Program-made: the position numbers and the translations under genes
Shown: positions 1 to 64,000 of the stretch, piece after piece
How positions within the stretch are numbered: position 1 is the first letter of the stretch
Layout of the letters: every line of letters starts with the position of its first letter
The notes under the pieces: model-generated
What the model was told of the DNA's origin: nothing
The model's database searches: none
The model's input: only the letters and a program-made list of their open reading frames with translations
NCBI RefSeq assembly: GCF_016132445.1
Contig: NZ_CP046056.1
Span: 2,349,501 to 2,413,500, forward strand
Length of the DNA: 64,000 nt
Direction of reading: 5' to 3'
Origin: Venatoribacter cucullus
Lineage (GTDB): Bacteria > Pseudomonadota > Gammaproteobacteria > Pseudomonadales > Oceanobacteraceae

Positions 1-1
1 C

Positions 2-1006
2 CCGGGCCAGTCATTCGCCAGCATTGATACCCCGGTGCCGGTGCTGGTCGCGCGCGGCCAGAAGCCCGGCCCGGTGTTATGCCTGACTGCGGCCCTGCAT
101 GGCGATGAGCTGAACGGCATTGAGATGGTGCGGCGACTGATGTACCAGCTGAATCCGCGCAGCATGAATGGCACCGTCATCGGCGTACCCATTGTTAATC
201 TGGACGGCTTCCGCCGCGGCAGCCGCTATCTGGCCGACCGCCGCGATCTGAACCGTTATTTCCCCGGCAACCCGCGCGGCAGCGCCGCCGACCGCATTGC
301 CCACTCGCTGTTTCAGCAGGTGATTACCCCGCACTGCCAGTTTCTGGTCGACCTGCACACCGGCTCACTGAAACGTACCAACCTGCCGCAGATCCGCGGC
401 GACCTCAGCCATGAGCCGGTGTTTGATTTCAGCCGTCATTTCGGTGGCATTACCGTTCTGCACGGCGGCGGCGCCAAAGGCACACTGCGCCGCGCCGCAG
501 TGGATGCCGGCATCCCCACGGTGACGCTGGAAGCCGGTGGCCCCAATGAACTGATCGAAAGCGCGGTGGATGGCGGCGTCAAAGCGCTGGAAACCCTGCT
601 GCAGAATCTGAATATTCAGCCCACCATGCGTTTCTGGGGCGCGCCACAACCGGTGTTTTACCATTCCGACTGGGTGCGCGCCGACCAGGGCGGCATTCTG
701 ATGTCGGCCGTTACACTGGGGGCAACGGTCAAAGAAGGCGAAATTCTTGGCCGCGTGGTGGACCCGGTCAGCAACACCGGCAGCGACATTGTGGCGCCCT
801 TCGCCGGCCGGGTGATCGGCATGGCGGCGAATCAGGTGGTGCAGACCGGCTTTGCCGCCTACCACATTGGCGTCCAGAAAGCGGCCGAGGAAGTGCAGCA
901 AGACGCCAGAAATGTGCCCGTTACCGATAGCGCACCGGCTCCGACGCTGGCGCCGGCGGACGAAGAAGCCGCGCCGGCAGCCGGTGAATGCGACGAAAAC
1001 TGTTAA
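2..1006 (+). CDS. Succinylglutamate desuccinylase/aspartoacylase-family zinc hydrolase (5' partial)
   Basis: The reading frame is open to the window edge (codons run back to base 2), so the N-terminus is missing; 334 residues are visible. It is a member of the AstE/AspA branch of the M14 metallocarboxypeptidase fold. An HGDE motif (His33/Glu36 of the visible part) and a DLHTGS motif (His119) supply the expected Zn ligands, and Glu177 in TLEAGGP fits the catalytic glutamate. The last third resembles a lipoyl/biotinyl-like beta-barrel (VKEGEILG, then SDIVAPFAGRV), a common add-on in this family, followed by a disordered Ala/Pro/Glu tail. Relatives often sit beside rimK-type ligase genes; the upstream neighbour is outside the window. 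The substrate cannot be told from sequence. Confidence 0.85.
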   Translation, partial: PGQSFASIDTPVPVLVARGQKPGPVLCLTAALHGDELNGIEMVRRLMYQLNPRSMNGTVIGVPIVNLDGFRRGSRYLADRRDLNRYFPGNPRGSAADRIAHSLFQQVITPHCQFLVDLHTGSLKRTNLPQIRGDLSHEPVFDFSRHFGGITVLHGGGAKGTLRRAAVDAGIPTVTLEAGGPNELIESAVDGGVKALETLLQNLNIQPTMRFWGAPQPVFYHSDWVRADQGGILMSAVTLGATVKEGEILGRVVDPVSNTGSDIVAPFAGRVIGMAANQVVQTGFAAYHIGVQKAAEEVQQDARNVPVTDSAPAPTLAPADEEAAPAAGECDENC

Positions 1007-1092
1007 CCCGCCACCGTCTATGCGCTGAGATTGTCCACGCTGCAGGTCTTTTCAGCTAAACTCCGGCTCTGTCAGAGTTTCACGGAAACCTC

Positions 1093-1920
1093 ATGAACCC
1101 CTCAACGCTTATCGGCATGCTGGGCGCGCTGGTCTTACTGGCCAGCGTGCTGTTTTTTTCCGCCTCCGACCCGATGCTGTACGTCAATCTGCCCGGCCTC
1201 GGCATCGTATTGTTCGGCACCCTGGCGGCCACCTTTATCAGCTACCCGCTCAGTGAAGTACTGCGTATTTTCCGCCTGTTCGGCATTATTCTGCGCAACG
1301 AAAAACTCTACTCCAATGACGATATTGAAGAACTGGTGCGCATCTCACGTCTGTGGATGAACGGTAATCTGGCCGCGGTAGAACGCGAGCTGGAACGGGT
1401 GCATAACCCCTTTCTGCGCACTGGCGTGCAACTGATGATCGACATGACGCCGGAACAGGACATTCTGGATTTTATGAACTGGCGCATTACCCGCCTGCAG
1501 GCCCACGAACACGCCGAAGCGCAACTGTTCCGGGTGATGAGCAGCTTTGCCCCCGCCTTCGGCATGATTGGCACCCTGGTCGGCTTAATCAACATGATGC
1601 AGCACCTGGGTGATGGCAATATGGCCAGCATCGGTCAGCAACTGGCGGTGGCGCTGATCACCACTTTTTACGGCATTCTGCTCGCCAACCTTATTTTCAA
1701 ACCCGTGGCCGTAAAGCTGGAACGCCGTACCGAACAGCGCCTGATTCTGATGCACATGGTCACCCAGGGTATCAGCATGATGTTCAGTAAAAGCAGCCCC
1801 GCCTTAATGCGCGAAACCCTGCGTACCTTCGTGGCCAACTATGAAGACGAACTGCGTTCTGATCACGTTCCGGCCCGGCCACACCGCCCACGTCCGACCC
1901 GGCAACAGGGCAATTCATGA
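1093..1920 (+). CDS. MotA/TolQ/ExbB-family proton-channel protein (MotA-like stator subunit)
   Basis: A 275-residue inner-membrane protein with four hydrophobic segments (about 5-25, 30-52, 148-170, 178-200) and a large cytoplasmic loop between the second and third. The conserved APAFGMIGTLVGL segment and the proline near the end of the last helix (LIFKPVA) match the MotA/PomA channel-forming helices. The loop carries several Arg/Glu residues (about 95-105), in the region where MotA contacts the flagellar rotor protein FliG. It overlaps the next gene by 4 bp (ATGA), so the two are probably co-translated and form one ion-driven stator. No flagellar gene is near, so it may be an accessory stator or serve a non-flagellar energy-transducing complex. 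Confidence 0.85.
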   Translation: MNPSTLIGMLGALVLLASVLFFSASDPMLYVNLPGLGIVLFGTLAATFISYPLSEVLRIFRLFGIILRNEKLYSNDDIEELVRISRLWMNGNLAAVERELERVHNPFLRTGVQLMIDMTPEQDILDFMNWRITRLQAHEHAEAQLFRVMSSFAPAFGMIGTLVGLINMMQHLGDGNMASIGQQLAVALITTFYGILLANLIFKPVAVKLERRTEQRLILMHMVTQGISMMFSKSSPALMRETLRTFVANYEDELRSDHVPARPHRPRPTRQQGNS

Positions 1921-2636
1921 GCGACGCAGAAGCGCCCCGTAAGCGCCAGGCCCAGCTCGGCATTCCCCTGACCGACAGTGGCGAAGAAGACAGCTGGCTG
2001 ATTACCTATCTGGATACCATCACCCTGCTGCTGGTGATGTTTGTGGTAATGCTCGCCCTCAGCGATGGCAAAGGCCCGGGCGATGGTCCGGGTGATGACA
2101 GCGGTGCCGATAATCAAAGTGAAGGACTGTTGCTGCACGACAGCGGCCCGGCCGCCATCGCCCTGGGGCAACCGGAACCCGGCCCGCAGGTCAGTACGCC
2201 CACCACCACGCCACTGGTAGACCAGAGCCTGCTCAGTGGCCTGAGTGATGACGTGGAAGTGGTCTACGAAGAAGGCAAAGTCAGCTTCCGCATCAGCAGC
2301 GAAATCCTGTTCGCCTCGGCGGGCGCCGAACTGGAAGACAGCGGTTACCGGGCGCTGGATCCGTTAATTCCAATTCTGCAGGCATCCCCGCACACCGTGG
2401 CCGTAGCCGGCCACACCGATAACCTGCCGATTAATACCTCCCGTTTTCCTTCAAACTGGGAACTGTCGGCCGCCCGCGCCGGTAGCGTGATCCGCTATTT
2501 AATAGAAAGTGGGGTTGATCCGGCGCGCCTGCGCGCCGAAGGCTATGCCGATACGCGGCCGCTAACCGCCAACGACAGCGACAAGAGCCGCGCCCAGAAC
2601 CGCCGGGTAGAACTGACGCTGGAAAGCCAGCCCTGA
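1917..2636 (+). CDS. MotB-like OmpA-domain stator protein
   Basis: A 239-residue partner of the preceding MotA-like channel. One membrane helix near the N-terminus (about 28-48) contains Asp33 in YLDTITLLL, the position of the proton-binding aspartate of MotB. A Gly/Asp/Pro-rich periplasmic linker (about 50-95) follows. The C-terminal half is an OmpA-like peptidoglycan-binding domain, with GHTDN at about 160 and SAARA, GYAD and NRRVEL segments. The linker looks low in complexity, and I see no clear amphipathic plug helix of the sort described in E. coli MotB. Family knowledge says the OmpA domain anchors the stator to peptidoglycan. Confidence 0.85.
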   Translation: MSDAEAPRKRQAQLGIPLTDSGEEDSWLITYLDTITLLLVMFVVMLALSDGKGPGDGPGDDSGADNQSEGLLLHDSGPAAIALGQPEPGPQVSTPTTTPLVDQSLLSGLSDDVEVVYEEGKVSFRISSEILFASAGAELEDSGYRALDPLIPILQASPHTVAVAGHTDNLPINTSRFPSNWELSAARAGSVIRYLIESGVDPARLRAEGYADTRPLTANDSDKSRAQNRRVELTLESQP

Positions 2637-2845
2637 TTCTTTGTAGCCTGCGGCCACTGGCTTAGCCGTCATCTTATGCCAGCCCTTTAGGCTGGTTTGC
2701 TGCCTTTGGCCACTGGGCAGGCCGCCGTTGGCGGCCTGATGCGGGGCTCCGCCCCCGCGCCCCGGATGTGGGGATCTTATCCCCACGCCCCTGCTTTTGC
2801 GCTGTATAGCACGTATATCCTCATTCACCGTCATTGCCGACGGTC

Positions 2846-2898
2846 ACGGATCGTAAGGCGCGTCGTGCGCCACGATCCTCGCCCGGTCCATCCGGGCG
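2846..2898 (+). repeat. Double-hairpin module, copy 1
   Basis: About 53 bp. It is an imperfect long hairpin with arms GGATCGT/ACGATCC around GGCGC/GCGCC, followed directly by a second hairpin GCCCGG-TCCAT-CCGGGC. The same two-hairpin unit recurs inverted at 3142-3195 inside the same element and once more at 26406-26458. Compensating changes keep both stems (for example GGCGC..GCGCC becomes GGCAC..GTGCC), which suggests the fold matters. Confidence 0.8.
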
Positions 2899-2992
2899 GG
2901 CCTGTCAATAACGCTTCATTTCGGCGTGCTATAGGCGCGATTCAAACCGCAGCGGCAATGCCGGCATGGTTTTATTGAGCGCGCTCTGCGCG

Positions 2993-3044
2993 AAAACCAA
3001 AAACCAAAAACCAAAAACCAAAAACCAAAAACCAAAAACCAAAA
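2993..3044. repeat. Seven-copy tandem heptamer CCAAAAA
   Basis: The dinucleotide CC occurs at 2997, 3004, 3011, 3018, 3025, 3032 and 3039, each followed by five A (four after the last), so a 7-bp unit is repeated seven times. Copy B of the composite element has only a short A/T-rich remnant at the same place (about 26305-26335). The array looks like a slippage-prone locus inside the element. Confidence 0.9.
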
Positions 3045-3141
3045 GAAAATATCCGGCCACAGGCCGCAAAAATCTATTCAGGTTACTGCGGTTTTCCCGG
3101 CCCATTCGTTCCAGCCCGCAGATAAAAAAATACGGTAGCCA

Positions 3142-3195
3142 TGCCCGGATGATTCCGGGCAAGGATCGTGGCACAGGACGTGCCTTACGATCCGT
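3142..3195 (-). repeat. Double-hairpin module, copy 2 (inverted)
   Basis: Reverse complement of the unit at 2846-2898 with several substitutions. Both stems are kept: GCCCGGA..TCCGGGC, then GGATCGTGGCAC..GTGCCTTACGATCC. It lies in the part of element A that otherwise has no counterpart in element B. Confidence 0.75.
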
Positions 3196-3346
3196 TGGCT
3201 TAACCGGATTTTTTTAGCCAGGATCAGCTGGAACGCGGGCCAGAGGGGTTCGCAAGGGGATACCTCCCCTTGCAATACCAGCGGCCGAAGGCCGCAATAG
3301 CTGCCACGCAGTGGCAGCCAACCAGCCCGGCAGGGCTGGCAAACAA

Positions 3347-5506
3347 CTAGGGTGTATCCGCCGATACGCGAAACCGCCCCACCAGCTGCTGCAAACTCTG
3401 GCTGGCATGCCGCACACTGCCGGCACTGGCCTGCAACTCCTCCATCACCATTGCCAGCTCGGCTCCTGCCGCTTCGACCTGACGGATTGAGACGCCGTAG
3501 AAATGGCTGTGCTCACTGAGATGATTCATCAGGTCAAACATCCGCTGCACTGCCTGCTGCAACCCGGCATTATCGCTGCCGGCCGCTTCTGCCGCGCGCA
3601 GGCGCTGGTCCACTTCCTGCACGCCGGTTTCCATAAACTCGACGGCAGCCCGGGTTTCGTCCTGCAGGCCGGCCACGGTTTGCTGAATATCCGATGCGGC
3701 CTCGGCGGTGCGGCTGGCCAGTGACCGCACTTCACCGGCCACCACGGCAAAACCACGCCCGGCGTCACCGGCCCGGGCCGCTTCAATGGCGGCATTCAGG
3801 GCCAGCAGGTTGGTCTGACTGGTGATGTCAGTAATCATCGCGACGATGTCACCAATGGCGCGCATGCGGCTGTCGAGGCTCTGTACCCGTTGCGCGGTGG
3901 TGTCGACCACGGTACGGATACTGAGCGTACCGGCCTGCGCTTCTTCAAAGCGCTGGCGGGCATCCTGCACCACCTCATCCATGGCGTTTTTCATAACCTG
4001 AGCGGTGGCCGAGGCTTCCTGAATATCGCTCAGCTGTTGCTCCACCAGCCCCAGCATTTTGCCGATCACGGTACGGACTTCCTCACTGGTGTGATGTGCC
4101 TGTCCGGTACGGCTGAGCATTTGTTCGTTGCGCTCCTGCACCAGCGCGGTGGTGGTTTTTACCTGCCCCATAATGCCATCGAGGCTGTCGAGAAAACTGT
4201 TGATCCAGCGCCCCATGCCACCGGTTTCATCGCGCGCCAGTTGGCCGGTATCCAGTCGTTGCTGCAGGTTGCCCTCACCTTCCGCCAGAGTACGGATCAG
4301 CCGGGTGGTGGTGCGCAACCGCTGTGCCACCAGACGCGGCCCGGTACTGGCAAACACCCAGACCGAAGCCAGCAACAGCAGGCTGTTGAGGGCCAGCGTC
4401 GGCCATAAACCAAAGGGCGAAAAATGTTGCAGCAAGGTGGTGGTTCCCAGCAACCCCAGCACCGTCAGCAGATAGGTTTTGATCAGGCCAACACTGACCG
4501 AGCGGCGCCGGTACACCTCTTCCAGATCGCCTTCACACATCATGCCCCAGCGGTCGGGCGAGCCAGGCAGCTGAAAGGTCACCCCTTTGCCGATCACCGG
4601 AATATGGCGGTAATCGGAATACCCGGGGTAGCGCACAAACAGGTTGCTGCCATGGGCAATGGTTTCGCGTACGCCCGGGTGCAGCTCGCCGGTGGCCGGG
4701 TCGGTAAAGCGCAGCTCCAGTTCGGTATGCTCTTTTACCCGCACCGTGCCCCAGCGCGTGTGTATGCCCTGTTTCAGGTTTTCACCATGACTGAAGGTGC
4801 TGTCTTCAAAGCGCGAACGCGACAGCGCCGTGCCCGGCTGAATGTCGGGGTCAAAGGACGACTGCACCATAAACAAATAGTTATCGCCGGATTCCGGATA
4901 CACATGGCCGGCTTCGCGCTGAATCAGATCACCAATCACATCATTGGGAATGCGCGCACACAGGCACAGCTGGCGGCCATCGTCACTTTGCCAGGGCTGA
5001 TAAAACATCAGCGTTACGGCATCGTGAAAAGAGGACACCGATGGCCCCAGCTGCAGGGTCACCGGGTCGCGGTACGGGCCATGCAAAAAGGGCTGCTGCA
5101 AGCCACGCGCTAAGGCCCGCTGCAGCGTCTCAGTGGCGTGGGTTTTGCCGCTGCGGCCGCTTGCGGTAGACACCAGCACGGAACCCCGGGCGTCCAGTAC
5201 CAGTAATTCAGAACTGTCGCGCAGCTGCTGGTGGCGGCGCTGCAGCAATTCCGGCCACTGGCGGGCATCGGCACCACTGAGCTGACGGCTGAGTTCCTGC
5301 AGTTGCTGCCAGTGGTTATCCGTCCATTGCTGCAGCAAACGCACCCGGGTAGCGGCGACACCGGTAAAAATCTCTTCCACCACCGGATACAGATTGCGGT
5401 TCAGCCAGCACGACCAGCCCAGCCGCCACTTATTATTCGGGCCAGCCCAGGGCAGCCAGTGCTGCTCAGCGGCAGACAGATTCATCGGGCGGTACAACTC
5501 AGACAT
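3347..5506 (-). CDS. Methyl-accepting chemotaxis protein with membrane hairpin in the middle
   Basis: A 719-residue chemoreceptor. The ATG at 5506 (MSELYRP) is preferred because GGAGAG lies 6 nt upstream; a GTG at 5527 lacks such a site. The first 335 residues show no signal peptide or membrane helix and include a PAS/Cache-like strand pattern near 100-115. Two hydrophobic helices (about 337-359 and 367-388) come next, then a HAMP-like linker and a long coiled-coil signalling domain. The hairpin tip has [15 protein letters not shown] and [12 protein letters not shown], the region that contacts CheA/CheW. There is no N-terminal membrane anchor, so the sensory part should be cytoplasmic. The ligand is unknown. 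Confidence 0.85.
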
Positions 5507-5709
5507 AGCACTCTCCGCAGCAATCACAACGGCCTGCTGACAGAAAAGTCAGGCCACGTGAAGAGTCTAATACAAAGGCATGAGCTGCCGGAGAACCCCG
5601 GCCGACAGAGTCGACAATAACCGGGCAGGCATAAGCACATAACCAAAAAACAGTATTAAGAGGGTGCCGAATCCTTACAATAACGGCCTTTTACTCAGGG
5701 AGTAGCCTT

Positions 5710-7056
5710 ATGCCCCGACCCTCTGCCCCGGCCTTGCTGCCGATGTTGTTATTTCTGGCCACCTTTATTGGCAGTGGCCTGTACTTTCAGGCCGCTGGTG
5801 CTGACTTTGCCTTTTATAAAATCCCGGCGCCGGTCGCGATTTTGCCGGCCATCGTGCTGGCTTTGCTGCTGGCGCGCGGCAGTATTAATGCGCGGGTTGA
5901 AACCTTTGTGCGCGGCTGCGCCGAACCCACCCTGGTGACCATGCTGCTGATCTTTCTGCTGGCCGGTGGTTTTGCCAGCACCGCCAAGGCCATCGGTGGC
6001 GTCGATGCCACGGTGAATCTGGGCCTGAGCCTGATTCCGCCGGCGCTGATTCTGCCCGGCCTGTTTGTGATGACGGCCTTTATGGCCACCGCCATGGGCA
6101 CGTCCATGGGCACCATCGCCGCCGTAACCCCCATTGCCGCCGGGCTGGCCGGCGCCACCGATCTGCCGCTGCTGCTGACGGTCGGCACGGTGATGGGCGG
6201 GGCGATGTTCGGCGATAATTTATCGGTAATTTCCGACACCACCATTGCCGCGACCCGCACCCAGGGCTGCTCGATGATGGATAAGTTCCGGCTTAATTTC
6301 CGGCTGGCCCTGCCTGCCGCCCTGCTGACGTTACTGTGGCTGTACTGGCAAGGCAGCAGCACCCACATTGAAGCTCCGGGTGATAGCAACCTGTGGCTGA
6401 TTCTGCCGTATTTAACCGTTCTGATTCTGGCCCTGAGCGGGCTGAATGTGATTGTGGTACTGCTGTGCGGCATTCTTCTGGCCGGCGTCAGCGGGCTGTG
6501 GCTGCAGCCTGAGTATTCGGTGGCGCGCTGGGCGCAGGATATTTATGCCGGTTACGACAGCATGCAGGAAATTTTTATGCTGTCGCTGCTGATCGGCGGG
6601 CTGGCGGCCATGATGCAGGCCGGTGGCGGGCTGGCCTGGCTAGCCGGACAGATTGACCGCCTCAGCCGCAGCACGAATAACCCACAAGCACACCGGCGCG
6701 CCGGCGAGTTCAGCATCAGCCTGGCGGTGGCGCTGTCCAACCTCTGCACCGCCAACAATACCGTGGCGATTCTGCTCAGTGGCGCACTGGCCAAAGACAT
6801 TGCCGGTCGTTACGGCGTTGCCCCCAGCCGCAGTGCCAGCCTGATGGACTCGGTGTCTTGTGTGGTGCAGGGCATTCTGCCCTACGGTGCGCAGATGCTG
6901 CTGGCAGCCTCAATTGCCGGGCTGTCACCGCTGCAACTGGTGGGCACGGTGGTGTACTGCTGGTTACTGGGATTAATGGTGGTGGTATCGGTGCTGTTTA
7001 ACTGGCCCAAAACGCCAGCCACCCGTACGGCTACCGCCACCCCGCCAGTGGTTTAA
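5710..7056 (+). CDS. NhaC-family Na+/H+ antiporter
   Basis: A 448-residue polytopic membrane protein with roughly 11-12 hydrophobic segments. Segments rich in Gly/Ala/Thr and Asp (for example VMGGAMFGDNLSVISDTT near 160-180, and a later SNLCTANNTVAILLSG stretch) are typical of the NhaC antiporters in the ion-transporter superfamily. It probably exchanges Na+ for H+ across the inner membrane, which fits a marine or brackish habitat (inference). The start is supported by GGGAG about 8 nt upstream. Its 3' end overlaps the convergent nif3-like gene by 4 bp, so there is no room for a separate terminator. Confidence 0.85.
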   Translation: MPRPSAPALLPMLLFLATFIGSGLYFQAAGADFAFYKIPAPVAILPAIVLALLLARGSINARVETFVRGCAEPTLVTMLLIFLLAGGFASTAKAIGGVDATVNLGLSLIPPALILPGLFVMTAFMATAMGTSMGTIAAVTPIAAGLAGATDLPLLLTVGTVMGGAMFGDNLSVISDTTIAATRTQGCSMMDKFRLNFRLALPAALLTLLWLYWQGSSTHIEAPGDSNLWLILPYLTVLILALSGLNVIVVLLCGILLAGVSGLWLQPEYSVARWAQDIYAGYDSMQEIFMLSLLIGGLAAMMQAGGGLAWLAGQIDRLSRSTNNPQAHRRAGEFSISLAVALSNLCTANNTVAILLSGALAKDIAGRYGVAPSRSASLMDSVSCVVQGILPYGAQMLLAASIAGLSPLQLVGTVVYCWLLGLMVVVSVLFNWPKTPATRTATATPPVV

Positions 7057-7811
7057 ACCGGGTTATCGACGTCGATAAATTCCACCAGCAGGTCAAATTC
7101 CTGCTGCAGATATTCTCCCAGCGCCTTCACGCCATAGCGCTCGGTGGCGTGATGGCCGGCGCTGAAAAAATGGGTGCCGGTTTCACGCGCTAAATGCACC
7201 GCCGGCTCGTTGATTTCGCCGGTTAAAAAGGCATCGACCCCGGCGTTCACCGCCGCCTGCAAATACCCCTGAGCGGCACCGGTACACCAGCCGATGGTTT
7301 CGATTACATCGGTTTCTTCACCAATGTGCAGCGGCTGGCGCTGCAGCGCCTCGCCCAGCAACTCACTGAATTCGCGCGCCGTCATCGGCTGCGGCAAACG
7401 GCCGATTAAACCGGGCATGGTTGAGTCTTCTTCACTTAACGGCCCATCAATCTGCAGATTCAGCACATCGGCCAGCTGTACGTTATTGCCATACACCGGA
7501 TGACTGTCGAGGGGCAGATGGTAGGCGATCAGGTTAATGTCGTTGGCCAGCAAGGCTTTCAGACGTTCGCGTTTAATACCGGTAACGCGCTCGTCTTCGC
7601 CTTTCCAGAAATAACCATGGTGTACCAGAATGGTGTCAGCCCCCCGTTCAATGGCGGCATCCACCAGCGCCTGACTGGCGGTAACGCCGGTCACGATATG
7701 GCCAATATGTTCATGCCCTTCCACCTGCAGACCATTGGGGCAATAGTCGCGGAACTTAGCGGTTTGCAGAATGGTATCCAGATGCTTCAGCAGGGTGCGG
7801 CGCTCGATCAT
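7053..7811 (-). CDS. Nif3/YbgI-family dinuclear metal-centre protein
   Basis: A 252-residue protein of the Nif3-like family, once labelled GTP cyclohydrolase I type 2. Members form ring-shaped hexamers with a two-metal site. The expected ligands are visible: His64-His65 in LVHHG, Asp102 in HLPLDSH, and His220-His221/Glu224 in AGHHATE. The precise cellular role of this family is not settled. It is transcribed divergently from the AlgW-like protease, and its stop lies inside the end of the nhaC-like gene. Confidence 0.9.
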   Translation of the reverse strand: MIERRTLLKHLDTILQTAKFRDYCPNGLQVEGHEHIGHIVTGVTASQALVDAAIERGADTILVHHGYFWKGEDERVTGIKRERLKALLANDINLIAYHLPLDSHPVYGNNVQLADVLNLQIDGPLSEEDSTMPGLIGRLPQPMTAREFSELLGEALQRQPLHIGEETDVIETIGWCTGAAQGYLQAAVNAGVDAFLTGEINEPAVHLARETGTHFFSAGHHATERYGVKALGEYLQQEFDLLVEFIDVDNPV

Positions 7812-7847
7812 AGTGGTGTTCTCTGTGGGGTCGGTTAGCGGCGGTTC

Positions 7848-7856
7848 TGGTACTAT
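7848..7856 (+). promoter_or_regulatory. Putative extended -10 promoter of the algW-like gene
   Basis: TGG followed by TACTAT fits the TGn-extended -10 pattern. Transcription would start near 7863, just before the protease gene. No good -35 box is seen, which is tolerated by extended -10 promoters. Prediction only. Confidence 0.35.
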
Positions 7857-7876
7857 GCCGTTTTATTGGGCAGTTT

Positions 7877-9070
7877 ATGGTGATGGGGGTTTTCCGGCAA
7901 ATGCGTCCGCTGAGTTCGTTACTGCAGTCTTTGGTTATTCCGGCCCTGATCGGCTGCATTGCTGCGCTGGCTATTTTGCTGTGGGCACCGCACTGGGTGA
8001 CAGCACCACAGCCGCTGACGGATCCGGTTAGCGGGGAATCCATCACCTCACCTGCCACCATGGCGGCAGCGATGGCCGGCCCGGTCAGCTATGCCGATGC
8101 GGTGGAAAAAGCCGCGCCAGCGGTGGTAAATATTTACACCCGCACCCTGGTGCGCCGGGAGCGGCATCCGATTTTTGATGACCCGTTATTCCAGCGCTTT
8201 TTCGGCCGCAATCCGGAACCCGATCAACGCATTCAGTCCAGCCTCGGCTCCGGCGTGATTATGGCCGCCGAGGGTTATGTGCTGACCAATAACCATGTGA
8301 TTCACGGCGCCGATGAAATTGTGGTGGCGCTGCGCGATGGCCGCGAAGCCAACGCCCGTGTGGTAGGCACCGACCCGGAATCCGACCTGGCCTTATTGCA
8401 GATTCAGCTGGACGATTTACCAGTGATTCAGCTGGCTAGTGGTGATCTGCGCATTGGCGATGTGGTGCTGGCCATCGGCAACCCCTTTGGCGTCGGCCAG
8501 ACCGTGACGCTGGGCATTGTATCCGCCACCGGCCGCAACCAACTGGGCCTGAATACTTACGAAGATTACATTCAGACCGACGCTGCCATTAACCCCGGTA
8601 ATTCCGGCGGCGCGTTAATTAATGCCATGGGTGAACTGGTGGGGATTAATACCGCGATTTTCTCCAAATCCGGTGGCAGCCAGGGCATTGGTTTTGCCAT
8701 TCCGGCGGCGCTGGCCAACCGCACAATGCAGGATATTGCCGAACATGGCAGCGCCATTCGCGGCTGGCTGGGACTGGAAGTACAGGAGTCTACCCCGGCC
8801 CTGTTGGAAGCACTGGATTTACCACGCGCCCTGACCGGCCTGATCGTAACCGGTATTTATCCGGATGGCCCGGCCGACAAAGCCGGCCTGAATATCGGCG
8901 ATATTATTGTGCGGATTAACCAACAAAGTGCCGACAGCGCCCGCCGCGCCATGAATCAGATTGCCGCAGTACGCCCGGGCGATAATGTTCAGATTGAATT
9001 TTTACACGCTGGCCAGCAGCGTCAGGTCAGCGCCGTAGCCGGCCAGCGTAAAACCGTGGCGGCGGATTAA
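7877..9070 (+). CDS. algW: DegS/AlgW-type periplasmic serine protease
   Basis: A 397-residue membrane-anchored HtrA protease. One N-terminal hydrophobic helix (about 15-37) is followed by a trypsin-like domain with triad His140 (TNNHV), Asp170 (ESDLALL) and Ser243 (GNSGGAL), and by a single PDZ domain (about 285-390). One PDZ and a retained anchor fit DegS/AlgW rather than two-PDZ DegP. In Pseudomonas AlgW starts the cleavage of the anti-sigma factor MucA in envelope stress, and it lies next to hisC-hisD-hisG-murA as here. The start is uncertain: ATGs at 7883 and 7901 are also possible, the last having GGGGG 12 nt upstream. Confidence 0.87.
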   Translation: MVMGVFRQMRPLSSLLQSLVIPALIGCIAALAILLWAPHWVTAPQPLTDPVSGESITSPATMAAAMAGPVSYADAVEKAAPAVVNIYTRTLVRRERHPIFDDPLFQRFFGRNPEPDQRIQSSLGSGVIMAAEGYVLTNNHVIHGADEIVVALRDGREANARVVGTDPESDLALLQIQLDDLPVIQLASGDLRIGDVVLAIGNPFGVGQTVTLGIVSATGRNQLGLNTYEDYIQTDAAINPGNSGGALINAMGELVGINTAIFSKSGGSQGIGFAIPAALANRTMQDIAEHGSAIRGWLGLEVQESTPALLEALDLPRALTGLIVTGIYPDGPADKAGLNIGDIIVRINQQSADSARRAMNQIAAVRPGDNVQIEFLHAGQQRQVSAVAGQRKTVAAD

Positions 9071-9113
9071 ATCTGGCTGACACGATCGGTGATGATCGTT
9101 CAGATGCTGCTCG

Positions 9114-9200
9114 GAAGATTTCTGCAGCAACCTTGTGCGCCATGGAAGGCGCACATGAGCCTCCATGGAAGGATTCACGGCGAGTTGCGAAGAAATCTTC
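9114..9200. repeat. Structured intergenic stem-loop element
   Basis: Outer arms GAAGATTTCT(gca)GCAAC and GTTGCGAAGAAATCTTC can pair with one small irregularity. Inside is a perfect 8-bp hairpin TGTGCGCC-ATGGAA-GGCGCACA (9134-9154), and CCATGGAAGG occurs a second time around 9163. The element lies between the convergent algW and hisC genes and has no good reading frame. I recall similar CCATGGA-rich intergenic repeats in marine Gammaproteobacteria, but this was not checked. Confidence 0.55.
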
Positions 9201-9230
9201 TGGGCAAGCAATATTGTTCAGAACCATATA

Positions 9231-9261
9231 AAAAACGGGCCAGTCATTGGCCCGTTTTTTT
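9231..9261. terminator. Bidirectional intrinsic terminator between algW and hisC
   Basis: Stem AACGGGCCA / TGGCCCGTT with a 5-nt loop, an A-run on the left and T7 on the right. It can terminate both the plus-strand protease gene and the minus-strand mla-murA-his run that ends at 9280. Confidence 0.85.
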
Positions 9262-9279
9262 ATCGCCTGCGCTGTGAAT

Positions 9280-10344
9280 TTACAGCGCCTTCAATGCATC
9301 CAGCAGAATCTGGTTCTGCTCGTCGGTGCCGATGGTAATGCGCAGAAACTGGGCAATGCGTGGCGTTTTAAAATGCCGCACGATAATGCCCTGCTCCCGT
9401 AATGCCTGCGCCAGTTGCGCGGCATCTTTATCGGCATGACGGGCAAAGACAAAATTTGCCGCTGATGGCAGCACGTCAAAACCCAGCTGTTCCAAACCCG
9501 CCACCACCGCCTCACGGCTGTTAATAACACGAGCACAGGTATCGTTAAAATACTCGCGGTCATCGAAGGCCGCAGCCGCACCGGCAATGGCCATGCGATC
9601 GAGCGGATAGGAGTTAAAGCTGTTTTTAATACGCTCTAACGCTTCGATTAAATCCGGGTGCCCTACCGCAATGCCGACGCGCAAACCGGCCAGTGAACGG
9701 GATTTCGACAACGTCTGCGTGACCAGTAAATTCGGGTATTGATTCACCAGCGCTATGGCCGACTCACCACCAAAATCCACATAAGCTTCGTCCACCAGCA
9801 CCACAGTATCGGTGTTTTGCTTAAGCAGTTGTTCAACCGCGGCTAATGGCAACAGGCAGCCGGTGGGCGCATTGGGGTTGGGGAAAATAATGCCGCCGTT
9901 TTCACCGGCATTAGCACGGAAATAATCGGCGATATTAATCTGGAAATTTTCATCCAGCGGAATCGGTTTCGGTTCAATGCCGTACAGGCCGCAATACACC
10001 GGATAAAAGCTGTAGGTAATATCCGGAAACAACAGCGGCTTGCCGTGCTGGAACAAAGCATGGAAGGCATGCGCCAGCACTTCGTCAGAACCGTTACCGA
10101 CAAACACCTGATTGGCCTCTACACCGTAATACCGGGCCACCGCTTGTTTCAGGCGGTCGCCATTCGGGTCGGGGTACAAACGCAGATCGTCGTTAACCTC
10201 GGCCTGCATCGCCGCAATGGCTTGGGGCGATGGGCCATAGGGATTTTCGTTGGTATTCAGCTTCACCAGCCGCGTCATTTTCGGCTGTTCACCCGGCACA
10301 TAGGGCACCAGGTCTTTAACGAACGGGCTCCAGAACTGGCTCAT
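9280..10344 (-). CDS. hisC: Histidinol-phosphate aminotransferase
   Basis: A 354-residue PLP-dependent fold-type I aminotransferase that converts imidazole-acetol phosphate and glutamate to histidinol phosphate. The PLP lysine is Lys214 in [10 protein letters not shown], and VGNGSDE and [10 protein letters not shown] are the usual cofactor-contact motifs. The N-terminal [13 protein letters not shown] segment is typical of HisC. It is the last gene of the mla-ibaG-murA-hisG-hisD-hisC run, starting 5 bp after hisD, and is followed by a strong terminator. Confidence 0.95.
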
Positions 10345-10349
10345 GGCAA

Positions 10350-11654
10350 TCAGTCCTTAATCCGGTATTCCGCCGAACGGGCGTGGGCGGTTAAAAATTC
10401 ACCGCGCGCCAGTACCGAAGCTATTTTACCCATCTCAGACGCGCCATCCGCCGAGCACATAATTAATGATGAGCGCTTCTGGAAATCGTACACGCCCAGC
10501 GGTGACGAAAAACGCGCCGTGCCGGAAGTCGGCAATACGTGGTTCGGCCCGGCGCAATAATCGCCCAATGCTTCAGCGGTATAACGCCCCATAAAAATCG
10601 CCCCGGCATGGCGAATCTGCGGCAGCCAGGCTTGCGGATTTTCGACCGATAATTCCAGGTGCTCCGGTGCAATGCGGTTAATAATGGCAATGGCATCGGC
10701 ATCGCTCTGGGCGTGAATAAAAGCGCCACGGTTGATCAGCGAAGTACGGATAATTTCCTGACGCTCCATGGTCGGCAGCAGTTTATCGACTGAGGCCTTT
10801 ACCGCATCCAGAAACGCCGCGTCGGTGCTCACCAGAATGGATTGCGCATCTTCGTCGTGCTCGGCCTGGGAAAATAAATCCATAGCGATCCAATCCGGGT
10901 CGGTTTTGCCGTCGCACACCACCAGAATTTCCGACGGGCCGGCAATCATGTCGATACCGACCTGGCCAAAAACCGCGCGCTTGGCGGTCGCCACATAAAT
11001 ATTTCCCGGGCCAACGATTTTATCGACCTGCGGCACGGTTGCGGTACCGTACGCCAGCGCCGCCACCGCCTGGGCACCCCCCACGGTAAAGACGCGGCTG
11101 ACGCCGGCCGCCGCCGCCGCCGCCAGCACCAGCTGGTTCAGTTCACCACCCGGCGTTGGTACCACCATAATAATTTCCGGCACGCCGGCGACATGGGCCG
11201 GGATTGCATTCATCAGTACCGACGACGGATACGCCGCTTTGCCACCGGGCACATAAATGCCCACGCGGTCCATCGGCGTCACTTTCTGGCCCAGCAAGGT
11301 GCCGTCCGCTTCGGTGTAGCTCCAGGAATCCTGCTTTTGTTTTTCGTGGTAGGCACGCACCCGTTCGGCGGCAGCCAGCAAGGCATCACGTTGCGCCGGT
11401 GGCAGGGTATCCAGCGCCTGCTGTAATTGCTGCTGGGTTAATTCCAGCTGCGCCATGGACGCCACGGCCATACGGTCGAATTGATTGGTGTATTCGATCA
11501 GCGCGTCATCACCACGGGTACGGATCGCATCAATAATATCGGTAACGGTTTTTTGCACACCGGCATCGGAAACCGCTTCCCATGCCAGCAGGTTATTCAT
11601 CTGTTCCGCAAAATCGTTCTGAGCGGAGCTGAAACGACGGATTTCAATACTCAT
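10350..11654 (-). CDS. hisD: Histidinol dehydrogenase
   Basis: A 434-residue zinc enzyme that makes the last two NAD-dependent oxidations from histidinol to histidine. [30 protein letters not shown] and APEHLEL cover the cofactor, metal and catalytic segments of the family, and the length is normal. It lies between hisG (18-bp gap) and hisC. Together these supply only three histidine steps; the remaining his genes are not in this window. Confidence 0.95.
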
Positions 11655-11672
11655 ACATCACTCCTGCAGACA

Positions 11673-12323
11673 TTAAGCGCGGGCATTGCGCTGGCGTTCT
11701 ACCGCCGCGGCCATCTGATCAATAATCGGCTGAATCTGCGCGTGTTTCACTTTCATCGCCGCCCGGCCGGCGACCAGCCGCGAGCTGATCGGGGCAATTA
11801 AATCCCGTGCTTCCAGACCGTTGGCTTTTAAGGTATTGCCGGTGTCGACAATGTCCACGATCATATCGGCCAGCCCCATAATGGGCGCCAGTTCCATACC
11901 GCCGTAGAGCTTAATAATATCGACCTGACGGCCCTGCTCGGCAAAATAACGCTTCGCCACATTGACGAATTTGGTCGCCACTTTTAAGCGCCCCTGCGGC
12001 ATCACAAAATCCTTCAATGCAGCAGTCATTAAGCGGCAGCGGGCAATATCCAGATCCAGCGGTTCGCACAGGTTATCGCTGCCGTATTCCATCAGCACAT
12101 CTTTACCCGCCACGCCCAGATCGGCCGCGCCGTATTCCACATAGGTGGGTACGTCGGTGGCACGGATCACCACCAGCTTGATGTGCTCGTGGTTGGTATC
12201 GAAAATCAGCTTGCGACTCTTATGAATATCTTCGGCCGGATGAATGCCGGCTTCCGCCAGCAGGGGTAAGGTGTCATCCAGAATGCGGCCCTTGGACAGG
12301 GCAATGGTTAACGGCTGAGTCAT
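11673..12323 (-). CDS. hisG: ATP phosphoribosyltransferase, short form
   Basis: A 216-residue catalytic subunit for the first step of histidine synthesis (ATP plus PRPP). It starts [13 protein letters not shown] and has the [15 protein letters not shown] and DIVDTGNTL motifs. It lacks the C-terminal regulatory ACT-like domain of the 290-300-residue HisG, so it is the short form, which by family knowledge needs the HisZ subunit for activity and histidine feedback. hisZ is not in the window. Confidence 0.93.
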
Positions 12324-12350
12324 GCGCTGCCGATCCTCTTCAATAATGTC

Positions 12351-13861
<1,511 letters not shown>

Positions 13862-13908
13862 AACTGTTTCACCATTGCTAGCCGGAAAAGCGCGACATCA
13901 TAGCGGAA

Positions 13909-14238
13909 TTATGCCGCCGGGCGAAGCAAAGGCCCGAATACCGGTTCCAGATCACTGATACGGATAATGGGTTCCATGTGTTCCGGCAGACATTCAATGT
14001 ACAGGGCTTTATTCAGGGCCGTGGCCGCACGCAGCCACTCCAGCAGCAGGGCAACCCCGGCACTGGATACCTGGCCCACCTGCTGCAGATTGACGGTCCA
14101 TTCGTCGCCGGCCTGTTGCAGCAGCGCCAGCCCCTGCGGCAGCACGTCGACCACGGTCTTGTGGGTAAGGTCACCGCTGAGCTGCGCCCGGCTGGCACCA
14201 GCAGACTGCAGGGACGCCGGTTGAGGCTGAACAACCAT
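13909..14238 (-). CDS. mlaB: STAS-domain protein MlaB
   Basis: A 109-residue single-domain STAS protein. In the Mla phospholipid transporter MlaB binds the MlaF ATPase and is needed for its stability and activity. The VNLQQVGQVSSAGVALLLEWLR segment has the STAS serine (about residue 65). It starts only 12 bp after the mlaD stop; in E. coli and Pseudomonas mlaC usually sits between mlaD and mlaB, and here no space for it exists. The assignment rests on context plus the STAS pattern. Confidence 0.82.
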   Translation of the reverse strand: MVVQPQPASLQSAGASRAQLSGDLTHKTVVDVLPQGLALLQQAGDEWTVNLQQVGQVSSAGVALLLEWLRAATALNKALYIECLPEHMEPIIRISDLEPVFGPLLRPAA

Positions 14239-14250
14239 AGGCTTCTCCCG

Positions 14251-14709
14251 TTACTCTTCGGCTTTGCTGAACAGGAAACGGCCGATCAGCTCTTCCAGCA
14301 CAATGGCCGACTGGGTGTCTTCGATCCAGTCACCGTGCTTCAGATTCTCATCTTCGGCGCCAACGCTGATACCGATGTACTTCTCACCCAGCAAACCGGC
14401 GGTCAGAATTGCAGCCGAGCTGTCCACGGAAATGGTGCTCATGGATTTGTTGATCTCCATCTCCACCACCGCGGCATACCACTCGTGGTCCAGATAAATT
14501 TTGCTGACCCGGCCGATGGTCACGCCAGCCATCGACACCTTGGCGCGTTCGGTCAGACCACCCAGATTCTCAAAGCGGGCCTTCACCGTGTAGGTGTCGC
14601 CGTTATCCTGCAACGACAGACCACTGACCCGGAACGCCATCAGCACCAACGCAATAATGCCCAGCACCATAAAGGCGCCCACACTCAGTTCAATAAAACG
14701 CATACGCAT
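14251..14709 (-). CDS. mlaD: Phospholipid transport MCE-domain protein MlaD
   Basis: A 152-residue protein with one N-terminal membrane helix (about 8-27) and a single MCE/MlaD domain (about 38-115). MlaD forms a hexameric ring in the periplasm on top of the MlaFEB complex and carries phospholipid between the membranes. Motifs include FENLGGL, VSMAGVTIGRV and LGEKYIGIS. It lies 2 bp downstream of mlaE. Confidence 0.92.
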   Translation of the reverse strand: MRMRFIELSVGAFMVLGIIALVLMAFRVSGLSLQDNGDTYTVKARFENLGGLTERAKVSMAGVTIGRVSKIYLDHEWYAAVVEMEINKSMSTISVDSSAAILTAGLLGEKYIGISVGAEDENLKHGDWIEDTQSAIVLEELIGRFLFSKAEE

Positions 14710-14711
14710 AA

Positions 14712-15494
14712 TCAGACGCCTCCCAGCATCACGGCCGTCAGAACAAAATCGAGCCCCAGCACCGCCAGGGAGGAAATCACCACCGTCTGGGTGGTGGCCT
14801 TACCAATACCTTCCGAAGTCGGCACCGAATCGTAGCCCTGGTACACCGCAATCCAGGTCACGACGATGCCAAACACGATGGACTTGATCACGCCCTTGAT
14901 CACGTCATCATAAAACTCCACCGCCGACTGCATATTGCCCCAGTAGGCACCGTCGTCGATGCCGAGCATATCGATGGCGACAAACGCGCCGCCCCAGATG
15001 CCCACGGTCGAAAACAGTAACGCCAGAATGGGCATGGAAATAATGCCGGCCCACAGGCGCGGGGTAATTACCCGTTTGAGCGGATCAACCCCCATCATCT
15101 CCATGGCGGATAACTGCTCGGTGGCTTTCATCAGGCCGATTTCCGCGGTCAGCGCCGAACCGGCACGGCCGGCAAACAACAAGGCGGTAACCACCGGCCC
15201 CAGTTCGCGCAGCAGGGTCAGCGACACCATGGTGCCCAGCGCCGCAGCGGAACCAAAATCGACCAGAATGTTGTAGCCCTGCAAGCCCAGCACCATGCCG
15301 ACGAAAAAGCCGGCCACCACAATAATAATGAGCGAGCGGATGCCGACGGCGTAAATCTGTTTCAGCAGGTCGGCAAAACCGGCACTGCCCGGGCCACCCC
15401 AGAAAACGGAATGCCACAACAGCAGCGTGGCCCGGCCGATGGACTCCATCGCCAGCACACCACGCTTACCGATATTCTGTAGTTGTTGCAGCAT
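14712..15494 (-). CDS. mlaE: Phospholipid ABC transporter permease MlaE
   Basis: A 260-residue integral membrane protein of the MlaE family with about five to six membrane segments. The central MKATEQLSAMEMMGVDPLKRV segment is the cytoplasmic coupling helix typical of this family. It forms the inner-membrane core of the Mla lipid transporter with MlaF, MlaB and MlaD. Its ATG shares one base with the mlaF stop (TGATG), so translation is probably coupled. Confidence 0.93.
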   Translation of the reverse strand: MLQQLQNIGKRGVLAMESIGRATLLLWHSVFWGGPGSAGFADLLKQIYAVGIRSLIIIVVAGFFVGMVLGLQGYNILVDFGSAAALGTMVSLTLLRELGPVVTALLFAGRAGSALTAEIGLMKATEQLSAMEMMGVDPLKRVITPRLWAGIISMPILALLFSTVGIWGGAFVAIDMLGIDDGAYWGNMQSAVEFYDDVIKGVIKSIVFGIVVTWIAVYQGYDSVPTSEGIGKATTQTVVISSLAVLGLDFVLTAVMLGGV

Positions 15495-16306
15495 CAGCTC
15501 ACTCCGTTCAGCAGTTCCTGACGGTAATCATCCGCCGGATAATGGAAAGGCATCGGGCCGTCGGGCTCGCCGCGTAAAAACTGCCGCACTTCGGCATTGT
15601 CAGAATCCAGCAGCTCCTGTGGCGTGCCAAACCCGATCACCTTGCCGCCGGAAATCACGCACAGATAGTCGGCAATGGCACAGGATTCTTCCACATCGTG
15701 CGACACCAATAAGCTGGTTAAGCCCAGGGCTTCGTTGAGGCCGCGGATTAACTTGACGATCATGCCCATGGATACCGGATCAAGGCCGGTAAAGGGCTCA
15801 TCGTACATAATCAGTTCCGGGTCCATGGCGATGGAACGCGCCAGCGCCACCCGCCGGGCCATACCGCCGGATAACTCTGCCGGCATCATCTTACGCGCAC
15901 CCCGCAAGCCCACCGCTTCCAGCTTCATTAACACCAGATCGCGGATCATGGATTCCGGCAGTTTGGTATGAATGCGCAATGGGAAGGCGACGTTGTCAAA
16001 CACGCTGAGATCGGTAAACAACGCCCCGGTCTGGAACAGCATGCCCATTTTCTCCCGGCGCATTTCCAGCAAACCGGTGCGGGATAATTGCGGAACATTT
16101 TCCCCGGCCACCACCAGCTCTCCGGCATCGGGCAACAGCTGGCCGCCGATCAGGCGCAGCAGCGTGGTTTTACCGGTGCCGCTAGGGCCCATAATGGCGG
16201 TGACTTTGCCGCGCGGAAAATCCACCGACAAATCGTTAAAGATCATTCTCTCGCCACGGCTGAAACTCAGCCCGCGGATCGAGACATAGGACTCTGGCAA
16301 GGACAT
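15494..16306 (-). CDS. mlaF: Phospholipid ABC transporter ATPase MlaF
   Basis: A 270-residue ABC ATPase that powers the Mla lipid transporter. Walker A GPSGTGKT, signature LSGGMARR and Walker B LIMYDEPFTGLDP are all present. The start at 16306 (MSLPESY) is chosen because GGGAG lies 8 nt upstream and the family begins here; the frame stays open upstream to 16471, but that part is unlike the family. It is the first gene of a long minus-strand run through to hisC and is divergent from the CaCA exchanger gene. Confidence 0.93.
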   Translation of the reverse strand: MSLPESYVSIRGLSFSRGERMIFNDLSVDFPRGKVTAIMGPSGTGKTTLLRLIGGQLLPDAGELVVAGENVPQLSRTGLLEMRREKMGMLFQTGALFTDLSVFDNVAFPLRIHTKLPESMIRDLVLMKLEAVGLRGARKMMPAELSGGMARRVALARSIAMDPELIMYDEPFTGLDPVSMGMIVKLIRGLNEALGLTSLLVSHDVEESCAIADYLCVISGGKVIGFGTPQELLDSDNAEVRQFLRGEPDGPMPFHYPADDYRQELLNGVS

Positions 16307-16506
16307 GCCGACACTCCCGGTCGCCGTCAAAACGTTGCCGGTAGCATAACGGATGCCCGATACAGAACCAAACGACAGCCGCCGCTGGTTGCGGCCACTA
16401 GTAAAACGCTGCGTTGCACCGGAACGAGACAATTCTTCTGTACATTGCGTGCAGCCATCCCTCCGGTACAATGCCGGCTGATCTTTTTCTGTGGATACCC
16501 ATCCTC

Positions 16507-17466
16507 ATGCTGACTGCAGTTGCTCTGATTATCGCCGGCCTGATTATTCTGGTCTGGAGTGCGGATAAATTTGTTATTGGTGCCGCCGCCACCGCCCGCC
16601 ATCTGGGTATGTCGCCGCTGCTGGTCGGCCTGACCATCGTTGCCATGGGTACCTCGGCACCGGAAGTCTTTGTTTCCATCATGGCCGCCCTCGATGGTGC
16701 CGGTAACCTGGCCGTGGGTAATGCCCTGGGTTCCAACATTACCAATATTGGCCTGGTGCTGGGCATCACGGCCCTGATCAGTCCGATTCCGCTGCAGAAA
16801 AAATTATTGAAAAAAGAACTGCCACTGCTGGTGCTGGTCAGCATTATCGGTGGTCTGGTGCTGATGGACCTGGAACTGAATTTAACCGATGCCCTGATCC
16901 TGTTCGCCGCCATGGGCTTTGCTCTGTATCTGATGTTCCTGAATTCCAGCGAATCCGGTGAACCCATTGTCGATGAAGACGAAGCCGCCGAAATTGAAAA
17001 CACCCCGATGCGCAAAGCCCTGCTGCTGATGGTGCTGGGGCTGGCAGCATTGCTGGTCAGCTCACGCATGCTGGTCGATGGCGCGGTCAGCGTGGCCACC
17101 TTCTATGGCGTCAGCGAACTGGTGATTGGTTTAACCATCGTGGCCATCGGCACCAGCCTGCCGGAGCTGGCCGCTTCGGTCGCCAGCGCCCTGAAAGGCC
17201 ACCACGATATCGCCATCGGTAACGTCATCGGCTCCAACATTTTCAATATGCTCACCGTAATGCCGGTGCCGGGTCTGCTGGCCGTCACCCAGGTAGAAAG
17301 CATGGCACTGTACCGCGACTATGCCGTTATGATGGTGATGACCCTGATGCTGCTGGCTTTGTTTGTGGTGAATTACCGCAAGGGCACCATGGGGCGTTTT
17401 TCCGGTCTGTTATTAACCGGGGGTTTTACCGCCTATCTTCTGTACCTGTTTATTGAAGCAAGCTGA
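16507..17466 (+). CDS. CaCA-family sodium/calcium exchanger (YrbG-like)
   Basis: A 319-residue membrane protein with about ten helices in two homologous halves. Each half carries an alpha-repeat: GLTIVAMGTSAPE (about 42-54) with GNALGSNITNIG, and GLTIVAIGTSLPE with GNVIGSNIFNM. These are the ion-binding motifs of cation/Ca2+ exchangers. ATG 16507 is preferred by family length; ATG 16471 is possible. The same gene heads the kdsD-lpt cluster in Pseudomonas and E. coli (yrbG). Its stop is a few bases from the kdsD start. The physiological ion is not known from sequence. Confidence 0.87.
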   Translation: MLTAVALIIAGLIILVWSADKFVIGAAATARHLGMSPLLVGLTIVAMGTSAPEVFVSIMAALDGAGNLAVGNALGSNITNIGLVLGITALISPIPLQKKLLKKELPLLVLVSIIGGLVLMDLELNLTDALILFAAMGFALYLMFLNSSESGEPIVDEDEAAEIENTPMRKALLLMVLGLAALLVSSRMLVDGAVSVATFYGVSELVIGLTIVAIGTSLPELAASVASALKGHHDIAIGNVIGSNIFNMLTVMPVPGLLAVTQVESMALYRDYAVMMVMTLMLLALFVVNYRKGTMGRFSGLLLTGGFTAYLLYLFIEAS

Positions 17467-18440
17467 TGAGCACCGATCTGAACTTTAATTTTGAACAATC
17501 CGCCCGCCGCACCATTACGCTGGAACAACAGGCGGTTGGCCAACTGTTACAGCGCCTGAGCGGTACCTTCAACACCGCCTGCCGCCTGATCCTGCAGTGC
17601 CAGGGCCGGGTGGTCGTCACCGGCATGGGCAAATCCGGTCATATCGGCAGCAAACTGGCGGCCACCCTCGCCAGCACCGGCACCCCGGCTTTTTTTGTGC
17701 ACCCGGGCGAAGCCAGCCACGGCGATATGGGCATGATCCAGCCCACCGACGTGGTGATTGCCCTGTCCAACTCCGGCGAAACCGGCGAAGTGACCAGCCT
17801 GTTACCCTTGCTGAAACGCATGGGCACGGCGCTGATCAGCATGACCGGCAACCCCGCTTCCACCCTGGCAAAAGCGGCCGACGCCCACCTGGATACCGGC
17901 GTGGAACAGGAAGCCTGCCCGCTTAATCTGGCTCCCACCTCCTCCACCACCTGTGCACTGGTGATGGGCGATGCACTGGCCGTAGCCTTACTGGAAGCAC
18001 GCGGCTTTACCGCCGAAGACTTTGCCTTTTCCCATCCGGGCGGTTCGCTGGGCCGGCGCCTGCTGCTGAAAGTGGATGACATTATGCACACTGGTGCCGG
18101 CATTCCCGTGGTGGGGCCGGAAGCCACACTGTCGCAGGCACTGTTGGTGGTAACCTCCAAAGGTCTGGGCATGACCACCGTGCAACAGGATGGTCAGCTG
18201 CTGGGTATTTTTACCGACGGCGACCTGCGCCGGGCTATTGATCAGGGGGTTGATATTCACACCGCCACCATGGCCGATGTGATGACCCGCGGTGGCAAAG
18301 CCACCCGTCCCGGCACCCTGGCCGCTGAAGCCCTGAAAATTATGGAAGACAACAAGATCAACGCCCTGGTCGTCAAAGACGGCGACCAGGCGGCCGGCGT
18401 CCTGACCATGCACGATCTGCTGCGGGCGGGCGTGCTCTGA
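17466..18440 (+). CDS. kdsD: Arabinose-5-phosphate isomerase
   Basis: A 324-residue enzyme that interconverts ribulose 5-phosphate and arabinose 5-phosphate, the first step of Kdo synthesis for LPS. An SIS sugar-isomerase domain (about 35-170; GMGKSGHIGSK, SNSGETGE) is followed by two CBS domains (about 208-265 and 273-324). It is placed before the lpt genes as in related genomes. Its TGA shares bases with the ATG of lptC, so the usual next gene kdsC (Kdo-8-phosphate phosphatase) is absent here. Confidence 0.94.
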   Translation: MSTDLNFNFEQSARRTITLEQQAVGQLLQRLSGTFNTACRLILQCQGRVVVTGMGKSGHIGSKLAATLASTGTPAFFVHPGEASHGDMGMIQPTDVVIALSNSGETGEVTSLLPLLKRMGTALISMTGNPASTLAKAADAHLDTGVEQEACPLNLAPTSSTTCALVMGDALAVALLEARGFTAEDFAFSHPGGSLGRRLLLKVDDIMHTGAGIPVVGPEATLSQALLVVTSKGLGMTTVQQDGQLLGIFTDGDLRRAIDQGVDIHTATMADVMTRGGKATRPGTLAAEALKIMEDNKINALVVKDGDQAAGVLTMHDLLRAGVL

Positions 18441-19012
18441 TGCGGAAGCAATACGTTGTCCTGGCACTGGCGCTGCTGGCCGGCATTGGCCTGCTGAACC
18501 TCGACCGGGTAAAAGAAATGCCGGTAACAGCCACCCCGGTGGTCAGTGGAAATGAAGAGGCCGACTATTACGGTGACCAACTGTATCAGCGCCAGTACAA
18601 CGCGGCCGGTCAGCTGGAGCAGAGCTTCCGCGCCGCCACCCTGCAGCATTTTCCGCTGTCTGCCGTGTCGCACTTTACCCGGCCGCGCATTATCACCACG
18701 GCTGAAGACGGCAAAATGTGGCAGATTGATGCCCTGACCGGCGAAGCACTGGACCAGGACGAGCGTCTGACCCTGCGTGAGCAGGTGGAAATCCGCTCCA
18801 TCAACACGCCCGCTGACGACCCGATTACCATCCATACCGACTGGCTGAACTACCATGCCGGGCAGCAGACCGCCACCACCGATGCACCGGTGGTGATCCG
18901 TCATCCGGCCACGCTGACCGAAGCCACCGGCATGACCCTCAATGTCGCTGACCGCACCCTGCAACTTCATCATCAGGTAAACACCCGTTATGTGCCGCAA
19001 GCATCTGAATAA
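18440..19012 (+). CDS. lptC: LPS export protein LptC
   Basis: A 190-residue protein with one N-terminal membrane helix (about 5-20) and a periplasmic beta-jellyroll. LptC joins the LptB2FG ABC transporter to the LptA bridge that carries LPS across the periplasm. The family is weakly conserved; the call uses the N-terminal anchor, the QLEQSFRAATLQHFP segment and its place between kdsD and lptA. Its start is fused to the kdsD stop (TGATG), and its end overlaps lptA by 23 bp. Confidence 0.88.
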   Translation: MRKQYVVLALALLAGIGLLNLDRVKEMPVTATPVVSGNEEADYYGDQLYQRQYNAAGQLEQSFRAATLQHFPLSAVSHFTRPRIITTAEDGKMWQIDALTGEALDQDERLTLREQVEIRSINTPADDPITIHTDWLNYHAGQQTATTDAPVVIRHPATLTEATGMTLNVADRTLQLHHQVNTRYVPQASE

Positions 19013-19565
19013 ACTCTGTGCCGCTGCCCTGCTGCTGCCGGCGCTGGCGTCCGCACTGCCGGAAGACTTCAACCAGGAAGTGGTGATTGTTTCCGACCGC
19101 GCCGAAATTGACCGTCAGGCCGGAGTCGTGATCTATCAGGGCGATGTCCTCCTGACGCAGGGCACCCTGCGTATTGAGTCTGACCGCCTGACAGTGGTCA
19201 GCACCGAAGGCCGGATGGAAAAAGCCACCGCCGAAGGCCAGCCGGCCCGTTATCAGCAGCAGATCAACCCCGGCTCACCGCTGACCCATGCGCACGCGCA
19301 ACGCATCGACTATCTGGCCGCCAATCAGGAAGCCATCCTGATCGGCAATGCCGTACTGCGGCAGGACAGCAACGAAATTACCGGTGAGCGTATCCGCTAC
19401 GATATGAACACCGAAGTCATCTCCGCTGGCCAGCCAGCCGACGCTGGGGAAAAACCGGCCCGGATCAAAGTGATCTTCCAGCCCAAAACCGCTGAGCCGG
19501 CCACAGCGCCCGCTCCGGCAGTAACCGTTCCGGATGCACCGGTTCCGGCGGAGACCCAGCCATGA
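18990..19565 (+). CDS. lptA: LPS periplasmic bridge protein LptA/LptH
   Basis: A 191-residue periplasmic protein with a signal peptide (about 1-22, ending ALASA-LPED). The OstA/LptA jellyroll region (about 30-150) has [16 protein letters not shown] and the GERIRYD pattern. It polymerises into the bridge that moves LPS to LptD/E. An Ala/Pro-rich tail (about 168-191) is probably disordered. The ATG lies inside the lptC end; its stop overlaps the lptB start by 4 bp. Confidence 0.9.
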
Positions 19566-20287
19566 AAACCCTGCACGCCGAATCGCTGGCAAAAAGCTAC
19601 GGCAACCGCCAGATCGTTAAAGACGTCTCCATGTCGGTGAACAGCGGCCAGATTGTCGGCCTGCTCGGCCCCAATGGTGCCGGCAAAACCACCTGTTTCT
19701 ATATGATTGTGAATCTGGTGCAGGCGGATAACGGCCGTGTGCGCATCGACGATGAAGACATTAGCCACCTGCCCATGCACGGACGAGCCAAAAAAGGCAT
19801 TGGTTACCTGCCGCAGGAAGCCTCTATTTTCCGCAAGCTGAGCGTGGCCGATAACATTATGGCCATTCTGGAAACCCGCAAAGACCTCGATAAAGCCGGT
19901 AAACAGGCCAAGCTGGAAAGCCTGCTGGATGAGTTTCATATTCAGCATATCCGTGACAGCAAAGGCATGGCGCTGTCCGGTGGCGAACGGCGGCGGGTGG
20001 AAATTGCCCGCGCGCTGGCGGCCGAACCCTCCTTTATTCTGCTCGATGAGCCTTTCGCCGGGGTTGACCCCATCTCCGTTGCCGACATCATGGATATTAT
20101 CCGCCAGCTGAAAGCGCGCGGCATCGGCGTACTGATTACTGACCACAATGTGCGGGAAACACTGGCCATCTGTGAAAAAGCCTATATCGTCGGCGGCGGC
20201 CATATTATTGCCGAAGGTACCGCTGAGCAGGTATTGGCCAACGAACAGGTGCGTAAACAGTATCTCGGAGAAGATTTCCGCCTGTGA
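19562..20287 (+). CDS. lptB: LPS export ABC transporter ATPase LptB
   Basis: A 241-residue ABC ATPase. Walker [10 protein letters not shown] (about 36-44), signature LSGGERRR and Walker [13 protein letters not shown] are followed by the H-loop TDHNVRETL. LptB drives extraction of LPS from the inner membrane with LptF/G. The [10 protein letters not shown] stretch after the Q-loop is typical of LptB. It is the last gene of the kdsD-lpt run and is followed by a promoter-like sequence for rpoN. Confidence 0.95.
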
Positions 20288-20315
20288 GCCAGTAACTGAC
20301 GTGGTTTGTCAAGGA

Positions 20316-20343
20316 TAGCCAGACCGGGCCCTTGGCGTATAAT
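20316..20343 (+). promoter_or_regulatory. Putative sigma-70 promoter of rpoN
   Basis: A perfect -10 TATAAT (20338-20343) lies 16 bp after a -35-like TAGCCA (20316-20321, 4 of 6 matches). Transcription would start near 20350, about 32 nt before the rpoN ATG, so sigma-54 and the PTS-Ntr genes could be expressed apart from the lpt genes. Confidence 0.55.
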
Positions 20344-20381
20344 GCAACATTAATGCCGTTTTGAGTGAATACTGAAGCCCT

Positions 20382-21875
20382 ATGAAAGCCTCCCTGCAGT
20401 TAAAGATGGGTCAGCAACTCACGATGACCCCGCAATTACAGCAAGCCATCCGCCTGCTGCAATTGTCGACCCTCGATCTGCAACAGGAAATTCAGGAAGC
20501 GCTTGATTCCAACCCCATGCTGGAAGTGGAAGAAAACGAACACGACGGCCTCAACGATTTATCCTTGCCGGCGACCGCCGACATCAGCACCGAAGTCAGC
20601 AGCCACGACCATGACGATGGCGCTGACACCCCGGAACTGGACGAACAATGGTCACAGGAACAGATTCCGGATGACCTGCCGGTCGACAGCCAGTGGGAAG
20701 ATACCTACCAGACCACCGCCGGCGTGGCCTCCGGCAACAGCGGCGCCATCGACGACGACTTTGACTACGACGCCCGTCACGCCAGCACCGACAGCCTGCA
20801 GGACCACCTGCTGTGGCAGCTGAACCTGACCCCGATGTCCGATACCGACCGCGATATCGCCCTGATGCTGATCGACGGCGTCGATGATGACGGCTACCTG
20901 CACACCACGGTTGAGGATGTGCTGGAAAGCATGGACCCGGAGCTGAACGTCGAAGAAGACGAAGTGATGGCCGTGCTGCACCGCCTGCAACAATTTGACC
21001 CGGCCGGGGTATTTGGCCGCGACCTGCGCGAATGCCTGCTGCTGCAACTGCACCAGATGCCGGCCGACACCCCCTGGCTGGCGGAAACCCGGCTGGTGAT
21101 CAGCGAACATATTGAGCTGCTGGGCAACCGCGACTACCCGACCCTGATGCGCAAAACCAAACTGCGCGAAGATGATCTGAAAGCCGTGCTGCGGTTAATC
21201 AAAGAGCTGAACCCCAAGCCCGGCTCCGGGATCAGTTCCGAACAGGCCGAATACGTTATTCCCGATGTGATCGTGCGTAATATCCGCGACGAATGGCGGG
21301 TGGAACTGAACCCCGACATTGCCCCCAAGCTGCGCGTCAACGCCGATTACGCCGCCCTTATCCGCCGCTCCGACAACAGCACCGATAACGCCTTTCTGCG
21401 CGACAACCTGCAGGAAGCGCGCTGGTTTATCAAAAGCCTGCAAAGCCGCAACGAAACCCTGCTGAAAGTGGCGACCAAAATTGTCGAATACCAGATCGAC
21501 TTTTTCGAGCAGGGTGAAGAAGCCATGAAACCGCTGGTACTGCACGATATTGCCGAAGCGGTGGGCATGCACGAATCAACCATTTCGCGGGTCACCACGC
21601 AAAAATACATGCACACCCCGCGCGGTATTTTCGAGCTGAAATACTTTTTCTCCAGCCACGTCAGTACCGACAGCGGTGGCGAATGTTCCTCCACCGCCAT
21701 CCGTGCCATGATCAAAAAACTGATTGCCGATGAAAATGCCCGCAAACCATTAAGTGACAGCAAACTGGCTGCCTTGCTGGCCGACAAGGGGATTCAGGTT
21801 GCACGCCGTACCGTTGCCAAGTACCGTGAAGCCATGCTTATTCCGCCGTCGAACGAACGCAAACAACTGATTTAA
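20382..21875 (+). CDS. rpoN: RNA polymerase sigma-54 factor
   Basis: A 497-residue sigma-54. The Gln/Leu-rich region I ([20 protein letters not shown]), which contacts bacterial enhancer-binding activators, is at the start. An acidic region II (about 48-130) follows, then the core-binding domain, a helix-turn-helix ([10 protein letters not shown]) and the RpoN box [10 protein letters not shown] near the end, which reads the -24 promoter element. It leads hpf-ptsN-rapZ-NPr, the conserved sigma-54 neighbourhood. Confidence 0.96.
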
Positions 21876-21917
21876 AACTGTTTTAACTTACCAGCATAAA
21901 AACCAAGGAGTCTGGAT

Positions 21918-22220
21918 ATGAAAATCAACCTCAGCGGCCACCACATCGAAATTACCGAAGCGCTGCAAAGCTATGTGGAAGAAAAAATGTCACGCCTGAG
22001 CCGTCATTTCGACAACATCACCAACGGCCAGGTGACCCTGACCGTAGTGAAAGAACGCATGACTGCGGAAGCCACCATCCACGTTGCCGGTGCCGACCTG
22101 CACGCCAGCGCTGAACATGACGATATGTACGCCGCCATCGACCAGATGACCGACAAACTCGACCGCCAGGTGTTAAAACACAAAGAAAAACTGGTGGACC
22201 GTCAGCACGGTCACAACTGA
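21918..22220 (+). CDS. hpf: Ribosome hibernation promoting factor, short form
   Basis: A 100-residue protein of the HPF/YfiA family (MKINLSGHHIEITEALQSYV; conserved KL..HFD segment). It binds the 30S subunit and helps to form inactive 100S ribosomes in stationary phase. It has no C-terminal dimerisation domain, so it is the short type, usual in Gammaproteobacteria. AAGGAG lies about 9 nt upstream. It is 42 bp after rpoN and 3 bp before ptsN. Confidence 0.94.
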   Translation: MKINLSGHHIEITEALQSYVEEKMSRLSRHFDNITNGQVTLTVVKERMTAEATIHVAGADLHASAEHDDMYAAIDQMTDKLDRQVLKHKEKLVDRQHGHN

Positions 22221-22223
22221 GCC

Positions 22224-22685
22224 ATGGCCATCAGCATCGGGGATATTCTGACCCCGGAACGTACGTTATTTGACGCCCCGGTTTCCAGTAAGAAAAAGTT
22301 ACTGGAATATCTGGCCGGTTTTGTCGCCGACCTGACACCGGACAGTTCCGCCGACGATATTTACGAGCGCTTACTGGGCCGTGAACGGCTGGGCAGCACC
22401 GGCATCGGGGAGGGCATTGCCATTCCCCATTGCCGCCTGCCACAGTGTCAGCATCCTTTTGGCGTACTGCTGCGCCTGAGCGAAGCCATTGACTATGACG
22501 CCGTTGACCGGCGGCCGGTCGACCTGGTGTTTGCCCTGTTCGTACCGGAAGAAGCCAACGACGAGCACCTGCAGGTGCTGGCCATGCTGGCGCGTAATTT
22601 CACCGAGCCAGACTACCGGGAAGCGTTGCGTAACGCACCGGATGCCGGCCGCCTGTACCAACGGGCACTGCACACGGAAGCCTGA
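22224..22685 (+). CDS. ptsN: Nitrogen PTS EIIA component
   Basis: A 153-residue EIIA-Ntr protein of the fructose/mannitol IIA fold. The phospho-accepting histidine is in GIAIPHCRLP (about residue 70). It takes phosphate from NPr and regulates potassium transport and nitrogen or stress responses by protein contact. It lies with rpoN, rapZ and the NPr gene; the EI-Ntr gene (ptsP) is not in this window. Confidence 0.94.
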   Translation: MAISIGDILTPERTLFDAPVSSKKKLLEYLAGFVADLTPDSSADDIYERLLGRERLGSTGIGEGIAIPHCRLPQCQHPFGVLLRLSEAIDYDAVDRRPVDLVFALFVPEEANDEHLQVLAMLARNFTEPDYREALRNAPDAGRLYQRALHTEA

Positions 22686-22703
22686 GCAGGCATAAGGAGC
22701 AAT

Positions 22704-23564
22704 ATGCGTCTGGTCATTATCAGCGGCCGTTCCGGCTCAGGAAAATCCAGCGCCCTGCACGTGTTGGAAGACCTCGGTTTCTATTGCATTGACAACCTGC
22801 CGGTGGCCTTGCTGCCGGCACTGGTGCATCAGACGGAAGGGGAAGAAAAACTGTCACGGGTGGCGGTAAGCATTGATGCCCGCAACCTGCCCCATGCTTT
22901 CGACCGCATCGACGATGTCCTGCACGAATTGCCCAGTGAGGAATACCAGCTCGATGTGGTGTATCTGGATGCCAGCGAAGAAGTGCTGCTGCAGCGCTTC
23001 AGCGCCACCCGGCGCAAACACCCGCTCACCGGCCCGGACGTATCTCTGGCCGAAGCCATCCGGCAGGAAAAACAGCTGCTGCACCCGATTGCCGACCTGG
23101 CCGACCTGACACTGGATACCACCAGCATGTCGGTACACGAGCTGCGCAGCCAGATTAAACTGCGGGTCGCGGGAAAATCCGGCAGCGACATTGCCATTCT
23201 GTTTGAGTCTTTTGGTTTCAAACACGGCGTCCCGATTGATGCCGATTATGTATTCGATGTGCGCAACCTGCCCAACCCCTACTGGGACCCGGCGTTACGC
23301 CGCTTCACCGGCCGCGACCAGGAAATCATCGGTTTTCTGCAGAATGAACCCCAGGTGCTGGCCATGGAAAGTGACATCACCTCGTTTATTACCCGCTGGC
23401 TGCCCAGTTTTATTGAAGCCAACCGCAGTTACCTGACCATCGCCATCGGCTGCACCGGCGGCCAGCATCGCTCGGTCTATCTGGCCGAGCAGCTGGGCGC
23501 GCTGTTCAGCCAGCAATATCCACAGGTGCAGGTTCGCCACCGTGAACTGAACGGCGTGCACTGA
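22704..23564 (+). CDS. rapZ: RNase adapter protein RapZ
   Basis: A 286-residue P-loop protein. Walker A GRSGSGKS is at 8-15, and a Walker B-like DVVYLDAS occurs near 92. The C-terminal half, with IGCTGGQHRSVYL, is the ligand- and RNA-binding part. In E. coli RapZ directs the GlmZ small RNA to RNase E and thereby sets amino-sugar synthesis. GGAG precedes the ATG. Confidence 0.94.
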   Translation: MRLVIISGRSGSGKSSALHVLEDLGFYCIDNLPVALLPALVHQTEGEEKLSRVAVSIDARNLPHAFDRIDDVLHELPSEEYQLDVVYLDASEEVLLQRFSATRRKHPLTGPDVSLAEAIRQEKQLLHPIADLADLTLDTTSMSVHELRSQIKLRVAGKSGSDIAILFESFGFKHGVPIDADYVFDVRNLPNPYWDPALRRFTGRDQEIIGFLQNEPQVLAMESDITSFITRWLPSFIEANRSYLTIAIGCTGGQHRSVYLAEQLGALFSQQYPQVQVRHRELNGVH

Positions 23565-23571
23565 GGAAGCC

Positions 23572-23844
23572 ATGATGATTCGCACGGAACTGCTCATTAT
23601 CAACAAGCGTGGCCTGCACGCCCGTGCCGCCGCCAAACTGGCCGGCACCGCCAGCCAGTTTGCCAGCAGCATCCGTTTAGGCAGCAGCAGCCAGATGGCC
23701 GATGGCAAAAACATCATGTCGGTGATGATGCTGGCGGCCAGTCAGGGCACCACCTTGCAGGTGGAAATCAGCGGTGATGACGCCGATGCAGCCCTCGCCG
23801 CCCTGACCGATCTGTTTGCCCGCCGTTTCGACGAAGACGAATAA
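23572..23844 (+). CDS. ptsO: Phosphocarrier protein NPr
   Basis: A 90-residue HPr-family protein. The active histidine is His16 in NKRGLHARAAAKL, and the later SQGTTLQVEISGDDA segment is the conserved second half. It passes phosphate from EI-Ntr to PtsN. It begins 7 bp after rapZ and closes the rpoN gene run. Confidence 0.94.
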   Translation: MMIRTELLIINKRGLHARAAAKLAGTASQFASSIRLGSSSQMADGKNIMSVMMLAASQGTTLQVEISGDDADAALAALTDLFARRFDEDE

Positions 23845-23994
23845 CCCTCTGATGAACGCCAGTAGGGCGACAAAGTTGGCCTGATGCCATAAAAAACAAC
23901 CCACTGAACCAGATTCTTCAGGTTCTTTCGTGGTGCCGGACGGCCGTTACCGCTAAAATCCGAACCACTGCCCCTTAATTTCCGGACCTGAGCA

Positions 23995-25350
23995 ATGGCG
24001 CAACACAGCGAAAAAGCCAAAGCAAAACTGCACAGTCTGAACGCCGCCCTCGAAAGCGGCGCGCTGACTCAGGTCAAACGCATCCTGAATTCCGGTCTGG
24101 CCCCGGTTGACGTTGCTCACCTGATCGAATCATCGCCCCCGAAAGCCCGTAAATTGCTGTGGGAGCTGGTCGACAAAGATCTCGAAGGTGAGGTAATCCA
24201 GCACCTGAGCGAAGAGCTGCAAAGCCACTTCCTCAGTGATATGAGCGCCGAAGAGGTTGCCGACCTCACCGCCGACATGGACACCGACGACGTCGCCGAC
24301 ATGCTGCAACAGCTGCCGGAGCGCGTGACCCAGGAAATTCTGGAGTCCATGGATGATCAGGACCGCGCGCGTCTGGAAGCCATTATGGGCTATCCGGAAG
24401 ACAGCGCCGGCGGTCTGATGAACACCGACACCATTACGGTGCGCCCGGATATCACCCTGGATGTTGTTTTACGTTATCTGCGCCGGCACAAAACCCTGCC
24501 GCCGATGACCGACAACCTGGCCGTGGTTAACCGCCAGAATGAATTCATTGGCATTCTGCCGGTCAGCAAACTGCTGGTCAGCGATCCGCAGCAAACCGTG
24601 CGCGAAGTGATGACCACGGACTCCCGGGTTATTCAGGCCACCCAGCACGAAAGTGAGGTTGCCAAGGTCTTTGAACGTCACGATCTGGTGTCCGCCCCGG
24701 TGATTGATGCCAGCGGCAAGCTGGTCGGCCGTATCACCATCGATGACGTGGTCGACGTTATCCGTGATGAAGGCGACCATTCCCTGCTCAGCATGGCCGG
24801 TCTGGATGACGAAGAAGATACCTTCGCGCCAGCGCTGAAATCCAGCCGCCGCCGGCTGGTCTGGCTGTTTATCAACCTGCTGACGGCCTTTACCGCCGCC
24901 ACCGTGATTGGCCTGTTCAAAGATACGATTGAACAGATTGTGGCGCTGGCCGTACTGATGCCCATTGTTGCCAGTATGGGCGGTATTGCCGGCAGCCAGG
25001 TACTGACGCTGGTTATCCGTGGTCAGGCGCTCGGCCATATCAGCAACGCCAATATCAACTGGCTGCTGCGCCGGGAAGTATTGATTGCCGGCATCAACGG
25101 CACCTTACTGGCACTGGTCATCTCACTGATCACCTTTTTATGGTTTGGTGACCCCTATATTTCACTGGTGATTGCCCTGGCCATTGTGATCAACATTACC
25201 TTTGCTATGCTGGCCGGCGCTGTGCTGCCGATTCTGATGAAAGCCAAGGGCATTGACCCGGCCCTGGCAGGCAGCGTGGCGCTGACCACCATCAGTGATG
25301 TTGTCGGCTTTATGTCCTTCCTGGGATTAGCCACCCTTATTGTCCTCTGA
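23995..25350 (+). CDS. mgtE: Magnesium transporter MgtE
   Basis: A 451-residue Mg2+ channel/transporter. The MgtE N-terminal helical domain (about 25-130) is followed by two CBS domains (about 135-255) and five membrane helices (about 285-450) with GGIAGSQVLTLVIRG and SVALTTISDVVGF. Cytosolic Mg2+ bound by the N and CBS domains closes the pore in the studied homologue. No obvious Mg2+ riboswitch was seen in the 150-bp leader. Confidence 0.94.
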   Translation: MAQHSEKAKAKLHSLNAALESGALTQVKRILNSGLAPVDVAHLIESSPPKARKLLWELVDKDLEGEVIQHLSEELQSHFLSDMSAEEVADLTADMDTDDVADMLQQLPERVTQEILESMDDQDRARLEAIMGYPEDSAGGLMNTDTITVRPDITLDVVLRYLRRHKTLPPMTDNLAVVNRQNEFIGILPVSKLLVSDPQQTVREVMTTDSRVIQATQHESEVAKVFERHDLVSAPVIDASGKLVGRITIDDVVDVIRDEGDHSLLSMAGLDDEEDTFAPALKSSRRRLVWLFINLLTAFTAATVIGLFKDTIEQIVALAVLMPIVASMGGIAGSQVLTLVIRGQALGHISNANINWLLRREVLIAGINGTLLALVISLITFLWFGDPYISLVIALAIVINITFAMLAGAVLPILMKAKGIDPALAGSVALTTISDVVGFMSFLGLATLIVL

Positions 25351-25364
25351 CTGAATTCAACCTT

Positions 25365-25877
25365 ATGAAACATACCGACTACCAGGATGATGATGAAGAT
25401 TTCATCAGCAAATCCGAACTGAAACGTGAAGCGCACCGCCATCAGCAGCTGGGCAAAAAACTGGCTGACCTGAATCCGAAGAAATGGCGCGACCTGCCGA
25501 TCAGCGAAAACCTCTACAACGCCCTGGTGGAAAATAACCGCCTGAGCCAGAACGAAGCCAAACGCCGGCACCTGCAATTCATTGGCAAAATCATGCGCGA
25601 TGAAGACGTGGACGCCATTCTGGCCGGACTGGAACTGCTGGATCCGTCCAGCGAAGCCTACGGTCGCCGCATCAAGCAACAAGAGATGTGGCGCAACCGG
25701 CTGGTCAGTGATGACGCTGGCCTGAATGCCTTTATTGAAGAGTTTCCGGCGGTTGACCGCCAGCAGCTGCGCAATCTGGTGCGCAATGCGCAGAAAGAAA
25801 TGAATTCAGAGCCGCCCAAGCCCGGCACCAACTATAAGAAACTGTTTCAGTTTATTCGTGAGCAGATGGAAGGCTGA
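25365..25877 (+). CDS. darP: Ribosome-associated protein YjgA/DarP
   Basis: A 170-residue acidic/basic helical protein of the YjgA (DUF615) family, which has been linked to late assembly of the 50S subunit. EDFISKSELKREAHRHQQLG and the WR..L/LRNLVRNA pattern match the family. It lies 14 bp after mgtE. A small GAAGGC-TGAC-GCCTTC hairpin spans its stop codon, just before composite element B. Confidence 0.9.
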   Translation: MKHTDYQDDDEDFISKSELKREAHRHQQLGKKLADLNPKKWRDLPISENLYNALVENNRLSQNEAKRRHLQFIGKIMRDEDVDAILAGLELLDPSSEAYGRRIKQQEMWRNRLVSDDAGLNAFIEEFPAVDRQQLRNLVRNAQKEMNSEPPKPGTNYKKLFQFIREQMEG

Positions 25878-25896
25878 CGCCTTCTGCCTTCATGGT

Positions 25897-25961
25897 GGTT
25901 GCCAGCCCTGCCGGGCTGGTTTAGCCGCCACTGCGTGGCAGCTTATGCGGGGCTCCGCCCC
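25897..25961 (+). repeat. Left terminal inverted repeat of element B
   Basis: 65 bp holding three short hairpins in order: GCCAGCCC-tgcc-GGGCTGG, GCCACTGCGTGGC and GGGGCTCCGCCCC. The reverse complement of 26548-26628 shows the same order. Confidence 0.7.
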
Positions 25962-26405
25962 TGGCCGTCACTGCGTGACGGCTTTTTGCGGCCTTCGGCC
26001 GCTGGTATTGCAAGGGGAGGTATCCCCTTGCCAACCCCTCTGGCCCGCGTTCCAGCTGGTTCCTCGTTTACCAAAGCCAATGACGCATACGCGGCCAAGG
26101 GGGAGACTTCAGGCATCCTGCCTTTCGCCCTGCGGGCCAGCCTTCGGCTGTTCAATTTTGTTCCAACAAAATTGTCCATGCCCCTACCCGCTCGTTTGGA
26201 GTCATCCAAACGATGCTATTGGCTTTGCCAAACTTCGGGCTGGAACGAATGGGCCGGGAAAAACCGTAGAAATTTGAGAGAATTTTGGCGGCCTGCGGCC
26301 GGATATTTTTTGTTTTGAGCGAAGCGCACAAAAACATTGACGGCGTAGCCGCTACGGTTTGAATCGCGCCTATAGCACGCCGAAATGAACCGTCGTTGAC
26401 AGGCC

Positions 26406-26458
26406 CGCCCGGATGGACCGGGCGAGGATCGTGGCGCACGACGCGCCTTACGATCCGT
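26406..26458 (-). repeat. Double-hairpin module, copy 3
   Basis: Nearly identical, in reverse complement, to 2846-2898 of element A: hairpin GCCCGG-ATGGA-CCGGGC, then the long GGATCGT..ACGATCC hairpin. It is the best conserved part of the two elements. Confidence 0.8.
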
Positions 26459-26547
26459 GGCCGTCGGCAATGACGGTGAATGAGGAAATACGTGCTATAC
26501 AGCGCAAAGCTGGAGCGCGAGGATAAGTTCCTCGCAATCGGGGCGCG

Positions 26548-26628
26548 GGGGCGGAGCCCCGCATCAGCTGCCACGCAGTGGCAGCTAAATCAGCCCAACG
26601 GGCTGACCAGCCTGCAGGGCTGGCAACC
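26548..26628 (-). repeat. Right terminal inverted repeat of element B
   Basis: 81 bp, the inverted counterpart of 25897-25961 with one added GCCCAACGGGC hairpin. Confidence 0.7.
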
Positions 26629-26636
26629 AGGCGCCG

Positions 26637-27434
26637 TCAGCAGCGCTTATGCTGCTCCAGCGGCATACGCCGGCGCACATCAACCAACAACTCCGCATTC
26701 AACTCAGCCACCACCACGCCCGGCTCATCGGCCAGTTCAGACAGCACCTGGCCCCAGGGGTCAATAATCTGCGAATGGCCCCAGGTACGGCGCTGGTCGT
26801 CGTGCCAGCCGCATTGGTTAGCGGCCAGTACGTAGCATTGAGTTTCTATGGCCCGCGCCCGCAGCAGCACCTGCCAGTGCGCTTCGCCGGTGGTGTAGGT
26901 AAAGGCTGCCGGGATACTGATGATCTCAGCGCCCTGCTCGCGCAGGCGCTGAAACAGGCCGGGAAAACGCAGATCGTAGCAGATCGCCAGCCCGAGTTTC
27001 CCCACCGGGGTGTCGACCACCACCAGCTCCTCACCGGGGGCAAAGCGTTCGGATTCGCGGTAGCGGTTGTGGGCGTCGCCGACATCGGCATCAAACAGGT
27101 GGATTTTGTCGTAGCGGGCCACCAATTCGCCCTGATCATTAAACACCAGCGACGCCGAACGCACGCGCGGGTCGCCGTCCGGGCTGGTCATGGGCACGGC
27201 ACCGGCCACCAGCCACAGCTTGTATTGGCGGGCCCAGCCGGCCACTATCTGCACATACTGCGGATCCGCGGCTATAGCGGGGTAGCGCTGGCCGTCCAGA
27301 CTTAAAAACATCTCCGGCAGCAACACCAGCTGAGCACCCTGTTGCGCCGCCTGCTGCACCCCTTGCTCCGCCCGTTGCAGGTTGTGCAGCGGGTCGGCGC
27401 CACTGTTCATCTGTATGGCCGCAAGCTGTGGCAT
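26637..27434 (-). CDS. Carbon-nitrogen hydrolase (Nit1-like, nitrilase superfamily)
   Basis: A 265-residue single-domain amidase of the nitrilase superfamily. The catalytic triad is Glu41 (LLPEMFLS), Lys110 (YDKIHLFD) and Cys152 (AICYDLRFP). The Nit1/NitFhit-like branch includes enzymes that remove deaminated glutathione, a likely role here (inference). Its ATG shares one base with the yhdP stop (TGATG), and the same pair occurs in Pseudomonas. The stop codon abuts composite element B. Confidence 0.9.
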   Translation of the reverse strand: MPQLAAIQMNSGADPLHNLQRAEQGVQQAAQQGAQLVLLPEMFLSLDGQRYPAIAADPQYVQIVAGWARQYKLWLVAGAVPMTSPDGDPRVRSASLVFNDQGELVARYDKIHLFDADVGDAHNRYRESERFAPGEELVVVDTPVGKLGLAICYDLRFPGLFQRLREQGAEIISIPAAFTYTTGEAHWQVLLRARAIETQCYVLAANQCGWHDDQRRTWGHSQIIDPWGQVLSELADEPGVVVAELNAELLVDVRRRMPLEQHKRC

Positions 27435-30400
27435 CAGTCGTCCTCCAGGCCGAAAATACTGAGTATCCGTTGTTTCAGGCTGCGGCTTTCACTGCCATCG
27501 ACCTGATTATCAAAGGCCCGCTTCAGGCGCATATCCGGTTCACTCCAGGTACCGCCGATGTCGTAGCTGGTGCTGGTAAAGCGGGATAATTCATCGCCGA
27601 TTAACTTTTCCGTCACATAGATCGAGGCTGCCACCGGCGGCGCGAAACCGGCCAGAATCGCCACCATCGGCAGGCTGCTGGTCACCGGCAGGGTGACGGC
27701 CAGCTTCATATTCAGAGTTTCATCCATCAGATTGGTACTGCCCGAGGTCTGGAACCGGCCGCTGGGGCCATCCACCAGCAAGGGTTCGGTAAAGGTCAGC
27801 ACGCCCTGTTCCAGCCGGGCACTGCCGCGCAGGGTGTCAAAGGCCACACCGCTTTGGTACAGGTCAGAAAAATCCAGCTTCAGGCGCCGGCTCATGGAGT
27901 TGACGTTCAGCACGCCAAATGCCCGCAATGCACCGGCGCCATCCGATACCAGGGAACCATCGCGGATACGCAGAGCAACGTTGCCGGCCATGGTCGCCAC
28001 GTTGTAAGCCAGCGGCGAGCCAGCCCAGCGAAACTCACCACTGCCTTCCAGTTCGCTCCCTTCCACCACCGGCACCTGTCGGAAACCGCGCTGGATGGCA
28101 CCAACGTTTTTACTGCCGAAGCTCAGCCCGCTTAACACGGTGCTGTGGCGGCCATCCTGATATTGCCACTCCAGCTGTCCCTGCAGCCGCAAACCATGAA
28201 TATCACTGTCGTGAATCTGTACCTGTAAACCCTGCCCGGCCGGGCGGCTGCTGAAGTCCCAGCGCCCCATCTGGCGGTCGCCGGCAAAGACTTCCGCCAC
28301 CGTCAGATCAAGGGCCGGTAAGTCCTGTGGATCAACCTCCTGCAACGGATCAGCAGCCGTTATGGCCACGGGTGTATCAGCAGACACTCCGGAGGCAGCC
28401 TCGGCGGTCGCGGCAGGCGGTTCGGCATCACTGTGAGGGAAATGCAGATAATCAAGTTCGGCTCGCAGTGGCCCGGTGCCATGCGGAATCTGTACCAGCC
28501 CCCGCAACAACTGACTGTCGACGTTGAAATCCCAGCGTTGCGGCTGTTGCTGCCCCAGCACGCCGGTGACGCCCATCGGCATCCCCCAGGCCAGCACCTG
28601 CCCCAGAGTTACATCAATACGCTGCAATGGATTACTGCTGCCAGCCGCATCACTGTGAGCGCCAGCCACCGCCTGTTGCTGCTGATAATGGCTGATCCGT
28701 TGCCAGGCGTCCCACCAGTCTTCCGCGATCAGTTCCGTCGCCAGCTGGCCGCTGAGCAGTACTCCGGGCTCCGCCGGCAAGCTGGCCGGCAGCCCTCCCA
28801 GATGGATCTGGCCGCGCTGCAGTTCGGAACCTTCCAGCAGCAGGTCGGCATCGACCAGCTCGTTGTAACGGAACTGCATCCGCAGCCCGTCACCGGGTTG
28901 CAGAACCACCTGCAGCGGAGCCACTGCGTCCACGTCTTTGCCAACCGGGTAAGGCAGATCAATGCGGGTGCCGGTCAGATCGGATTGCAACCGGAAGCGC
29001 AGGCCCTCTGCCGTCAGCTGCATACCGGCCTGATAGTTCAGTTGACCACTTAACGGTTCCAGCAGGAATAAGGGCAGCCACTCACGGAATGCCTGCCACT
29101 GGCCATCCCCCTCGCCCTCCAGATAAATATTCAGCGCCCCCGCTGCGGCGACCTCGGAGCGGATAGCGGCCCGGAACGTGCCGCCGAAGATCCGGCCACT
29201 GAGCGCCCGGGCACTGAGGCCGGTTTTGCTGGTGTAGCGTAACGCACCGTCCAGCGCGGTCATGGTCAGATCCAGCTCGCCCAGATGCAGGCGGTTTTCA
29301 CGGACGCTGGCATCAATGCTGATATCCGGCCCGCCACTGCCGGCTCCCAGCTGCTGACGCAGCAGAATACCGGCCTGCAACGGGCCGCTGGCCTGCCACT
29401 GATCAAAGGCGTGATTAACCACCTGCTGCAACGGGGTGTGAGTGAAGTACTGCAAGGCCTCGCCGCTGTCACCCTGTAAGCGGGCACTGACTTCCAGCTC
29501 ACTGCCGCCGGCCCGGCCCGGCCGCAAGCGCACCCGGCCACTGTTGCTGAGCAGCTGCCCGCCCAGGGTACGGCCCTGATCGAGCCAGACATCCAGCGCC
29601 GGGGCATCCAGCAACAGCCGGCCCTGTAGCTGTTCGGCCGGCGGCCAGTCAGGCAGATAACTCAGCTGCGCCTGCATAAATTCCAGATACAGCTGGGTAC
29701 TGGTGCTGTTGCGCGGGTGTTCTGAACCCAGCACCGTCTGCAGGGCAAATGCCGCCTGCCGCGCATTACCCTGCTGCAGGGACTGATCGAGCCAGTTGCG
29801 GACTTCCGCATCCACCAGATCGGGAATCAGTTGTTCGCGCAAATCCAGCGGCGCCTGCGGCAGGCCCAGCAACAACCCCAGACCGGCTTCGCGCGGGCTG
29901 TCACGGCCGGGCAACTGAATCTGTAATTCGGCCGTTACCGGGTAACTGCTGATACCGGGCTGATCAGCCGGTCTGTGTTGCAGGTCAGCCCGCAACCCCT
30001 GCACCTGCAGGGTTGAAAGCCCCGGCTGCAGGAACCAGCGGAATACGCCCTGCACATTTTCCAGCGCCCAGGGCTGTGGATACAGATCGGCGAGGTGGAT
30101 CAGCATCTCATCCCCGCTCACCCGCAAGGCTCCGGCCGCAGGGTGAATATGCAGGCTGCCGCTTAACCCGGTAAAGGCGGGGATTCCCCGGTACGCCGAA
30201 CTGCTGACTTCATCCAGCTGAGCGCGGACATCCAGCCTGGCGGCGGCGTTGGCACTGGCGGGTAAAAAAGAAAAGCGGATATCACTGGCCCGGCCTTCCG
30301 GCTGGGTGCCGGCGATATAGGGGGCAATTTCGTCAGGCAAAAACTGGTGTTGCAGCAACAACCGCTGCAAACCGTCCACATCAGCGGCGGGAATACCGAT

Positions 30401-31438
30401 CTGCCAGCCTTTGCTGCCATTCACCGCCACCGAGCTGAGGCTGAGACTGTCGAAGGGTAAGGGGGTACTGAACTGTGGCTGCAGCCGCAAATGCCAGTCA
30501 CTGCCGGTATGCCGGCCAGCCAGCAATAAGCGGCCATCCGCTAATTGCAGCGGTTCACCACGGGTGTGCAAATTCAGCTGCTCCACCGCCAGATCCAGGT
30601 ACAGGGCCTGTAAATCGCCATCCTGCAACCGTAACCAGCCTCTGGCCCCTGCCCGCAAGGCATGCACGCTTAATCCTGCAGGCAGCTCATCCGGCACCCA
30701 GCGCTGCCAGTCCTGCGGATCAATTTCCAGATACAGTTCACCATGCTGGTGTTGCAGGGGCCATAACGGCCCTTGCAGGGAACCCTGCACGCGGATACCG
30801 GCCAGTTCATCACGGCCCCAGTTAATCTGACCGTCGATTTCATGCTGGCGGCCACGGTTACGCCAGAATAAATGGTCAATACGCAGGGCATCGGGGGCGT
30901 GCTGCAGATCCTGGCTGTTGATCTGCCAGTCATGCAGGCTGATGGTTTGTTGTAACTCCAGCCATTGCAGCCAGGCTGGCCGCTCACCGGCAGGTTCCGG
31001 AGCGGGGGCTGCGTCAGGATCGGCTTCCGGCAGGGTTACCACCCAGCCCGGGGCCAGTTGCCACTGGCGCGGTTGCAGCTGCTGCAGCTGCAGACGCACA
31101 CCACTGATTTCTATACGCCGGAACACCGGCTGCTGCCAGAAGGCACTGGCACCGATATCCAGTTCCGCTTCCAGCTGTTCAATCTGTAAGCCTTCGCCGC
31201 CACCAACGGTAAGCCCCTGCACCGTCAGGGTGGGCGACAGTATCGACCAGCCCCCCTTCAGACTGGCCATCTGCACCGGCTGTCCGAGCAAGCCGGACAA
31301 ATACTGTTCGGCTTCCGGCTGCCAGGTTTCCACCAGCGGTGCCAGCTGACGGCCAAGGCTGGAGTACAGGGCCAGCATGACCACGGCGACCACCAGGGTG
31401 ATCCACAGCTGTGTCCAGAGTTCGCGTAGCCAGCTCAT
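27434..31438 (-). CDS. yhdP: AsmA-like envelope protein YhdP
   Basis: A 1334-residue protein with one N-terminal membrane helix (about 7-28), a long periplasmic region rich in beta-strands and a C-terminal AsmA/DUF3971-type section (LRIRDGSLVSDGAGALRAFG near 1160). YhdP, TamB and YdbH are bridge-like proteins thought to move phospholipid to the outer membrane. The length is normal for the family. Together with the mla and lpt genes it makes this window rich in envelope lipid transport. An Ala/Glu-rich low-complexity stretch lies near residues 1010-1035. It starts 7 bp after rng. Confidence 0.9.
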   Translation of the reverse strand: MSWLRELWTQLWITLVVAVVMLALYSSLGRQLAPLVETWQPEAEQYLSGLLGQPVQMASLKGGWSILSPTLTVQGLTVGGGEGLQIEQLEAELDIGASAFWQQPVFRRIEISGVRLQLQQLQPRQWQLAPGWVVTLPEADPDAAPAPEPAGERPAWLQWLELQQTISLHDWQINSQDLQHAPDALRIDHLFWRNRGRQHEIDGQINWGRDELAGIRVQGSLQGPLWPLQHQHGELYLEIDPQDWQRWVPDELPAGLSVHALRAGARGWLRLQDGDLQALYLDLAVEQLNLHTRGEPLQLADGRLLLAGRHTGSDWHLRLQPQFSTPLPFDSLSLSSVAVNGSKGWQIGIPAADVDGLQRLLLQHQFLPDEIAPYIAGTQPEGRASDIRFSFLPASANAAARLDVRAQLDEVSSSAYRGIPAFTGLSGSLHIHPAAGALRVSGDEMLIHLADLYPQPWALENVQGVFRWFLQPGLSTLQVQGLRADLQHRPADQPGISSYPVTAELQIQLPGRDSPREAGLGLLLGLPQAPLDLREQLIPDLVDAEVRNWLDQSLQQGNARQAAFALQTVLGSEHPRNSTSTQLYLEFMQAQLSYLPDWPPAEQLQGRLLLDAPALDVWLDQGRTLGGQLLSNSGRVRLRPGRAGGSELEVSARLQGDSGEALQYFTHTPLQQVVNHAFDQWQASGPLQAGILLRQQLGAGSGGPDISIDASVRENRLHLGELDLTMTALDGALRYTSKTGLSARALSGRIFGGTFRAAIRSEVAAAGALNIYLEGEGDGQWQAFREWLPLFLLEPLSGQLNYQAGMQLTAEGLRFRLQSDLTGTRIDLPYPVGKDVDAVAPLQVVLQPGDGLRMQFRYNELVDADLLLEGSELQRGQIHLGGLPASLPAEPGVLLSGQLATELIAEDWWDAWQRISHYQQQQAVAGAHSDAAGSSNPLQRIDVTLGQVLAWGMPMGVTGVLGQQQPQRWDFNVDSQLLRGLVQIPHGTGPLRAELDYLHFPHSDAEPPAATAEAASGVSADTPVAITAADPLQEVDPQDLPALDLTVAEVFAGDRQMGRWDFSSRPAGQGLQVQIHDSDIHGLRLQGQLEWQYQDGRHSTVLSGLSFGSKNVGAIQRGFRQVPVVEGSELEGSGEFRWAGSPLAYNVATMAGNVALRIRDGSLVSDGAGALRAFGVLNVNSMSRRLKLDFSDLYQSGVAFDTLRGSARLEQGVLTFTEPLLVDGPSGRFQTSGSTNLMDETLNMKLAVTLPVTSSLPMVAILAGFAPPVAASIYVTEKLIGDELSRFTSTSYDIGGTWSEPDMRLKRAFDNQVDGSESRSLKQRILSIFGLEDD

Positions 31439-31445
31439 GCGTTAC

Positions 31446-32900
31446 CTATTGCAGAATGATGTCGTACTGATCCTGAACGTACTGACTTTCGACCTGCAGT
31501 TTAATGGTTTTACCAATAAAGGCTTCCAGATCGGCCAGACCATTGCTGTCTTCATCCAGCAACCGGTCGACCACTTGCTGACTGGCCAGAACCAGATAGG
31601 TTCCGGCACCATAAGCCCGTTCTTCACGCAGAATTTCGCGGAACACTTCGTAGCAGATGGTTTCGGCGGTTTTCACCGACCCGCGACCACCGCAATGATG
31701 ACAGGGTTCCATCAGCATTTGCTCGAGGCTTTCGCGGGTGCGCTTGCGCGTCATTTCCACCAGCCCCAGCTCGGAGACGCCGCTGATTTTGGTTTTGGCG
31801 TGGTCTTTTTCCAGCACTTTTTCCAGCATCCGCAGCACCTGGCGCTGATGCTCGGCTTCCACCATATCAATAAAATCAAGAATGATGATGCCACCCAGAT
31901 TACGCAGCCGCAGTTGCCGGCCAATGGCGGTGGCCGCTTCCAGATTGGTTTTGAAGATGGTTTCTTCCAGATTGCGCCGGCCGACAAAACCACCGGTATT
32001 CACATCGATGGTGGTCATGGCTTCGGTCTGGTCAATCACCAGATAACCGCCGGATTTCAGCGGCACTTTGCGTTCCAGCGCGCGCTGGATTTCATCTTCC
32101 ACACTGTACAGTTCAAACAGCGGCCGCGGGCCGGGGTAATACTCAATACGGTCGGCCACTTCCGGCACGTACTGGTTTACAAACTGCTCGATTTTCTGGA
32201 AGGTCTCACGCGAGTCGATAAAAATTTTGCTCACTTCCGGCCGCGCATAATCGCGCAGGGTACGCAGTGACAACGGCAGTTCGTCGTAGACCACCGACGG
32301 GGCTTTGTTGTCGCGGATACGTTCTTCCAGTTTGCGCCATAAACGGCGCAGATAGCGGGTGTCGGCCAGTATTTCATCGGCCCCGACACCTTCCGCCGCC
32401 GTGCGCACAATAAAACCGGCATCACCGCTGTTCAGCCCTTCACTCTCCATGCACTGCTGCACCAGCTGCTTCAGACGCTCGCGCTCCTGATCGTCATCAA
32501 TGCGCTGGGAAACCCCGACATGCTCTTCCGCCGGCATATACACCAGATAGCGCGACGGGATGGCCAGTTGCGTGGTCAGCCGCGCACCTTTGGTACCGAT
32601 GGGGTCTTTGGTAACCTGCACCACCAGTGACTGGCCTTCGTGCAACAGCTGGCCAATGGGCGTATTGCTATCACCCTTGCCGACTTCTCCGGCATGAATA
32701 AAGGCTGCCCGTTCTAAACCAATATCGACAAAGGCAGCCTGCATACCGGGCAGCACCCGCACCACTTTGCCCTTATAGATATTACCGACCAGTCCGCGGT
32801 GGTTGCTGCGTTCGATAAAAATCTCCTGCACCACCCCATTTTCGACCACTGCCACCCGGGTTTCGGTGGGGGTCAGGTTCATCAGAATTTCAGCATTCAC
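31446..32900 (-). CDS. rng: Ribonuclease G
   Basis: A 484-residue endoribonuclease of the RNase E/G family, active in 16S rRNA 5' maturation and mRNA decay. An S1 domain (about 36-125) has NIYKGKVVRVLPGMQAAFVDIG. The two metal-binding aspartates are in TTIDVNTGGFVG and IIILDFIDM, and CHHCGGRG is the zinc-link. The GTG at 32900 is chosen because the frame then begins NAEILMNLTPTETR, in step with E. coli RNase G, with AGGA about 10 nt upstream. It overlaps the maf end by 11 bp. Confidence 0.94.
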   Translation of the reverse strand: MNAEILMNLTPTETRVAVVENGVVQEIFIERSNHRGLVGNIYKGKVVRVLPGMQAAFVDIGLERAAFIHAGEVGKGDSNTPIGQLLHEGQSLVVQVTKDPIGTKGARLTTQLAIPSRYLVYMPAEEHVGVSQRIDDDQERERLKQLVQQCMESEGLNSGDAGFIVRTAAEGVGADEILADTRYLRRLWRKLEERIRDNKAPSVVYDELPLSLRTLRDYARPEVSKIFIDSRETFQKIEQFVNQYVPEVADRIEYYPGPRPLFELYSVEDEIQRALERKVPLKSGGYLVIDQTEAMTTIDVNTGGFVGRRNLEETIFKTNLEAATAIGRQLRLRNLGGIIILDFIDMVEAEHQRQVLRMLEKVLEKDHAKTKISGVSELGLVEMTRKRTRESLEQMLMEPCHHCGGRGSVKTAETICYEVFREILREERAYGAGTYLVLASQQVVDRLLDEDSNGLADLEAFIGKTIKLQVESQYVQDQYDIILQ

Positions 32901-33477
32901 GACTTGGGTCCTGCTGCCAGATAGGAATTCGGAATTCGCGCAGCATGGCTGCGGTTTCAGTGAGCGGCAAGCCCACCACATTGCTGTAGCTGCCGTTAAT
33001 GCCCGCCACCAGTACTGCACCCAACCCCTGAATGCCGTAGGCACCGGCTTTGTCGGCCGGCTCGCCGGTGGCGATGTAGGCGTCAATCTGTGCATCGGTC
33101 AGCGTGCAGAAGGTAACGTCGGTGCGTACCACCTGTACGGTTTCGTGATCATCCTGCACCAGCGCCACCGCAGTCAGAACCTGATGGGTACGGCCAGACA
33201 TGGCCTGCAGCATACGCCGGGCATCAGCATCGTCTTCGGGTTTTACCAGAATCTGATCCGCCAGTACGCCGGTGGTATCAGACCCCAACACCACGGCACC
33301 GGGGTTCAGTGCGGACACCGCACGGGCTTTTTCCAGCGCCAGGCGGGCCACGTAAGCGGCGGGCAGTTCTGCCGGCCGCGGGGTTTCATCCACGGCCTGC
33401 ACCTGAATACGGAACGGTACGCCGATTTGTTGCAGTAATTCCCGCCGTCTTGGTGAAGATGACGCCAGTACAATCAT
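32890..33477 (-). CDS. maf: Maf-family nucleotide pyrophosphatase (YhdE-like)
   Basis: A 195-residue Maf protein. It starts MIVLASSSPRRRELL, the signature of the family, with VLGSDTTGVLADQIL and the DKAGAYGIQG segment in the second half. Maf/YhdE hydrolyses dTTP, UTP and related pyrimidine nucleotides. The ATG overlaps the mreD stop (ATGA). The frame stays open far upstream, but that part is a shadow of mreD. Confidence 0.93.
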   Translation of the reverse strand: MIVLASSSPRRRELLQQIGVPFRIQVQAVDETPRPAELPAAYVARLALEKARAVSALNPGAVVLGSDTTGVLADQILVKPEDDADARRMLQAMSGRTHQVLTAVALVQDDHETVQVVRTDVTFCTLTDAQIDAYIATGEPADKAGAYGIQGLGAVLVAGINGSYSNVVGLPLTETAAMLREFRIPIWQQDPSREC

Positions 33478-33968
33478 GCCAGGTGCAGCCGTTTCATGCT
33501 GACATGCAGCAGGGCATACAACCAGGGCCAGACCAGACCGGAGACCAGCGCCGGCTCCCAGATGGCGACCGGCGTGCGGTTTTCGCTCACCAGCGCCACG
33601 GCCCAGAACTGTAATACCTGATGCACCACCACCAGCAGCATCATTACGGCGGTTAACTGCAGAAAATGAAACATAATCAGGCGCCGGTACAGCAGCTGCA
33701 GCAGTACAATATGTACCCCCAGCGTCAGCACGTTCAGCCCCAGCAGCTGATGGTTTTCCACATCCAGCATCAACCCCAGCGGAATGGCCAGCCACAGACC
33801 AAACTGGTGCGGCGCATGCAACACCAGAATACTGATCAGCAACAGCAACCACAGCGGCTGTAACCAGCTGAGCAGATCCGGCATGGGCAGGTGTTCCAGC
33901 ACAAAGCCGGCAAACACCAGTAATAACGTCAGAATAACCGCGCGGATCTGCATTAATCCCTCCGCCAC
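33474..33968 (-). CDS. mreD: Rod shape-determining protein MreD
   Basis: A 164-residue membrane protein with about five hydrophobic helices. MreD is part of the elongasome with MreB, MreC and RodZ. Sequence conservation is low in this family; the call rests on LPMPDLLSWLQPLWLLL, which resembles the family start, on topology and on its place between mreC and maf. It overlaps mreC by 16 bp and maf by 4 bp. Confidence 0.9.
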   Translation of the reverse strand: MAEGLMQIRAVILTLLLVFAGFVLEHLPMPDLLSWLQPLWLLLLISILVLHAPHQFGLWLAIPLGLMLDVENHQLLGLNVLTLGVHIVLLQLLYRRLIMFHFLQLTAVMMLLVVVHQVLQFWAVALVSENRTPVAIWEPALVSGLVWPWLYALLHVSMKRLHLA

Positions 33969-34900
33969 AAGGTTTCAGGCGGCACCCGGCTGGCACCTTT
34001 ACGGAACACCAGCAATAAATGCCGGCTGCGATCCAGCTGGGCGCTGGGTTCGGCCAGCACTTTCGCAAACGACTGGCCGGGAATATTTTCCACTGCCGTC
34101 ACCGTGGCCACCGGATAACCGCGCGGATAACGCTCACCCAGTCCGGAACTGACCAGCAGATCACCGGGAATAATATCGGCCGTGGCCGGCACATAAATCA
34201 GCTCCAGCTCGGTCAGCGAACCGGTACCCACTGCAATGGCGCGCACGCCGTTACGGTTTACCTGCACCGGAATGGCATGGTTAGGGTCGGCAATCATCAG
34301 TACCCGCGCGCTGAAGGGCATCACATCAATGACCTGCCCCAGCAGGCCGTAAGCGTCCAGCACCGGCTGACCGATAAAAACGCCGTCTTCGCCGCCTTTG
34401 TTCACCACAATCTGCTGACTGAAGGGATCAGGATCGACGGCGATGACCGAGGCCACCAGCACGCGATCATCCACCTGCTCGGAGGCGCTGAGCAGTTCGC
34501 GCAGCTCAATGTTTTCAGTTTCCAGTGCCGCCAGTCGCTGCGAACGCAGTTCCAGCACCAGATTGCGGGCCTGCAGCTGCTGATTTTCCATCAGCAACTG
34601 CTGGCGGCTGGTGGCAGATTCACCAAACCAGCGGCCGATCAGTTGCGGCACCAGGGCAGTTTGCTGAGCCGGTGCCAGCACATAACCAATGCCATAACGC
34701 AATGGCTGCGCCCAGCCATAACGACTGTCGGTCCACATCAGCAACAAGGCCACCACCGCCAGTGCCGCCAGACGTTGCGGCTGATAGGCGGGCATATAAA
34801 AACGGGATTTAATAATGCGTCCCCTGCGTCCGGAAAAATAAGGGCTTACTATACCGGCAAGCCCGGAGAGGGGCCAGCCGCAGCCATTCTCACTGACCAT
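33953..34900 (-). CDS. mreC: Rod shape-determining protein MreC
   Basis: A 315-residue bitopic protein with one membrane helix (about 42-58), a coiled coil (about 90-118) and a beta-rich periplasmic domain with VNKGGEDGVFIGQPVLDAYGLLGQV, typical of MreC. It links the MreB cytoskeleton to peptidoglycan synthases. The ATG at 34900 has no clear ribosome-binding site; the next ATG (34795) would remove residues resembling the usual MreC start, so the first is kept. It is separated from mreB by a terminator-like hairpin. Confidence 0.9.
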   Translation of the reverse strand: MVSENGCGWPLSGLAGIVSPYFSGRRGRIIKSRFYMPAYQPQRLAALAVVALLLMWTDSRYGWAQPLRYGIGYVLAPAQQTALVPQLIGRWFGESATSRQQLLMENQQLQARNLVLELRSQRLAALETENIELRELLSASEQVDDRVLVASVIAVDPDPFSQQIVVNKGGEDGVFIGQPVLDAYGLLGQVIDVMPFSARVLMIADPNHAIPVQVNRNGVRAIAVGTGSLTELELIYVPATADIIPGDLLVSSGLGERYPRGYPVATVTAVENIPGQSFAKVLAEPSAQLDRSRHLLLVFRKGASRVPPETLWRRD

Positions 34901-34911
34901 CAGGCAATAAA

Positions 34912-34931
34912 AACGGCGCCGCAGCGCCGTT
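34912..34931 (-). terminator. Terminator-like hairpin between mreB and mreC
   Basis: On the minus strand ACGGCGC-TGCG-GCGCCGT is followed by TTTTATT, 20 bp after the mreB stop and 12 bp before the mreC ATG. It should end part of the mreB transcripts, keeping MreB more abundant than MreC/D. Confidence 0.65.
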
Positions 34932-34951
34932 GTTATTGCCCGCCCCTGGAA

Positions 34952-36004
<1,053 letters not shown>

Positions 36005-36115
36005 TCACAGGTGGGCAAATTGCGGGTAACTCTAACAATGGCGGGGATTTAGGGCAAGGCGCATTTATGCTACTCTCAGCCGCTTTCTAACCGGCATTAT
36101 AACTGGAGTAAGCAC

Positions 36116-36403
36116 ATGGCTCTGGACCAACAACAGGTTCGTGACATTGCCGATCTGGCCCGTCTGCAAATAGACGATTCCCAGATTGCGGAATACCAGA
36201 CCAATCTCAGCAATATCCTCACCCTGGTAGAACAACTGGCCAGTGTGGACACTTCCGCCATTGAACCCATGGCGCATCCGCTCGATGCAGTGCAGCGCCT
36301 GCGTGCCGATGCAGTCACCGAAACCAATCAGCGCGATCACTTTCAATCCATCGCCCCGGCTACGGAACAGGGTTATTACCTGGTTCCACGCGTGGTTGAA
36401 TAA
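36116..36403 (+). CDS. gatC: Asp-tRNA(Asn)/Glu-tRNA(Gln) amidotransferase subunit C
   Basis: A 95-residue subunit that wraps around GatA and stabilises the amidotransferase. The [14 protein letters not shown] start and the [18 protein letters not shown] end segment are typical. TGGAG lies 8 nt before the ATG. It leads gatC-gatA-gatB; having this complex implies that Gln-tRNA and/or Asn-tRNA is made indirectly. Confidence 0.95.
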
Positions 36404-36423
36404 CAGCGGTAAGGAAGAACCCC

Positions 36424-37875
36424 ATGCATAACAAAACCATGGCTGAGATCAGCCGCGACCTGGCCGCCGGCGCTTACAGCAGCGTTGAAATTACCAATGA
36501 GTTGCTGAACCGCGTGCAACAGCGCGATGCGCAGTACAACAGTTTTATCACCGTTACCGCCGAGCAGGCGCTGGCACAGGCCAAAGCCGCTGACACCCGT
36601 CGCGCCGCCGGCAATGCCAGCGATTTAACCGGCGTGCCCTTTGCCCACAAAGATATTTTCTGCACCAACGGCGTGCTGACCACCTGCGGTTCAAAAATGC
36701 TGAGCAATTTCGTCGCCCCCTACGACGCCACCATTGTCGACAATTTCAATCAGGCCGGTGCCGTATCACTGGGCAAACTGAATATGGACGAGTTCGCCAT
36801 GGGCTCGTCCAACGAAAGCTCCTTTTATGGCGCCGTCGCCAACCCCTGGGATAAAGACCGTGTTCCTGGTGGTTCCTCCGGTGGTTCTGCTGCTGCCGTG
36901 GCCGCCCGTCTGGTACCCGGCGCCACCGCTTCGGATACCGGCGGTTCTATTCGTCAGCCGGCGGCTTTTTGTGGCTTAACCGGCCTGAAGCCGACCTATG
37001 GCCGCGTCTCCCGCTGGGGCATGATCGCTTACGCCTCCAGCCTGGATCAGGCTGGCACCATCACGCGCACGGCGGAAGATGCCGCGCTGATGCTGAATGT
37101 AATGGCCGGTTTTGATGCCAAAGATTCCACCTGCATGAATCATGAAGTGCCGGATTACCGCAACACGCTGAACAACAGCATCGCCGGCTTAACCATCGGC
37201 CTGCCGGAAGAATATTTCCGCAGCGATTTAAGCGCTGATATGCAACAAGCCGTGCGTAACGCCATTGCCGAATACGAAAAATTGGGTGCAAAGGTAAAAC
37301 CGATTTCACTGCCCAATACCCACCTGGCGATTCCGGCCTATTACATCATTGCGCCGGCCGAATGCTCCGCCAACCTGTCGCGCATGGACGGTGTGCGCTT
37401 TGGCTACCGCTGCGACAACCCGCAGGACATTAACGACCTGTACAAGCGCTCCCGCGGTGAAGGCTTCGGTCCGGAAGTAAAACGCCGCATTATGATCGGT
37501 GCCTATGCGCTGTCGGCCGGCTTCTACGATGCCTACTACAAAAAAGCGCAACAGGTGCGCCGCTTAATCAAAAACGATTTCGCCGAGGCCTTTAAAGAGG
37601 TTGATCTGATTGCCGGTCCGGTAACCCCGACCCCGGCCTTTAAGCGTGGCGAAAAAACCACCGACCCGGTGGCCATGTATCTGGAAGATATTTTTACCAT
37701 TGCGCTGAACCTGGCCGGCTTGCCGGGCATGTCGGTTCCTTGTGGCATGGTGAATAACCTGCCGGTGGGACTGCAGTTAATCGGTAATTATTTTGACGAA
37801 GCGCGCCTGCTCAATGCCGCGCATCAGTTCCAGCAGGTGACCGACTGGCACCAGCAAAAACCGGCCGGTGTGTGA
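36424..37875 (+). CDS. gatA: Asp/Glu-tRNA amidotransferase subunit A
   Basis: A 483-residue amidase-signature enzyme that releases ammonia from glutamine for GatB. The Lys-Ser-Ser triad is Lys76 (FAHKDIF), Ser151 in the GGSSGGS motif and Ser175 (DTGGSIRQ). The length is normal. It lies 20 bp after gatC and 11 bp before gatB. Confidence 0.96.
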
Positions 37876-37886
37876 GGAGTTCTGAG

Positions 37887-39350
37887 ATGGAATGGGAAGT
37901 TGTTATCGGCCTTGAGATTCACGCTCAGCTGGCCACCAAATCAAAAATTTTCTCCGGCGCCGCCACGCAGTACGGTGCCGAAGCCAACACTCAGGCCTGC
38001 GCGGTGGATTTAGGTTTACCCGGTGTATTACCGGTGTTTAACGAAGAAGCCCTGCGCATGGCGGTAAAATTCGGCCTAGCCATTGATGCCGACATCGGTA
38101 AAAAATCGGTGTTCGACCGCAAAAATTATTTCTATCCAGATCTTCCGAAAGGCTACCAGACCACCCAGCTGCACCACCCCATTGTCGGTAAAGGCTGTAT
38201 CGAAATTGAGCTGGATGACGGCACCACCAAACGCATTAACGTAACGCGCGCGCACCTGGAAGAAGACGCCGGCAAATCCGTACACGAAGGTTTCAACGGC
38301 ATGTCGGGTATCGACCTGAACCGTGCCGGTACGCCGCTGGTGGAAATTGTGTCGGAACCGGAACTGCGCAGCGCCAAAGAAGCCGCCGCTTATTTCCGCA
38401 AAATGCACAGCATTGTTACTTATCTGGGTATTTGCGACGGCGATTTATCCCAGGGCTCCATGCGCTGCGACTGCAACGTCTCATTGCGTCCGAAAGGCCA
38501 GCAGGAATTCGGCACCCGCACCGAAATTAAAAACGTCAACTCGTTCCGTAACGTCGAGCGCGCCATCGAAGCCGAAATTGAACGGCAGATGGATCTTCTC
38601 GAAGACGGCGGCAAAATCCTGCAGGAAACCCGTCTGTACGACGCCGACAAAAACGAAACCCGCGCCATGCGCTCGAAAGAAGTCGCCAACGATTACCGCT
38701 ATTTCCCTTGCCCGGATTTATTGCCGGTCATCATTGATGACAACTACATCGAAGCCGTACGCGCCACCCTGCCGGAATTACCGGATGCCAAGCGCAAGCG
38801 TTTTGTTAAGGATCATGGCCTGTCACCGGTGGACGCAGCTGTACTGGCGTCCAGCCGCGAACTGGCACATTACTTTGAAACCGCCGCCAAAGCCGCCAAC
38901 GACTATAAACTGGCCGCTAACTGGGTGCAGGGCGATGTATCCGCCACGCTGAACCGGCTGGAAATCGGTATCGACCAGCTGGCTGTGTCAGCGGAACAGC
39001 TGGGCCGCATTCTGCAGCTGATCAAAGACAGCACCCTGAACAACGGCGGCGCCAAAGAAGTGTTCAACGCCCTGCTGGACAGCAAAGGCGATGGCAGTGC
39101 GGCCTGCATTGATGCGCTGGTAGACAGCATGGGCCTCAAGCAGGTATCCGATACCGGCGCCATTGAAGCCATTGTGGCGGAAGTGCTGGCGGCCAACCAA
39201 TCGCTGGTCGATGGCTATCTGGCCACTCCGGAAGACAAGCGCGCCAAAGCCATCGGGCCCTTTATTGGTCTGGTGCGCAAAGCTGCCAAAGGGGTAAACC
39301 CGCAGGTGGTGATGGACGTTCTGCAGAAGAAGCTGAACGAGCTGGGCTGA
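37887..39350 (+). CDS. gatB: Asp/Glu-tRNA amidotransferase subunit B
   Basis: A 487-residue subunit that phosphorylates and amidates the misacylated tRNA. The ATG at 37887 follows GAGGAG with a 7-nt gap; an in-frame GTG at 37872 is less likely. [14 protein letters not shown] opens the cradle domain, [17 protein letters not shown] is in the kinase core, and the C-terminal YqeY-like domain (about 340-487) binds tRNA. Confidence 0.96.
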
Positions 39351-39443
39351 TGCATCATCCGGCCGCCGCCTGACCCTGGTCATGACAGCCGCCGGATAGC
39401 TCTGCTACAAGGTTGTTTGTGCATCAACATCAGGGAGTTCTGC

Positions 39444-39788
39444 ATGCAATTTAAACTGATTCTGGTGTTCGTCGATGACGAGAAAACCGACAAGGTGCTG
39501 GACGCTGCCCGTGCTGCCGGCGCGACCGGCGCCACCATCATCAGCCATGCCCGCGGCCAGGGACTGAAAAAAATGACCGGTATCTTTGGCTTAGAACTGC
39601 TGAATCCGCGGGCAGTTTTGCTGATTCTGGTAGAAGAACGACGGGCTGACGCAATCCTGCAGGCGGTCACCGATGCCGGTGGTCTGGATGAACAGCTGGA
39701 TACCGGCATCGCCCTGATGCTGGATGTGGATAAAGCCTTAGGCCTGACTCAGCATATTGAAGCGCTGCAAAAAGAACATCCGCTGTAA
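39444..39788 (+). CDS. PII-like signalling protein, uncharacterised
   Basis: A 114-residue protein starting MQFKLILVFVDDEKTDKVLDAARAAG, which has the ferredoxin-like fold pattern of PII proteins. The stretch where the T-loop would be is short (about 36-52), and no uridylylation tyrosine is seen. Two VEERRADAILQAVTDAGG-like helices and a C-terminal LDVDKALGLTQHI complete it. GGGAG lies about 7 nt upstream. No ammonium transporter is adjacent; what it senses is not known. Confidence 0.65.
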   Translation: MQFKLILVFVDDEKTDKVLDAARAAGATGATIISHARGQGLKKMTGIFGLELLNPRAVLLILVEERRADAILQAVTDAGGLDEQLDTGIALMLDVDKALGLTQHIEALQKEHPL

Positions 39789-39810
39789 CGATCTGCTCTG
39801 ACAGCCATAA

Positions 39811-39834
39811 AAAAACCGCCAACTGGCGGTTTTT
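39811..39834. terminator. Bidirectional terminator between the PII-like gene and sspB
   Basis: AAAAACCGCC-AACT-GGCGGTTTTT, with T-runs on both strands. It lies 23 bp after the PII-like stop and 29 bp before the sspB stop. Confidence 0.88.
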
Positions 39835-39862
39835 TTATGCTTCACACTGACGCTTCAGGAAA

Positions 39863-40267
39863 TTACTTAACCACTTTCAGGGCTGGTTTCGTACCTGAAG
39901 GTTCCGGTGCCGACGGCGGCGGCAGATCATCCGGATCGGGCGCACCCGCTTCGGTACCAAATACCATACCCTGACCATTCTCACGGGCGTAGATAGCCAG
40001 AATCGCCACCACCGGCACAAAGACCGACATCGGCACTCCGCCAAAGCGGGCGTTGAAGGATAAACCATCGTTATCGATCAACAGATTCTGTACTGCCGCC
40101 GGGCTGATATTCAGCACAATCTGGCCGTCGTTCACAAACTCCTGCGGCACCTGCACGCCCTGCAGGCCGGCATCGACCAGCAGGTAAGGCGTACACTGGT
40201 TATCCAGAATCCACTCGTGCAGTGCCCGCACCAGATACGGACGACTGGGGGTCATGGCACGGCTCAT
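39863..40267 (-). CDS. sspB: ClpXP specificity-enhancing factor SspB
   Basis: A 134-residue adaptor that brings ssrA-tagged proteins to ClpXP. The core domain (about 8-95) begins RPYLVRALHEWILDN. A flexible Pro-rich linker ends in PALKVVK, matching the ClpX-binding XB tail. Its ATG overlaps the sspA stop (ATGA); an ATG 12 bp later is also possible. Confidence 0.94.
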   Translation of the reverse strand: MSRAMTPSRPYLVRALHEWILDNQCTPYLLVDAGLQGVQVPQEFVNDGQIVLNISPAAVQNLLIDNDGLSFNARFGGVPMSVFVPVVAILAIYARENGQGMVFGTEAGAPDPDDLPPPSAPEPSGTKPALKVVK

Positions 40268-40893
40268 CAGTCGCGCATTTCCCGCTCACGATCCGACAGG
40301 CTGGCCTGGAAGGCTTCGCGGTCGAACAGGCGTTCCATATATTGCAGCAAGGGTTTGCACTGTTTTTCCGGCAGTTCGATGCCCAGTACCGGCAAGCGCC
40401 ACAGGATAGGTGCCATGCAGCAATCCACAATCGAGAATTCCTCGTTCATAAAATACGGCATTTCAACAAAAATCGGCGTAATGGCGATCAGGCTTTCAGT
40501 CAGCTCTTTACGGGCTGCCTCAGCCTCTTTGCCTTTACCGGTCAGAATGGTGCGGATCAGGTCGCCCCAGTCTTTCTCAACGCGGTGAATCCACAAACGG
40601 CTCTGTGCACGGGCTACCGGGTATACCGGCAACAGCGGCGGATGCGGAAAACGCTCATCGAGGTATTCCATCATCACATTCGGCTCGTACAGAACCAGAT
40701 CACGGTCGACCAGAGTCGGCAGTGAATTATAAGGATTCAGGGATGCCAGATCCTCCGGCTTGTTATCCGGATCCACGTCATGAATATCAACCGCGACCCC
40801 TTTTTCAGCCAGTACGATACGTACGCGATGGCTGTAATGATCGGACGGATCCGAAAAAAACGTCATGGAAGAGCGCTTCGCTACAACCCCCAT
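40267..40893 (-). CDS. sspA: Stringent starvation protein A
   Basis: A 208-residue glutathione-S-transferase-fold protein that binds RNA polymerase and acts in stationary phase and acid tolerance. The start [16 protein letters not shown] matches the family, with GAGGAA 4 nt upstream; ten more residues at 40923 are unlikely. It lacks the catalytic residues of true transferases. It is co-transcribed with sspB. Confidence 0.93.
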
Positions 40894-40934
40894 AGTTTCC
40901 TCACCTTTTATCAGCAAACCCATTAAACAAATAC

Positions 40935-40963
40935 AGCCCGGCCGCGGGTTGCGCGGTCGGGCT
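40935..40963 (-). terminator. Terminator after petC
   Basis: An 11-bp stem AGCCCG(a/g)CCGC..GCGG(t/c)CGGGCT with a 7-nt loop, followed on the minus strand by the T-rich GTATTTGTTT. It separates petABC from sspAB. Confidence 0.6.
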
Positions 40964-40986
40964 CTGTGTCAGCAAGACCAATCGTC

Positions 40987-41742
40987 TTACTTAAAGTCTT
41001 TCCAGTACTCTTTGTTCAGCATGTATACCGGAACAAAGAAGATGGCCAGGAACAACAGCACCCACCAACCCAGACGCTGACGCTCCAGTGCAATCGGCTC
41101 GCCCATATAAACCAGGAAGTTCACCAGGTCATATACCAGCTTGTCGTATTCTGCAGCACTCAGGGTACCCGGCTCGGCCAGATACAGCACACCATCCTGT
41201 TCTTCGGTAATTTCCTGGCCGGTCAGGGTGTCAAACCCTACACGCACCTGCGCAGTACCTTTTACCTGAAGGCCCTGCAGTTCACCCAGAACATGCGGCA
41301 TACCAACATCTTTGAAGACTTCGTTGTTGACGCCGTAAGGACGGGTCGGGTCTTCATAGAAGCTGCGCAGGTAGGTATAAACCCAATCCGGACGACGCAC
41401 ACGCGCCACCAGAGTCAGGTCCGGCGGCGTCGCCCCAAACCATTTTTTACCGTCTTCTGCGCGCATAGCGTTGGTCATCAGGTCACCGAATTTTTTATCG
41501 GCAAACACCAGATTTTCCATCATCAGCTCTTCCGGAATATCCAGATCACGGGCCACACGGTTATAACGACCGTGTTCCAGCGAGTGACAGCCCATGCAGT
41601 AATTCATATAGGTCTGGGCACCGCGCTGCAGTGATGCAGTATCGGTCAGATCGGTCAGGTGCTTATCCAGCTGCACAGAAGGAGCTGCCGCCATAGCAAC
41701 GGCAGGAATCAGTGCGGCAATTAACGCAAATACTTTTTTCAT
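40987..41742 (-). CDS. petC: Cytochrome c1 of the bc1 complex
   Basis: A 251-residue protein with a signal peptide (about 1-19), a single c-type haem motif CMGCH (about 54-58) and a C-terminal membrane anchor (about 225-245). It passes electrons from the Rieske protein to soluble cytochromes. It lies 2 bp after petB. Confidence 0.95.
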   Translation of the reverse strand: MKKVFALIAALIPAVAMAAAPSVQLDKHLTDLTDTASLQRGAQTYMNYCMGCHSLEHGRYNRVARDLDIPEELMMENLVFADKKFGDLMTNAMRAEDGKKWFGATPPDLTLVARVRRPDWVYTYLRSFYEDPTRPYGVNNEVFKDVGMPHVLGELQGLQVKGTAQVRVGFDTLTGQEITEEQDGVLYLAEPGTLSAAEYDKLVYDLVNFLVYMGEPIALERQRLGWWVLLFLAIFFVPVYMLNKEYWKDFK

Positions 41743-41744
41743 GC

Positions 41745-42977
41745 TCAGTGGCCCCCGGTTACACGCTCAGGTACTGGTTTGGTTTTTTCCATGCTGGTGT
41801 AGATCGGCATGGCCAGGAAGAAACCGAAATAGATCACCGAACCGATACGGGACAGCAATGTGTTAATGTCGGTTGCCGGCTGAGTACCCAACCAGGTCAG
41901 CAGAACGAAAGCTGCTGCGAAAATCGGGATCAGAGTACGGCTGATCCAGCCCTTGTAGCGCCAGCTCTTCACCGGGCTGCGGTCCAGCCAGGGCAGTACG
42001 AACAGAATGGCAATCGCAGCGCCCATGGCAATAACGCCCAGCAGCTTATCCGGTACCGCACGCAGAATCGCGTAGAACGCACCGAAGTACCATACCGGCG
42101 CAATGTGGTCCGGAGTCTTCAGGCCGTTGGCCGGCTCGAAGTTCGGGTATTCCAGCATAAAGCCGTTACCTTCCGGGAAGAAGAACATCACGGTAGAGAA
42201 CACCATCAGGAATACCACGATACCGACCATGTCATGCACGGTGTAGTAAGGGTGGAACGGAACGCCATCCAGCGGCTTGCCGTTTTCATCTTTCAGGGCT
42301 TTGATATCCACGCCATCCGGGTTGTTGGAACCCACTTCATGCAGCGCCAGCAGGTGCAGAACCACCAGCATCACAATCACCAGCGGTACGGCAACCACGT
42401 GCAGGGCGAAGAAACGGTTCAGCGTAGCGCCAGAGATCAGGAAGTCACCACGGATCCACTCAGTCAGAGCATCACCAATACCAAAGGGAATAACGGAGAA
42501 CAGGGAAATAATTACCTGCGCACCCCAGTAAGACATCTGACCCCAGGGCAGTACATAACCCATAAAGGCTTCAGCCATCAGCGCCAGGTAGATCAGCATA
42601 CCGAAGATCCAGATCAGCTCACGCGGCTTCTGATAAGAGCCGTACATCAGCGCCCGCATCATGTGCAGGTAGACGGCAATAAAGAAGAAGGTGGCACCGG
42701 TAGAGTGCATATAACGGAGCAGCCAGCCCCATTCCACATCACGCATGATGTATTCAACGGAAGCGAAAGCACCTTCGGCACTGGGCACGAAGTTCATGGT
42801 CAGCCAGATACCAGTAAGGATCTGGTTAACCAGCATCAGCATCGACAGTACGCCGAAGAAATACCAGAAGTTGAAGTTTTTCGGCGCATAGTACTTGGAC
42901 ATATGCTTTTCGTAGGTCTGAGTAACCGGCAGACGATCGTCAATCCAGCCCATCAGAGTGTTTTGCTGCTTGCTCAT
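41745..42977 (-). CDS. petB: Cytochrome b of the bc1 complex
   Basis: A 410-residue membrane protein with about eight to nine helices. Paired histidines for the two haems b lie in HSTGATFFF/HMMRAL (about 90-106) and in the HVVAVPLVIVMLVVLHLLALHEVG region. The PEF-type quinol site and PYYTVHDMVG segment are present. It forms the core of ubiquinol:cytochrome c oxidoreductase. Its start overlaps the petA stop. Confidence 0.95.
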   Translation of the reverse strand: MSKQQNTLMGWIDDRLPVTQTYEKHMSKYYAPKNFNFWYFFGVLSMLMLVNQILTGIWLTMNFVPSAEGAFASVEYIMRDVEWGWLLRYMHSTGATFFFIAVYLHMMRALMYGSYQKPRELIWIFGMLIYLALMAEAFMGYVLPWGQMSYWGAQVIISLFSVIPFGIGDALTEWIRGDFLISGATLNRFFALHVVAVPLVIVMLVVLHLLALHEVGSNNPDGVDIKALKDENGKPLDGVPFHPYYTVHDMVGIVVFLMVFSTVMFFFPEGNGFMLEYPNFEPANGLKTPDHIAPVWYFGAFYAILRAVPDKLLGVIAMGAAIAILFVLPWLDRSPVKSWRYKGWISRTLIPIFAAAFVLLTWLGTQPATDINTLLSRIGSVIYFGFFLAMPIYTSMEKTKPVPERVTGGH

Positions 42978-43573
42978 CAGGCATTCTCCTCGTCTACGCC
43001 GACTACTACGACGTTATCGGATTCATAAGAATACGGCGGAATAACCAGGTTATCAGCGGCCGGAGAGCCATTGAAAACACGGCCGGACAGGTCAAACTTG
43101 GAACCGTGACAGGGGCAGTACCAGCCACCTTTCCAGTTGGCATCGAAGGCTTCCGGCTTAACTTCCGGGAAGTATTTCGGTGCGCACCCCAGGTGCGTAC
43201 AGACACCCAGCACCACAATCAGCTCCGGATCACGGGAGCGATGCAGGTTATCGGCATACGCCGGCTGCTGAGCTTTGTTGGTGTTGAGCGGATCTTTCAG
43301 ATCGCCATTCAGAGACTCCAGCAAACCGAGAGTCTCAGGGGTACGGCGGGTAACATAAACCGGCTTACCACGCCATTCGGCTACCAGCATGGCACCCGGT
43401 TCGATTTTACTGATATCCACTTTCGCCGGAGCACCTGCTGCCTTAGCCTTCTCACTGGGTAACCAGGATTTTACGAAGGGTACTGCGACGAAGCCTGCAC
43501 CGACAGCACCGAGGGCAGCGGTCGTGCCCAATAGCAGAGTGCGCCGACCCTTATTCACGCCGTCTTGACTCAT
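42977..43573 (-). CDS. petA: Rieske iron-sulfur subunit of the bc1 complex
   Basis: A 198-residue protein. A twin-arginine-like N-terminus (KGRRTLLLG) leads into one membrane helix (about 14-32). The [2Fe-2S] ligands are in CTHLGC and CPCHGS. The ATG at 43573 has GGGAG 9 nt upstream, while the ATG at 43582 is too close to it. It is the first gene of petABC. Confidence 0.95.
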   Translation of the reverse strand: MSQDGVNKGRRTLLLGTTAALGAVGAGFVAVPFVKSWLPSEKAKAAGAPAKVDISKIEPGAMLVAEWRGKPVYVTRRTPETLGLLESLNGDLKDPLNTNKAQQPAYADNLHRSRDPELIVVLGVCTHLGCAPKYFPEVKPEAFDANWKGGWYCPCHGSKFDLSGRVFNGSPAADNLVIPPYSYESDNVVVVGVDEENA

Positions 43574-43673
43574 TACCATCATCTCCCATCAAAGAAATTC
43601 TTGCGCAGCTCGCTGGCCAAAAGCTTTTGTATCGTTTTAAAACAGACCATGCGCAGCATGCAGAGCGGCGCAC

Positions 43674-43702
43674 ATAGTAAAGAAATTAGCCGAATGAGAC
43701 AA
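43674..43702 (-). promoter_or_regulatory. Putative sigma-70 promoter of petABC
   Basis: On the minus strand TTGTCT (43697-43702), a 17-bp spacer and TACTAT (43674-43679), about 100 nt before petA and after the rpsI terminator. RegA-type regulators control bc1 genes in other bacteria; a RegB/RegA pair lies 3.3 kb away. Confidence 0.45.
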
Positions 43703-43739
43703 CCGGAAAACCCATAGCGAATGGGGTATTAGAGGCATA

Positions 43740-43773
43740 AAAAAAACGCCCATTGACCTAGGACAATGGGCGT
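43740..43773 (-). terminator. Terminator after rplM-rpsI
   Basis: Stem ACGCCCATTG / CAATGGGCGT with an 8-nt loop, followed on the minus strand by a long T-run, 27 bp after the rpsI stop. Confidence 0.88.
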
Positions 43774-43799
43774 CTTTATAAGCGGCTTCTGCCAGCGTA

Positions 43800-44192
43800 T
43801 TAACGCTTGGAGAATTGTGGCTTCTTACGTGCTTTACGCAGACCCACTTTCTTACGCTCAACTTCACGGGCATCACGGGTTACATAACCAGCGGCGCGCA
43901 GAGTCGGACGCAGAGTTTCATCGTACTGCATCAGTGCACGGGTAATACCGTGACGGATTGCACCGGCCTGACCGTTGCCGCCGCCGCCGTTAACGTTTAC
44001 ATAAACGTCAAATTTGGCCAGGCTTTCAGTCAGTTCCAGCGGCTGACGAACTACCATGCGGGCAGTTTCACGGCCGAAGTACACATCCAGAGGACGATTG
44101 TTAATTACGATGCTGCCAGTACCCGGACGCAGGAAAACACGTGCAGTAGAAGTCTTGCGACGGCCGGTACCATAGTATTGAGTGACTGCCAT
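43800..44192 (-). CDS. rpsI: 30S ribosomal protein S9
   Basis: A 130-residue ribosomal protein. [20 protein letters not shown] opens the family pattern, and the basic tail KKPQFSKR reaches the P-site tRNA. It lies 4 bp after rplM, the universal bacterial pair. Confidence 0.97.
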
Positions 44193-44196
44193 GATC

Positions 44197-44628
44197 TTAT
44201 CCCAGTTTCAGTTCTTGCGGTTGCTGAGCAGTATGCGGATGCTCGCTACCGGCATAAACTTTCATTTTCTTGAACATGTCACGACCCAGCGGGTTTTTCG
44301 GGAGCATGCCCTTAACAGCCAGTTCAATAACTTGTTCCGGCTTGTGGTCAATCAGCTTCTCGAAAGAGATGGACTTCAGACCACCCGGATAACCGGTGTG
44401 GCGATGGTACATCTTATCAGTCGACTTATTGCCGGTGACCTGGATTTTTTCTGCATTGATAATGACGATGTAATCGCCGGTATCAACGTGAGGAGTGTAT
44501 TCTGGCTTGTGCTTGCCTCTCAGACGGCGAGCAACCTCAGTGGCCAGGCGACCCAGCGTCTGCTCAGCTGCATCAACAACAAACCACTCACGTTTTACGG
44601 TTTCGGGTTTCGCGCTGTAAGTTTTCAT
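44197..44628 (-). CDS. rplM: 50S ribosomal protein L13
   Basis: A 143-residue ribosomal protein that binds 23S rRNA early in assembly. The ATG at 44628 ([15 protein letters not shown]) aligns with E. coli L13; a TTG one codon earlier is not needed. [10 protein letters not shown] and the [10 protein letters not shown] motif are present. Confidence 0.97.
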
Positions 44629-44673
44629 CAAATTCTCGCCTTTAAGGGCAGGTTGATTCGTAAAGAGGGCGGC

Positions 44674-44702
44674 ATTCTATAGGAAGGAATCACGCAGCGC
44701 AA
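44674..44702 (-). promoter_or_regulatory. Putative promoter of rplM-rpsI
   Basis: On the minus strand TTGCGC (44697-44702), 17 bp and TAGAAT (44674-44679), about 40 nt before the rplM start. The -10 is good and the -35 weak. Confidence 0.4.
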
Positions 44703-44749
44703 GCAATCTGCCGCACAGAATTCCAGCAGCCGGAACCGGCGCCCTGGTC

Positions 44750-45061
44750 TCAGTAATGTTCCGGCTCACGGAACTTGACCAGTCCGTAAATCAGGACCAG
44801 CAAGGTTACCATAATATCGAGCAAAATCCCCAGCGCCATGGCCGAGGAAGTTTCTTCCTGCTGGTCGTAACCGAGCGACTGGCCGGTATAAAAGAAACCG
44901 GCACTGACCAGAAACGCCACCAGAATACAGGCAATCAGGTAGTAGCCTTTGGCATCATCGAGCGTCAGCCGTTCTTCCAGCACCTGCATCTGCAACAGAT
45001 AATAAGCGGTATACGCCAGTGAGCCGGCCAGCAACATGCCAATCACAAAAAACACAATCAT
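44750..45061 (-). CDS. Small membrane protein of unknown function
   Basis: A 103-residue protein with three likely membrane helices (about 1-23, 41-61 and 76-96) and a charged loop LEERLTLDDAKGYY between the first two. I do not recognise the family. It lies between prfC and rplM on the same strand, 71 bp after prfC. Confidence 0.65.
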   Translation of the reverse strand: MIVFFVIGMLLAGSLAYTAYYLLQMQVLEERLTLDDAKGYYLIACILVAFLVSAGFFYTGQSLGYDQQEETSSAMALGILLDIMVTLLVLIYGLVKFREPEHY

Positions 45062-45132
45062 GTTATTTCCCTTTCAGTAACAATCCGACAATCCTAGCCC
45101 AACCGGGGCAGGCTTCAAGCCGGCACAGTGTC

Positions 45133-46722
45133 TCAGTGCTCCCGGGTGGCGCTGAACTGAACATCCGGCCAGCGCTCCTGGGTCAGGCTCAGGTTAACCC
45201 GGGTCGGCGCGATATAGGTCAGGTGACCGCCGCCATCAATGGCCAGGTTTTCTGCCGCCTTGCGTTTAAAGTCTTCCAGCATTTTATGATCGTTACAGTA
45301 CACCCAGCGGGCGGTGTGTACCGATACCGGCTCATAAATACATTCCACTTTGTATTCATCGCGCAGCCGCTGCTGCACCACATCAAACTGCAGCACACCC
45401 ACTGCACCCAGAATCAGGTCGTTATTGTTCAGCGGCATAAACAGCTGCGTCGCCCCCTCTTCTGATAACTGCTGCAAGCCTTTCTGCAACTGCTTCATTT
45501 TCAGCGGATCTTTTAAGCGCACCCGCTTGAACAACTCCGGGGCAAAGTGCGGAATACCGGTAAACCGCAGAGCCTCGCCTTCGGTAAAGGTATCGCCAAT
45601 CTGAATGGTGCCATGGTTGTGCAGGCCGATAATATCGCCCGACACCGCTTCTTCTACATGCGAGCGGTCGCCGGCCAGAAAAGTAACGGCATCGGCAATA
45701 CGAATATCTTTACCAATGCGCACATGCTGCATCTTCATGCCCTTGGTGTAAGTACCGGAGCAGATTCGCATAAAGGCGATGCGGTCACGGTGCTTGGGAT
45801 CCATATTGGCCTGAATTTTAAAAATAAAGCCGCTGAATTTTTCTTCCGTCGGCGGCACCGGACGGGCATCGGTTTCCCGTGGCAGCGGCGCGGGTGCCCA
45901 TTCGACAAAATAATCCAGCATTTCGCGCACACCGAAATTAGCCAGTGCGGTACCAAAAAATACCGGGGTTAATTCGCCGCGCCGGTATTCATCCAGATCA
46001 AATTCATGGCTGGCACCCTGCACCAGCTCAATTTCATCAGTCAGTTCAGCCACCAGTTCCGCACCCAGCAAGGCGGCCGCTTCCGGCGACTGCAAGCCCT
46101 GAATCTGAATATCATCCGGCACCACACTGCCCTGCCCGGGGGTAAATACGTGAATGGTATCGGTGATCAGGTTGTAGACGCCTTTAAAGGCCTTGCCCAT
46201 ACCAATGGGCCAGGTGACCGGCGCACATTTGATTTTCAGGATGGTCTCGATTTCATCCATCACCTCAATATGGTCGCGCACTTCACGGTCCATTTTGTTA
46301 ATGAAGGTAAAAATCGGGGTATCCCGCAGGCGGCAGACTTCCATCAGTTTAATAGTACGGTCTTCCACACCCTTGGCACCGTCGATCACCATCAGCACCG
46401 AGTCCACCGCCGTCAGCGTGCGGTAGGTATCTTCCGAGAAGTCTTCGTGGCCGGGGGTATCCAGCAGGTTGACCATGCGGCCCTTATAAGGAAACTGCAT
46501 CACCGAGGTGGTAATGGAAATACCCCGCTCCTGCTCCATCTGCATCCAGTCAGAGGTCGCCATACGGCCGGTCTTTTTGCCTTTTACAGTACCGGCCAGC
46601 TGAATGGCATTACCCAGCAGCAGCAGCTTTTCCGTAATGGTGGTTTTACCCGCATCGGGGTGGGAAATAATACCGAAAGTACGGCGCTGACCGACTTCCT
46701 CTGTAAAGGCTGACTTCGACAT
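45133..46722 (-). CDS. prfC: Peptide chain release factor 3
   Basis: A 529-residue GTPase that recycles RF1/RF2 after peptide release. G1 is SHPDAGKTT (about 21-29), G3 is DTPGHEDF and G4 is NKMD. The EF-G-like domains 2 and 3 follow to the normal length. In E. coli prfC lies near holD and rimI; here the same genes are 3 kb away, split by regBA and a CbiM-like gene. Confidence 0.96.
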
Positions 46723-46877
46723 CGCTTGCGATCTTCTTCAGGGCGGCAAGCCAGGGCTGCCGCAGGGTGATTCTGATCCCGCGCGGATCAGTCTGAGGGG
46801 CGCCATAATATGCAAAGGACCGCTTTTTGACCAGAAGCAAGCTTTACCACAACAGTCATCGCCGCGGCCGCCGGCAC

Positions 46878-46886
46878 TGATATAAT
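46878..46886 (+). promoter_or_regulatory. Extended -10 promoter of regB, predicted leaderless start
   Basis: TGA-TATAAT is a perfect TGn-extended -10 box. Its last base is 6 nt before the regB ATG at 46893, so transcription should begin at or next to the A of the start codon. No Shine-Dalgarno sequence precedes the ATG and no good -35 box is seen. Confidence 0.5.
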
Positions 46887-46892
46887 GCGCCG

Positions 46893-48128
46893 ATGAATCC
46901 GAACCTTAATTCTGTAGTGCAGCGGCTGGCCTTGTTGCGACTGGCGATTGCCAGCGTCTGGCTGATCTTTCTGCTGTATCTGCAACTGAACCATTTTGCC
47001 GGTCTGGGCATCGCCTGGACCTTACTGGGCTTATACCTGCCCCTGTTATTACTGAACGCCTGGCAGGGCTGGCAACGGCCCGTACAGGACTGGCAACTGT
47101 TGCTGCACCTGGCGGTGGAATGTCAGCTGCTGACCGGCCTGCTGTTTTTCACCGGCGGCGTGACCAACCCCTTTATTTCTTACTTTCTGGTGCTGCTGGT
47201 CATTGCCGCCTACAGCCTGCCGGCCCGTTTTGCCTGGCTGATCGCCATTATCGGCATTACCGACTACAGCGTGCTGACCCAGTGGTATCAACCGCTGTTA
47301 AGTCACCATATGCATGGCATTTCCGGCAGTTCGTTATTCGATCTGCACCTGGGCGGTATGTGGCTGACCTTTGTCATCAGCGCACTGATCTTTATGACCC
47401 TGATTCCGTTGTTGCTGCGCGCCGGCCAGCAACAGCAGCAGGAAATTCAGCAGTTACGCGAGCGCCAGTTAAAGAATGAACAGCTGATTGGCATTGCGAC
47501 ACTGGCCGCCGGCACCGCCCATGAAATGGGCACGCCGCTGATGACCATGCACATGGTGCTGGACGAGGTGGCCCACCAGCCCGAACACTTAATCAGCGCC
47601 CACGACCTGCATATCCTGCGCGAACAGGTGGCCCAATGCCGGCAGTCTTTGCAACAACTGGCCCGGGCCGGCCGCGAGGTGCACCACACCGGGCAACAGC
47701 AGGCCCACCCCTGGCTGATGACCTTGCTGCGACGCTGGCGCCTGAGCCATCCGAATGCGCTGTGGGTGGATGATGGCATTGCCTGCAAAGCCGTCATTCC
47801 GTCTTCCCCCCTGCTGGATCAGGCCCTGCTGAATCTGCTCGATAACGCCGCGGAAGCCGGCCGGCAGCCGGTGCACCTGCACAGTTCGGTGCAGGATGGC
47901 TGCTGGCAGCTGCATATCGTCCAGCCCGACCCGCAAGCTGCCGCACACATCCGTCAGCAGCATTTATTTGTCAGCGATAAGGAACAGGGCATGGGCCTGG
48001 GGCTGTATCTGAGCAACGCCAGTGTGGAACAATTCGGCGGCACCATTCATCTGCAGGCGCAGCACGATGGCAGCAGCTTATGCCGGTTACGCCTGCCCTT
48101 ATGTACCCGGGACAACCACCATGGCTGA
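46893..48128 (+). CDS. regB: RegB/PrrB/ActS-family redox sensor histidine kinase
   Basis: A 411-residue kinase. Six hydrophobic helices (to about 176) include GGVTNPF (88-94), the quinone-binding motif of RegB. The H-box is HEMGTPL with His210. Cys249, in QVAQCRQSL, matches the redox-active cysteine of RegB. The ATPase domain has NLLDNAAEA and GMGLGLYLS. In Proteobacteria RegB/RegA controls respiration, carbon and nitrogen genes according to quinone and thiol state. It overlaps regA by 8 bp. Confidence 0.9.
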   Translation: MNPNLNSVVQRLALLRLAIASVWLIFLLYLQLNHFAGLGIAWTLLGLYLPLLLLNAWQGWQRPVQDWQLLLHLAVECQLLTGLLFFTGGVTNPFISYFLVLLVIAAYSLPARFAWLIAIIGITDYSVLTQWYQPLLSHHMHGISGSSLFDLHLGGMWLTFVISALIFMTLIPLLLRAGQQQQQEIQQLRERQLKNEQLIGIATLAAGTAHEMGTPLMTMHMVLDEVAHQPEHLISAHDLHILREQVAQCRQSLQQLARAGREVHHTGQQQAHPWLMTLLRRWRLSHPNALWVDDGIACKAVIPSSPLLDQALLNLLDNAAEAGRQPVHLHSSVQDGCWQLHIVQPDPQAAAHIRQQHLFVSDKEQGMGLGLYLSNASVEQFGGTIHLQAQHDGSSLCRLRLPLCTRDNHHG

Positions 48129-48660
48129 ACGCATTCTGCTGATTGACGACGACCCGCACTTTACCCAGGTGCTGAGCCGCAGCCTCGAGCGCCGGGGGCA
48201 TCCCTGCGCGACGGCCGCCGATGGCCCGGCCGCCCTGACGGCCGCACAAACATTCCGGCCTGACTGGATGGTGCTGGATTTACGGCTGGAAAAAGAATCC
48301 GGCCTGAGCCTGATTCAGCAGTTAAAAAGCCACTGCCCGCACAGCCGCATCGTCATGCTCACCGGCTACGCCAGCATTCCAACGGCGGTCGAGGCGGTGA
48401 AACTGGGAGCCTGGAATTATCTGCACAAGCCGGCCACCCTGCAGGAATTACTGGCCGCCTTTGCCGACGGCAGCAGCAAACCGGGGAGCCTGAACCCTGA
48501 AGATACCGACACAGAAATAATGTCAGTCGACCGGCTGGAGTGGGAACATATTCAGCGGGTGCTGAACGAACAGGCGGGTAATATTTCCGCCACCGCCCGG
48601 GCATTGAACATGCACCGCCGCACCCTGCAGCGCAAATTACAAAAATACGCGCCGCGATGA
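48121..48660 (+). CDS. regA: RegA/PrrA/ActR-family response regulator
   Basis: A 179-residue regulator. The receiver domain (about 4-115) has Asp53 as phosphosite (MVLDLRL), the acidic Asp9-Asp11 and Lys103. A Pro/Glu-rich linker leads to a Fis-type helix-turn-helix (about 138-178; NISATARALNMHRRTLQRKL), whose MHRRTLQRKL end is the hallmark of RegA proteins. The ATG at 48121 lies inside the end of regB. Confidence 0.92.
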   Translation: MAERILLIDDDPHFTQVLSRSLERRGHPCATAADGPAALTAAQTFRPDWMVLDLRLEKESGLSLIQQLKSHCPHSRIVMLTGYASIPTAVEAVKLGAWNYLHKPATLQELLAAFADGSSKPGSLNPEDTDTEIMSVDRLEWEHIQRVLNEQAGNISATARALNMHRRTLQRKLQKYAPR

Positions 48661-48685
48661 CGTTAACGGGATTAAAAAAGACGGC

Positions 48686-49348
48686 TCAGCGGAAATAGGA
48701 TTCGTCGTCGAAGGTACTGAGCCAGCGGCTGTGAAACACCACCATACCGGTAATAAACATGCCATTGACCACCCCTTCCGGAAACATCATCAGCGGCAGA
48801 TAACGCAAAAAGTCATGCCACAGCGCCGCCAGGCTATAAATACCCTGCGCCCACAGCGCCAGGCTCTGGGCAATATCCGCAGCCATCTGCGCCAGCCCGG
48901 CATTCAGAAAGCCGGCGACCAGAATATAAATAAAGGGGTTGTGCGGCAGTCGCTGCCACACCTGCCACCAGAAGGCATAACTGCACAGCACCGGCACGGC
49001 CACCGCCAGCACAAACTGATAGGGTGCCGCCGCCCACCAGAGCTTGCCCGACAACACCAGCAACAGCTGCACCAGTGCGCCGGCCAGCAACGCCAGCCGC
49101 CAACCCATCAGCAAAGTAGCGGCAGTTAACCCGTACAGATGAAAATGCAACCCAGGCCGGATACCAGCCTGCAAGCTCCACAAGATTGCCAGCACCACCA
49201 CGGCACCGAAGAAGAAATGCTGCGCACCACGGTGCTGGCGCAAAGCCTGCCAACCGGCATTACGACCCGCCACCAGCAGCAAGCCCACTGCCACCGGCAA
49301 CGCCAACCATAAAGCCAGCGGGCTGAGCAGCCCGGCCGGTAGCATCAT
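48686..49348 (-). CDS. CbiM-like (COG3235-type) membrane protein
   Basis: A 220-residue protein with six to seven membrane helices. GLHFHLYGLTAATLLMG and the final FPEGVVNGMFITGM resemble CbiM-type energy-coupling-factor components, in which histidines bind metal. No CbiQ, CbiO or ATPase gene is near, so transport is not certain. The ATG at 49348 overlaps the rimI stop (ATGA), which favours it over longer starts. Confidence 0.7.
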   Translation of the reverse strand: MMLPAGLLSPLALWLALPVAVGLLLVAGRNAGWQALRQHRGAQHFFFGAVVVLAILWSLQAGIRPGLHFHLYGLTAATLLMGWRLALLAGALVQLLLVLSGKLWWAAAPYQFVLAVAVPVLCSYAFWWQVWQRLPHNPFIYILVAGFLNAGLAQMAADIAQSLALWAQGIYSLAALWHDFLRYLPLMMFPEGVVNGMFITGMVVFHSRWLSTFDDESYFR

Positions 49349-49788
49349 GGCTGCAGGTCCATGCAATACAGCAAGGCATCCTCGCTGCCCTGCGCCGTGG
49401 GGTAATAATTGGGCCGGCAACCGGCCTGACAAAAACCCATGGATTCGTACAAAGCGATGGCCGGCTCATTGCTGGCGCGCACATCCAGAAACCACTGTTC
49501 GGCACCCTGCTGCTGCAGCTGTTGCTGCAAATGGTTCATCAGGGCGCGGCCGTAACCACGGCCCTGCTGGTTGGGATCGACGGCGATCATCAGCAATTCG
49601 GCTTCGCCGGCAATCAGGGTATTCACGGCATAAGCCAGCACCCGGCCATCCTGTTCCAACACCTGTACACAGCCGGATTTGGCCAGATAGCGGCGTAAGA
49701 CACTTTCCGGCCAGGGATGAAAATGGGCGGCCCGCTCGATGGCCAAAATGGCTGGTATATCCTGCTCAGTGGCCATGCGGATTAACAT
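49345..49788 (-). CDS. rimI: Ribosomal protein S18-alanine N-acetyltransferase
   Basis: A 147-residue GNAT acetyltransferase. IAVDPNQQGRGYGRALM is the acetyl-CoA loop, and LDVRASNEPAIALYESMGF follows, typical of RimI, which acetylates the N-terminal alanine of S18. The ATG at 49788 has GGAG 7 nt upstream, within the end of the holD-like gene. The holD-rimI order is conserved in E. coli. Confidence 0.87.
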   Translation of the reverse strand: MLIRMATEQDIPAILAIERAAHFHPWPESVLRRYLAKSGCVQVLEQDGRVLAYAVNTLIAGEAELLMIAVDPNQQGRGYGRALMNHLQQQLQQQGAEQWFLDVRASNEPAIALYESMGFCQAGCRPNYYPTAQGSEDALLYCMDLQP

Positions 49789-49790
49789 GC

Positions 49791-50537
49791 TCAGGCTCCA
49801 CACAGAGCCAGCAAATCCAGCCACAGCTGGCGCTTGGCGGCGGCACTGCGCTGCAGTTCCGGCAACGACGCAATATGGCTGCGCGGTTCGGTACCAATCT
49901 GTTGCAGCCAGTAACGACTGTCCTCACCCACCGTTACGGCGGCCAGCGTATCGGCTCCGCACAGGTGCTGCCATTGCGCCTGCAGCGCCCGCAAGGCAAC
50001 CGGGGTGGTCTGATCGTCGTGCGCCGAGGCAATAAAAGGCCAGCGGAACTCCTGCGGCGGCGGCACAAACTGTGCCTGACCGGTGAGTGCCTGCTGAATA
50101 CGGAACAGCAGGGGGGGCAACTGTTCAGCCGCCTCAGCCTGATCACAGACCCAGATAAACGGCAGGCTGGTGCGGAAGAAATACAGCCGGAACTGCGGTA
50201 CGACGGTCGGATCCGGCGCAGCAGCCGTGGTGTTTTCCACCGCGGCGGTAACAACCGGTGCAGCAACCGCCGCAGCGGCGGTGGCGGGTTCAGCGTCCGG
50301 CTCCAGCATCGCCGTCAGATTCGGCCGCGCACCGGACGCGCTGTGATGCAGCAGCTGATTGGCCGCCGGATGGGCAATATGCCCGCCCGGGTGCGCAAAG
50401 GAGGGTTTCGCCTGAGCAGCAGCCGCAGTCGTTTCCGGCAGCCAGCGCGGCGCCGGACCATGCGGCAATGGCTGACGTGGCAACCATTGCACCACGCCCA
50501 TGGCCTGCAGGTAATCGAGGCGCCGCTGTTCCAGCAT
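49791..50537 (-). CDS. Putative DNA polymerase III psi subunit (HolD-like)
   Basis: A 248-residue protein. The N-terminus RRLDYLQAMGVVQWLPR resembles the chi/SSB-contact end of E. coli HolD (RRDWQLQQLGITQW), and the C-terminal LQRSAAAKRQLWLDLLAL resembles the end of HolD. Between them lies a long Ala/Pro/Thr-rich, probably disordered linker (about 35-110) that E. coli HolD lacks. The position upstream of rimI supports the call. HolD is very divergent, so this is a motif-plus-context assignment. Confidence 0.65.
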   Translation of the reverse strand: MLEQRRLDYLQAMGVVQWLPRQPLPHGPAPRWLPETTAAAAQAKPSFAHPGGHIAHPAANQLLHHSASGARPNLTAMLEPDAEPATAAAAVAAPVVTAAVENTTAAAPDPTVVPQFRLYFFRTSLPFIWVCDQAEAAEQLPPLLFRIQQALTGQAQFVPPPQEFRWPFIASAHDDQTTPVALRALQAQWQHLCGADTLAAVTVGEDSRYWLQQIGTEPRSHIASLPELQRSAAAKRQLWLDLLALCGA

Positions 50538-50539
50538 GC

Positions 50540-52090
50540 TTATACGCCGTCGGCTTGCGGATGCTGACGGGCAGCCCCCGACAACAACAGATTCAGCGCA
50601 TGAATGTACGCCTTGGCCGAGGCCACCACGATATCGGTATCCGCACCGCTGCCGTTAACAATGCGGCCGCCTTTTTCCAGCCGCACCGTCACTTCACCCT
50701 GGGAATCCGTGCCCTGAGTAATGGCATTTACCGAATACAGCAACAGGTTGGCACCGGACGCAGCAATGCTTTCAATGGCTTTCAGCGCGGCATCCACCGG
50801 ACCACTGCCGTTGGCTTTGGCGCGTTGTTCCTGACCGTTATGGCTGACCACCACTTCTGCAACCGGCGTTTCACCAATGGCGGAATGGCATTCCAGCGCC
50901 ACCAGCTTAAAGGTTTCGGGGGCGGCATCACTGATCGCTTCGCTGACCAGCGCCTGCAGGTCTTCGTCGAAAATTTCGTGCTTTTTATCGGCCAGCTCTT
51001 TAAAGCGGGCAAAGGCATCGTTCAGGGCGGCGTCGGTGTCGAAGGTGACGCCCAGCTCTTCCAGCCGGCTGCGGAAAGCGGCGCGGCCGGAGTGTTTGCC
51101 CATCACCATTTTATTGGCGCCCCAGCCCACATCTTCGGCCTTCATAATTTCGTAAGTTTCACGATGTTTCAGCACGCCGTCCTGGTGAATACCGGACTCA
51201 TGGGCAAAGGCGTTGGCGCCAACGATGGCCTTGTTCGGCTGTACCGGGAAACCGGTAATGGACGATACCAGGCGCGAGGTCGGTACGATGTGTGTGGTAT
51301 CAATGCCGGTTTCCAGCCCGAACAGGTCGTGACGGGTACGCAGCGCCATCACAATTTCTTCCAGCGCGGCGTTACCGGCGCGCTCGCCCAGACCGTTGAT
51401 GGTGCACTCAACCTGACGCGCGCCATTGGCCACCGCAGCCAGTGAGTTGGCCACCGCCAGACCGAGGTCGTTGTGGCAATGCACCGAGAAAATGGCTTTG
51501 TCAGCGTTGGGAATACGCTCCAGCAGGGTTTTGATTTTATAACCGAACTCTTCCGGAATGGCATAACCCACGGTATCCGGAATATTAATGGTACGCGCAC
51601 CAGCGTTGATGGCGGCTTCAATAATGCGGCAGAGGAAATCGTTTTCGGAACGGCCGGCGTCTTCGCAGGAAAACTCGACATCTTCCACCAGACTGCGGGC
51701 TTTTTTCACCGCATACACGGCCTGCTCTACCACCTGATCCGGTTGCATGCGCAGCTTGTACTGCATGTGGATGGGTGAGGTGGCAATAAAGGTATGAATA
51801 CGCGCCCGTTCGGCTTTTTTCAGCGCGTCGGCGGCGTGTTCAATATCGCGGTCAACGGCGCGGGCCAGACTGCAGATGGTGCTTTCGCGTACGGCCTCGG
51901 CCACCGCCTGAATGGCAGCAAAATCGCCCGGCGAGGCAGCGGCAAAACCGGCTTCAATCACATCGACGCGCATTTTTTCCAGCGCTTTACCAATGCGGAC
52001 CTTTTCTTCTTTGGTCATGGATGCGCCGGGGCTTTGTTCGCCATCGCGCATTGTCGTATCAAAAATAACCAAACGGTTCTGCTGGCTCAT
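50540..52090 (-). CDS. leuA: 2-isopropylmalate synthase
   Basis: A 516-residue enzyme for the first committed step of leucine synthesis (acetyl-CoA plus 2-oxoisovalerate). [16 protein letters not shown] and [10 protein letters not shown] are catalytic-domain motifs (about 10-275), and the C-terminal LeuA regulatory domain (about 390-510) gives leucine feedback. The ATG at 52090 has GGAG 6 nt upstream. It ends 2 bp before the holD-like start. Confidence 0.95.
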
Positions 52091-52110
52091 AGGCTGCTCC
52101 AATGCCGGAA

Positions 52111-52138
52111 AAAATCAGGCGCTTAGTATACGCCTGAT
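52111..52138 (-). terminator. leuA: Terminator-like hairpin just upstream of leuA, with nested -10 box
   Basis: On the minus strand ATCAGGCG-TATACTAAG-CGCCTGAT is followed by TTTTTT, ending about 21 nt before the leuA ATG. It fits an intrinsic terminator for upstream transcription. Its loop holds TATACT (52124-52129), a fair -10 box, so leuA may start its own transcript within the terminator. Confidence 0.6.
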
Positions 52139-52144
52139 CAGCAG

Positions 52145-52243
52145 CTATGGCAGCAAACCGGACGCCGGTAATTGCACCTGTACGGTACAGCCACCACCAG
52201 GGGTATCGGTAAAGCTGAGTTTGCCGTGATGGCGTTCGACTTC
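52145..52243 (-). pseudogene. 3' fragment of a sensor histidine kinase gene
   Basis: 32 codons and a stop. The frame reads EVERHHGKLSF, TDTPGGGCTV and QVQLP, the last strands of a kinase ATPase domain. Everything before it is missing; the reading frame changes at 52244, where a DsbD fragment begins. Confidence 0.75.
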
Positions 52244-52245
52244 AC

Positions 52246-52365
52246 CTTACAGCTGGTGCACCAATCAGCGTACCGATCCAGCACCACCGGGCGGCCATCC
52301 GCCTGTGCCTGCTGCAAGGCAGCGTTCAGTGCCGCCACGGTATCAACACGTCGGAACAATGGGCC
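52246..52365 (-). pseudogene. Internal fragment of dsbD (thioredoxin-like domain)
   Basis: About 40 codons reading GPLFRRVDTVAALNAAL, GRPVVLD and YADWCTSCK. This matches the start of the C-terminal thioredoxin domain of the thiol:disulfide interchange protein DsbD, including its CxxC. Both the membrane part and the rest of the domain are absent. It abuts other fragments on both sides with no spacer. Confidence 0.8.
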
Positions 52366-52608
52366 GGCGGCCTCCTGGCCACATCGGGCAACCGCAAACG
52401 TTTTTTATTAAAAGATGGCGTGCGTTACAGCCATATTCTGAATCCACTCAGCGGCTGGCCTGTTACCCAGGCCTTTCCGTCGGTCACCGTGGCCGGCCCG
52501 ACCTGTGTGCAATGTGGCTTGATTGCCACGCTGGCGTTGCTGCAGGGAGCGCAGGCGGAAGCCTTCTTACAGAAAACCGGCCTGCGTTACTGGCTGGTGC
52601 GCCCTTAA
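52366..52608 (+). pseudogene. 3' fragment of apbE (FAD:protein FMN transferase)
   Basis: About 80 codons and a stop on the plus strand, reading GLLATSGNRK, then KDGVRYSHILNPLSGWPV, then VTVAGPTCVQCGLIATLALL. This is the C-terminal part of ApbE, including the RYSHI..PLSG..P motif. The 5' three quarters are missing, and the fragment starts where the oppositely oriented dsbD fragment begins. Confidence 0.8.
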
Positions 52609-52656
52609 GCAGCGCGTATTGTTAGCAGCGCTTATTTTTAACAGCGCTTATTTTTT
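52608..52656. repeat. Three imperfect 16-17-bp tandem repeats
   Basis: AGCAGCGCGTATTGTT, AGCAGCGCTTATTTTTA and ACAGCGCTTATTTTTT follow each other from the apbE fragment stop into the last codons of the SPOR gene, whose stop (52648-52650) lies in the third unit. Confidence 0.65.
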
Positions 52657-53178
52657 CACCACTTCCCGCAATTCCAGCGGGCTGATGCTGCGCGCCACCA
52701 GCTGGTCGTGGGCTTTATTCAGATGCGAGCGGTCAGTGAAGGGGCCAACGAATACCCGGTGCCAGGTGCTGCCATTGACGCTGCTTTCCTGACGATAAGC
52801 CGGCATGCCTTCCAGCAACAAGCTGGCGCGCAGGCGTTCGGCATCATCGAGCGAGCGGAATGAGCCGGCCTGCAGGCGGTACTCATACTTCACATCGTCT
52901 TTCGGTGTGGACTTGTAAGCATCCACCTTAGGCACTTCCACGGTCTGGTTTTCCAGCAATTTGTAGAAGTCGTAATCCGGTTTCGGCGTGTCTTTGGCCG
53001 ATTCTTTCAGCTTCTCTTTACCCTGCTGTAACGCTTTACGGGCCTCGCCCTTCACTGCATCCAGCTCATTACTGGCGGGAATGGTGGAGATGTAGAGAAT
53101 AAACCCCAGAAATGCCACCGCCAGGGTGGGCGTTATTACCCACACCCAGCGGGGAATGCTACTGCCTTTGTCTGCCAT
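52648..53178 (-). CDS. SPOR-domain membrane protein (FtsN-like)
   Basis: A 176-residue bitopic protein. A basic N-terminus and one membrane helix (about 12-31) are followed by a helical stalk and a SPOR domain (about 97-172; YRLQAGSFRSLDDAERLRASL, VFVGPFTDR). SPOR domains bind denuded glycan strands at the division site. It lies 35 bp downstream of argS; the same argS-SPOR pair is known in Pseudomonas. Confidence 0.88.
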   Translation of the reverse strand: MADKGSSIPRWVWVITPTLAVAFLGFILYISTIPASNELDAVKGEARKALQQGKEKLKESAKDTPKPDYDFYKLLENQTVEVPKVDAYKSTPKDDVKYEYRLQAGSFRSLDDAERLRASLLLEGMPAYRQESSVNGSTWHRVFVGPFTDRSHLNKAHDQLVARSISPLELREVVKK

Positions 53179-53213
53179 AACCGTTCCGTTAATCCTGTGC
53201 TGAAAGTGCCGGT

Positions 53214-54899
53214 TTACATTTCTTCCGGGGCGGAAACGCCCAGCAAGCCCAGACCATTGGCGACCACCTGGCGTACCGCTTCGGCCAGCGCCAGGCGGCC
53301 ATTACGCAGGTTTTCATCGTCCACCAGGGTTTTTTCAGCGTTGTACCAGGCGTGGAAATCACCGGCCAGTTCGCGCAGATAGGTGGCAACCATGTGCGGT
53401 TCGTTGTTGTTGGCGGCGTTGCTCACCACTTCCGGGAAGCGACCCAGTTTCACGATCAGGTCTTTTTCACTGTCCAGCGTCAGAGCGCTTAAGGCGGCCA
53501 GACCCGTTTCAGCGTTCCAACTCTGACCGGCTTCGGCCAGCTTGCGGAAAATAGAGCACACCCGGGCATGGGCATACTGGATGTAGTACACCGGGTTATC
53601 GGACGACTGCGAACGGGCCAGGTCGATATCGAAGGTCAGCTGACTGTCGGCTTTACGCGCGGCCAGGAAGTAACGGGTAGCATCGCGGCCGACTTCGTCG
53701 ATCAGGTCGCGCAGGGTCAGATAGGAGCCGGCCCGCTTGGAGATTTTTACCTCTTCGCCACCACGCATCACGGTCACCATCTGATGCAGCACGTAGTCTG
53801 GCCAGCCCTGGGGAATACCGGCGTTCAGTGCCTGCAGACCGGCACGGACACGGGTAATGGTGCTGTGGTGGTCGGCGCCCTGCTCGTTCACTACGCGGGT
53901 GAAACCACGGTTCCATTTGTCCAGGTGGTAGGCCACGTCCGGTACGAAATAGGTGTAGCCGCCATCGGTTTTGCGCATCACGCGGTCTTTGTCGTCACCG
54001 AAATCGGTGGTGCGCAGCCACAGCGCGCCACCCTCTTCATAGGTGTAACCGTTGGCGATCAGACGCTGGACGGCGTTTTCGACTTTGCCATCGGTATACA
54101 GCGAGGATTCGAGGAAATAGACATCAAAATCCACCCCGAAGGCTTTTAAATCGAGGTCTTGCTCATGGCGCAGATAGGCCACGGCAAAATGGCGAATGGC
54201 TTCCAGATCATCGGCGTTGCCGGTACCGGTAAAGCTCTGGTCTTCCGAACGCACGGTATCGCCGCGCATAAAGCTGGCAGCCAGCTCCACAATATATTCA
54301 CCCCGGTAGCCATCTTCCGGCCAGCTGGCGTCGTCCGGGGTCAGGCCTTTGCAGCGTGCCTGTACGGATAACGCCAGATTGTTAATCTGCGCGCCGGCAT
54401 CGTTGTAATAAAACTCACGGGTAACGTCCCAACCGGTGGCTTGCAGCAGACGGCACAGGCAATCGCCCACCGCCGCACCACGGCCATGACCAATGTGCAG
54501 CGGCCCGGTCGGATTAGCGGATACGAACTCCACCTGCACCTTGCGGCCGGCGCCATCGTTGTTGCGGCCGTATTGTTCCCGCTGCTCCAGTACTGCCTGC
54601 ACCAGGCTGGCGGTGGATGCTTCACTTAAATAGAAATTGATAAACCCCGGGCCGGCGATGTCGGTTTTCGCCACCAACGTATTAACCGGCAGCGCGGCCA
54701 CCAGCAGCTGCGCCAATTCACGCGGATTTTTACCCGCCGGTTTGGCCAGCATCATGGCCAGGTTGGTGGCCAGATCACCGTGGGCTTTGTCGCGGGTATT
54801 TTCGATCTGAATGCGGGGCTCCAGATCGGCAGGCAGAGTGCCCTGAGTTTTCAGTGTGGTGACAGCAGCAGACAAAAGCTCGGCGATTTGCGGTTTCAT
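53214..54899 (-). CDS. argS: Arginyl-tRNA synthetase
   Basis: A 561-residue class Ia synthetase. The N-terminal Add-1 tRNA-binding domain (about 1-110) is followed by the HIGH motif in [13 protein letters not shown] (about 128-135). KISKRAG takes the place of KMSKS, as is usual in ArgRS, and a DALR anticodon-binding domain (about 440-561) completes it. It follows a 486-bp gene-free stretch with DnaA-box-like sites. Confidence 0.96.
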
Positions 54900-55015
54900 A
54901 AGGGCAATCGGACCTGATCGGATAAGCGGAATGGGAAAGGGGCGGGATTATCGCAAAAATGCCGGTGTGGGTGAAGCAAAGCCGACCACGCCTGCTGCAG
55001 CGGGGTTTTTACCGG

Positions 55016-55302
55016 TTATCCCCGGCTTATCCTCGCACCATCCAGAGTTTTCCCACACAGTTATCCACAAAATAAAATCAATACGTTATGCGTGTTTATT
55101 AACGCCATAACACAGCAACAGACCTCAGCCTACTGATTTAATTCAGAAAAACTTCTTGAAAAACAGCGCCAGTGCTGGTTCTGGCGGGTTTTCATACGAT
55201 CGTTTAAATTTTCACCGATCTGAGCGGAAACACTGCACGGTCGGGGCTGACAGCAGTTACCCCAATCTTATCCAGAAAGTTATCCACAGAAACTCTGGAT
55301 AA
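55016..55302. promoter_or_regulatory. Cluster of DnaA-box-like sites upstream of argS
   Basis: The gene-free stretch 54900-55385 holds two perfect TTATCCACA boxes (55061-55069, 55280-55288), two TTATCCAGA boxes (55268-55276 on plus, 55294-55302 on minus) and weaker ones (55016-55024, 55027-55035). The last three near 55268-55302 form the inverted pair GTTATCC..GGATAAC. An A/T-rich tract follows the first perfect box. Nothing else was recognised in this stretch apart from the azoR terminator at its far end. Confidence 0.5.
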
Positions 55303-55330
55303 CCCTCAACAGCATGGGGCAGAAAAGAAA

Positions 55331-55350
55331 CCGGCCGGGAATCCGGCCAG
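55331..55350 (-). terminator. Terminator after azoR
   Basis: On the minus strand GGCCGG-ATTC-CCGGCC is followed by the T-rich GGTTTCTTTTC, about 36 bp after the azoR stop. Confidence 0.55.
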
Positions 55351-55385
55351 TTAAGTCTTGCAGCGGTGCCGTATGACGGTGGTGC

Positions 55386-55982
55386 TTACAGCGCCGCGAT
55401 TTCTTCGCTCGCCGCCGCCAGCGCCTGGGCCTTGGCGTCGTCACCCATGTTCAGGCCTTCGGCGTGAATCATGCGCACATCGGTCAGGCCGATAAAGCCC
55501 AGAATGGTTTTGATAAAGGGCGTCTGTGAGTCCAACGGAGTGCCTTTGTAGTTACCACCACGAGCGGTGATGATGGTCACCGGCTTGTTGGCCAACAATC
55601 CCACCGGGCCGGTTTCGGTGTATTTGAAGGTCACCCCGGCGCGGCACAGCTGGTCAAGGTAAGACTTCATCTGCGCCGGCACGGTGAAGTTGTACATTGG
55701 CATACCGATCAGCACTTCATCGGCGCTGCTGATTTCTTCAATCAGCGCATCCGAGTAGGCCACCACGGCTTTCTGCTCATCATTACGGTCATCGGCCGGA
55801 GTAAAAAAAGCACCGACAACGGTGGCATCCAGATACGGCGGTACATCGGTGGCCAGATCACGCACCACCACAGTGCCGTTCGGGTTTTTCTGCTGCCAGT
55901 TGCTGATAAATTTTGCCGCCAGCTGACTGGATTGGCCGTTATCACCAAAGATGCTGCCTTTAACGTACAGAAGAGTGCTCAT
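55386..55982 (-). CDS. azoR: FMN-dependent NADH-azoreductase (AzoR-like)
   Basis: A 198-residue flavodoxin-fold quinone/azo reductase. The FMN loops are near residues 9-18 (KGSIFGDNGQSS) and PMYNFTVPAQMKSYLDQ (about 95-111), with TARGG near 140. GGAG lies 6 nt before the ATG. Enzymes of this family reduce quinones in two-electron steps and may protect against thiol stress. It stands alone, with its own terminator. Confidence 0.9.
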   Translation of the reverse strand: MSTLLYVKGSIFGDNGQSSQLAAKFISNWQQKNPNGTVVVRDLATDVPPYLDATVVGAFFTPADDRNDEQKAVVAYSDALIEEISSADEVLIGMPMYNFTVPAQMKSYLDQLCRAGVTFKYTETGPVGLLANKPVTIITARGGNYKGTPLDSQTPFIKTILGFIGLTDVRMIHAEGLNMGDDAKAQALAAASEEIAAL

Positions 55983-56087
55983 GTTGTGCTCCGATAAACA
56001 GGGTTAACGAGGAATGGGGCCATTCTGCTGCAGCAAACACCTGAATAAAATCGCAAAAAACTGAAGCTAACCTTCGATTCTGTCGAA

Positions 56088-57470
56088 TCAATCAACCCGC
56101 ACCAGCTTACCCTTGTCCCAGCCGAGCCGGCCGGTCTGTACTTTCTGGCGCTGAATGCCGGGATTATTACTGAGCATAAACAGGTCGCCGTTCCGTCCGG
56201 TCAGGATGCGCGGCACGCCGCAGGCTTTCGCCAATTCTGCATGGGCCTGCATGTGCACGGCTTCGCCATGTACCGGAATGGCAATCTGCGGCTGTACCCA
56301 GCGGTACAGGGTTTCCAGCTCTTGCTGGGCCGGATGCCCGGAGGCGTGAATGGGCTTAATCGCCATTTCGGCGGTGATTACTTCCACGCCGCGGCTTTCC
56401 AGCTGCCGGATCAGCCCGGCAATGGAGTCTTCGTTGCCCGGAATGGCGCGGGCGCTGAAAATCACCCGGTCGCCGGGTTCCAGATCAAAATCGGGATGCG
56501 TGCCAGCGGCCAGCCGGCGCAGTGCTGTGCGCGGTTCGCCCTGACTGCCGGTGGCCACGGCCAGCACTTCATGGCGTGGTAAATACCCCAGGTGCCCGGT
56601 GTCCACGGTGCCGGCACTGTAGGGCCAGACTCCAGCGCGCTTGGCGCACTGGAACATGGTCACCATCGAACGACCGTACAGGCCCATATAACGGCCGGTA
56701 TCGTCCGCCACATGGGACAGGGTTAACAGGCGGGCGATGTTGCTGCCGAAACAGGTAACAATCACCCGCCCCGGTGCGGTTTCAATGTAATGGCGCAGGC
56801 CTTCGTACAGCTCGCCTTCGGAAGCAGAGTGACCATTCACCGTGGCGTTGGTGGAATCACACACCATGGCGCGCACACCTTCCGTGGCCAGTTGGGTAAA
56901 GGTGTCTTGCCGGTAGCCATGCCCGACCATCGGCTCGGGGTCGAGTTTCCAGTCGCCGGTGTGGAAAATATTACCGGCCGGAGTGCGGATCATCAGCGCG
57001 TTGGGGTCGGGGACTGAATGCGTCAGCGCCAGCCATTGCACATTGAACGTGCCAATCTGCAGGCGCTCGCCGGTCTCGGGCACGATGATTTTTACCCGGT
57101 GCAGCAAGCCCTGTTCGACCAGTTTCTTCTTCAGCACTTCGGCGGTGAACCGCGTGCAATACACCGGGCAACGTAACTTAGACCACAGGTAAGGCACGGC
57201 CCCGATATGATCTTCGTGGGCGTGGGTAATAATCAGCCCGGCCAGCTGGTCACGGTGGCGGACGATAAAATCCGGATCAGCCATCTGAATATCTGGCTCT
57301 CCGGCCTGATGCACCGAACCATCCGCTACAACGCGGCCGGGACGCGGGAAGGTCACACCGCAGTCCACCATCAGCCACTGGCCATCGTGGCCGTACAGAT
57401 TCATGTTCATGCCGATCTCACCGGTGCCGCCTAACGGCAGAAAGAACAGATCGCGCTCAGAAGGAGTCAT
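56088..57470 (-). CDS. RNase J-like metallo-beta-lactamase/beta-CASP nuclease
   Basis: A 460-residue protein of the RNase J family. FLPLGGTGEIGMNMNLY begins the lactamase domain, THAHEDHIG is the metal motif (HxHxDH), HTGDWK follows, and the beta-CASP insert has VCDSTNAT and the CFGSNIARL segment. PIHASGHPA and IPVHGE complete the metal site. It is about 90 residues shorter than Bacillus RNase J1 and lacks the C-terminal domain. Such short forms occur in some Proteobacteria beside RNase E/G; the RNA target is unknown. Confidence 0.87.
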   Translation of the reverse strand: MTPSERDLFFLPLGGTGEIGMNMNLYGHDGQWLMVDCGVTFPRPGRVVADGSVHQAGEPDIQMADPDFIVRHRDQLAGLIITHAHEDHIGAVPYLWSKLRCPVYCTRFTAEVLKKKLVEQGLLHRVKIIVPETGERLQIGTFNVQWLALTHSVPDPNALMIRTPAGNIFHTGDWKLDPEPMVGHGYRQDTFTQLATEGVRAMVCDSTNATVNGHSASEGELYEGLRHYIETAPGRVIVTCFGSNIARLLTLSHVADDTGRYMGLYGRSMVTMFQCAKRAGVWPYSAGTVDTGHLGYLPRHEVLAVATGSQGEPRTALRRLAAGTHPDFDLEPGDRVIFSARAIPGNEDSIAGLIRQLESRGVEVITAEMAIKPIHASGHPAQQELETLYRWVQPQIAIPVHGEAVHMQAHAELAKACGVPRILTGRNGDLFMLSNNPGIQRQKVQTGRLGWDKGKLVRVD

Positions 57471-57528
57471 GGTTAGTCCGGTTGTGTGGCGAATATTTTT
57501 TAAATGCTGTGCTGGGTATTGTTACCGT

Positions 57529-58398
57529 TTACTGCGGCAAACTGAATTCCACCGCACCGTTAAGCTCAACCGATTCCTCACCGCTAACGGCCAGTTCGAG
57601 CCGGATTTTGCCATTATCCAGTTGGGTCACCCGATAGCTGCCACTGCGCAGATTCAAACTCTGCATATTAGGTGCTGCAATATTCACGTATTCATGGTTG
57701 CCCAGATTGCCGCCTGTACCGCTAAAATCAAGGCTACTGACCCCGACCACAAATCCCGAACCGTTGCGCTCATCAATATATTTGCAGTCGGGATAAACAG
57801 AGCAAGTGCTGCTGACAATATCAATGCTTCTGCGCGGACCACTGGCAAATTGCACACTGGATATTTCCACCCGGTCGGCATGCCACGACGTCCCCATGAT
57901 GCTGCCCTGCAATGGCTGGTTTTTAAAGTCATAACAATACTGACGCAGAGGCTGCGGCGGCTGTAACGCTAATTGGCGCATGTCTTCGCGCAGGGTACGA
58001 CCGAATTCCACGTAATAACGCTGACCACGGGCAACCATATAAATCTGAACGTCGCGCTCCGGATAACAGAATGCCGAAAAACCCATCACCACGCCCTCAT
58101 CATTCACGGCCTTCACCCGGAAGCTGTCCGCCTTTAAGCTCCAGCCGTCTTTCAAAGCCAATACAGCATCCGGGTCGCTGACGTAATGTTTGGCGGCGTA
58201 ATCAAAGTTATATTTGGCCAGCGTCTGATACAGGTACATGGCGGTATCGGCTTTCCATTTTTCCTGCTGATCAGCCGGGCTGAATTCGGCTTCAGTGGCA
58301 GCCGCAGTATCAGTTGTTTTGGCACCTGTTTCACCGGCGGTCTGATCCTGACCACAGGCAACCAATAGCGCCAGCAAACACATGGTTATGAATCTCAT
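57529..58398 (-). CDS. Lipoprotein of unknown function
   Basis: A 289-residue predicted lipoprotein. The signal ends in the lipobox LVAC (Cys15), followed by a Thr/Ala-rich linker (about 18-38). The rest is a beta-rich domain with four cysteines in pairs (FCYPERD, YCYDF, TCSVYPDC), perhaps disulfide-bonded. The start at 58398 has GGGAG 6 nt upstream. I do not recognise the family. It lies 58 bp upstream of the RNase J-like gene on the same strand. Confidence 0.75.
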   Translation of the reverse strand: MRFITMCLLALLVACGQDQTAGETGAKTTDTAAATEAEFSPADQQEKWKADTAMYLYQTLAKYNFDYAAKHYVSDPDAVLALKDGWSLKADSFRVKAVNDEGVVMGFSAFCYPERDVQIYMVARGQRYYVEFGRTLREDMRQLALQPPQPLRQYCYDFKNQPLQGSIMGTSWHADRVEISSVQFASGPRRSIDIVSSTCSVYPDCKYIDERNGSGFVVGVSSLDFSGTGGNLGNHEYVNIAAPNMQSLNLRSGSYRVTQLDNGKIRLELAVSGEESVELNGAVEFSLPQ

Positions 58399-58571
58399 TT
58401 TTTCTCCCTTAAAAGTCATCAGTGCTGCTCTGCGGCAGCCCGGCGGCGATTCTAACGCCGCTCTCTGTTCTCCACCATCTGCCGTGCAACATAACGGCGT
58501 CACCACGGTGCTTGTGGCCCATCATCACAATGCTTACACTGCCGCCCTGCTTATCTGACCCTGTTCTGTTT

Positions 58572-59273
58572 ATGTCCCTGTCTCCCCTGAATGCACTGGT
58601 GCTGCGTACCTCGCTGCCGGTGATGTTTGGCTATTTGCCCTTAGGCGCGGCCTTCGGCGTGCTGTTCAGCGAGCTGGATTACCACTGGCTGTACGCCACG
58701 GCGATGGGGCTGTTTATTTACGCCGGCGCCGGACAATTTCTGGCCGTGGGATTACTGGCCAATCAGGCAACGCTGACCGAAATGGCGGTGGCCACCCTGC
58801 TGATTAATTCGCGCCATATTTTTTACGGCCTGTCATTAATCAGCCGTATGCCCAACCGGGGCTGGCGCCGCCTTTATCAGATTTTTGGCCTCACCGATGA
58901 AACCTACTCGCTGATTACTGCCACACCGCTGCCGGCGGATATCGACCGCGGCCAGTTCCAGCTGCGCATTACTGCAGTGAACCAGCTGTACTGGGTTATA
59001 GGCTGCACCCTTGGCGCCTGGCTTGGCAGCCAACTGGAATTCAACACCGCCGGCATCGCCTTTGTATTACCGGCGCTGTTTATGGTGCTGACCATCGAAC
59101 AGTACAAACACCTGCGCGATATGCGTCCTTTTATTGCCGCCCTGCTGATTGGCTTCGGCACATTGCTGCTGATCAGCCGCGAACAGATGCTGCTGATTGC
59201 CATTCTGCTCAGCCTCAGCGTGCTGATGATGCAATACGCCGCGCACCGCTCACCCAGAGGGCCTGAAGCATGA
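58572..59273 (+). CDS. azlC: AzlC-family branched-chain amino acid exporter, large subunit
   Basis: A 233-residue membrane protein with about six to seven helices. FGYLPLGAAFGVLFSE, FIYAGAGQF and LLINSRHIFYGLSL are the AzlC motifs. With AzlD it exports branched-chain amino acids or analogues in studied bacteria. The ATG at 58572 is chosen by family start. It overlaps azlD by 4 bp (ATGA). Confidence 0.9.
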   Translation: MSLSPLNALVLRTSLPVMFGYLPLGAAFGVLFSELDYHWLYATAMGLFIYAGAGQFLAVGLLANQATLTEMAVATLLINSRHIFYGLSLISRMPNRGWRRLYQIFGLTDETYSLITATPLPADIDRGQFQLRITAVNQLYWVIGCTLGAWLGSQLEFNTAGIAFVLPALFMVLTIEQYKHLRDMRPFIAALLIGFGTLLLISREQMLLIAILLSLSVLMMQYAAHRSPRGPEA

Positions 59274-59596
59274 ACGAATTCTGGCATCTGAGCAGTGTGA
59301 TTGCGCTGCTGGCGGGCGTTACCTTCCTGACCCGCGCGCTGCCTTTTATGGTGCTAGGACGGGTGGCCGACCACCCGCTGCTGGAACACCTTGGTCGTTT
59401 TCTGCCGCCAATAGTGATGGTGCTGCTGGTGATTTATTCGTTTAAAAACGACGTGGCATTCTCGCTGGATTTTCTGCCCGAACTGGGCTGCCTGCTGCTG
59501 GTAACGGCGCTGCACCTGGCGTTCCGCCAGGCGCTGATCAGTATTGTCGGAGGGACGGCGATGTATATGCTGCTGATGCAGATTGGGGTGGGGTGA
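59270..59596 (+). CDS. azlD: AzlD-family exporter, small subunit
   Basis: A 108-residue membrane protein with four helices. FLTRALPFMVLG and the HLGRFLPPIVMVLLVIYSFK segment are typical of AzlD. It works with AzlC, and its start is fused to the azlC stop. The convergent HNH gene ends 20 bp downstream, with no terminator seen. Confidence 0.9.
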   Translation: MNEFWHLSSVIALLAGVTFLTRALPFMVLGRVADHPLLEHLGRFLPPIVMVLLVIYSFKNDVAFSLDFLPELGCLLLVTALHLAFRQALISIVGGTAMYMLLMQIGVG

Positions 59597-59616
59597 TTAC
59601 CCTGATTTATACGACG

Positions 59617-60327
59617 TCAATACGGTGCTTTGCGAAAAACACAGTCACGGTGAAACTCTAAAAAACCCAGATGTTGCTGCGCGAGGCGAATGTTCATATC
59701 TGCTCGAATGCCCAACACATCCGGGTGAGATAACTGCGGTGACAGTAAAATATCACCCGTATCTTTAAAGCTAATAAATCCACCGTCGAAGGCTTTATCC
59801 AGCGTAGGTAAAAGAAGTAAGCCGTTAAAGTGATCCAGTTTTTCCGCGTTGCTAGACACACGCCAAGGTTTAATATGCGATGCGACCAAAAAGCTAACAT
59901 CTTGATAGCCCGTCACCGCGCATCCTTGCCAATAGCCGATCAGCCTGGTACGAAAGTCACCCTGTCCTACGCGAGTTTTAACGAGACGACTTTTTTCGGT
60001 TTCCGTCATGTTGGGTTGCTGAAAAATCTCATCAATGTCGACTTCAATATCCGAATCAAACCCCGCTTTTAAATAATCCGCGAAGCGATTCAAGGCACTG
60101 CTGTACATAGAGTTGCCGACGCTGTTGCGTTCAATAAAGATAGGTAACTGCTTTAGCTGCTCTGTCACCACATGAAATTGTGCGAGTCCGGAGATAGAGG
60201 TTAGAGGACCGTCGATCAAACCCGCACTTTGCGCCCATTCAGACATAACGCCCTGCACACTGGACAGATATTTTTTCGCCGAAGTATCTGATAACCCCTG
60301 CGCTCGCATCCATTCGTCAAAGGTCAT
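59617..60327 (-). CDS. HNH-endonuclease-family protein, restriction-like
   Basis: A 236-residue protein. The N-terminal helical part (about 1-85) has FDEWMRAQGLSDTSAKKYLSSVQG, like a SAM-type DNA-binding domain. The C-terminal HNH_2-type domain (about 120-210) carries CAVTG, ASHIKPWR, LDHFNGLLLLPTLDKAFDGG. Such proteins occur as solitary nucleases or restriction enzymes. No methyltransferase is beside it. It seems more A/T-rich than its neighbours, which with its place between housekeeping genes suggests recent gain. The ATG at 60327 has AGGA 8 nt upstream. Confidence 0.8.
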   Translation of the reverse strand: MTFDEWMRAQGLSDTSAKKYLSSVQGVMSEWAQSAGLIDGPLTSISGLAQFHVVTEQLKQLPIFIERNSVGNSMYSSALNRFADYLKAGFDSDIEVDIDEIFQQPNMTETEKSRLVKTRVGQGDFRTRLIGYWQGCAVTGYQDVSFLVASHIKPWRVSSNAEKLDHFNGLLLLPTLDKAFDGGFISFKDTGDILLSPQLSHPDVLGIRADMNIRLAQQHLGFLEFHRDCVFRKAPY

Positions 60328-60532
60328 GCCGTGAGTCCTCATCGTATTAGATCAACCATTTCGTTGCTGAAGTGAGTTTTATCACTTAATTCGTATGCAT
60401 TGAACCCTATCGGGAGACCCGTTTGAGATAACCATCGTGAACGACCAATTCAAAGTTACTCACAACCCTCCTCTACTTCATCGCTCATCGTGGATAACAA
60501 AATAGGCAGATGAGCTATTGCGCTGCGGCTGA

Positions 60533-60538
60533 TACAAT
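60533..60538 (+). promoter_or_regulatory. ilvD: Possible -10 box of ilvD
   Basis: TACAAT about 42 nt before the ilvD ATG; no convincing -35 box. The rest of the 252-bp gap after the HNH gene shows nothing else I recognise. Confidence 0.3.
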
Positions 60539-60579
60539 GTGGCTCTTATTTTTCAGCCGCAGACCAGACGAGGGACACC

Positions 60580-62415
60580 ATGCCTGAATACCGTTCCAAG
60601 ACCTCTACCGCAGGCCGCAATATGGCCGGAGCCCGGGCGCTGTGGCGCGCTACCGGGATGAAAGATGACGATTTCCAGAAGCCGATCATTGCGGTGGCGA
60701 ACTCCTTTACCCAGTTCGTACCTGGCCACGTGCATCTGAAAGACCTGGGTCAGCTGGTTGCCCGCGAGATCGAGAAAGCCGGTGGTGTGGCCAAAGAGTT
60801 CAACACCATTGCGGTGGATGACGGTATCGCCATGGGTCACGACGGTATGCTGTACAGCCTGCCATCGCGTGAAGTGATCGCCGATTCGGTTGAGTACATG
60901 GTGAACGCGCACTGCGCCGATGCCATCGTTTGTATTTCCAACTGCGACAAGATCACTCCGGGAATGCTGCTGGCGTCGCTGCGCCTGAACATTCCGGTGA
61001 TCTTTGTGTCCGGCGGCCCGATGGAAGCCGGTAAAACCAAACTGTCTGAGCACAAGCTGGATCTGGTTGATGCGATGGTGATCGCCGCCGACGATGCTGC
61101 CAGCGATGAAAAAGTGGCCGAATACGAGCGCAGCGCCTGCCCGACCTGTGGTTCCTGCTCCGGTATGTTTACCGCCAACTCGATGAACTGCTTAACCGAA
61201 GCGCTGGGTCTGGCTCTGCCGGGTAACGGCTCGCTGCTGGCGACCCACGCCGACCGTGAACAGCTGTTCCTCGAAGCCGGTCGCCGCATTGTGGAAATCA
61301 CCAAGCGTTACTACGAAGAGAACGATGAGTCGGTTCTGCCGCGTTCTATCGCCAGCTTTAAAGCGTTCGAAAATGCGATGACGCTGGATATCGTGATGGG
61401 TGGTTCAACCAACACCATTCTGCACCTGCTGGCTGCCGCTCAGGAAGCCGAGTGCGACTTCGATCTGAAAGACATCGACCGTCTGTCACGGGTGGTTCCG
61501 CAGCTGTGTAAAGTGGCGCCAAACTCGCCGCTGTACCATATGGAAGACGTACACCGGGCCGGTGGCATCATGGGTATCCTGGGTGAAATCGACCGCGCCG
61601 GTCTGCTGCACAATGACCTGCCGACCGTTCACAGCAAAACCATGAAAGAAGCGCTGGATAAGTGGGACATCATGCGCAACCCGAGCGAAGAGGTTGTGAA
61701 GTTCTATAAAGCCGGTCCGGCCGGTATTCCGACCCAGACTGCGTTCAGCCAGAGCACCCGTTGGCCAACGCTGGACGGCGACCGCGAAAACGGCTGTATC
61801 CGTAATATCGAACACGCCTATTCGAAAGAAGGCGGCCTGGCGGTTCTGTACGGCAACATCGCCCTCGATGGCTGTGTGGTAAAAACCGCCGGTGTGGATG
61901 AATCCATTCTGGTATTCCAGGGTAAGGCGAAAATCTTCGAAAGCCAGGACGATGCGGTAAAAGGCATTCTGGCCGATGAAGTAAAAGCTGGTGATATCGT
62001 CATTATCCGCTACGAAGGCCCGAAAGGTGGCCCGGGTATGCAGGAAATGCTGTACCCGACCTCGTACCTGAAATCCAAGGGGCTGGGCAAAGCCTGTGCG
62101 CTGCTGACCGACGGCCGTTTCTCCGGCGGTACCTCTGGTCTGTCGATTGGTCATTGCTCTCCGGAAGCCGCAGCCGGCGGTGCTATTGGCCTGCTGCGGG
62201 ATGGCGATATTATCAACATCGATATCCCGAACCGTTCGATTAATGTCGACCTGAGTGCAGAAGAACTCTCACACCGTCGTCATGAGCAGGACAAAAAAGG
62301 CTGGAAGCCAGCGGCCGAGCGCCCACGTAAAGTGAGCACCGCACTGAAGGTTTACGCCAAGTTCGCCACCAGCGCCGACAAAGGTGCGGTACGCGATAAA
62401 TCCTTGCTGGATTAA
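60580..62415 (+). CDS. ilvD: Dihydroxy-acid dehydratase
   Basis: A 611-residue iron-sulfur dehydratase for valine, isoleucine and leucine synthesis (2,3-dihydroxy-acid to 2-oxo-acid). [11 protein letters not shown] (about 120-130) and [17 protein letters not shown] (about 187-203) carry the cluster cysteines; a third lies near residue 50. [14 protein letters not shown] is the C-terminal substrate loop. With leuA and azlCD it makes branched-chain amino acids a repeated theme here. A strong terminator follows. Confidence 0.96.
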
Positions 62416-62430
62416 TGGCGGTAAGGGCAT

Positions 62431-62460
62431 AAAAAAACCCGGCAATTGCCGGGTTTTTTT
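62431..62460. terminator. Bidirectional terminator between ilvD and the ModF-like gene
   Basis: AAAAAACCCGGCAATTGCCGGGTTTTTT is a perfect palindrome with T-runs on both strands, between the two convergent genes. Confidence 0.93.
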
Positions 62461-62465
62461 ATGGG

Positions 62466-63893
62466 TTATTGCCTGCTTATTTCGATACGACTAGCACCAT
62501 CCTGCATACGGAAGAATAACCGCTGCTGAATGGCTGCCGGTATTTCATCGGCATGATGAGTAACATACAGCAGCGTAATTTTCTGCTGTTCTGCCAGTCG
62601 GGCAATAAAAGCCAGTACCAGATGGCGGCTGGGGTCATCCAGTCCCTGACAGGGTTCATCCAGAATCAATAACGGCGGCTGCTTAATCAGCGCCCGCGCA
62701 ATTAATACCAGCCGCTGTTCTCCATAAGATAAATGCTGCAGACTTTGGTTGGCCTTATGACGTAACCCAATTAACTCAAGCCACCTTAACGCCAGCTGTT
62801 TATCATCATCGCCACTGCTGCGGTACAGACCGATACTGTCGTACAAACCGGAAATAACCGTGGTCAGCACATTGGTGGAAGCGCGGTATTCCCACTGCAA
62901 CGCCGATGACACGATGCCGATGTGCTTTTTAATATCCCAGATACTTTCGCCACGGCCACGGCGCATACCGAACAAATACAATTCGTTGCTGTAGCACTGT
63001 GGATTATCGCCGGTGATTAACTGCAACAAACTGGTTTTACCGCAACCATTCGGCCCCTGAATCGCCCAGTGGCAGCCAGGCTTAATTTCCCAGTTCAGAT
63101 CGCTGAATAACACCCGCTCATCATAACGGATACGGGTATTCACCATGCGTACCAAAGGTTGGTCGGCTGGCAAGGTGTCAGCATTTGGGGCCGCTGGAAA
63201 ATCACCGAGCGGACGATTGAAGTGCATTAACCCCTGCACTTCCGGGCGCGCCAGAACGTCGTCTTTATGTCCCTGACATAACAGCTCAGCATCGTGCATA
63301 AAGGCCAGATGCGTTATCCAGGATGGAATTTCATCCAACCGGTTAGCTACCCAGAGCATCGCCTGACCGGCCGCCTGCTGCTCCGTCAGCAGCTGCAATA
63401 CGCGTTCACGACTGAGCTGATCCAGGCCTTCCAACGGTTCATCCAACACCAATAAATCTGGCTGGTCCTGCAAGGCACGAATCAGCAAAACCTTGCGGCT
63501 TTCACCGGTGGATAACGCCCGAAAACCGGAATCCAGAAGATGACCTACCTGCAGGAAATCAATAAGGTGCTGCACCTTAGCCAGCGGTGCCAGGTAATCA
63601 CGAATTAACGTACCTTTATCCGGTTCATCGGTAATGTCGCTTTCGTCTTCTTTGCGTTCCAGTTCAATCTGACGGGCCTGTGCCTCCAATGACACAAAGG
63701 CCACCCTAGCTGGCAAGTTCATCGCCTCACCATGACTGAGTACAACCTGATCCGCTGTCAGCATCGACAGCACGGTTTTACCGCTGCCATTGGTGCCGGT
63801 AATCGCCCAGCACTCACCCGGCTGGATATTCCACTGTGGAACAGAAAGAAAACGCCCGTCGTAGAGACGGGCTTTGATCGCAGAAAACTGCAC
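62466..63893 (-). CDS. ModF-like double ABC ATPase
   Basis: A 475-residue protein with two fused ABC domains: Walker A GTNGSGKT (about 34-41) and GPNGCGKT (about 282-289), signatures LSTGESRKV and LSYGEQRLV, and Walker B LVLDEPLEGLD and LILDEPCQGLD. It has no membrane segments. E. coli ModF has the same build but an uncertain role; no molybdate transport genes are near. The GTG at 63893 is chosen because AGAGGA lies 9 nt upstream; an in-frame TTG at 63923 would overlap the HIT gene. Confidence 0.85.
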   Translation of the reverse strand: MQFSAIKARLYDGRFLSVPQWNIQPGECWAITGTNGSGKTVLSMLTADQVVLSHGEAMNLPARVAFVSLEAQARQIELERKEDESDITDEPDKGTLIRDYLAPLAKVQHLIDFLQVGHLLDSGFRALSTGESRKVLLIRALQDQPDLLVLDEPLEGLDQLSRERVLQLLTEQQAAGQAMLWVANRLDEIPSWITHLAFMHDAELLCQGHKDDVLARPEVQGLMHFNRPLGDFPAAPNADTLPADQPLVRMVNTRIRYDERVLFSDLNWEIKPGCHWAIQGPNGCGKTSLLQLITGDNPQCYSNELYLFGMRRGRGESIWDIKKHIGIVSSALQWEYRASTNVLTTVISGLYDSIGLYRSSGDDDKQLALRWLELIGLRHKANQSLQHLSYGEQRLVLIARALIKQPPLLILDEPCQGLDDPSRHLVLAFIARLAEQQKITLLYVTHHADEIPAAIQQRLFFRMQDGASRIEISRQ

Positions 63894-63907
63894 GCTTGAT
63901 AATCCTC

Positions 63908-64000
<93 letters not shown>

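Follow-up and report, generated by a model that had tools for sequence, protein, structure and literature searches.

RNA recognition by CsrA centres on GGA in a hairpin loop (CAGGAYG, CAUGGAUG), and neisserial intergenic mosaic elements (NIME/RS arrays) consist of mosaic modules between inverted repeats. The R0, R2, R178 and R200 repeats of Pseudomonas fluorescens are described as strain- or species-specific hairpin families with a tail-to-tail bias (PMC2718517), and GTAG-tagged, RAYT-associated REP/BIME repeats as palindromes that often form opposite pairs downstream of genes (PMC3733652). The TwoAYGGAY RNA (RF01731) is among the RNAs catalogued in Weinberg et al. 2010 (PMC2864571), and CsrA binding has been proposed for it from a motif scan (PMC4333381).

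Here we describe a composite intergenic repeat of Venatoribacter cucullus that resembles each of these in part. It shares with TwoAYGGAY a branched stem with two neighbouring hairpins and GGA in loops, but its copies in this genome score below the family cut-off, mostly carry GGA in one of the two loops (42 of 49 units) and set their units as outward inverted pairs in a 600–800-bp mosaic repeat that ends in hairpin arrays and occurs many times in each genome. Like NIME it is a mosaic intergenic repeat made from modules, although its modules are folded units and the dRS3 inverted repeat has no match in the window, even with one mismatch. It is palindromic, often in opposite pairs and downstream of genes, as are REP/BIME, but its units are 60–150 nt long with two hairpins, a structure other than the GTAG-tagged 20–40-bp palindromes of that class. 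Tail-to-tail bias, specific families and hairpins liken it to the P. fluorescens repeats as described. GGA-bearing hairpin loops recall the CsrA-titrating sRNAs of the CsrB/RsmZ type, from which it differs in being many dispersed copies.

Two related composite elements in convergent gaps

The window, a stretch of 64,000 nucleotides (contig NZ_CP046056.1, positions 2,349,501 to 2,413,500), contains copies A and B (Table 1). Aligned with reverse-complemented B, A shows four collinear blocks of 268, 97, 77 and 23 bp at 84–100% identity, in agreement with a sequence-only reading that had seen two related elements in opposite orientation between convergent genes. That reading also called the middle segments unrelated, which holds for their sequences, as these do not match, and fails for their structure, as both are interchangeable sequence versions of one common fold, a branched stem bearing two hairpins. 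Its description of a multi-hairpin element is upheld by folding: the predicted structure of A and B exceeds chance, with z = −8.3 (A) and −24.5 (B) for whole elements against 20 shuffles each, and −5.0 to −8.6 for single units against 200 shuffles. In unit II of B, a nested insertion at about 26102–26174 splits the GGGGCATGGA hairpin. No open reading frame of at least 100 aa lies inside A, and the three mechanical ones overlapping B (139–140 aa) have no Pfam hit up to E = 1.

Table 1. Coordinates of copies A and B, their parts and their neighbouring genes in the window.
Feature	Position	Strand	Remarks
OmpA/MotB-like gene, left neighbour of A	1917–2636	+	stop at 2636; Pfam
Element copy A	2678–3344	+	occupies convergent gap 2637–3346 (710 bp)
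Left hairpin array of A	2679–2786		hairpins 2679–2695, 2718–2738, 2741–2758, 2768–2786 (hairpin list)
Unit I of A	2804–2937	sense −	fold z −4.96
Unit I of A, hairpin 1	2881–2897	−	GCCCGG-ATGGA-CCGGGC
Unit I of A, hairpin 2	2848–2878	−	loop without GGA
Central linker of A	2938–3096		7-bp tandem array (CCAAAAA) near 2990–3044, from sequence
Unit II of A	3097–3244	sense +	fold z −8.39
Unit II of A, hairpin 1	3143–3160	+	loop without GGA
Unit II of A, hairpin 2	3163–3193	+	loop AGGAC
Right hairpin array of A	3252–3339		hairpin list
Methyl-accepting chemotaxis protein (MCP) gene, right neighbour of A	3347–5527	−	stop at 3347; Pfam
darP (DarP), left neighbour of B	25365–25877	+	stop at 25877; Pfam
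Element copy B	25897–26628	− (opposite to A)	occupies convergent gap 25878–26636 (759 bp)
Unit II of B (other sequence version)	26040–26258	−	hairpin 1 26193–26212; fold z −7.18
Unit I of B	26369–26504	sense + in window	hairpin 1 26407–26423, hairpin 2 26426–26456; fold z −7.18
Nitrilase-like carbon-nitrogen hydrolase gene, right neighbour of B	26637–27434	−	stop at 26637; Pfam

Copies across the genome and among relatives

In BLAST searches of the 2.83-Mb genome, A had 109 matches and B had 144, which we grouped by hand, leaving out three short ones, into about 31 copies or fragments spread over 30 gaps. The three left out are 40-bp matches to the middle of B that adjoin 407-aa genes, through which a link to a transposase was considered; these genes encode EF-Tu, and the places were therefore dropped. 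Thirteen of the 30 gaps are convergent (expected about 11–14%; p 1e-4 to 5e-6), 17 are tandem and none is divergent, so that the element recurs and is placed non-randomly with respect to gene orientation, the two points on which the sequence-only reading was to stand or fall. The units point outward in all 20 gaps that hold two; of the 60 GGA loops that these elements carry in perfect hairpins, 54 likewise face outward, and the linker between units is frequently a variable tandem repeat. In the tandem gaps of three related genomes, 21 units lie in the sense direction of the genes and 19 in the antisense direction, a split that speaks against the units acting within the mRNA of the gene itself. 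GTAG-type REP-like repeats, by a pattern of our own definition, occur separately beside some copies (6 of 309 loci). A plasmid collection queried with A gave no match, nor did a 20-base core pattern in collections of genome and viral contigs from which the window's own genome is possibly excluded, and a literature search found no paper on an intergenic repeat in Thalassolituus.

In seven of eight congeners, the darP–nitrilase gap orthologous to that of B is only 9–53 bp long and lacks the element; judged by this comparison, B is therefore an insertion. By eye, no target duplication could be made out at the ends of B in comparison with relatives, whose gap sequence has diverged too far. Sister genomes differ in the presence of an element between dnaK and dnaJ, and between dnaJ and dapB the element is reversed and carries other arms. 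We considered that arms are copied from the target and rejected this for dnaK–dnaJ, because the sister genome's gap holds no such arms (by eye, at that locus only). Sequence versions are species-specific, and the units examined in a relative from another genus of the same family differ in their 20–30-bp outer stems. In the manner of a MITE, the element is multi-copy, has no ORF and has inverted ends, with an empty site seen at B only. The earlier suggestion of a mosaic, non-autonomous element thus proves right, given the number of copies, the exchange of modules and the lack of B at the orthologous position in seven of eight relatives. We are confident that the element is a dispersed, non-autonomous repeat of mosaic make-up, with divergent TwoAYGGAY-like units as its basis.

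Relation of the units to the TwoAYGGAY family

Both folds and alignment recover the closing stem and two adjacent hairpins of RF01731. At its curated cut-off (43 bits), Rfam gave no match over the window, and A and B have no RF01731 match at E up to 1. Nine matches were obtained in the V. cucullus genome, of which the best three, at 39.8, 38.0 and 36.0 bits (E from 8e-5 to 6e-4), correspond to copies of the element lying in the same strand and register as the model, none of them reaching the cut-off, and the remaining six (E 0.12 or worse) lie outside element copies; low-threshold scans matched 3 of 14 loci of this genome. RF01731 exceeds the cut-off in four of eight congeners, at up to 55 bits, and some of these matches sit in elements of the A/B plan. 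Across the order, 67 of 391 genomes searched have a match, with 0 to 45 per genome within one family.

Read by hand from the fold listing, 48 of 49 units present GGA in a hairpin loop: 42 in one loop, five of these broken by a nested insertion, and six, of the GGGAT/AGGAT version, in both, so that paired AYGGAY-like loops as in RF01731 are confined to a minority. When the units of this genome are aligned by sequence, the loops of the two types do not fall in register. Hairpin loops with GGA, the mark of a CsrA-binding RNA, are present, but among all distinct hairpins they are no more frequent in element gaps (19 of 136) than in other gaps (15 of 88).

Explanations for the element and a possible link to CsrA

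We lean slightly towards a non-autonomous mosaic repeat of TwoAYGGAY-like units that possibly titrates CsrA. Its body comprises two such units, each a long stem with two side-by-side hairpins, inverted outward around a linker, with the ends capped by arrays of short hairpins. The copies, the empty site at B and the lack of divergent gaps among the 30 show insertion into DNA downstream of genes, where the element may be tolerated because promoters are spared, through selection or target choice; units exchange between two sequence versions of one fold. On read-through from a flanking gene, a unit that is sense in the transcript would fold and expose GGA loops of the kind bound by CsrA/RsmA, and the copies together could thereby titrate CsrA. 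One csrA gene was found in this genome, and a literature search on CsrA and dispersed repeats, judged by titles and the opening lines of abstracts, brought up nothing on such a sponge; we regard this titration step as tentative and rather doubtful.

The repeat may instead be purely selfish, a MITE- or REP-like palindrome whose hairpins are seen as single-stranded DNA by a transposase encoded elsewhere, with the RNA structure having no role. The differences between sister genomes at dnaK–dnaJ and dnaJ–dapB, the species-specific versions and the even split of sense and antisense units all fit this, as does placement at 3′ ends, which is usual among bacterial palindromic repeats (PMC2718517, PMC3733652). 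Against it, mismatches in the relatives' unit arms on the GGA strand are G-U in 90 cases and A-C in 17 (78 units, 7 groups), with 27 to 33 for the comparison of GG/TT and AA/CC, an excess that RNA folding would leave, although the copies lack independence and the covariance model behind the matches is itself biased towards G-U. In a looser alignment the G-U:A-C ratio is 51:16 in one genome and reversed in two (14:22, 11:15). We give the selfish reading appreciable weight, short of an even chance.

Selection for a two-way transcription terminator or insulator between convergent genes, as the sequence-only reading had also entertained, would account for the enrichment of convergent gaps, and under a strict rule (perfect stem of at least 6, then a T-run) 16 sites in 26 of the 30 gaps read inward and none outward; a looser scan of B finds 5 terminator-like sites vs 1.2 in shuffles. 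Yet strict sites stand on just 9 of 38 gene-end sides of these 26 gaps (and on 6 of 14 gene-start-facing sides) and on neither side of A, for which the looser scan gives 1 vs 1.6 in shuffles, and most element gaps are tandem. The two-way-terminator idea is weak; it lacks support as a general role, and we consider it very improbable. The consistently outward units, together with close opposite-strand RF01731 pairs that are outward in 15 of 15 cases among the matches listed (counted by eye), could also reflect a bidirectional small-RNA gene, in which transcription from the linker in both directions would yield two sRNAs that bind CsrA. However, neither A nor B contains a recognisable sigma-70-like promoter, we found no strict outward terminator in the 26 gaps, and the linker is often a variable tandem repeat; such a gene seems improbable.

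An RNA family that was catalogued in 2010 with no role assigned proves to occur in many scattered copies in some of the genomes searched across the order, and its relatives here are outward inverted pairs in mosaic elements gained and lost between species. More speculatively, and in our judgement unlikely, TwoAYGGAY may be no single-locus regulatory RNA but the core of an order-wide class of spreading intergenic repeats with putative CsrA-binding hairpin pairs, which lineages would amplify, invert and rebuild into a distributed, mobile CsrA sponge whose size varies by species. The many natural copies and their presence or absence between sister genomes offer a testable setting for the proposed CsrA binding, and suggest that the copy number of a repeat might tune a global regulator.

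A dispersed, gene-free mosaic repeat

The genome of Venatoribacter cucullus is a single contig of 2.83 Mb, far smaller than those of eight congeners (G001–G008, 3.9–4.4 Mb). BLAST returned 109 matches in it with element copy A and 144 with copy B, which we grouped by hand into 34 places; with three short ones beside EF-Tu genes left out, element copies occupy 31 places in 30 gaps. EF-Tu itself has three genes here, with identical Pfam scores (L092 and L093; L-numbers denote individual loci). Aligned with A, the reverse complement of B matches in four collinear blocks of 84–100% identity, and the sequence in between is unrelated. The sequence-only reading had suggested a mosaic non-autonomous element as one possibility and proposed a search for further copies, which bears it out: the element is a real, dispersed, gene-free mosaic repeat.

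Element copies and associated features, in window coordinates unless stated
Feature	Coordinates	Remark
Window	2349501-2413500 (contig)	
Copy A	2678-3344	convergent gap
Copy B	25897-26628	convergent gap, opposite strand to A
Nested hairpin insertion in B	26102-26174	

Gene calls came from a home-made codon-model gene caller, and none of the 31 places exceeds the permitted overlap of 60 bp with a called gene. Siting in convergent gaps, as originally described, holds as an excess (13 of 30 gaps; P ranges from 1e-4 when gaps are counted to 5e-6 when non-coding length is used) but not as a rule, as the other 17 gaps are tandem, including one of 2,964 bp that holds places E08 and E09 and may contain uncalled genes; none is divergent (P from 8e-3 to 5e-6). 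The background consisted of 13 stretches of 20 kb together with the window, from which both element gaps had been removed; 40 of its gaps were convergent, 198 tandem and 41 divergent. Because PMC2718517 and PMC3733652 describe the same placement bias for palindromic repeats in Pseudomonas and elsewhere, this bias alone is no evidence of function.

The darP–nitrilase gap that holds B measures 759 bp, compared to 11 bp in G002, G003 and G008, 9 bp in G004, 33 bp in G007, 43 bp in G001 and 53 bp in G006; in G005, a different ORF lies inside and about 1.8 kb separate both matched genes. Comparison with the congener gaps shows that B is an insertion. For the genes left of A, only G004 among the eight congeners has a full-length match.

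Anatomy of the element and its units

A full copy begins and ends with a hairpin array. Between the left and right arrays lie unit I, on the minus strand of the element, and unit II, on its plus strand, separated by a linker that contains short hairpins and frequently a tandem repeat. Each unit carries two side-by-side hairpins on a closing stem and comes in two sequence versions, with hairpin arms GCCCGG/GGATCGT (version one) or CGTTTGG/GGGGCATGGA (version two). A has version one in both units and B has one unit of each version, which is why their middle segments had looked unrelated; the sequences do differ, but the units fold alike.

A fuzzy pattern located 49 units across the 30 gaps (E08 and E09 sharing one gap), with an inverted pair in 20 gaps, outward in all 20, a single unit in 6, three same-strand units in 1 and no unit in 3. 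By reading, GGA occupies both loops in 6 of the 49 units, one loop in 42 and neither in the left unit of E26 alone, and the GGA loops of perfect hairpins in the 20 paired elements face outward 54 times and inward 6 times. In 5 of the 42 single-GGA units, B among them, the loop is broken up by nested insertions that resemble one another and have GGA in hairpins of their own; one interrupts a comparable site in an element of G006 (L063). Of the 30 gaps, 24 contain terminal hairpins of the form 8 + 3 + 8 whose loop is TGC, 38 in all; their arms have six sequences, of which five are interrelated through paired changes. REP-like repeats (GTAGGAGCG...) adjoin V. cucullus element copies at L072, L073, L083 and L084.

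Relation to TwoAYGGAY

When congeners were searched with A, the matches were confined to the end hairpins, around which G002, G003, G006 and G008 hold an element of the same plan and different sequence; one in G003 (L061) is split by a long stretch of inserted DNA that may be an insertion sequence. Among named records, the congener-type element occurs in Thalassolituus alkanivorans, a 'Thalassobium' MAG and a Saccharospirillaceae MAG. Two congener elements match TwoAYGGAY (Rfam RF01731) in inverted order, with scores of 48.0, 47.1 and 46.8 bits above the cut-off of 43 and one of 33.2 below. Nine relatives' loci gave eight matches, three above the cut-off, and V. cucullus loci L086, L072 and L084 gave none in the same scan. 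Across whole genomes, matches with E ≤ 0.001 occur in six of eight congeners, passing the cut-off in G002, G003, G006 and G008, and none was found in V. cucullus. A separate search of V. cucullus, with relaxed filters and an E limit of 10, gave nine matches. The best three (39.8, 38.0 and 36.0 bits; E between 8e-5 and 6e-4) are element copies, each matched on the strand expected, and the other six (E of 0.12 or worse) lie outside element copies; at this limit, 1 of 14 control genomes had a match, below the cut-off. Low-threshold scans of 14 V. cucullus loci recovered the same three copies and no other, with no match in A or B. The element core is related to TwoAYGGAY; as the V. cucullus matches fall below the cut-off and A and B have none, the window copies are best described as divergent relatives and are not filed as members.

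Family-wide, 21 of 44 genomes match, 15 of them above the cut-off, and a single genome reaches 45 matches; order-wide, with at most seven candidates scored per genome, 67 of 391 match (42 above), and none of 14 control genomes matches in either search. Among the matches listed, a count by eye gave at least 15 opposite-strand pairs within 700 bp, all of them outward. In G018, from another genus of the family, 22 units read by eye have similar heads and individually different, well-paired outer stems; the distinct stems span 20–30 bp in each copy (L188–L207). The comparison with its sister genome G013 covers two loci, with genes named by Pfam: the dnaK–dnaJ insertion is missing in G013, and the dnaJ–dapB gap there holds a unit in opposite orientation with other arms. 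In the dnaK–dnaJ–dapB region (L196 and L269), one insertion was gained or lost between sister genomes and another unit is oppositely oriented; the dnaK–dnaJ insertion contains a second twin-hairpin unit of different sequence.

Terminator or RNA

A two-way transcript terminator had been suggested as an alternative. In 26 of the 30 gaps, strict terminator-like hairpins point inward 16 times and never outward, and a looser scan finds five in B (shuffles 1.2) and one in A (shuffles 1.6). Of the 38 sides that face a gene end, just 9 have a strict site, compared to 6 of the 14 that face a gene start; A has none, and we find no evidence for termination as a general role.

For a function as RNA, the evidence divides. 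An alignment of 21 units, in which 15 foreign members were picked by the Rfam model and the first hairpin of V. cucullus units is out of register, has GGA loops kept across genera while stems change. On the GGA strand of unit arms (78 units, seven groups), G-U mismatches outnumber A-C by 90 to 17, compared to 27 GG/TT and 33 AA/CC in the control, which also favours RNA, although copies share ancestry, the model finding the units favours G-U, and in G018 alone the control is skewed in that direction too (13 to 4). On the other side, G-U to A-C ratios from a less strict alignment are 51:16, 14:22 and 11:15 in three genomes, and among 63 units in three genomes those in tandem gaps are 21 sense and 19 antisense (the rest being 19 in convergent gaps, 2 in divergent gaps and 2 overlapping a called gene). 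GGA loops show no excess over all distinct hairpins (19/136 versus 15/88), and no promoter-like site was found in A or B.

PMC2864571 lists TwoAYGGAY as a probable RNA that is not cis-regulatory and gives its sources as human gut samples, gamma-Proteobacteria and Clostridiales, unlike Rfam, which types RF01731 as Cis-reg. CsrA binding is proposed for it from a motif match in a passage of PMC4333381. V. cucullus has one CsrA gene, and titration of CsrA by the GGA loops, tentative and on balance doubtful, is our best guess at what the element may do.
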